From contig BSDZ01000096.1 of NCBI GenBank assembly GCA_030268105.1, positions 1 through 64,000 of the forward strand: a stretch of DNA of 64,000 nt, written 5' to 3'. The notes beneath the pieces are model-generated. The model was given only the letters and a program-made list of their open reading frames with translations, was not told where the DNA came from and searched no databases. Both the position numbers and the translations under genes were made by a program. This DNA comes from Volvox africanus (taxonomy: Eukaryota > Chlorophyta > Chlorophyceae > Chlamydomonadales > Volvocaceae). This document shows positions 1 through 64,000 of the stretch, piece by piece; position 1 is the first letter of the stretch, and every line of letters begins with the position of its first letter.

Positions 1-993
1 TTGGAGGTCCATGATTCGCGGCAGTTGCTGCCGCAGTTGCGAGTCACGAGCTGACGGCGGCGACACTCCAGGCGCGGCTTACTGAGTATGTGGAGCGGAT
101 TGACACGGACATGGTGCGACTACGGAAGAGATCCCAGCTTTTGTACAACGACACGCGGGGCTTGGATAAGAGCATGGATGCTTTGTTGAACTGTGCATGT
201 GTTTTGGATCATTGCAGGCAGAAGAGAATTGTATGGGGGCTTATTTTTTAACAGCTTCAATTTTGGAATCGTGTACATTGGGTTCAGTTGGATTTGGCCG
301 GGGTGGGATGGATTTGGGTGGTCAAAGGAGCACGAGTGGTATGAAGGGTCAATGCCAGTCCCCTATGCAGCAGAAGTCATGATCCAGGTATTCCGAGTGG
401 GACGCATCGGCAACCCCGACCACTACCCGCCGAACCCCTTATTAATAGGCCTCTGGGTCAACCCTTTGCTGGGAGTCCCATCCTCCAGGAGGGGATGTTT
501 GCCGCTCATCCAATGGAAATCAAATCACCTGTGGTCGGACCATCAGTGCCTTTTATTACACACGCCGAGGTTCTTCCCCCTTCTTCTTCCCTCTTCCTCT
601 GCAGGCGCTCGAGTACCAGGTACAGCAAGGCCTGGCTGCGGGCGTGGCCAAGGTACGGAAACCACAGGGAATAATCACGCGCTGCTGTTTACATGTTACG
701 AGCTCCCGAGCACCTTTTTGTAATGGCTATTTGGTTTGAAAATAGTGGACTCAATATTTATTACTCAGTAATTCCGCTACCCTTAATGTTGTTTATCCAG
801 GTGCCGTGGTTAATTGCCGTGCATCACGACGCACGGCAAAACCCCTTTTTCCTCCTGGTGTGCCTTTTCGTACCTCTGCCTGCTGTGCTGCAGGAGCCGC
901 TCTACCTAGTGCCCCTCAGCGCCCGCCACAGTCACAGCCTGGAGCTTCACGCGAACAATGTCGTCGTGAAGTTGTTGACCTGGATACACATGA
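1..993 (+). CDS. TOP6B: DNA topoisomerase VI subunit B, 3' end only
   Basis: This is the C-terminal end of a TOP6B gene whose upstream part lies outside the window. Visible are the tail of exon 9 (1-113, ending Y-V-E-R-I-D-T-D-M before a GT donor), exon 10 (605-652, ALEYQVQQGLAAGVAK) and the last exon (894-993, starting EPLYLVPLSA and ending in TGA at 991-993). Junction phases are all zero, and DTDM followed by ALEYQ matches the C-terminus of plant-type TOP6B. An extra C near 980 shifts the frame of the last exon here; the other copies are intact, so this is probably sequencing error. Exon 9 also carries indels near its start. Confidence 0.85.
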
Positions 994-2197
994 CATTGTT
1001 AACGGGCTGGGGAGGAAAAAGGCAGCAACAGAGCTTCAGGATAGTTGTGGGTTCACGGGACCCCCTACATGCTAATACTTCCCAGTATTGTCCCTGAGTG
1101 AAAAGCACAAGACCAGGAGCTCCCCAGGAGAAGGGCAGCGGCCCCAGGGAGGCTGTAACATTACACAAGAGGACGGCGCCAATGAAGATGCGTCAGAGAG
1201 TAAGAGGACTTATTGCTAGGATTGCGCGCGAAAGAGGCGTTTGGGTGATCGGGTATTCGATGCGTCGAATACACCATTTGAATGGTCCTCTGATTGTATT
1301 TTGACCCATCGCCGAGATGGTGTCGGACAGTACGCGCAAAGCTTGGTTGTCGATCAAGTATCAGGGTCATCTCTCCAGGATACAAGAACGCCCGCAAGGC
1401 TGGCTGCACAGGAGGTTTTATATAGGCGTGCACGAGGGTCCGGGGGATTGCTCTCCGGGACAGCGGCGAAACGAAACACTCGGAAATGACAGCGGCCGGG
1501 TGACCGCCTGTCGTTTTTTCCGAAAAATCACCCAAAGAAAGGAAGAGCAGCACCTCAGCCCTTACAGAATACCACCCAATGCCCGCCGTCTACATAACAA
1601 CCATGTACTATGCCGCAATGCCCGCAGCTGCCAGGGAGACTCCGCAGACCGATAATGTAAATATCAAGTAGCGACCCCATATACCAGTGAGATGGCGATG
1701 CGTCCTTTCCCCTTTGGCGCCGTCACAGACCAAAGCGCGAAAGCAACTTTGCAGTAAGCAACTTGACACCATAATCTCTCGTCTCACCTTATCCAGTGCA
1801 AGCTCTCCCTGCACATCAAAAACACACAGAGCCTTCCACATCGGAGTTCTTGCCTAAACCACCTACCCCTGCCTCCACCTCAAGTTACAGGCCTGTACCT
1901 GCTCGTCGTCAGCAGGATTGCAACATCAGACGCGCCCCTGGCGGTGACTGTGAAGCCCTTCAGGTTGCAAGTAAACATGAGAACTGGATGTCACGCCCCA
2001 ACTTGTTACACATCTCTTCGCGTCTTCTGCGCTTCTGAGGCGCCCTATCCAATGACCATACCCCGCTCACCCCAAACATTTGGATAGCATAAGTTCAGTA
2101 CACATCCTTACCGGCACAGCATGGACACACAGAGAGACATCAGCCTGGAAGAATACATACATGCCAATCACTTTTGCACCCTACAACCACCCGCAGC
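994..2197. other. Convergent spacer between TOP6B and protease 3' ends, copy 1
   Basis: About 1.2 kb between two stop codons that face each other. It should hold both 3' UTRs and terminators. No long open frame with recognisable homology is seen. A possible small minus-strand exon lies at its right side (see 30145-30250). A small hairpin with arms AATACT/AGTATT follows the TOP6B stop in copies 2-4, but one arm is disrupted here. Confidence 0.6.
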
Positions 2198-8793
<6,596 letters not shown>

Positions 8794-10135
8794 CTGTGCC
8801 GAGAGCGGGAAACGCAGCTTGAAACGGGGTGAGCGGGAAGCGCCGAGCAGCCGTGAAAACCTTGGCTGCGTACCGAGCTATCCGGGTCTTGCCCTAAGGA
8901 TCAAAAACCTCTCATCATGCATAAAGCTTGTACACAGCAGACATCCCACCTGGCCATACGTGCTAGCAGTACTCCCATCACTTACCAATATCTCATCATC
9001 AGCATCACCAGGAAATGCCCCAATGCCGTCGACACCGTAATTGTCAAGGAATATCACTGAAATTGCATCGTCATGAACACCACTGCCGCAATCAGAAAAG
9101 CTACTTCATCATAAGAACTTCCATTCCTAAGGGCAACCGGCGCCATCCACGGTCTTTGATGACTGGCCAAAGCATGCTCATTTCTCTCCCATGTCAAGTA
9201 CCCTGAACCCAGTGTCCGCCCCGCCACACGTGTGTGTATGTTTGTAGGCGGGGGAAGGGGAGAGAGGGTTCCAGGAAAGCCTGCGTGATGGCGGACGCTG
9301 AGCAATGTGTCTTAGTCTTGACAATTACATCAGGGAACCTAGGTGGAGAAACGGAGGAAGGAGGGATTTCGTAAATTATTACTATAATACTATGTTATAT
9401 ATAACATCAATAATAATGTAAAAGAGATATTTGCATATGTGTGGAGAACAGAAATTAGATGGGAATGGGGAAGGGAGGCGGGTGCTGCCTTGGGGGGAGG
9501 AGGGCGGGTGTTGTGGCAGAGGAGGGTATGCAGTGGGGTCAGGCAGGGAACATGAATGTGGGGTTAAGAGGGTGCGCCGAAGAGGCCTACTTGCGATGGG
9601 TGTGTTGCCATCGGGGCCGCCATTACTTACTCCTCAAACCTCTACCCGTTTCCCGCCACCAGACAATCACTAACTCTGGGTTCCGGACCTCTCTACTGTT
9701 CACACACACACAACACACGTATATTGTAGTGGGTGCAGCAAGCTGCGCTGGGCCCAGCTCTGACCTCCTTGCTTGCATGAGCTGCTGCTGTTAAGGAAAC
9801 TTTCCTGATTGGGTCAGGTCAGGTCAGGTCAGGTCAAGGATATATTATGGACCGGCAGACGGCGAAGCGAAAATGGGACTGCAGAGGATACGCGGATACA
9901 GATGCCTAATCGTCCCAACCCAACACCTAACACCTAACACTCAACACCTAACACCTAGCGAATGCCTTACAAGATACAAACGCCTAACTCCTTAACTCCC
10001 CGGATATCAGACCCCTGACTCCGCACCCATCCGCGGCCGCTTCTGCTTCCCGCAATGAAAATAGAACAGAAGAAGTTAAGAAAACAAAGAAAATAGTTCA
10101 ATAACGCAACTGAGTCCCCCGTAATCCGGTAACAG
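8794..10135. other. Head-to-head interval between protease and TOP6B fragments, copy 1
   Basis: A 1.34 kb stretch between the first visible exon of each gene. It contains the AT-rich palindrome, five GGTCA units, and degenerate AACACCT repeats (see the copy 2 entries). No frame encodes the GHKL ATP-site motifs expected upstream of TOP6B, nor a clear presequence plus TM1 for the protease. Confidence 0.7.
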
Positions 10136-13100
10136 AAATGAGCCCAACGTGCACCTGGAGGAGCAGCTGCCCAACCCCGACCAGTGGCACGGATCCGTGC
10201 TGAGTCTCACCATAGAGGGCAACTGGCAATATTACCGGTGAGATGCCGGGGACGGGGCATAGGCTGGAGGCCCGAGCAGGGGGCCTAGTGCTTTGGGTGG
10301 GGGAGGAGGTAGGCGCAAATGGGTTGCTATGGCTGCTGCAGGTCTGGAGTTGGGTGGGGCTGGCATTGGGGGGGAGGGGAGGGGACGACGAGGTTCCGGT
10401 TTTGCCGTACCTGACCTTCTGAGGAAAGGAAAAGAAAGGAATAGAAAAGGACTGCGTGTGTAACCTATGTGAAAGTGGGGGGAGGATAATGGTGCACTCA
10501 ATATGTATGGTGTATCAGATGTTACATTATCGTGGACGAGTTGTCTGGCCCCTACATCACCACATCCCGCTCTCATCCCCCCGGCCCACCACCACCCCGC
10601 GCACATCGGGGGCGCAGATCCAAGATCGTGCGTTACCTGCGGCAGATCGCCGTCATTACGCCGTACGCGCATTTTTGCTTCACATATAAGGCGGAGGAGG
10701 ACAAGAACAGCATGCGGATCAACTTCAGGCGGGCCGGGGCCATAGGAGGGGGAATGCACTTTTTCCATTGAACTAGACGTACACCAGGGTTGGGGGCTAG
10801 GCCCTGGGGCACCAGGCAAAATTGGGGGCGGGGGGTTGCGTGTGGGAGGACATATAACCGTATTTGGGGCGGACACACCGTCCTAGGCTCCTAGCACCAA
10901 ATTAGTAATACCAACGCTCGTAGCGTAGTACGAGCTTATGCATCTTATGAAAGCGGTTTTTAGCAAAGAAAAATCACCTTATAACCCTAAAGATGTTGTA
11001 ATTCCTGACGATCTTCCGAACAAAACGTTAAACTGCCCCCTGTCCCCCTGCCGAGCGGTAACATGTCTCGTTTATCCATCATCCGCCCTGCCCCATGCGC
11101 CCCATCCTCCAGGCGCCGTACGGATGTGATGCCGCCGCCCCCACGTGCTACCAAGCACCACCCATCGTCCGTGGATTTGGAGCTCGTTAAGCGCCTCATC
11201 GCCGCCACGGGAACCAAGACCACTCACTGCCTTCCTGCGCAAAGAGTTCGACTGCGTCAGCCCTGCGCTTGCCGGTGAGGCCTTCAAGAGCTGCCTGGGC
11301 GCTGCCTGGCCGGGCTGTGAACCCGCCACGTGGATGGCTCTGGGGCTCACAAGCACACACTCATTCACACACACGAGCACACACAGGATCCCATTGTACT
11401 TTTATTGTGCTCTTCAACAGCATTAACGAATTGTCAACTCGGCCTTTACTATTATTTTGTTGCTGCTGTGTTTGCGCGCGTGTGTGCAGAGCGGCTGGTG
11501 GGGGAGATGCAGGCTGGGGTGGAGGGGGACATGAGCCCACGACAGCTAACAGACAAACAGGTGTGTATGTGTGTATATGTGTGTGCACGCGTGTGATCTT
11601 TTATTGGACGTTGCCATGTGTTTGTGTGTGTGTTGGGTTTATAGGGATGGGATGGCTCCGAAGTGACGTTTTCTGGTGAGGGCACGACGGTGGCCTGATG
11701 GTGTGTGGAGGTGCTTACGAGTTGGAGGATGCGAGTATATGAAGATTTAAACAAGAATTCACAGACGCAGAGATTCCTGAGGAGCTATGCATCATCACAG
11801 CGCACATGCGGATGGGGGGAGGGAGCTCTGGTAACCAATGTAATAGAGGGGCCTTCCGACCGGCTGACCGGGGTTAACTGGGGTTAGCCCGGGTTTAACT
11901 GTGCACCCGCTTGCACACCACGCCAGCTTCCCCACATCCCCCGCCCTTCTTGGCCCCATACCCGTCCAGAGCGCATCCCCGTTCTGTGCAGGTCGTCCGG
12001 CTGCACCAGCTGCTCCACGAGGTCCGCTTCGATGACCCCAAGGGCGACCACCTAAGTCCCGCGGGTGAGCCAGGAAGTCGGGTTCTGGGGACCTTATTCG
12101 GGTAACCGAACCAGGTGCCGAAGTCGATACGCAGCGGGATCTGATGACACCGCGACCGCATTCGGCGGCTACGGTATTTCGATTGTTGGACATGCAGCCA
12201 CTGGGAGTAACCCAACCGAGTCTATCAGAGCTCTCAAGCGGCAGGGACCAGGGCCAGTGGGAGAAGGGCCAGGGGCAGAGGGGCAAGGGGCAGAGGGGCA
12301 AGGGGCAGAGGGGCAAGGAGCTGAGAGAAGGGGCGATACCCCTTGATTCTCGCTGGCACGAGGCGGATCCCTCTCAGCAATTAACGCTACCCTAGCCACC
12401 CATGGACAGTTTCCTTCCCTAACACTCACGCACCTTTTCTGGCGCCCATTCTCTCCGCTCCCAGGGGAATACAACCTCCGCCTGGGTGTTATGAAGGAGC
12501 TGGCCCCTGACATGATTGCCACCCACCAGGGGGATGTGCGGGTGTTCGAGGGACACGCCTTCATCGTGGAGGCGGCGGTCAGCGTAGGCGGCAGGGACAT
12601 CAAGCCGGGTGAGTGATGGGTTTTAACTAGGGTTGGGGAATCCGTATCAGTGTGGGAAGTCGTGATATGCCCGATCAAGTGTTTCCACATTACAAAGTCT
12701 GAGAAAGGGGGACGCTCGGGGCCGAAGAGAGGTATGTGTGACCTTTAGTTGGTTGCCACTTCCTCCTCCTCCTGCTCCTCCTCCTCCTCCTCCTGCTCCT
12801 CCTCCTCCTGCTCCTGCTCCTCCTCCTCCTCCTCCCGCTCCTCCTCCTCCTCTTCCTCATTATCAGCATCATCTTGGATAACGCTCCATGACTATCACCT
12901 GCCGCAAACACTACCCCTTTCGGGCAGGGTCTACAGGGGCAGCTAAAGGCAGGCTCCAAAACTCCTCCTCCTCATTCTTCAACGCCACTTGTCAACTTCA
13001 AAACACGCTGCCCTTTAATCGTTTGCGTTTCTCATGGCAATCGCAATCGCAATCGCATTCACATTCACATTCACATTCACATTCACACAAACACGTATAT

Positions 13101-15139
13101 GAATACCTTCTGGACACCTGGTGCAGGCATCAACGTGCACCGCTTCGCCAACCGCATCCCGCTGCTATTTGAAGGCGGCTCCGACGTTATCACAAAGACC
13201 GCCCTCAAGCGCATTAACTGGGCGTCCTACAAAATCAACCAGGCCACCGACAAGGTAACCGGGGAAAGTCCCCCACGTGGGGTGGCTTATCTATTTCATC
13301 GTGTAGTAACTATCACACCCCGCGTCACCTGCTGTCGTTGCCAGGTGATATCTTTCTTGTCTTGCTCGGGTCCTCTTCTCGTTTGATCTCTTTGCCCTCC
13401 ATGCCGGCCTGCGGCACCGGCCCCGGGACCTATATCGCGTCCCCTGTTGCCGCTGCCAGGTGGGTGTGTTCGTGAGCATTGTGAGCACAAAGATACCTTC
13501 AAGGGCGCGGGCAAAGAGTACATCGGTGATGATGTGGAGGAAATGGTGGCGGCGGTGAAGTCCGCGATCCAGGGTTGGTGGGTACAGAATGTGCCTGCTT
13601 CGGAAACGACGGGAGGTGTTGAATGCGACGAGCCCGTGAGAAGATGTGAGGCGTGGAAGGAAAACGGAACCGCAAACTCAACTTCACGTGTTGCGAACGG
13701 GCGCACTTAAGTGCGTTATGTGTATGTGCCAAGAAACGTCTGTGTGTGTGTCTGTGTGTCTGTGTGTGCATACGTCCAGAAATGTGCTCTTCAATTATAC
13801 CCAACCCAAAGCCCCACTTTAATCCCTCTCCAATCATTTCGCGTCGACACAGTGAACGACGTGCGACCAACTGTTAACATTCCCCCCGTTTCCCCTCATT
13901 GCTCAGGCGTGTTGTCTGCAGCTCAAGGTGAAAATCGTCCGCGCGATTGCGGCCAGGGAGCAGAAGCAGCGCAAGCGAAACCTCACGAAATACATCCCCG
14001 ATGTTGCCAAGGCGTCTACTCGGTTTTGGAACGGATGGCGGAGCGTGCTATTGAAGCAGGCGGTGGAGGACGTGGAAGCAGTGGAAGCGCCCTGGGGGAC
14101 AAAGAGGAGGTGAAGCCCGAACAGGAGGCCACGGCGAAAGCGGCGGCGGTTGGAGGTCCATGATTCGCGGCAGTTGCTGCCGGCAGTTGCGAGTCACGAG
14201 CTGACGGCGGCGACACTCCAGGCGCGGCTTACTGAGTATGTGGAGCGGATTGACACGGACATGGTGCGACTTACGGAAGAGATCCCAGCTTTGTACAACG
14301 ACACGCGGGGCTTGGATAAGAGCATGGATGCTTTGTTGAACTGTGCATGTGTTTTTGGATCATTGCAGGCAGAAGAGAATTGTATGGGGCTTATTTTTTA
14401 ACAGCTTCAATTTTGGAATCGTGTACATTGGGTTCAGTTGGATTTGGCCGGGGTGGGATGGATTTGGGTGGTCAAAGGAGCACGAGTGGTATGAAGGGTC
14501 AATGCAGTCCCCTATGCAGCAGAAGTCATGATCCAGGTATTCCGAGTGGGACGCATCGGCAACCCCGACCACTACCCGCCGAACCCCTTATTATAGGCCT
14601 CTGGGTTCAACCCTTGCTGGGAGTCCCATCCTCCAGGAGGGGGATGTTTGCCGCCTCATCCCAATGGAAATCAATCAACCTGTGGTCGGACCATCAGTGC
14701 CTTTTATTACACACGCCGAGGTTCTTCCCCCTTCTTCTTCCCTCTTCCTCTGCAGGCGCTCGAGTACCAGGTACAGCAAGGCCTGGCTGCGGGCGTGGCC
14801 AAGGTACGGAAACCACAGGGAATAATCACGCGCTGCTGTTTACATGTTACGAGCTCCCGAGCACCTTTTTTGTAATGGCTATTTGGTTTGAAATAGTGGA
14901 CTCAATATTTATTACTCAGTAATTCCGCTACCTTAATGTTGTTTATCCAGGTGCCGTGGTAATTGCCGTGCATCACGACGCACGGCAAAACCCCTTTTCC
15001 TCCTGGTGTGCCTTTCGTACCTCTGCCTGCTGTGCTGCAGGAGCCGCTCTACCTAGTGCCCCTCAGCGCCCGCCACAGTCACAGCCTGGAGCTTCACGCG
15101 AACAATGTCGTCGTGAAGTTGTTGACTGGATACACATGA
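10136..15139 (+). CDS. TOP6B: DNA topoisomerase VI subunit B, 5'-truncated (instance 1)
   Basis: Eleven-exon gene fragment spanning the copy 1/copy 2 boundary; exon structure is as described for the 38364-43370 instance. The first visible exon begins after an AG acceptor at 10135, and the TGA stop is 15137-15139. Exon 3 (11113-11274) is one base too long because of an extra C near 11220, which breaks the frame in this copy only. Exons for the N-terminal GHKL ATP-binding motifs are not found upstream. The product would be the B subunit of the type IIB topoisomerase, which works with TOP6A/SPO11-like subunits in the nucleus; no A subunit is present in the window. Confidence 0.85.
13702..13715. 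repeat. Perfect 14 bp palindrome in TOP6B intron 8
   Basis: CGCACTTAAGTGCG is fully self-complementary and lies between exons 8 and 9. It is followed by a GT-rich run (13738-13770). It recurs in copies 2-4. Confidence 0.85.
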
Positions 15140-16348
15140 CATTGTTAAACGGGCTGGGGAGGGAAAAAGGCAGCAACAGAGCTTCAGGATAGTGTGTGGG
15201 TTCACGGGACCCACCTACATGCTAAATACTTCCCAGTATTGTCACTGAGTGAAAAGCACAAGACCAGGAGCTCCCCAGGAGAAGGGCAGCGGCCCCAGGG
15301 AGGCTGTAACATTACACAAGAGGACGGCGCCAATGAAGATGCGTCAGAGAGTAAGAGGACTTATTGCTAGGATTGCGCGCGAAAGAGGCGTTTGGGTGAT
15401 CAGGGTATTCGATGCGTCCGTAATACACCATTTGAATGGTCCTCTGATTGTATTTTGACCCATCGCCGAGATGGTGTCGACAGTACGCGCAAAGCTTGGT
15501 TGTCGATCAAGTATCAGGGTCATCTCTCCAGGATACAAGGAACGCCCGCAAGGCTGGCTGCACAGGAGGTTTTATATAGGCGTGCACGAGGGTCCGGGGA
15601 TTGCTCTCCGGGACAGCGGCGAAACACTCGGAAATGACAGCGGCCGGGTGACCGCCTGTCGTTTTTCCGAAAAATCACCCAAAGGAAAGGAAGAGCAGCA
15701 CCTCAGCCCTTACAGAATACACCCCAATGCCCAGCCGTCTACATAACAACCATGTACTATGCCGCAATGCCCGCAGCTGCCAGGGAGACTCCGCAGACCG
15801 ATAATGTACATATCAAGTAGCGACCCCATATACCAGTGAGATGGCGATGCGTCCTTTCCCTTTGGCGCCGTCACAGACCAAAGCGCGAAAGCAACTTTGC
15901 AGTAAGCAACTTGACACCATAAATCTCTCTGTCTCACCTTATCCAGGCAAGCTCTCCCTGCACATCAAAAAAACACACAGAGCCTTCCACATCGGAGTTC
16001 ATTGCCTAAACCACCTACCCCTGCCTCACCTCAAGTTACAGGCCTGTACCTGCTCGTCGTCAAGCAGGATTGCAACATCAGACGCGCCCCTGGCGGTGAC
16101 TGTGAAGCCCTTCAGGTTGCAAGTAAACATGAGAACTGGATGGCACGCCCACCTTGTTACACATCTCTTCGCGTCTTCTGCGCTTCTGAGGCGCCCTATC
16201 AATGACCATACCCCGCTCACCCCAAACATTTGGATAGCATAATGTTCAGGTACACATCCTTACCGGCACAGCATGGACACACAGAGAGACATCAGCCTGG
16301 AAGAATAATACATGCCAATCACTTTTGCACCCTACAACCACCCGCAGC
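15140..16348. other. Convergent spacer, copy 2
   Basis: Same 1.2 kb spacer as 994-2197. The TATATA string near 15573-15578 lies in a stretch with open plus-strand frames of about 80 codons, but these match no family I know and shift between copies. Confidence 0.6.
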
Positions 16349-22904
<6,556 letters not shown>

Positions 22905-23503
22905 CTGTGCCGAGAGCGGGAAACGCAGCTTGAAACGGGTGAGCGGGAAGCGCCGAGCAGCCGTGAAAACCTTGGCTGCGTACCGAGCTATCCGGGTCTT
23001 GCCCTAAGGATCAAAAACCTCTCATCATGCATAAAGCTTGTACACAGCAGACATCCCACCTGGCCATACGTGCTAGCAGTACTCCCATCACTTACCAATA
23101 TCTCATCATCAGCATCACCAGGAATGCCCCAATGCCGTCGACACCGGTAATTGTCAAGGAATATCACTGAAATTGCATCGTCATGAACACCACTGCCGCA
23201 ATCAGAAAAGCTACTTCATCATAAGAACTTCCATTCCTAAGGGCACCGGCGCCATCCACGGTCTTTGATGACTGGCCAAAGCATGCTCATTTCTCTCCCA
23301 TGTCAAGTACCCTGAACCCAGTGTCCGCCCCGCCACCACGTGTGTGTATGTTTGTAGGCGGGGGGAAGGGGAGAGAGGGTTCCAGGAAAGCCTGCGTGAT
23401 GGCGGACGCTGAGCAATGTGTCTTAGTCTTGACAATTACATCAGGGAACCTAGGTGGAAGAAACGGAGGAAGGAGGGATTTCGTAAATTATTACTATAAT
23501 ACT

Positions 23504-23519
23504 ATGTTATATATAACAT
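23504..23519. repeat. Perfect 16 bp AT palindrome
   Basis: ATGTTATATATAACAT is its own reverse complement and lies inside an AT-rich patch (about 23485-23550) of the head-to-head interval. It is present in copies 1-4 at the equivalent position. Confidence 0.85.
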
Positions 23520-23923
23520 CAATAATAATGTAAAAGAGATATTTGCATATGTGTGGAGAAACAGAAATTAGATGGGAATGGGGAAGGGAGGCGGGTGCTG
23601 CCTTGGGGGGAGGAGGCGGGTGTTGTGGCAGAGGAGGGTATGCAGTGGGGTCAGGCAGGGAAACATGAATGTGGGGTTAAGAGGTGCGCCGAAGAGGCCT
23701 ACTTGCGATGGGTGTGTTGCCATCGGGGCCGCCATTACTTACTCCTCAAACCTCTACCCGTTTCCCGCCACCAGACAATCACTAACTCTGGGTTCCGGAC
23801 CTCTCTACTGTTCACACACACACAACACACGTATATTGTAGTGGGTGCAGCAAGCTGCGCTGGGCCCAGCTCTGACCTCCTTGCTTGCATGAGCTGCTGC
23901 TGTTAAGGAAACTTTCCTGATTG

Positions 23924-23948
23924 GGTCAGGTCAGGTCAGGTCAGGTCA
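23924..23948 (+). repeat. Five tandem GGTCA pentamers
   Basis: Five exact direct GGTCA units in the head-to-head interval, the same number in copies 1-4. The pentamer number is stable despite many indels elsewhere. Confidence 0.9.
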
Positions 23949-24031
23949 AGGATATATTATGGACCGGCAGACGGCGAAGCGAAAATGGGACTGCAGAGGA
24001 TACGCGGATACAGATGCCTAATCGTCCCAAC

Positions 24032-24070
24032 CCAACACCTAACACCTAACACTCAACACCTAACACCTAG
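24032..24070 (+). repeat. Degenerate AACACCT heptamer tract
   Basis: About five imperfect units of AACACCT, followed by looser CCTAAC-like words to about 24112. Read on the other strand the unit is TGTTAGG-like, loosely resembling telomere-type repeats. It lies in the head-to-head interval of copies 1-4. Confidence 0.8.
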
Positions 24071-24247
24071 CGAATGCCTTACAAGATACAAACGCCTAAC
24101 TCCTTAACTCCCCGGATATCAGACCCCTGACTCCGCACCCATTCGCGGCCGCTTCTGCTTCCCGCAATGAAAATAGAACAGAAGAAGTTAAGAAAACAAA
24201 GAAAATAGTTCAATAACGCAACTGAGTCCCCCGTAATCCGGTAACAG

Positions 24248-27200
24248 AAATGAGCCCAACGTGCACCTGGAGGAGCAGCTGCCCAACCCCGACCAGTGGC
24301 ACGGATCCGTGCTGAGTCTCACCATAGAGGGCAACTGGCAATATTACCGGTGAGATGCCGGGGACGGGGCATAGGCTGGAGGCCCGAGCAGGGGGCCTAG
24401 TGCTTTGGGTGGGGGAGGAGGTAGGCGCAAATGGGTTGCTATGGCTGCTGCAGGTCTGGAGTTTGGGTGGGGCTGGCATTGGGGGGGAGGGGAGGGGACG
24501 ACGAGGTTCCGGTTTTGCCGTACCTGACCTTCTGAGGAAAGGAAAAGAAAGGAATAGAAAAGGACTGCGTGTGTAACCTATGTGAAAGTGGGGGGAGGAT
24601 AATGGTGGCACTCAATATGTATGGTGTATCAGATGTTACATTATCGTGGACGAGTTGTCTGGCCCCTACATCACCACATCCCGCTCTCATCCCCCCGGCC
24701 CACCACCACCCCGCGCACATCGGGGGCGCAGATCCAAGATCGTGCGTTACCTGCGGCAGATCGCCGTCATTACGCCGTACGCGCATTTTTGCTTCACATA
24801 TAAAGGCGGAGGAGGACAAGAACAGCATGCGGATCAACTTCAGGCGGGCCGGGGCCATAGGAGGGGGAATGCACTTTTTCCATTGAAACTAGACGTACAC
24901 CAGGGTTGGGGGCTAGGCCCTGGGGCACCAGGCAAATTGGGGGCGGGGGTTGCGTGTGGGAGGACATATAACCGTATTTGGGGCGGACACACCGTCCTAG
25001 GCTCCTAGCACCAAATTAGTAATACCAACGCTCGTAGCGTAGTACGAGCTTATGCATCTTATGAAAGCGGTTTTAGCAAAGAAAATTCACCTTATAACCC
25101 TAAAGATGTTGTAATTCCTGACGATCTTCCGAACAAAACGTTAAACTGCCCCCTGTCCCCCTGCCGAGCGGTAACATGTCTCGTTTATCCATCATCCGCC
25201 CTGCCCCATGCGCCCATCCTCCAGGCGCCGTACGGATGTGATGCCGCCGCCCCCACGTGCTACCAAGCACCACCCATCGTCCGTGGATTTGGAGCTCGTT
25301 AAGCGCCTCATCGCCGCCACGGGAACCAAGACACTCACTGCCTTCCTGCGCAAAGAGTTCGACTGCGTCAGCCCTGCGCTTGCCGGTGAGGCCTTCAAGA
25401 GCTGCCTGGGCGCTGCCTGGCCGGGCTGTGAACCCGCCACGTGGATGGCTCTGGGGCTCACAAGCACACACTCATTCACACACACGAGCACACACAGGAT
25501 CCCATTGTACTTTTATTGTGCTCTTCAACAGCATTAACGAATTGTCAACTCGGCCTTTACTATTATTTTGTTGCTGCTGTGTTTGCGCGCGTGTGTGCAG
25601 AGCGGCTGGTGGGGGAGATGCAGGCTGGGGTGGAGGGGGACATGAGCCCACGACAGCTAACAGACAAACAGGTGTGTATGTGTGTATATGTGTGTGCACG
25701 CGTGTGATCTTTTATTGGACGTTGCCATGTGTTTGTGTGTGTGTTGGGTTTATAGGGATGGGATGGCTCCGAAGTGACGTTTCTGGTGAGGGCACGACGG
25801 TGGCCTGATGGTGTGTGGAGGTGCTTACGAGTTGGAGGATCGAGTATATGAAGATTTTAAACAAGAATTCACAGACGCAGAGATTCCTGAGGAGCTATGC
25901 CTCATCACAGCGCACATGCGGATGGGGGAGGGAGCTCTGGTAACCAATGTAATAGAGGGGCCTTCCGACCGGCTGACCGGGGTTAACTGGGGTTAGCCCG
26001 GGTTTAACTGTGCACCCGCTGCACACCACGCCAGCTTCCCCACATCCCCCGCCCTTCTTGGCCCCATACCCGTCCAGAGCGCATCCCCGTTCTGTGCAGG
26101 TCGTCCGGCTGCACCAGCTGCTCCACGAGGTCCGCTTCGATGACCCCAAGGGCGACCACCTAAGTCCCGCGGGTGAGCCAGGAAGTCGGGTTCTGGGGAC
26201 CTTATTCGGGTAACCGAACCAGGTGCCGAAGTCGATACGCAGCGGGATCTGATGACACCGCGACCGCATTCGGCGGCTACGGTATTTCGATTGTTGGACA
26301 TGCAGCCCACTGGGAGTAACCCAACCGAGTCTATCAGAGCTCTCAAGCGGCAGGGACCAGGGCCAGTGGGAGAAGGGCCAGGGGCAGAGGGGCAAGGGGC
26401 AGAGGGGCAAGGGGCAGAGGGGCAAGGAGCTGAGAGAAGGGGCGATACCCCTTGATTCTCGCTGGCACGAGGCGGATCCCTCTCAGCAATTAACGCTCCC
26501 TAGCCACCCATGGACAGTTTCCTTCCCTAACACTCACGCACCTTTTCTGGCGCCCATTCTCTCCGCTCCCAGGGGAATACAACCTCCGCCTGGGTGTTAT
26601 GAAGGAGCTGGCCCCTGACATGATTGCCACCCACCAGGGGGATGTGCGGGTGTTCGAGGGACACGCCTTCATCGTGGAGGCGGCGGTCAGCGTAGGCGGC
26701 AGGGACATCAAGCCGGGTGAGTGATGGGTTTTAACTAGGGTTGGGGAATCCGTATCAGTGTGGGAAGTCGTGATATGCCCGATCAAGTGTTTCCACATTA
26801 CAAAGTCTGAGAAAGGGACGCTCGGGGCCGAAGAGAGGTATGTGTGACCTTTAGTTGGTTGCCACTTCCTCCTCCTCCTGCTCCTCCTCCTCCTCCTCCT
26901 GCTCCTCCTCCTCCTGCTCCTGCTCCTCCTCCTCCTCCTCCCGCTCCTCCTCCTCCTCTTCCTCATTATCAGCATCATCTTGGATAACGCTCCATGACTA
27001 TCACCTGCCGCAACACTACCCCTTTCGGGCAGGGTCTACAGGGGCAGCTAAAGGCAGGCTCCAAAACTCCTCCTCCTCATTCTTCAAACGCCACTTGTCA
27101 ACTTCAAAACACGCTGCCTTTAATCGTTTGCGTTTCTCATGGCAATCGCAATCGCAATCGCATTCACATTCACATTCACATTCACATTCACACAAACACG

Positions 27201-29256
27201 TATATGAATACCCTTCTGGACCACCTGGTGCAGGCATCAACGTGCACCGCTTCGCCAACCGCATCCCGCTGCTATTGAAGGCGGCTCCGACGTTATCACA
27301 AAGACCGCCCTCAAGCGCATTAACTGGGCGTCCTACAAAATCAACCAGGCCACCGACAAGGTAACCGGGGAAAGTCCCCCCACGTGGGGTGGCTTATCTA
27401 TTTCATCGTGTAGTAACTATCACACCCCGCGTCACCTGCTGTCGTTGCCAGGTGATATCTTTTCTTGTCTTGCTCGGTCCTCTTCTCGTTTGATCTCTTT
27501 GCCCTCCATGCCGGCCTGCGGCAACCGGCCCCGGGACCTATATCGCGTCCCCTGTTGCCGCTGCCAGGTGGGTGGTGTTCGTGAGCATTGTGAGCACAAA
27601 GATACCCTTCAAGGGCGCGGGCAAAGAGTACATCGGTGATGATGTGGAGGAAATGGTGGCGGCGGTGAAGTCCGCGATCCAGGTTTGGTGGGTACAGAAT
27701 GTGCCTGCTTCGGAACGACGGGAGGTGTTGAATGCGACGAGCCCCGTGAGAAGATGTGAGGCGTGGAAGGAAAACGGAACCGCAAACTCAACTTTCACGT
27801 GTTGCGAAACGGGCGCACTTAAGTGCGGTTATGTGTATGTGCCAAGAAACGTCTGTGTGTGTGTCTGTGTGTCTGTGTGTGCATACGTCCAGAAATGTGC
27901 TCTTCAAATTATACCCAAACCCAAAGCCCCACTTTAATCCCTCTCCAATCATTTCGCGTCGACACAGTGAACGACGTGCGACCAACTGTTAACATTCCCC
28001 CCGTTTCCCCTCCATTGCTCAGGCGTGTTGTCTGCAGCTCAAGGTGAAAATCGTCCGCGCGATTTGCGGCCAGGGAGCAGAAGCAGCGCAAGCGAAACCT
28101 CACGAAATACATCCCCGATGTTGCCAAGGCGGTCTACTCGGTTTTGGAACGGATGGCGGAGCGTGCTATTGAAGCAGGCGGTGGAGGACGTGGAAGCAGT
28201 GGAAGCGCCCTGGGGGACAAAGAGGAGGTGAAGCCCGAACAGGAGGCCACGGCGAAGCGGCGGCGGTTGGAGGTCCATGATTCGCGGCAGTTGCTGCCGG
28301 CAGTTGCGAGTCACGAGCTGACGGCGGCGACACTCCAGGCGCGGCTTACTGAGTATGTGGAGCGGATTGACACGGACATGGTGCGACTTACGGAAGAGAT
28401 CCCAGCTTTGTACAACGACACGCGGGGCTTGGATAAGAGCATGGATGCTTTGTTGAACTGTGCATGTGTTTTGGATCATTGCAGGCAGAAGAGAATTGTA
28501 TGGGGCTTATTTTTTAAACAGCTTCAATTTTGGAATCGTGTACATTGGGTTCAGTTGGATTTGGCCGGGGTGGGATGGATTTGGGTGGTCAAAGGAGCAC
28601 GAGTGTATGAAGGGTCAATGCAGTCCCCTATGCAGCAGAAGTCATGATCCAGGTATTCCGAGTGGGACGCATCGGCAACCCCGACCACTACCCGCCGAAC
28701 CCCTTATTATAGGCCTCTGGGTTCAACCCTTGCTGGGAGTCCCATCCTCCAGGAGGGGGATGTTTGCCGCCTCATCCCAATGGAAATCAATCAACCTGTG
28801 GTCGGACCATCAGTGCCTTTTATTACACACGCCGAGGTTCTTCCCCCTTCTTCTTCCCTCTTCCTCTGCAGGCGCTCGAGTACCAGGTACAGCAAGGCCT
28901 GGCTGCGGGCGTGGCCAAGGTACGGAAACCACAGGGAATAATCACGCGCTGCTGTTTACATGTTACGAGCTCCCGAGCACCTTTTTTGTAATGGCTATTT
29001 GGTTTGAAAATAGTGGACTCAATATTTATTACTCAGTAATTCCGCTACCTTAATGTTGTTTATCCAGGTGCCGTGGTAATTGCCGTGCATCACGACGCAC
29101 GGCAAAACCCCTTTTCCTCCTGGTGTGCCTTTCGTACCTCTGCCTGCTGTGCTGCAGGAGCCGCTCTACCTAGTGCCCCTCAGCGCCCGCCACAGTCACA
29201 GCCTGGAGCTTCACGCGAACAATGTCGTCGTGAAGTTGTTGACTGGATACACATGA
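24248..29256 (+). CDS. TOP6B: DNA topoisomerase VI subunit B, 5'-truncated (instance 2)
   Basis: Same eleven-exon fragment, spanning the copy 2/copy 3 boundary. Exon 1 is 24248-24349 (ending TIEGNWQYY plus the first two bases of an Arg codon). Exon 2 is 24732-24843, with an extra A near 24801 that breaks the frame. The stop is TGA at 29254-29256. In this copy exon 9 stays open past its GT donor to a TGA ending at 28650. As in the other instances, nothing upstream encodes the Bergerat-fold ATP site. Confidence 0.87.
25030..25049. repeat. Hairpin in TOP6B intron 2
   Basis: Arms GCTCGTA and TACGAGC (7 bp, perfect) flank a 6-base loop. It lies inside the intron that appears to use a GC donor, between the EGNWQYY/SKIVRY exons and the RRTDVMPP exon. 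Confidence 0.8.
26360..26432 (+). repeat. 15 bp minisatellite in TOP6B intron 5
   Basis: Three near-exact units of GGGGCAGAGGGGCAA with degenerate flanks. It is present in copies 1-4 (for example near 12265-12320, 40500-40550 and 54600-54670) with the same unit number. Confidence 0.85.
26866..26963 (+). repeat. CCT/CTG trinucleotide tract in TOP6B intron 6
   Basis: About 98 bases of TCC units interrupted by TGC, followed by non-repetitive intron. The interruption pattern is the same in copies 1-3 (near 12761-12858 and 40991-41088) and slightly disturbed by indels in copy 4 (55110-55206). Arg-rich and Ser-rich frames through it are artefacts of the repeat. Confidence 0.9.
27143..27190 (+). 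repeat. CAATCG and CATTCA hexamer tracts
   Basis: Three CAATCG units followed directly by five CATTCA units, just upstream of TOP6B exon 7 and within about 50 bases of its acceptor. It is the same in copies 1-3; copy 4 lacks one partial unit (55390-55435). Confidence 0.9.
29080..29105. repeat. 9 bp-stem hairpin in last TOP6B intron
   Basis: Arms TTGCCGTGC (29080-29088) and GCACGGCAA (29097-29105) enclose an 8-base loop. It lies about 60 bases upstream of the final exon's acceptor and is present in copies 2-4; copies 1 and 5 show single-base differences. Confidence 0.85.
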
Positions 29257-30465
29257 CATTGTTAACGGGCTGGGGAGGGAAAAAGGCAGCAACAGAGCTT
29301 CAGGATAGTGTGTGGGTTCACGGGACCCACCTACATGCTAAATACTTCCCAGTATTGTCACTGAGTGAAAAGCACAAGACCAGGAGCTCCCCAGGAGAAG
29401 GGCAGCGGCCCCAGGGAGGCTGTAACATTACACAAGAGGACGGCGCCAATGAAGATGCGTCAGAGAGTAAGAGGACTTATTGCTAGGATTGCGCGCGAAA
29501 GAGGCGTTTGGGTGATCAGGGTATTCGATGCGTCGTAATACACCATTTGAATGGTCCTCTGATTGTATTTTGACCCATCGCCGAGATGGTGTCGACAGTA
29601 CGCGCAAAGCTTGGTTGTCGATCAAGTATCAGGGTCATCTCTCCAGGATACAAGGAACGCCCGCAAGGCTGGCTGCACAGGAGGTTTTATATAGGCGTGC
29701 ACGAGGGTCCGGGGGATTGCTCTCCGGGACAGCGGCGAAACACTCGGAAATGACAGCGGCCGGGTGACCGCCTGTCGTTTTTCCGAAAAATCACCCAAGG
29801 AAAGGAAGAGCAGCACCTCAGCCCTTACAGAATACACCCCAATGCCCAGCCGTCTACATAACAACCATGTACTATGCCGCAATGCCGCAGCTGCCAGGGA
29901 GACTCCGCAGACCGATAATGTACATATCAAGTAGCGACCCCATATACCAGTGAGATGGCGATGCGTCCTTTCCCCTTTGGCGCCGTCACAGACCAAAGCG
30001 CGAAAGCAACTTTGCAGTAAGCAACTTGACACCATAAATCTCTCTGTCTCACCTTATCCAGGCAAGCTCTCCCTGCACATCAAAAAACACACAGAGCCTT
30101 CCACATCGGAGTTCATTGCCTAAAACCACCTACCCCTGCCTCACCTCAAGTTACAGGCCTGTACCTGCTCGTCGTCAAGCAGGATTGCAACATCAGACGC
30201 GCCCCTGGCGGTGACTGTGAAGCCCTTCAGGTTGCAAGTAAACATGAGAACTGGATGGCACGCCCACCTTGTTACACATCTCTTCGCGTCTTCTGCGCTT
30301 CTGAGGCGCCCTATCCAATGACCATACCCCGCTCACCCCAAACATTTGGATAGCATAATGTTCAGGTACACATCCTTACCGGCACAGCATGGACACACAG
30401 AGAGACATCAGCCTGGAAGAATACATACATGCCAATCACTTTTGCACCCTACAACCACCCGCAGC
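29257..30465. other. Convergent spacer, copy 3
   Basis: Reference copy of the spacer. The hairpin AATACT-tccc-AGTATT is at 29341-29356. A string TGTAA occurs near 29422; this is the polyadenylation signal in green algae, but one occurrence is weak evidence. The right part contains the candidate minus-strand exon at 30145-30250. Confidence 0.6.
30145..30250 (-). other. Candidate exon of an unassigned small gene
   Basis: On the minus strand an AG acceptor at 30251 is followed by an open frame reading LMFTCNLKGFTVTARGA then SDVAILLDDEQVQACNL, ending at a GTGAGG donor-like site; reading on gives a TGA at once. Third codon positions are mostly G or C. It lies about 215 bases downstream of the protease stop, so it could be a separate small gene, a 3' UTR reading by chance, or an alternative 3' exon. 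I do not recognise the family. The same sequence is present in every copy. Confidence 0.25.
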
Positions 30466-33400
30466 TCACGTCGCGACCACCAAACCGGGCCGGCGCCCCT
30501 TCTTGCCCTCCACCCGTTTCTCATCACCACTCGTATCATCTGAATTTTCCTTCGCACCGCCGCTGCCATCGCCACCAGCGCCGCCCTCCTCCTCCCCAGG
30601 CCCAGTCTCCGTCTCCATCGTTTTCTCCCCGGTCACCAGCTCTTGGGCCTTACTGGCTCCGGAGCCGTGCCTGAAACGGTCGATATTCCGGAGCTCTTGG
30701 CACATGAAAGGCCGCTTGCCTAGCAACCTTTCAACATCATCCAAATTCAGCACCTGCAGTGTAAGAGATGAGAAAGTAAAAAAGATCCACGGCTGAAATT
30801 TAAAAGCCCGAAACCCTAAACTCAGGAGGGTAAATAGCAACCGCAATTCCGTTGCGATCCGTTGCCTAAAGCAACTAAGGCTGTACACCGTCCTGTGCAC
30901 CCGGAGGGGAGGAAACAGACATTCAGACAGACAGGCGAATCACCGTCCCCATCTCCACATCATGCACGTGCATAGGTGCTTAGGGTAGGGTGCCCAGGTG
31001 CATACCTCCTTTCGCAGCAGCTCTGCTGTCATGGCCTCAATCTGTTCCCGGTGCTTCTCCACCAGTGCCACGGTGCGCTTGTAGGCCATGTCCACAAAGC
31101 TGCGGACCTGTGGGTGCGGAGTGCATGAGGGTAGGGGCCGGACACGGGCAACGACAACAAGGAGAGGAAGATGGGTTCTATGACAGACGAGGAACCCATG
31201 GGAGAACGGGCTCTAATATTTCCCGAAAGTGTTGGGTATGCGGATCGGTGTCGTCAGCAGTCTTCACCCAGGAGGATAACTCCAACACATCAAACCGTAT
31301 ACCAACCAGTCCGATGGTACCTTGCTGAGTAATCAGCTGATTTGCGGAGGAGAGCCGAAGTGTGGTCAATTTGACACTAAGAGGAGTCTCTCTCTCACTA
31401 ATATATTTCTTTCTTTTATTATTACTAAAGAGTATTATATTAATATATATTAAAATATCAATTAACCATTAATTCGAGAGGAATAAAAGAGCGCTAAATA
31501 GTCCTCAAACTCACCTCCTCATCGATAAGTCGGGCCGTCTCATCCGAATAGGGCTTGTCAAAGGCGTCACGCTCCATGCGGAAGGACACCAGTCCCACCT
31601 TCTCATTCATGCCGTACACCGCCACCTGAAGCAGGGAATAAGAGGGTGAGGGGCCAACGGAGGCGGTATGAAGCGCTACGAGGATGTTGGCTAGTGAGCG
31701 CCCGTCCAGCCACTCCCGTAATTCAAAGCGCTAGCATGTGAGCTCCCGGGCAGGCCATAAGAGAACCGACAGGCAGAGAAAGGAGTCTGGAATACTGCCG
31801 CCACAAGGTGCCACATTACGTGATTCTTTATCGCTCAATCCCTAACACAGAGGGCCTTGACATGAAACATTCCAGCATTCCTCACACCTCCCTTTTCTTT
31901 AGCATACTGGAACTCTGCTCCCTCTTCTCCCCTAAGCCCGACCCACGAGTCGGAAGACCGCCCTCCATGCCCTTACCTGCGAATACGCCATCTGAGTGAT
32001 TCTTTCCAGGTCGTTGACTGCTCCCGTACTGATCTTGCCCAGCATCACCTGCTCAGCCGCCCGACCGCCCAGAGTTGCGCATACGCGGTCCAGCAGTTGC
32101 TCCTTGAGATGCGAGTAAACCATAGAGGGAAGAGTGGGCGAGTTTTGGGGAAACAAAGGTGAGGGGATAACGGAGAACAAATGGAAACAGAATGGTGTGA
32201 CGGACATGTCATTTGATTGCCTGTAAGGGGCAGACGAGGAAGGCAGAGATCGCCGATTGCAATGACCACGAACCGCAGGCTTACGTGCTTTCAATATGAT
32301 AAATTAATATTATATCAATTCATTATACTGAAAGCACGAACCCACAAGCGCCACCAGATACCGCCCCTTACCTTCGTTAGCAGCAGGTTTCTCGTTGGGG
32401 AGATACTGCGCAAAGCCAAGGGTGGCGGTGCCACGAGGTACAATGGACACTTTCAGCAAAGGCTCTGCATACTCAAGGAACCAGGAGACCACCGCATGGC
32501 CGGACTCGTGGTAAGCCACTGTACGGCGCTCCTCAGTCGAAATGACCTGCGGGTAAGGCATCAAATATACAGACAGAATGGATAACTAAACTGATTGATC
32601 GATTGATTGGAGAGGGTGAGGAAATTTTTCATAGAGGAGAGTTTAGTGATCGTGTGTGTTAGGGAGGGGAGTCACGGCCTTATGTGAGAAGGACTTGCAA
32701 AGAGATTAAGGAAGGCGAGCTAACGAAACGCGTCCATGTGGCGCACAAAAGCTGACACCTGCCTCCCGTCCACCGGCTCGTCGCACATCATTCCCACAAG
32801 GCGAGTATGCACCCTGTATCATATCGTACCGAAAAAACGATACGATAGGAGGATCCCTGACCAAGAATTGATTACACACCCCCAAAACCCTCAACCCACC
32901 TTGTTCTTTTTCTCTAGCCCGCCAATGACCCGGTCAATAGCCGCCTCGAAGTCCGGCAAATCTACCGAGTCCTGCGAACAGCGTGCATCAGCGTGGGGGG
33001 TACAAAACAGCGAAAAGAGCCCCAGGTCAGCTCCAGGGGGAAGCGGCGGACGAAACATTACATCGTCCGATGCCACGCCGCGACAGAATCAAGACCAGAC
33101 AACTTCTAAGACCTAATAATGCAGCCCCACCATCAGCTGGAGTCTATGACAGCACCACCTCTACCCCACACTGCAGACCTTGTCTTTCCTCGCCGCGTGA
33201 AGCGCCGCCTCATTGCACACGTTGGCGATATCAGCGCCGCTCATGCCTGGCGTCAGCGCTGCAAGCCGCTCCGCGTAGAAATCGGCCTCACGGGCGAGCT
33301 TGAGCTTCCCGAGGTGCACCCGGAATATCTGCTCACGCCCCTTGATGTCCGGAGTATCCACCGTGATCATGCGGTCAAACCTTGGGGCGAGCAAAGTCAT

Positions 33401-36400
33401 GCACTATTCGACGGAGGTAATGGAGTACAGGCTCAACTGAAAAATGGCGACTGCAAAAAAGCCGCAGCCAGCCCCACAAAAACTCCCTCGGACTCTATCC
33501 CTCCCCATCTCCCACGTGCCTTGACCCTAGCCCAACCCCGCTAAGAAGCCTTAGCCACAAACCTGTTCCACGCAGTGTTCCCTGCCCACTGCCAGGGCAC
33601 TAACTTACCTTCCCGGCCTCAGCAGGGCCTTATCCAGGATGTCGGGCCTGTTCGTACCACCCAGGACGACCACTCCGCTTGTGGTGGCGAATCCGTCCAT
33701 CTGAGGTACAAGGGGTTGGATGCCGCAGTTTGAGCAAACTGTTGCACATACACTTCACCTTGGCGTTGTCGTCCTACTCGGACCACTTCATTATGCCAGT
33801 CCGTGCATCACGTACAACTCGCCTAAGAGGAAAGAAGGAAAAGAAGTCCCTCGTCTCCCCTCCCCTTTCTGCGCCTCCCTCCCTTTTTACTGCCTACCCA
33901 TCTCTCCCCCATCTTTTTCTCTTCCCCCCCCCTCCCCAGATCCTCACCTCGACCAGCAGCTGATTGAGCGTGTTCTCCTCGCTCATCGTGGCCCCCCATG
34001 GCGCCACCGCGACCGCGAGCCCGGCCGATGGCGTCGATCTCATCAATGAAGATGATGGAGGGGTTCTGGTTGCGCGCCTGCGCTAGGTGGATAATGGGAA
34101 CCCAATGAGAAGTTAATCGATAATGAACTGTAAGCAGCGTATTATATTGTACCACGATACATGTCAACGAAGGAACCACGCATACACATACCGCTCCCTC
34201 TCCCCGACAAACAAACAAGCCCTACACTCTTTCCTCCCCGATGAGCACAGATCTGTCCAGTCTCGCTGCACCCACCTGCGCGAACAGGTCCCGTACTCGG
34301 GCGGGCCCCACCCCGACGAACATCTCCATGAAGTCGCTGCCAAGAAATGGAAAGGAAGGGCACTCCCGCTTCGCCGGCCGTGGCCTTAGCCAGCAGTGTT
34401 TTGCCCGTGCCAGGGGGGCCAACCTGCCATGGACGCGGATGTGTGTGGGTTAGGGACGGGACACGAACACATATCCAACCTCTTGGAAAGGTATATATCC
34501 ATGCCTCAACTTCAACGCTCGGTGAGAGAATAGCTGCCCTCACCTTGGCGGACCTAACTCGAAATAACCGCCTCTCAGACAGACTCGACATAACCGTCTT
34601 AAAACGTATCCTAAAAGCCACATCCGAACCTGTCCATATCTTGCAACTGACACATACTGTGCGCAAGAATTGCCACATACGCATTACACAATACACCCCC
34701 CTCCATCCATACCTGCGCCTGCGCCTGTTGGCACATATACTCGTCACCATCTGGTTGTCCTCTTCTTCCCCGTCCCTGTCCTAGCATGCCCTTTACTGGA
34801 TCCCCGTGCGCACAACTCACGAGCAGCGCGCCCTTCGGAATTTTCGCTCCCAGGTCGATGTACTTCTTCGGATTCTTCAAAAAGTCTACGAACTCCATAA
34901 TCTCGGTTTTGGCTTCATCGCAGCCCGCCACGTCCCTGAACACAATACGCTCCTTTGACTTGTCCATAAAGGATACGTTTGGCCTTCGACTGAAGATGTG
35001 GGCATGAGGTGGGGTTAACAAGGGGGGTTGGGGAAGTCGGATAAAACGAATCCTGGTGCTGATACTGAAGAAGGGAAGACTAACCGTGAGGGTCGAATGA
35101 TGGCCGACGTCGTCCAAAGTAAGGAAAGTGGAATGGGGGTGGGTGGGGAGATGGGAGCTTCTACAAAGCTCTTTACCAGAGGACTAAACTAACACAATCA
35201 CCACCACCACCACAGTCTTTAGAGAGATGTGCGGTCATAGTTTAATTGTGTTTAGAGGAGCAGGACCGTGCTTATAAGCCGCTGCAGTTATCAGCTACCT
35301 GTCTCAATGAAACTGCAAATATCTCCTCGTAAGGCCAGATGCGCAAAGGCCAGATGCTCCGCCCGAATATGCCCCCTCCCACCCACCAGCGTCCTCCTCA
35401 AGGGCCACCGACCACGCGTTCTCCAATAATCATAATACGGTTTTGACACATTCCAGCTTCGACTGGACTTCTTAATAATCCTGCCTTTGTTTTGCCTCCG
35501 TGCGTTGGCCCCCCTTCCGGCCCCACTGGCGCCCAGGATCCGCACCAGCCTCCGGGATCAGCATCGTACTATACATACTAGAGATACGAAAACTTCCACC
35601 GGATGCATCATTCCCTTACATGGAGGTCCGCCTGCCTCCCTCGCTCCCTGCCGCCCCACCCTCCCCGCATGCGATCCTCGGCCTCACCATGCCGAAGAAG
35701 CCTCCCGCGCCGCCCATGCCGCCCCTGCCATTGCGTCCCCCCAGTCCGCCGCGGCCTAGTCCTCCCATGCCAGTCATCTGCCGCATCTGGCGACTGATGA
35801 AGCCAGTAGGTGGCACCCATCAGCAGCAGGGTGGGGGCCACCTCAAGGAGCACGTTCACCAGGCTGACCTCGTCCACGTACCTAGAGGGAGCGGGGCACG
35901 GCGGGGGGAGGGGAGGGAGAGGAAGACGTAAATGTGCAATGCTATAGGAAGTACAATCAGATAGGTAATGAAAACAGTTGTAGATCCGATGGAGGGAAGT
36001 AGGGAGGGAGGGAGGGTGACTTAAATGTACCGCAACGCAACAAGATATAGAAACAGAGACTCGATGGAACAGTTAAGACGCATAGAGCCAGGGAAAAGCC
36101 TGGGACTGCTGTAAGACGCTGCGAGAAGTACAACCTAACCAACTGGGCGAGGGGGGACCAGAATGCATAAGCAACAGAACCGGTCACACGAGAAGCCCAC
36201 GGGCGCCTAGCTATTACTGAAAGCTGACAGAGGGGGAGGGTCTTGGGTTATGGGAAGGTGCGAGTGATGGGATGGTTATCTTCACAAACGACCCCGTCTA
36301 CAGCGCCTTCTGTTCTTGCTCGGCAAAACTGCCGCTGAGGAAAATAGGCGGATTCAGACCCAATCCCTCCTTTGTAACCTCAATGTTGTTGCCTCTACGC

Positions 36401-37024
36401 ACATTCATCAACTCCTTTTCATCATCCAGTACGCAGCCTCCAAACCCCCCGTCATTCCCACGCAGATCCGGAACGCGTCGCTCTTCAGCGTCCTCCCACA
36501 CGTTCGGCCATTTCGCGTGTATGTCGGAGTTGTGCATCCCTTGCTCCATCTCCACCCAACAGCCAAGAAAACCCCCTCCCTCCACCGACACAGGCACGTC
36601 GCGTTTCCCCCTTTTCAAATGACAGAAGCACGTCTCGGTAACGCCACGCTAACCCCCAATCCCTCACAAACAACCTTAACTCCCACCCAGTTCGCGCCAT
36701 GAGCGGGGCCCCACGAGCCCCACACATCCCCCGACCCACTTCACAGGCACCATCTGCGATGGCGGAATGCCCAGCTCCCGCTGCGCCTCATCTAAACTTG
36801 CGCTCAAACGAGTCCACCGATCCAATGTGGAAGTAGTATCGCAGCATTGCGCCCGGGCCCGAGCCCACCGAGCTCCGGCGCCAGCACCGCTTGTAGTGGT
36901 TCCAGCAGAGCCGTCTGCAATGAAGACCTCTTCCTGGGACTGCTGCTGCTGGGCCGCTGATGGTACCAGCACCCACACCCGCGGGGGTCACATCCGCGGC
37001 GGCGCTGCTGGACCGGACATAAAC
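30466..37024 (-). CDS. AFG3/Yta12-type mitochondrial m-AAA protease, 5' end unresolved (reference)
   Basis: m-AAA proteases are hexameric, ATP-driven zinc peptidases of the mitochondrial inner membrane that degrade or process membrane proteins. Visible exons in transcript order: 37024-36740, 35881-35688, 34989-34821, 34423-34276, 34077-33948, 33700-33609, 33380-33179, 32971-32900, 32546-32372, 32102-31977, 31625-31515, 31107-31006, 30753-30466. Domains in order (about 695 residues): IMS part with [21 protein letters not shown]2 ([19 protein letters not shown]); Gly/Met-rich linker; AAA+ with [11 protein letters not shown], Walker A GPPGTGKT, pore-loop MFVGVG, Walker B IIFIDEID, second-region-of-homology [19 protein letters not shown]; peptidase with HESGH zinc motif; acidic tail. 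Phases match at every junction. Single inserted bases near 32388, 33977, 34342, 34978 and 35801 break frames in this copy only. The presequence and TM1 exons were not found. An alternative acceptor at 37123 would add 33 Arg-rich residues. FtsH-type chloroplast proteases are less likely given the AFG3-like IMS block. Confidence 0.9.
32284..32338. repeat. AT-rich inverted-repeat element, copy 3
   Basis: Same element as 18166-18220, with both 10 bp arms intact. Confidence 0.85.
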
Positions 37025-38363
37025 CTGTGCCGAGAGCGGGAAACGCAGCTTGAAACGGGTGAGCGGGAAGCGCCGAGCAGCCGTGAAAACCTTGGCTGCG
37101 TACCGAGCTATCCGGGTCTTGCCCTAAGGATCAAAAACCTCTCATCATGCATAAAGCTTGTACACAGCAGACATCCCACCTGGCCATACGTGCTAGCAGT
37201 ACTCCCATCACTTACCAATATCTCATCATCAGCATCACCAGGAATGCCCCAATGCCGTCGACACCGTAATTGTCAAGGAATATCACTGAAATTGCATCGT
37301 CATGAACACCACTGCCGCAATCAGAAAAGCTACTTCATCATAAGAACTTCCATTCCTAAGGGCACCGGCGCCATCCACGGTCTTTGATGACTGGCCAAAG
37401 CATGCTCATTTCTCTCCCATGTCAAGTACCCTGAACCCAGTGTCCGCCCCGCCACCACGTGTGTGTATGTTTGTAGGCGGGGGAAGGGGAGGAGAGGGTT
37501 CCAGGAAAGCCTGCGTGATGGCGGACGCTGAGCAATGTGTCTTAGTCTTGACAATTACATCAGGGAACCTAGGTGGAGAAACGGAGGAAGGAGGGATTTC
37601 GTAAATTATTACTATAATACTATGTTATATATAACATCAATAATAATGTAAAAGAGATATTTGCATATGTGTGGAGAAACAGAAATTAGATGGGAATGGG
37701 GAAGGGAGGCGGGTGCTGCCTTGGGGGGAGGAGGCGGGTGTTGTGGCAGAGGAGGGTATGCAGTGGGGTCAGGCAGGGAAACATGAATGTGGGGTTAAGA
37801 GGTGCGCCGAAGAGGCCTACTTGCGATGGGTGTGTTGCCATCGGGGCCGCCATTACTTACTCCTCAAACCTCTACCCGTTTCCCGCCACCAGACAATCAC
37901 TAACTCTGGGTTCCGGACCTCTCTACTGTTCACACACACACAACACACGTATATTGTAGTGGGTGCAGCAAGCTGCGCTGGGCCCAGCTCTGACCTCCTT
38001 GCTTGCATGAGCTGCTGCTGTTAAGGAAACTTTCCTGATTGGGTCAGGTCAGGTCAGGTCAGGTCAAGGATATATTATGGACCGGCAGACGGCGAAGCGA
38101 AAATGGGACTGCAGAGGATACGCGGATACAGATGCCTAATCGTCCCAACCCAACACCTAACACCTAACACTCAACACCTAACACCTAGCGAATGCCTTAC
38201 AAGATACAAACGCCTAACTCCTTAACTCCCCGGATATCAGACCCCTGACTCCGCACCCATTCGCGGCCGCTTCTGCTTCCCGCAATGAAATAGAACAGAA
38301 GAAGTTAAGAAAACAAAGAAATAGTTCAATAACGCAACTGAGTCCCCCGTAATCCGGTAACAG
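37025..38363. other. Head-to-head interval, copy 3
   Basis: Same interval. The possible alternative protease acceptor lies at its left edge (37123/37124), which would extend the first visible exon by 33 Arg-rich residues starting GKTRIARYAAKVF. The rest is non-coding as far as can be seen. Confidence 0.7.
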
Positions 38364-41300
38364 AAATGAGCCCAACGTGCACCTGGAGGAGCAGCTGCCC
38401 AACCCCGACCAGTGGCACGGATCCGTGCTGAGTCTCACCATAGAGGGCAACTGGCAATATTACCGGTGAGATGCCGGGGACGGGGCATAGGCTGGAGGCC
38501 CGAGCAGGGGGCCTAGTGCTTTGGGTGGGGGAGGAGGTAGGCGCAAATGGGTTGCTATGGCTGCTGCAGGTCTGGAGTTTGGGTGGGGCTGGCATTGGGG
38601 GGGAGGGGAGGGGACGACGAGGTTCCGGTTTTGCCGTACCTGACCTTCTGAGGAAAGGAAAAGAAAGGAATAGAAAAGGACTTGCGTGTGTAACCTATGT
38701 GAAAGTGGGGGGAGGATAATGGTGCACTCAATATGTATGGTGTATCAGATGTTACATTATCGTGGACGAGTTGTCTGGCCCCTACATCACCACATCCCGC
38801 TCTCATCCCCCCGGCCCACCACCACCCCGCGCACATCGGGGGCGCAGATCCAAGATCGTGCGTTACCTGCGGCAGATCGCCGTCATTACGCCGTACGCGC
38901 ATTTTTGCTTCACATATAAGGCGGAGGAGGACAAGAACAGCATGCGGATCAACTTCAGGCGGGCCGGGGCCATAGGAGGGGGAATGCACTTTTTCCATTG
39001 AACTAGACGTACACCAGGGTTGGGGGCTAGGCCCTGGGGCACCAGGCAAATTGGGGGCGGGGGTGGTTGCGTGTGGGAGGACATATAACCGTATTTTGGG
39101 GCGGACACACCGTCCTAGGCTCCTAGCACCAAATTAGTAATACCAACGCTCGTAGCGTAGTACGAGCTTATGCATCTTATGAAAGCGGTTTTAGCAAAGA
39201 AAATCACCTTATAACCCTAAAGATGTTGTAATTCCTGACGATCTTCCGAACAAAACGTTAAACTGCCCCCTGTTCCCCCTGCCGAGCGGTAACATGTCTC
39301 GTTTATCCATCATCCGCCCTGCCCCATGCGCCCCATCCTCCAGGCGCCGTACGGATGTGATGCCGCCGCCCCCACGTGCTACCAAGCACCACCCATCGTC
39401 CGTGGATTTGGAGCTCGTTAAGCGCCTCATCGCCGCCACGGGAACCAAGACACTCACTGCCTTCCTGCGCAAAGAGTTCGACTGCGTCAGCCCTGCGCTT
39501 GCCGGTGAGGCCTTCAAGAGCTGCCTGGGCGCTGCCTGGCCGGGCTGTGAAACCCGCCACGTGGATGGCTCTGGGGCTCACAAGCACACACTCATTCACA
39601 CACACGAGCACACACAGGATCCCATTGTACTTTTATTGTGCTCTTCAACAGCATTAACGAATTGTCAACTCGGCCTTTACTATTATTTTGTTGCTGCTGT
39701 GTTTGCGCGCGTGTGTGCAGAGCGGCTGGTGGGGGAGATGCAGGCTGGGGTGGAGGGGGACATGAGCCCACGACAGCTAACAGACAAACAGGTGTGTATG
39801 TGTGTATATGTGTGTGCACGCGTGTGATCTTTTATTGGACGTTGCCATGTGTTTGTGTGTGTGTTGGGTTTATAGGGATGGGATGGCTCCGAAGTGACGT
39901 TTCTGGTGAGGGCACGACGGTGGCCTGATGGTGTGTGGAGGTGCTTACGAGTTGGAGGATGCGAGTATATGAAGATTTTAAAACAAGAATTCACAGACGC
40001 AGAGATTCCTGAGGAGCTATGCCTCATCACAGCGCACATGCGGATGGGGGAGGGAGCTCTGGTAACCAATGTAATAGAGGGGCCTTCCGACCGGCTGACC
40101 GGGGTTAACTGGGGTTAGCCCGGGTTTAACTGTGCACCCGCTGCACACCACGCCAGCTTCCCCACATCCCCCGCCCTTCTTGGCCCCATACCCGTCCAGA
40201 GCGCATCCCCGTTCTGTGCAGGTCGTTCCGGCTGCACCAGCTGCTCCACGAGGTCCGCTTCGATGACCCCAAGGGCGACCACCTAAGTCCCGCGGGTGAG
40301 CCAGGAAGTCGGGTTCTGGGGACCTTATTCGGGTAACCGAACCAGGTGCCGAAGTCGATACGCAGCGGGATCTGATGACACCGCGACCGCATTCGGCGGC
40401 TACGGTATTTCGATTGTTGGACATGCAGCCCACTGGGAGTAACCCAACCGAGTCTATCAGAGCTCTCAAGCGGCAGGGACCAGGGCCAGTGGGAGAAGGG
40501 CCAGGGGCAGAGGGGCAAGGGGCAGAGGGGCAAGGGGCAGAGGGCAAGGAGCTGAGAGAAGGGGCGATACCCTTGATTCTCGCTGGCACGAGGCGGATCC
40601 CTCTCAGCAATTAACGCTCCCTAGCCACCCATGGACAGTTTCCTTCCCTAACACTCACGCACCTTTTCTGGCGCCCATTCTCTCCGCTCCCAGGGGAATA
40701 CAACCTCCGCCTGGGTGTTATGAAGGAGCTGGCCCCTGACATGATTGCCACCCACCAGGGGGATGTGCGGGTGTTCGAGGGACACGCCTTCATCGTGGAG
40801 GCGGCGGTCAGCGTAGGCGGCAGGGACATCAAGCCGGGTGAGTGATGGGTTTTTAACTAGGGTTGGGGAATCCGTATCAGTGTGGGAAGTCGTGATATGC
40901 CCGATCAAGTGTTTCCACATTACAAAGTCTGAGAAAGGGGACGCTCGGGGCCGAAGAGAGGTATGTGGTGACCTTTAGTTGGTTGCCACTTCCTCCTCCT
41001 CCTGCTCCTCCTCCTCCTCCTCCTGCTCCTCCTCCTCCTGCTCCTGCTCCTCCTCCTCCTCCTCCCGCTCCTCCTCCTCCTCTTCCTCATTATCAGCATC
41101 ATCTTGGATAACGCTCCATGACTATCACCTGCCGCAACACTACCCCTTTCGGGCAGGGTCTACAGGGGCAGCTAAAGGCAGGCTCCAAAACTCCTCCTCC
41201 TCATTCTTCAACGCCACTTGTCAACTTCAAAACACGCTGCCCTTTAATCGTTTGCGTTTCTCATGGCAATCGCAATCGCAATCGCATTCACATTCACATT

Positions 41301-43370
41301 CACATTCACATTCACACAAACACGTATATGAATACCTTCTGGACACCTGGTGCAGGCATCAACGTGCACCGCTTCGCCAACCGCATCCCGCTGCTATTTG
41401 AAGGCGGCTCCGACGTTATCACAAAGGACCGCCCTCAAGCGCATTAACTGGGCGTCCTACAAAATCAACCAGGCCACCGACAAGGTAACCGGGGAAAGTC
41501 CCCCACGTGGGGTGGCTTATCTATTTCATCGTGTAGTAACTATCACACCCCGCGTCACCTGCTGTCGTTGCCAGGTGATATCTTTTCTTGTCTTGCTCGG
41601 TCCTCTTCTCGTTTGATCTCTTTGCCCTCCATGCCGGCCTGCGGCACCGGCCCCGGGACCTATATCGCGTCCCCTGTTGCCGCTGCCAGGTGGGTGTGTT
41701 CGTGAGCATTGTGAGCACAAAGATACCCTTCAAGGGCGCGGGCAAAGAGTACATCGGTGATGATGTGGAGGAAATGGTGGCGGCGGTGAAGTCCGCGATC
41801 CAGGTTGGTGGGTACAGAATGTGCCTGCTTCGGAAACGACGGGAGGTGTTGAATGCGACGAGCCCGTGAGAAGATGTGAGGCGTGGAAGGAAACGGAAAC
41901 CGCAAACTCAACTTTCACGTGTTGCGAACGGGCGCACTTAAGTGCGTTATGTGTATGTGCCAAGAAACGTCTGTGTGTGTGTCTGTGTGTCTGTGTGTGC
42001 ATACGTCCAGAAAATGTGCTCTTCAATTATACCCAACCCAAAGCCCCACTTTAATCCCTCTCCAATCATTTCGCGTCGACACAGTGAACGACGTGCGACC
42101 AACTGTTAACATTCCCCCCGTTTCCCCTCCATTGCTCAGGCGTGTTGTCTGCAGCTCAAGGTGAAAATCGTCCGCGCGATTGCGGCCAAGGAGCAGAAGC
42201 AGCGCAAGCGAAACCTCACGAAATACATCCCGATGTTGCCAAGGCGGTCTACTCGGTTTTGGAACGGATGGCGGAGCGTGCTATTGAAGCAGGCGGTGGA
42301 GGACGTGGAAGCAGTGGAAGCGCCCTGGGGGACAAAGAGGAGGTGAAGCCCGAACAGGAGGCCACGGCGAAGCGGCGGCGGTTGGAGGTCCATGATTCGC
42401 GGCAGTTGCTGCCGGCAGTTGCGAGTCACGAGCTGACGGCGGCGACACTCCAGGCGCGGCTTACTGAGTATGTGGAGCGGATTGACACGGACATGGTGCG
42501 ACTTACGGAAGAGATCCCAGCTTTGTACAACGACACGCGGGGCTTGGATAAGAGCCATGGATGCTTTGTTGAACTGTGCATGTGTTTTGGATCATTGCAG
42601 GCAGAAGAGAATTGTATGGGGCTTATTTTTTAACAGCTTCAATTTTGGAATCGTGTACATTGGGTTCAGTTGGATTTGGCCGGGGTGGGATGGATTTGGG
42701 TGGTCAAAGGAGCACGAGTGGTATGAAGGGTCAATGCAGTCCCCTATGCAGCAGAAGTCATGATCCAGGTATTCCGAGTGGGACGCATCGGCAACCCCGA
42801 CCACTACCCGCCGAACCCCTTATTATAGGCCTCTGGGTTCAACCCTTGCTGGGAGTCCCATCCTCCAGGAGGGGGATGTTTGCCGCCTCATCCCAATGGA
42901 AATCAATCAACCTGTGGTCGGACCATCAGTGCCTTTTATTACACACGCCGAGGTTCTTCCCCCTTCTTCTTCCCTCTTCCTCTGCAGGCGCTCGAGTACC
43001 AGGTACAGCAAGGCCTGGCTGCGGGCGTGGCCAAGGTACGGAAACCACAGGGAATAATCACGCGCTGCTGTTTACATGTTACGAGCTCCCGAGCACCTTT
43101 TTGTAATGGCTATTTGGTTTGAAAATAGTGGACTCAATATTTATTACTCAGTAATTCCGCTACCTTAATGTTGTTTATCCAGGTGCCGTGGTAATTGCCG
43201 TGCATCACGACGCACGGCAAAACCCCTTTCCTCCTGGTGTGCCTTTCGTACCTCTGCCTGCTGTGCTGCAGGAGCCGCTCTACCTAGTGCCCCTCAGCGC
43301 CCGCCACAGTCACAGCCTGGAGCTTCACGCGAACAATGTCGTCGTGAAGTTGTTGACTGGATACACATGA
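38364..43370 (+). CDS. TOP6B: DNA topoisomerase VI subunit B, 5'-truncated (reference instance)
   Basis: TOP6B is the ATP-driven B subunit of topoisomerase VI (A2B2), which passes one duplex through another; in plants it supports endoreduplication. Exons: 38364-38465, 38848-38958, 39344-39504, 39721-39791, 40222-40295, 40694-40837, 41356-41484, 41690-41803, 42140-42495, 42988-43035, 43272-43370. All junction phases fit once single indels are ignored (extra T in exon 5, extra G in exon 7, missing C in exon 9). Recognisable blocks: TIEGNWQYYRSKIVRYLRQ and AVITPYAHF (end of GHKL domain), RRTDVMPPPP and KHHPSSVDLELVKRLI (H2TH region), LSPAGEYNLRLGVMKEL, HRFANRIPLLFEGGSDV, KINQATDK and GKEYIGDDVEEM (transducer), KEQKQRKRNLTKYIPDVA, then a C-terminal tail. 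About 468 residues are visible. Plant proteins are near 670, so about 200 N-terminal residues with the ATP-binding N, G1 and G2 boxes are missing. Intron 2 appears to use a GC donor. Confidence 0.9.
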
Positions 43371-44583
43371 CATTGTTAAACGGGCTGGGGAGGGAAAAAG
43401 GCAGCAACAGAGCTTCAGGATAGTGTGTGGTTCACGGGACCCACCTACATGCTAAATACTTCCCAGTATTGTCACTGAGTGAAAAGCACAAGACCAGGAG
43501 CTCCCCAGGAGAAGGGCAGCGGCCCCAGGGAGGCTGTAACATTACACAAGAGGGACGGCGCCAATGAAGATGCGTCAGAGAGTAAGAGGACTTATTGCTA
43601 GGATTGCGCGCGAAAGAGGCGTTTGGGTGATCAGGGTATTCGATGCGTCGTAATACACCATTTGAATGGTCCTCTGATTGTATTTTGACCCATCGCCGAG
43701 ATGGTGTCGACAGTACGCGCAAAGCTTGGTTGTCGATCAAGTATCAGGGTCATCTCTCCAGGATACAAGGAACGCCCGCAAGGCTGGCTGCACAGGAGGT
43801 TTTATATAGGCGTGCACGAGGGTCCGGGGGATTGCTCTCCGGGACAGCGGCGAAACACTCGGAAATGACAGCGGCCGGGTGACCGCCTGTCGTTTTTCCG
43901 AAAAATCACCCAAAGGAAAGGAAGAGCAGCACCTCAGCCCTTACAGAATACACCCAATGCCCCAGCCGTCTACATAACAACCATGTACTATGCCGCAATG
44001 CCCGCAGCTGCCAGGGAGACTCCGCAGACCGATAATGTACATATCAAGTAGCGACCCCATATACCAGTGAGATGGCGATGCGTCCTTTCCCCTTTGGGCG
44101 CCGTCACAGACCAAAGCGCGAAAGCAACTTTGCAGTAAGCAACTTGACACCATAAATCTCTCTGTCTCACCTTATCCAGGCAAGCTCTCCCTGCACATCA
44201 AAAAACACACAGAGCCTTCCACATCGGAGTTCATTGCCTAAACCACCTACCCCTGCCTCACCTCAAGTTACAGGCCTGTACCTGCTCGTCGTCAAGCAGG
44301 ATTGCAACATCAGACGCGCCCCTGGCGGTGACTGTGAAGCCCTTCAGGTTGCAAGTAAACATGAGAACTGGATGGCACGCCCACCTTGTTACACATCTCT
44401 TCGCGTCTTCTGCGCTTCTGAGGCGCCCTATCCAATGACCATACCCCGCTCACCCCAAACATTTGGATAGCATAATGTTCAGGTACACATCCTTACCGGC
44501 ACAGCAATGGACACACAGAGAGACATCAGCCTGGAAGAATACATACATGCCAATCACTTTTGCACCCTACAACCACCCGCAGC
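43371..44583. other. Convergent spacer, copy 4
   Basis: Same spacer as in copy 3, differing by a few single-base indels. No RNA gene or recognised protein is seen. Confidence 0.6.
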
Positions 44584-51142
<6,559 letters not shown>

Positions 51143-52485
51143 CTGTGCCGAGAGCGGGAAACGCAGCTTGAAACGGGTGAGCGGGAAGCGCCGAGCAGCC
51201 GTGAAAACCTTGGCTGCGTACCGAGCTATCCGGGTCTTGCCCTAAGGATCAAAAACCTCTCATCATGCATAAAGCTTGTACACAGCAGACATCCCACCTG
51301 GCCATACGTGCTAGCAGTACTCCCATCACTTACCAATATCTCATCATCAGCATCACCAGGAATGCCCCAATGCCGTCGACACCGGTAATTGTCAAGGAAT
51401 ATCACTGAAATTGCATCGTCATGAACACCACTGCCGCAATCAGAAAAGCTACTTCATCATAAGAACTTCCATTCCTAAGGGCCACCGGCGCCATCCACGG
51501 TCTTTGATGACTGGCCAAAGCATGCTCATTTCTCTCCCATGTCAAGTACCCTGAACCCAGTGTCCGCCCCGCCACCACGTGTGTGTATGTTTGTAGGCGG
51601 GGGGAAGGGGAGAGAGGGTTCCAGGAAAGCCTGCGTGATGGCGGACGCTGAGCAATGTGTCTTAGTCTTGACAATTACATCAGGGAACCTAGGTGGAGAA
51701 ACGGAGGAAGGAGGGATTTCGTAAATTATTACTATAATACTATGTTATATATAACATCAATAATAATGTAAAAGAGATATTTGCATATGTGTGGAGAAAC
51801 AGAAATTAGATGGGAATGGGGAAGGGAGGCGGGTGCTGCCTTGGGGGGAGGAGGCGGGTGTTGTGGCAGAGGAGGGTATGCAGTGGGGTCAGGCAGGGAA
51901 ACATGAATGTGGGGTTAAGAGGTGCGCCGAAGAGGCCTACTTGCGATGGGTGTGTTGCCATCGGGGCCGCCATTACTTACTCCTCAAACCTCTACCCGTT
52001 TCCCGCCACCAGACAATCACTAACTCTGGGTTCCGGACCTCTCTACTGTTCACACACACACAACACACGTATATTGTAGTGGGTGCAGCAAGCTGCGCTG
52101 GGCCCAGCTCTGACCTCCTTGCTTGCATGAGCTGCTGCTGTTAAGGAAACTTTCCTGATTGGGTCAGGTCAGGTCAGGTCAGGTCAAGGATATATTATGG
52201 ACCGGCAGACGGCGAAGCGAAAATGGGACTGCAGAGGATACGCGGATACAGATGCCTAATCGTCCCAACCCAACACCTAACACCTAACACTCAACACCTA
52301 ACACCTAGCGAATGCCTTACAAGATACAAACGCCTAACTCCTTAACTCCCCGGATATCAGACCCCTGACTCCGCACCCATTCGCGGCCGCTTCTGCTTCC
52401 CGCAATGAAAATAGAACAGAAGAAGTTAAGAAAACAAAGAAAATAGTTCAATAAACGCAACTGAGTCCCCGTAATCCGGTAACAG
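51143..52485. other. Head-to-head interval, copy 4
   Basis: Same interval as in the other copies, with only a few single-base differences. No promoter can be assigned with confidence. Confidence 0.7.
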
Positions 52486-55400
52486 AAATGAGCCCAACGT
52501 GCACCTGGAGGAGCAGCTGCCCAACCCCGACCAGTGGCACGGATCCGTGCTGAGTCTCACCATAGAGGGCAACTGGCAATATTACCGGTGAGATGCCGGG
52601 GACGGGGCATAGGCTGGAGGCCCGAGCAGGGGGCCTAGTGCTTTGGGTGGGGAGGAGGTAGGCGCAAATGGGTTGCTATGGCTGCTGCAGGTCTGGAGTT
52701 TGGGTGGGGCTGGCATTGGGGGGGAGGGGGAGGGGGACGACGAGGTTCCGGTTTTTGCCGTACCTGACCTTCTGAGGAAAGGAAAAGAAAGGAATAGAAA
52801 AGGACTGCGTGTGTAACCTATGTGAAAGTGGGGGGAGGATAATGGTGCACTCAATATGTATGGTGTATCAGATGTTACATTATCGTGGACGAGTTGTCTG
52901 GCCCCTACATCACCACATCCCGCTCTCATCCCCCCGGCCCACCACCACCCCCGCGCACATCGGGGGCGCAGATCCAAGATCGTGCGTTACCTGCGGCAGA
53001 TCGCCGTCATTACGCCGTACGCGCATTTTTTTTGCTTCACATATAAGGCGGAGGAGGACAAGAACAGCATGCGGATCAACTTCAGGCGGGCCGGGGCCAT
53101 AGGAGGGGGAATGCACTTTTTCCATTGAACTAGACGTACACCAGGGTTGGGGGCTAGGCCCTGGGGCACCAGGCAAATTGGGGGCGGGGGGTTGCGTGTG
53201 GGAGGACATATAACCGTATTTGGGGCGGACACACCGTCCTAGGCTCCTAGCACCAAATTAGTAATACCAACGCTCGTAGCGTAGTACGAGCTTATGCATC
53301 TTATGAAAGCGGTTTTAGCAAAGAAAATCACCTTATAACCCTAAAGATGTTGTAATTCCTGACGATCTTCCGAACAAAACGTTAAACTGCCCCCTGTCCC
53401 CCTGCCGAGCGGTAACATGTCTCGTTTATCCATCATCCGCCCTGCCCCATGCGCCCCATCCTCCAGGCGCCGTACGGATGTGATGCCGCCGCCCCCACGT
53501 GCTACCAAGCACCACCCATCGTCCGTGGATTTGGAGCTCGTTAAGCGCCTCATCGCCGCCACGGGAACCAAGACACTCACTGCCTTCCTGCGCAAAGAGT
53601 TCGACTGCGTCAGCCCTGCGCTTGCCGGTGAGCCTTCAAGAGCTGCCTGGGCGCTGCCTGGCCGGGCTGTGAACCCGCCACGTGGATGGCTCTGGGGCTC
53701 ACAAGCACACACTCATTCACACACACGAGCACACACAGGATCCCATTGTACTTTTATTGTGCTCTTCAACAGCATTAACGAATTGTCAACTCGGCCTTTA
53801 CTATTATTTTGTTGCTGCTGTGTTTGCGCGCGTGTGTGCAGAGCGGCTGGTGGGGGAGATGCAGGCTGGGGTGGAGGGGGACATGAGCCCACGACAGCTA
53901 ACAGACAAACAGGTGTGTATGTGTGTATATGTGTGTGCACGCGTGTGATCTTTTATTGGACGTTGCCATGTGTTTGTGTGTGTGTTGGGTTTATAGGGAT
54001 GGATGGCTCCGAAGTGACGTTTCTGGTGAGGGCACGACGGTGGCCTGATGGTGTGTGGAGGTGCTTACGAGTTGGAGGATGCGAGTATATGAAGATTTAA
54101 ACAAGAATTCACAGACGCAGAGATTCCTGAGGAGCTATGCCTCATCACAGCGCACATGCGGATGGGGGAGGGAGCTCTGGTAACCAATGTAATAGAGGGG
54201 CCTTCCGACCGGCTGACCGGGGTTAACTGGGGTTAGCCCGGGTTTAACTGTGCACCCGCTGCACACCACGCCAGCTTCCCCACATCCCCCGCCCTTCTTG
54301 GCCCCATACCCGTCCAGAGCGCATCCCCGTTCTGTGCAGGTCGTCCGGCTGCACCAAGCTGCTCCACGAGGTCCGCTTCGATGACCCCAAGGGCGACCAC
54401 CTAAGTCCCGCGGGTGAGCCAGGAAGTCGGGTTCTGGGGACCTTATTCGGGTAACCGAACCAGGTGCCGAAGTCGATAACGCAGCGGGATCTGATGACAC
54501 CGCGACCGCATTCGGCGGGCTACGGTATTCGATTGTTGGACATGCAGCCCACTGGGAGTAACCCAACCGAGTCTATCAGAGCTCTCAAGCGGCAGGGACC
54601 AGGGCCAGTGGAGAAGGGCCAGGGGCAGAGGGGCAAGGGGCAGAGGGGCAAGGGGCAGAGGGGCAAGGAGCTGAGAGAAGGGGCGATACCCCTTGATTCT
54701 CGCTGGCACGAGGCGGATCCCTCTCAGCAATTAACGCTCCCTAGCCACCCATGGACAGTTTCCTTCCCTAACACCTCACGCACCTTTTCTGGCGCCCATT
54801 CTCTCCGCTCCCAGGGAATACAACCTCCCGCCTGGGTGTTATGAAGGAGCTGGCCCCTGACATGATTGCCACCCACCAGGGGATGTGCGGGTGTTCGAGG
54901 GACCACGCCTTCATCGTGGAGGCGGCGGTCAGCGTAGGCGGCAGGGACATCAAGCGGGTGAGTGATGGGTTTTAACTAGGGTTGGGGAATCCGTATCAGT
55001 GTGGGAAGTCGTGATATGCCCGATCAAGTGTTTCCACATACAAAGTCTGAGAAAGGGGACGCTCGGGGCCGAAGATAGAGAGTATGTGTGACCTTTAGTT
55101 GGTTGCACTTCCTCCTCCTCCTGCTTCCTCCTCCCTCCTCCTCCTGCTCCTCCTCCTCCTGCTCCTGCTCCTCCTCCTCCTCCTCCCGCTCCTCTCCTCC
55201 TCTTCCTCATTATCAGCATCATCTTGGATAACGCTCCATGACTATCACCTGCCCGCAACACTACCCCTTTCGGGCAGGGTCTACAGGGGCAGCTAAGGCA
55301 GGCTCCAAAACTCCTCCTCCTCATTCTTCAACGCCACTTGTCAACTTCAAAACACGCTGCCCTTTAATCGTTTGCGTTTCTCATGGCAATCGCAATCGCA

Positions 55401-57485
55401 ATCGCATTCACATTCCATTCACATTCACATTCACACAAACACGTATATGAATACCTTCTGGACACCTGGTGCAGGCATCAACGTGCACCGCTTCGCCAAC
55501 CGCATCCCGCTGCTATTTGAAGGCGGCTCCGACGTTATCACAAAGACCGCCCTCAAGCGCATTAACTGGGCGTCCTACAAAATCAACCAGGCCACGACAA
55601 GGTAACCGGGGAAAGTCCCCCACGTGGGGTGGCTTATCTATTCATCGTGTAGTAACTATCACACCCCGCGTCACCTGCTGTCGTTGCCAGGTGATATCTT
55701 TTCTTGTCTTGCTCGGTCCTCTTCTCGTTTGATCTCTTTGCCCTCCATGCCGGCCTGCGGCACCGGCCCCGGGACCTATATCGCGTCCCCTGTTGCCGCT
55801 GCCAGGTGGGTGTGTTCGTGGAGCATTGTGAGCACAAAGATACCTTCAAGGGCGCGGGCAAAGAGTACATCGGTGATGATGTGGAGGAAATGGTGGCGGC
55901 GGTGAAGTCCGCGATCCAGGTTGGTGGGTACAGAATGTGCCTGCTTCGGAAACGACGGGAGGTGTTGAATGCGACGAGCCCGTGAGAAGATGTTGAGGCG
56001 TGGAAGGAAAACGGAACCGCAAACTCAACTTTCACGTGTTGCGACGGGCGCACTTAAGTGCGTTATGTGTATGTGCCAAGAAACGTTCTGTGTGTGTGTC
56101 TGTGTGTCTGTGTGTGCATACGTCCAGAAATGTGCTCTTCAATTATACCCAACCAAAAGCCCCACTTTAATCCTCTCCAATCATTTCGCGTCGACACAGT
56201 GAACGACGTGCGACCAACTGTTAACATTCCCCCCGTTTCCCCTCCATTGCTCAGGCGTGTTGTCTGCAGCTCAAGGTGAAAATCGTCCGCGCGATTGCGG
56301 CCAAGGAGCAGAAGCAGCGCAAGCGAAACCTCACGAAATACATCCCCGATGTTGCCAAGGCGGTCTACTCGGTTTTGGAACGGATGGCGGAGCGTGCTAT
56401 TGAAGCAGGCGGTGGAGGACGTGGAAGCAGTTGGAAGCGCCCTGGGGACAAAGAGGAGGTGAAGCCCGAACAGGAGGCCACGGCGAAGCGGCGGCGGTTG
56501 GAGGTCCATGATTCGCGGCAGTTGCTGCCGGCAGTTGCGAGTCACGAGCTGACGGCGGCGACACTCCAGGCGCGGCTTACTGAGTATGTGGAGCGGATTG
56601 ACACGGACATGGTGCGACTTACGGAAGAGATCCCAGCTTTGTACAACGACACGCGGGGCTTGGATAAGAGCATGGATGCTTTGTTGAACTGTGCATGTGT
56701 TTTGGATCATGCAGGCAGAAGAGAATTGTATGGGGGCTTATTTTTTTAACAGCTTCAATTTTGGAATCGTGTACATTGGGTTCAGTTGGATTTGGCCGGG
56801 GTGGGATGGATTTGGGTGGTCAAAGGAGCACGAGTGGTATGAAGGGTCAAGCAGTCCCCTATGCAGCAGAAGTCATGATCCAGGTATTCCGAGTGGGACG
56901 CATCGGCAACCCCGACCACTACCCGCCGAACCCCTTATTATAGGCCTCTGGGTTCAACCCTTGCTGGGAGTCCCATCCTCCAGGAGGGGGATGTTTGCCG
57001 CCTCATCCCAATGGAAATCAATCAACCTGTGGTCGGACCATCAGTGCCTTTTATTACACACGCCGAGGTTCTTCCCCCTTTCTTCTTCCCTCTTCCTCTG
57101 CAGGCGCTCGAGTACCAGGTACAGCAAGGCTGGCTGCGGGCTGGCCAAGGTACGGAAACCACAGGGAATAATCACGCGCTGCTGTTTACATGTACGAGCT
57201 CCCGAGCACCTTTTTTGTAATGGCTATTTGGTTTGAAAAATAGTGGACCTCAATATTTATTACTCAGTAATTCCTGCACCTTAATGTTGTTTATCCAGGT
57301 GCCGCTGGTAATTGCGTGCATCACGACGCACGGCAAACCCCTTTTCCTCCTGGTGTGCCTTTCGTACCTCTGCCTGCTGTGCTGCAGGAGCCGCTCTACC
57401 TAGTGCCCCTCAGCGCCCGCCACAGTCACAGCCTGGAGCTTCACGCGAACATGTCGTCGTGAAGTTGTTGACTGGATACACATGA
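52486..57485 (+). CDS. TOP6B: DNA topoisomerase VI subunit B, 5'-truncated (instance 4)
   Basis: Same fragment, spanning the copy 4/copy 5 boundary, with its stop at 57483-57485. It carries the most indels. Exon 2 has a lengthened T run near 53028-53034, exon 5 an extra A near 54356, and exon 6 has several missing or extra bases between 54814 and 54957. Exons 10 and 11 have further losses. Because these errors are scattered and private to this copy, I read them as low consensus quality near the contig end rather than decay of a pseudogene, though decay cannot be excluded from one sequence. Confidence 0.8.
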
Positions 57486-58701
57486 CATTGTTAAACGGGC
57501 TGGGGAGGAAAAAGGCTAGCACACAGAGCTTCAGGATAGTGTGTGGGTTCACGGGAACCACCTACATGCTAAATACTTCCCAGTATGGTCACTGAGTGAA
57601 AAGCACAAGACCAGGAGCTCCCCAGGAGAAGGGCAGCGGCCCCAGGGAGGCTGTAACATTACACAAAGAGGACGGCGCCATGAAGATGCGTCAGAGAGTA
57701 AGAGGACTTATTGCTAGGATTGCGCGCGAAGGAAGAGGCGTTTGGGTGATCAGTGGTATTCGATGCGTCGTAATACACCCTTTGAATGGTCCTCTGATTG
57801 TATTTTGACCCATCGCCCGAGAGGTGTCGACAGTACGCGCAAAGCTTGGTTGTCGATCAAGTATCAGGGTCATCTCTCCAGGATACAAGGAACGCCGCAA
57901 GGCTGGCTGCACAGGAGGTTTTATATAGGCGTGCACGAGGGTCCGGGGGATTGCTCTCCGGGACAGCGGCGAAACACTCGGAAATGACAGCGGCGGGTGA
58001 CCGCCTGTCGTTTTTCCGAAAAATCACCCAAAGGAAAGGAAGAGCAGCACCTCAGCCCTACAGAATACACCCCAATGCCCAGCCGTCTACATAACAACAT
58101 GTACTATGCCGCAATGCCCGCAGCTGCCAGGGAGACTCCGCAGGACCGATAATGTACATATCAAGTAGCGACCCCACTATACCAGTGAGATGGCGATGCG
58201 TCCTTTCCCTTTGGCGCCGTCACAGACCAAAGCGCGAAAGCAACTTTGCAGTAAGCAACTTGACACCATAAATCTCTCTGTCTCACCTTATCCAGGCAAG
58301 CTCTCCCTTGCACATCAAAAACACACAGAGCCTTCCACATCGGAGTTCATTGCCTAAACCACCTACCCCCTGCCTCACCTCAAGTTACAGGCCTGTACCT
58401 GCTCGTCGTCAAGCAGGATTGCAACATCAGACGCGCCCCTGGCGGTGACTGTGAAGCCCTTTCAGGTTGCAAGTAAACATGAGAACTGGATGGCACGCCC
58501 CACCTTGTTACACATCTCTTCGCGTCTTCTGCGCTTCTGAGGCGCCCTATCCAATGACCATACCCCCGTCACCCCAAACATTTGGATAGCATAATGTTCA
58601 GGTACACATCCTTACCGGCACAGCATGGACACACAGAGAGACATCAGCCTGGAAGAATACATACATGCCAATCACTTTTGCACCCTACAACCACCCGCAG
58701 C
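57486..58701. other. Convergent spacer, copy 5
   Basis: Same spacer, with more indels than copies 2-4. Nothing additional is seen in it. Confidence 0.6.
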
Positions 58702-61700
58702 TCACGTCGCGACCACCAAACCGGGCCGGCGCCCCTTCTTGCCCTCCACCCGTTTCTCATCACCACTCGTATCATCTGAATTTTCCTTCGCACCGCCGCT
58801 GCCATCGCCACCAGCGCCGCCCTCCTCCTCCCCAGGCCCAGTCTCCGTCTCCATCGTTTTCTCCCCGGTCACCAGCTCTTGGGCCTTACTGGCTCCGGAG
58901 CCGTGCCTGAAACGGTCGATATTCCGGAGCTCTTGTCACATGAAAGGCCGCTTGCCTAGCAACCTTTCAACATCATCCAAATTCAGCACCTGCAGTGTAA
59001 GAGATGAGAAAGTAAAAAAGATCCACGGCTGAAATTTAAAAGCCCGAAACCCTAAACTCAGGAGGGTAAATAGCAACCGCAATTCCGTTGCGATCCGTTG
59101 CCTAAAGCAACTAAGCTGTACACCGTCCTGTGCACCCGGAGGGGAGGGAAACAGACATTCAGACAGACAGGGCGAATCACCGTCCCCATCTCCACATCAT
59201 GCACGTGCATAGGTGCTTAGGGTAGGGTGCCCAGGTGCATACCTCCTTTCGCAGCAGCTCTGCTGTCATGGCCTCAATCTGTTCCCGGTGCTTCTCCACC
59301 AGTGCCACGGTGCGCTTTGTAGGCCATGTCCACAAAGCTGCGGACCTGTGGTGCGGAGTGCATGAGGGTAGGGGCCGGACACGGGCAACGACAACAAGGA
59401 GAGGAAGATGGGTTCTATGACAGACGAGGAACCCATGGGAGAACGGGCTCTAATATTTCCCGAAAGTGTTGGGTATGCGGATCGGTGTCGTCAGCAGTCT
59501 TCACCCAGGAGGATAACTCCAACACATCAAACCGTATACCAACCAGTCCGATGGTACCTTGCTGAGTAATCAGCTGAATTTGCGGAGGAGAGCGAAGTGT
59601 GTCAATTTGACACTAAGAGGAGTCTCTCTCTCACTAATATATTTCTTTCTTTTATTATTACTAAAGAGTATTATATTAATATATATTAAAATATCAATTA
59701 ACCATTAATTCGAGAGGAATAAAAGAGCGCTAAATAGTCATCAAACTCACCTCCTCATCGATAAGTCGGGCCGTCTCATCCGAATAGGGCTTGTCAAAGG
59801 CGTCACGCTCCATGCGGAAGGACACCAGTCCCACCTTCTCATTCATGCCGTACACCGCCACCTGAAGCAGGAATAAGAGGGTGAGGGGCCAACGGAGGCG
59901 GTATGAAGCGCTACGAGGATGTTGGCTAGTGAGCGCCCCGTCCAGCCACTCCCGTAATTCAAAGCGCTAGCATGTGAGCTCCCGGGCAGGCCATAAGAGA
60001 ACCGACAGGCAGAGAAAGGAGTCTGGAATACTGCCGCCACAAGTGCCACATTACGTGATTCTTTATCGCTCAATCCCTAACACAGAGGGCCTTGACATGA
60101 AACATTCCAGCATTCCTCACACCTCCCTTTTCTTTAGCATACTGGAACTCTGCTCCCTCTTCTCCCCTAAGCCCGACCACGAGTCGGAAGACCGCCCTCC
60201 ATTGCCCTTACCTGCGAATACGCCATCTGAGTGATTCTTTCCAGGTCGTTGACTGCTCCCGTACTGATCTTGCCCAGCATCACCTGCTCAGCCGCCCGAC
60301 CGCCCAGAGTTGCGCATACGCGGTCCAGCAGTTGCTCCTTGAGATGCGAGTAAACCATAGAGGGAAGAGTGGGCGAGTTTTGGGGAAACAAAGGTGAGGG
60401 GATAACGGAGAACAAATGGAAACAGAATGGTGTGACGGACATGTCATTTGATTGCCTGTAAGGGGCAGACGAGGAAGGCAGAGATCGCCGATTGCAATGA
60501 CCACGAACCGCAGGCTTACGGTGCTTTCAATATGATAACATTAATATTATATCAATTCATTATACTGAAAGCACGAACCCACAAGCTGCCACCAGATACC
60601 GCCCCTTACCTTCGTTAGCAGCAGGTTCTCGTTGGGGAGATACTGCGCAAAGCCAAGGGTGGCGGTGCCACGAGGTACAATGGACACTTTCAGCAAAAGG
60701 CTCTGCATACTCAAGGAACCAGGAGACCACCGCATGGCCGGACTCGTGGTAAGCCACTGTACGGCGCTCCTCAGTCGAAATGACCTGCGGGTAAGGCATC
60801 AAATATACAGACAGAATGGATAACTAAACTGATTGATCGATGATTGGAGAGGGTGAGGAAATTTTTCATAGAGGAGAGTTTAGTGATCGTGTGTGTTAGG
60901 GAGGGGAGTCACGGCCTTATGTGAGAAGGACTTGCAAAGAGATTAAGGAAGGCGAGCTAACGAAACGCGTCCATGTGGCGCACAAAAGCTGACACCTGCC
61001 TCCCGTCCACGGCTCGTCGCACATCATTCCCACAAGGCGAGTATGCACCCTGTATCATATCGTACCGAAAAACGATACGATAGGAGGATCCCTGACCAAG
61101 AATTGATTACACACCCCAAAACCCTCAACCCACCTTGTTCCTTTTTCTCTAGCCCGCCAATGACCCGGTCAATAGCCGCCTCGAAGTCCGGCAAATCTAC
61201 CGAGTCCCTGCGAACAGCGTGGCATCAGCGTGGGGGGTACAAACAGCGAAAAGAGCCCAGGTCAGCTCCAGGGGGAAGCGGCGGACGAAACATTACATCG
61301 TCCGATGCCACGCCCGCGACAGAATCAAGACCAGACAACTTCTAAGACCTAATAATGCAGCCCCACCATCAGCTGGAGTCTATGACAGCACCACCTCTAC
61401 CCCACACTGCAGACCTTGTCTTTCCTCGCCGCGTGGAAGCGCCCGCCTCATTGCACACGTTGGCGATATCAGCGCCGCTCATGCCTGGCGTCAGCGCTGC
61501 AAGCCGCTCCGCGTAGAAATCGGCCTCACGGGCGAGCTTGAGCTTCCCGAGGTGCACCCGGAATATCTGCTCACGCCCCTTGATGTCCGGAGTATCCACC
61601 GTGATCATGCGGTCAAACCTTGGGGCGAGCAAAGTCATTGCACTATTCGACGGAGGTAATGGAGTTACAGGCTCAACTGAAAAATGGCGACTGCAAAAAA

Positions 61701-64000
61701 GCCGCCAGCCAGCCCCACAAAACTCCCTTCGGGACTCTATCCCTCCCCATCTCCCACGTGCCTTGACCCTAGCCCCAACCCCGCTAAGAAGCCTTAGCAC
61801 AAACCTGTTCCACGCAGTGTTCCCTGCCCACTGCCAGGGCACTAACTTACCTTCCCCGGCCTCAGCAGGGCCTTATCCAGGATTTCGGGCCTGTTCGTAC
61901 CACCCAGGACGACCACTCCGCTTGTGGTGGCGAATCCGTCCATCTGAGGTACAAGGGGTTGGATGCCGCAAGTTTGAGCAACTGTTGCACATACACGTCA
62001 CCTTGGCGTTGTCGTCCTACTCGGACCACTTCATTATGCCAGTCCGTGCATCACGTACAACTCGCCTAAGAGGAAGAAGGAAAAGAAGTCCTCGTCTCCC
62101 CTCCCCTTTCTGCGCCTCCCTCCCTTTTTACTGCCTACCCATCTCTCCCCCATCTTTTTCTCTTCCCCCCCCCTCCCCAGATCCTCACCTCGACCAGCAG
62201 CTGATTGAGCGTGTTCTCTCGCTCATCGTGGCCCCCCATGGCGCCACCGCGACCCGCGAGCCCGGCCGATGGCGTCGATCTCATCAATGAAGATGATGGA
62301 GGGGTTCTGGTTTGCGCGCCTGCGCTAGGTGGATAATGGGAACCCAATGAGAAGTTAATCGATAATGAACTGTAAGCAGCGTATTATATTGTACCACGAT
62401 ACATGTCAACGAAGGAACCACGCATACATATACGCCTCCCTCTCCCCGACAAACAAACAAGCCCTACACTCTTTCCTCCCCGATGAGCAACAGATCTGTC
62501 CAGTCTCGCTGCACCCACCTGCGCGAACAGGTCCCGTACTCGGGCGGGCCCCACCCCGACGAACATCTCCATGAAGTCGCTGCCAGAAATGGAAAGGAAG
62601 GGCACTCCCGCTTCGCCGGCCGTGGCCTTAGCCAGCAGTGTTTTGCCCGTGCCAGGGGGGCCAACCTGCATGGACGCGGATGTGTGTGTGGGTTAGGGAC
62701 GGGACACGAACACATATCCAACCTCTTGGAAAGGTATATATCCATGCCTCAACTTCAACGCTCGGTGAGAGAATAGCTGCCCTCACCTTGGCGGACCTAA
62801 CTCGAAATAACCGCCTCTCAGACAGACTCGACATAACCGTCTTAAAACGTATCCTAAAAGCCACATCCGAACCTGTCCATATCTTGCAACTGACACATAC
62901 TGTGCGCAAGAATTGCCACATACGCATTACACAATACACCCCCTCCATCCATACCTGCGCCTGCGCCTGTTGGCACATATACTCGTCACCATCTGGTTGT
63001 CCTCTTCTTCCCCGTCCCTGTCCTAGCATGCCCTTTACTGGATCCCCGTGCGCACAACTCACGAGCAGCGCGCCCTTCGGAATTTTCGCTCCCAGGTCGA
63101 TGTACTTCTTCGGATCTTCAAAAAGTCTACGAACTCCATAATCTCGGTTTTGGCTTCATCGCAGCCCGCCACGTCCCTGAACACAATACGCTCCTTTGAC
63201 TTGTCCATAAAGGATACGTTGGCCTTCGACTGAAGATTGTGGGCATGAGGGTGGGGTTAACAAGGGGGGTTGGGGAAGTCGGATAAAACGAATCCTGGTT
63301 GCTGATACTGAAGAAGGGAAGACTAACCGTGAGTGGTCGAATGATGGCCGACGTCGTCCAAAGTAAGGAAAGTGGAATGGGGGTGGGTTGGGGAGATGGG
63401 AGCTTCTACAAAGCTCTTTACCAGAGGGACTAAACTAACACAATCACCACCACCACCACAGTCTTTAGAGAGATGTTGCGGTCATAGTTTAATTGTGTTT
63501 AGAGGAGCAGGACCGTGCTTATAAGCCGCTGCAGTTATAGCTACCTGTCTCAATGAAACTGCAAATATCTCCTCGTAAGGCCAGATGCGCAAAGGCCAGA
63601 TGCTCCGCCCGAATATGGCCCCCTCCCACCCACCAGCGTCCCTCCTCAAGGGCCACCGACCACGCGTTCTCCAATAATCATAATACGGTTTTGACACATT
63701 CCAGCTTCGACTGGACTCTTAATAATCCTGCCTTTGTTTTGCCTCCGTGCGTTGGCCCCCCCTTCCGGCCCCACTGGCGCCCCAGGATCCGCACCAGCCT
63801 CCGGGATCAGCATCGTACTATACATACTAGAGATACGAAAACTTCCACCGGATGCATCATTCCCTTACATGGAGGTGCCGCCTGCCTCCCTCGCTCCCTG
63901 CCGCCCCACCCTCCCCGCATGCGCATCCTCGGCCTCACCATGCCGAAGAAGCCTCCCGCGCCGCCCATGCCGCCCCTGCCATTGCGTCCCCCCAGTCCGC
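58702..64000 (-). CDS. AFG3-like mitochondrial m-AAA protease, cut by window end (instance 5)
   Basis: Same gene in copy 5. The stop is at 58702-58704 and the gene runs off the window inside the exon that starts (on the low side) at 63939 and encodes the Gly/Met-rich linker. AAA+ and peptidase exons are all present. Private indels are frequent, for example in the region 61430-61445 and 61800-62100, consistent with falling consensus quality toward the end. Confidence 0.82.
60519..60575. repeat. AT-rich inverted-repeat element, copy 5
   Basis: Same element as 18166-18220, with an extra G in the left arm and an extra base in the interior. Confidence 0.78.

Follow-up and report, generated by a model that had tools for sequence, protein, structure and literature searches.

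Contig BSDZ01000096.1 of the Volvox africanus assembly (hereafter C93) is best read as the less polished right-hand end of an array at a nuclear chromosomal locus, where a segment of 14,103 bp has been amplified head to tail, probably to five or more copies, by a founding tandem duplication and later unequal exchange (probability about 0.87). The amplification is genuine, chromosomal and probably recent, and its copy number, which rests on contigs rather than reads, is no lower than three and probably reaches five or more. The assembly mishandled the locus and contains it in three mutually inconsistent versions, on contigs C10, C92 and C93; counts of TOP6B, AFG3 and duplicated genes in this species would be inflated as a result.

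Layout of the array and its chromosomal flanks

The window analysed here comprises the first 64,000 bases of C93, which is 68,623 bases long. We found the 14.1 kb head-to-tail array described in the original prediction, with five copies in direct orientation starting exactly at 1, 14150, 28267, 42382 and 56498; copies 2 to 4 have the claimed lengths of 14117, 14115 and 14116 bases, copy 1 measures 14149 bases and copy 5 contributes 7503 bases to the window. Self-alignment at four lags spans the window at 97.2-98.8% identity. Multiple alignment bears out the near-absence of substitutions that had been proposed, the differences being mostly 1-bp indels: copies 2 to 4 differ pairwise by 8-25 substitutions, and of the 91-133 gap events per pair almost every one spans a single base; copy 1 is noisier (51-66 substitutions and 161-197 gap events against the other full copies), giving 91-197 gap events overall between pairs of full copies. 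The window yielded zero tRNA genes and zero Rfam families at the gathering threshold. Natural units, junctions and example domains are given in Table 1.

Table 1. Natural units, unit junctions and example domain exons in the window (~, approximate position)
Feature	Position	Strand	Content or remark
3' part of a natural unit; contig starts inside the unit	1-9229	+	TOP6B 3' end (to ~990) and truncated AFG3 (2201-8796, - strand); boundary from C10 breakpoints
Unit-unit junction	9229-9230	.	AFG3 intron / TOP6B intron, 1 bp microhomology
Natural copy 1	9230-23339	+	Truncated TOP6B (+, ~10131-15136), truncated AFG3 (-, ~16352-22907)
Topo-VIb_trans (PF09239) exon	13126-13257	+	Example from a truncated TOP6B copy
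Unit-unit junction	23339-23340	.	
Natural copy 2	23340-37458	+	Variant 9990T; truncated TOP6B (+, ~24243-29253), truncated AFG3 (-, ~30469-37027)
Unit-unit junction	37458-37459	.	
Natural copy 3	37459-51578	+	Variants 9990T, 13910A, 7446C; truncated TOP6B (+, ~38359-43367), truncated AFG3 (-, ~44587-51145)
Peptidase_M41 (PF01434) exon	46496-46663	-	Example from a truncated AFG3 copy
Unit-unit junction	51578-51579	.	
Last natural unit	51579-64000	+	Variants 9990T, 13910A, 5919T; truncated TOP6B (+, ~52481-57482), AFG3 (-, from ~58705); extends as far as contig base 65717, where unique flank starts

The array had been described as having no unique flank, which is correct for the window but not for the contig, because the window ends before the array does: C93 runs on for 4623 further bases and exits the array at 65,717 into 2.9 kb of flank that is also found in C10 below position 566501. 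The last 3,206 bases of C93, of which 300 are array, match C10 from 566799 down to 563594 at 98.2% identity (4 mismatches, 53 gap openings). The whole assembly comprises 126 contigs and 140,993,249 bases; in it, at least 12 matches (12 candidates scored) were obtained with an array probe of 1,234 bases, distributed among C93 (5), C92 (4) and C10 (3). C10, a contig of 5,130,913 bases, carries the array at 566501-608789 in the orientation opposite to that of C93, with unique sequence on both sides; its 42,289 bp correspond to three times 14,103 less 20, since one junction base is included twice, once per end, and 21 bp are missing from the left-most copy. C92 (59,875 bases) consists of array sequence only and ends, at base 59875, at the right breakpoint seen in C10 and C93 after about 4.25 copies, compared with three copies in C10 and about 4.65 in C93. 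A left-flank probe had one match in the genome, in C10, which is the only contig to represent the left end of the array, and a right-flank probe matched at full length in C10 and C93, besides partial matches of 45-456 bases, four in all, in C109, C15 and C4. The locus thus shows direct, near-identical copies at one site with unique sequence on either side, as expected of a chromosomal tandem segmental amplification.

These links to the chromosome make it most improbable that C92 and C93 were assembled from an extrachromosomal circle or rolling-circle product lying beside a chromosomal copy. The original prediction had offered a circular molecule assembled as a concatemer as one option, and both the array-only content of C92 and the direct head-to-tail order would be compatible with it, but an extrachromosomal array should be unlinked to chromosomal flank, whereas C93 passes from array into flank at the very breakpoint seen in C10, C10 itself holds three tandem copies joined to flank, and C92 carries the right-end variant 5919T in its last copy and stops exactly at the flank breakpoint.

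Genes cut by the breakpoints

Using splice models built by homology, we identified the genes of the locus as TOP6B, which encodes subunit B of topoisomerase VI, and AFG3, which encodes a mitochondrial protease of the AFG3 (m-AAA) type; the two genes are convergent and their 3' ends lie about 1.2 kb apart (C10 587586 and 588804). Of the 695-residue TOP6B protein of V. africanus, residues 1-230 map once, at C10 611667-608790, outside the array, and residues 229-695 have three placements inside the C10 array. Likewise, residues 1-214 of an AFG3-type protein of V. reticuliferus (905 aa) map once, in the right flank at C10 565192-566398 (residues 112-140 unmatched), and residues 210-905 have three placements inside the C10 array (residues 359-370 unmatched). 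Judged from these placements, both breakpoints fall inside genes and each gene is cut once by one event, with the 5' exons of TOP6B present only in the left flank and those of AFG3 only in the right flank. Because the breakpoints lie inside both genes, the internal copies lack the 5' exons of TOP6B and AFG3; the internal units carry 5'-truncated pieces of the two genes, which face each other head to head across each junction. The AFG3 of the last C93 unit is joined to its own 5' exons, located beyond the window.

The original prediction of two housekeeping-type genes per unit was therefore right as to family, but each unit carries only 5'-truncated pieces, and amplification of complete housekeeping genes is ruled out, since the unit is without the 5' exons of either gene. 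The truncated copies are very likely inactive. Whether units are few or many, TOP6B survives complete once, at the left end, and AFG3 once, at the right end.

Domain and structure matches agree with these assignments. The intact TOP6B at the array's end combines a GHKL ATPase domain in its flank part (HATPase_c_3, PF13589, 35 bits) with a transducer domain in its array part (Topo-VIb_trans, PF09239, 176.5 bits), and its best solved relative is TopoVI-B (2zbk_B, E 4.3e-74). The array part of AFG3 carries AAA, lid and peptidase M41 domains, each over its Pfam cut-off, and the nearest solved chain to the intact end AFG3 is AFG3-like protein 2 (6nyy_A, E 3.7e-153). Taken alone, the flank part of AFG3 scores 22.7 bits for FtsH_ext against a Pfam cut-off of 25.5, and the V. 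reticuliferus protein aligns there at 93% over residues 141-214. The TOP6B transducer had at least 28 matches in the genome (31 candidates scored), all of them in C10, C92 and C93; peptidase M41 has additional loci.

A rough TOP6B model is closest to V. africanus (86%), followed by V. reticuliferus (84%) and V. carteri (78%). When the left-most TOP6B was aligned with the V. africanus protein, 16 of the 17 aligned stretches were 83-100% identical, and the remaining one, which overruns exon ends, was 58% identical. The closest AFG3 protein among the matches listed is that of V. reticuliferus (87%). A scan of the assembly for the RuBisCO large-subunit family found nothing. An organellar or bacterial source was rejected, the genes being rich in introns and closest to Volvox. 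The V. reticuliferus TOP6B and AFG3 proteins are numbered consecutively (Vretimale_5397 and Vretimale_5398), which suggests that the pairing of the two genes is ancestral.

Copy-specific variants and the disagreement among contigs

We then compared the copies at variant positions, numbered in unit coordinates against the C10 unit (5919, 7446, 9990, 12240 and 13910). The variant 5919T occurs in the last copy only, in all three contigs; 9990T and 13910A mark the right-hand copies of all three contigs, except that the base at 13910 is missing in the last natural copy of C92; 7446C is found in C10 copy 2 and C93 copy 3; and 12240C, together with a 21-bp deletion, marks the left-most copy, represented in C10 only. 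The deletion lies in a repeat tract of changeable length at unit position about 12713-12810 (C10 577077-576980), which is 21 bp shorter in that copy. In window copies 2 and 3, all three substitutions relative to the C10 unit are position-specific variants. Two of the variants alter protein sequence when read in the frames of relatives' proteins, with 13910 changing R to K in TOP6B and 7446 changing M to R in AFG3; both derived states sit in truncated copies, but these are two cases only.

The four whole natural copies of C93 and the left-most copy of C10 make up five types (left-most; plain; 9990T; 9990T with 13910A and 7446C; and 9990T with 13910A and 5919T), implying at least five copies and about 70 kb provided that C93 is laid out correctly. 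Two extra combinations, 7446C alone (C10 copy 2) and 9990T with 13910A alone (C92 copy 3), mean that the three contigs cannot all render one array correctly. None of the C93 copies has the combination of C10 copy 2 (9990C, 13910G, 7446C), and C92 and C93 disagree at 7446 and 9990. Ten 1-bp indels are likewise common to the final copies of C92 and C93, so that the contigs probably share reads and the recurrence of variants among them is not independent evidence.

Apart from the variants, the C93 array differs from the C10 unit by 273 insertions, 174 deletions and 21 substitutions; their density rises towards either end of the contig, reaching 22.5 per kb, and is 0-8.5 per kb across window copies 2 and 3, a pattern resembling little-polished long-read consensus where read depth thins out. 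The likely source strain, 1101-NZ-11 (TH), is described in the genome paper as having an assembly of 129 contigs and 141.0 Mbp, sequenced on PacBio Sequel to about 197x with a mean subread of about 18.7 kb (27.7 Gb / 1.48 M; reads under DRA015422), and assembled with Canu 2.2 and Pilon (PMC10291315). With units this similar, Canu could have misplaced reads and Pilon could have overwritten variants. The disagreement among contigs could stem from collapse of C10 together with over-polishing of C92, or from arrays that truly differ in length within the culture. The abstract of the same paper (PMC10291315) treats these algae as haploid, so a second allele is not expected.

Real length variants in the sequenced culture, with three copies in C10 and five or more in C93 arising through ongoing unequal exchange rather than through collapse of C10, seem rather unlikely to us, although they would be a version of the preferred explanation and do not exclude it. 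C10 copy 2 resembles C93 copy 1 in its front part and C93 copy 3 in its back part, as after one crossover or a two-unit deletion, and the flanks of C10 and C93 agree within errors; however, assembly collapse predicts the same pattern, and a polished C10 beside a noisy C93 resembles the main and leftover paths of one data set.

That the true locus holds a single unit (or two), through which Canu looped to produce three to five copies, appears very unlikely. The assembly did mishandle the locus, with three contigs giving three different copy numbers, C93 is poorly polished, C92 and C93 have errors as well as variants in common, and the mean subread length calculated from PMC10291315 is too short to cover several units of 14.1 kb. 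A pure one-copy loop, the assembler artefact named in the original prediction, nevertheless leaves the copy-specific variants unexplained: five substitutions and the 21-bp deletion distinguish positions along the array, and each of the three contigs has 5919T in its last copy. The internal junction itself requires at least two copies, and the reported libraries should contain reads that exceed one unit. A recent tandem amplification, the remaining one of the options that had been put forward, is the one favoured by the C10 flanks, the same exit in C93 and the position-specific variants.

Origin and consequences of the amplification

The left ancestral join reads ...ACATACACAGG / CGTGTGTG..., the right ancestral join ...CCGCCACCAC / CGCCACAA... 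and the internal join ...CCGCCACCAC / GTGTGTG..., with one ambiguous base (C) across the three, which amounts to 1 bp of microhomology. Within 1 kb of both points, a search for flanking repeats found only matches of 10-21 bp (best E 0.39), which argues against founding by recombination between flanking direct repeats. By the sequence of the joins, the founding step was a tandem duplication of the 14,103 bp segment that joined a point in an AFG3 intron to an exon/intron edge of TOP6B; it probably arose through end-joining or a replication error. Later unequal exchange between copies may have expanded and homogenised the array, consistent with the near-identity of the units and the graded pattern of variants, and copy number could then drift with the number of intact genes unchanged.

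The rearrangement is of an ordinary, known kind with a neat dosage-neutral geometry. In the CUP1 arrays of yeast, complete functional genes are amplified and dosage is raised; the present array resembles them in its near-identical head-to-tail units at a single chromosomal site, prone to unequal exchange, but differs in that its units hold only 5'-truncated genes. A likeness in geometry comes from tumour tandem-duplicator studies, in which single transections are regarded as effectively copy-number neutral (PMC12174438): here too a breakpoint falls inside each gene, an intact copy is kept and gene number is effectively neutral. The Volvox locus departs from that description in that two convergent genes are each cut once by the same event, in an alga, and in that the copies of the segment number three at the minimum and probably five or more.

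More speculatively, the locus might act as a self-protecting, dosage-neutral amplifier, in which unequal exchange always leaves one intact TOP6B and one intact AFG3, allowing free expansion and contraction and possibly variation from cell to cell, and in which the truncated starts lying head to head at the junctions might yield antisense or chimeric transcripts against the intact genes; we regard this as doubtful. If the array does vary between cells, unequal exchange in a clonal, haploid alga could be measured with it as a clean natural marker, since changes in copy number should leave the dosage of intact genes unaltered. We found no publication on this array among the papers listed for Volvox africanus and tandem repeats, Volvox genome assemblies or topoisomerase VI duplication in Volvox, and the word 'tandem' has 0 occurrences in PMC10291315.

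Further features of the assembly were observed. Past the right flank, C10 carries at about 540400-562000 a group of repeats 0.2-1.4 kb long, both dispersed and inverted, which are probably transposon remains, and a frame judged by eye to resemble a Ty3/gypsy reverse transcriptase lies at C10 560001-560558 on the - strand, about 6 kb from the array's right end. A search of the assembly for RWP-RK domains gave 12 matches, with C22 not among the contigs hit. On C14, two of the RWP-RK matches (289582-289719 and 302950-303087) with equal score, strand and frame length lie 13.4 kb apart and are perhaps another recent tandem duplication.
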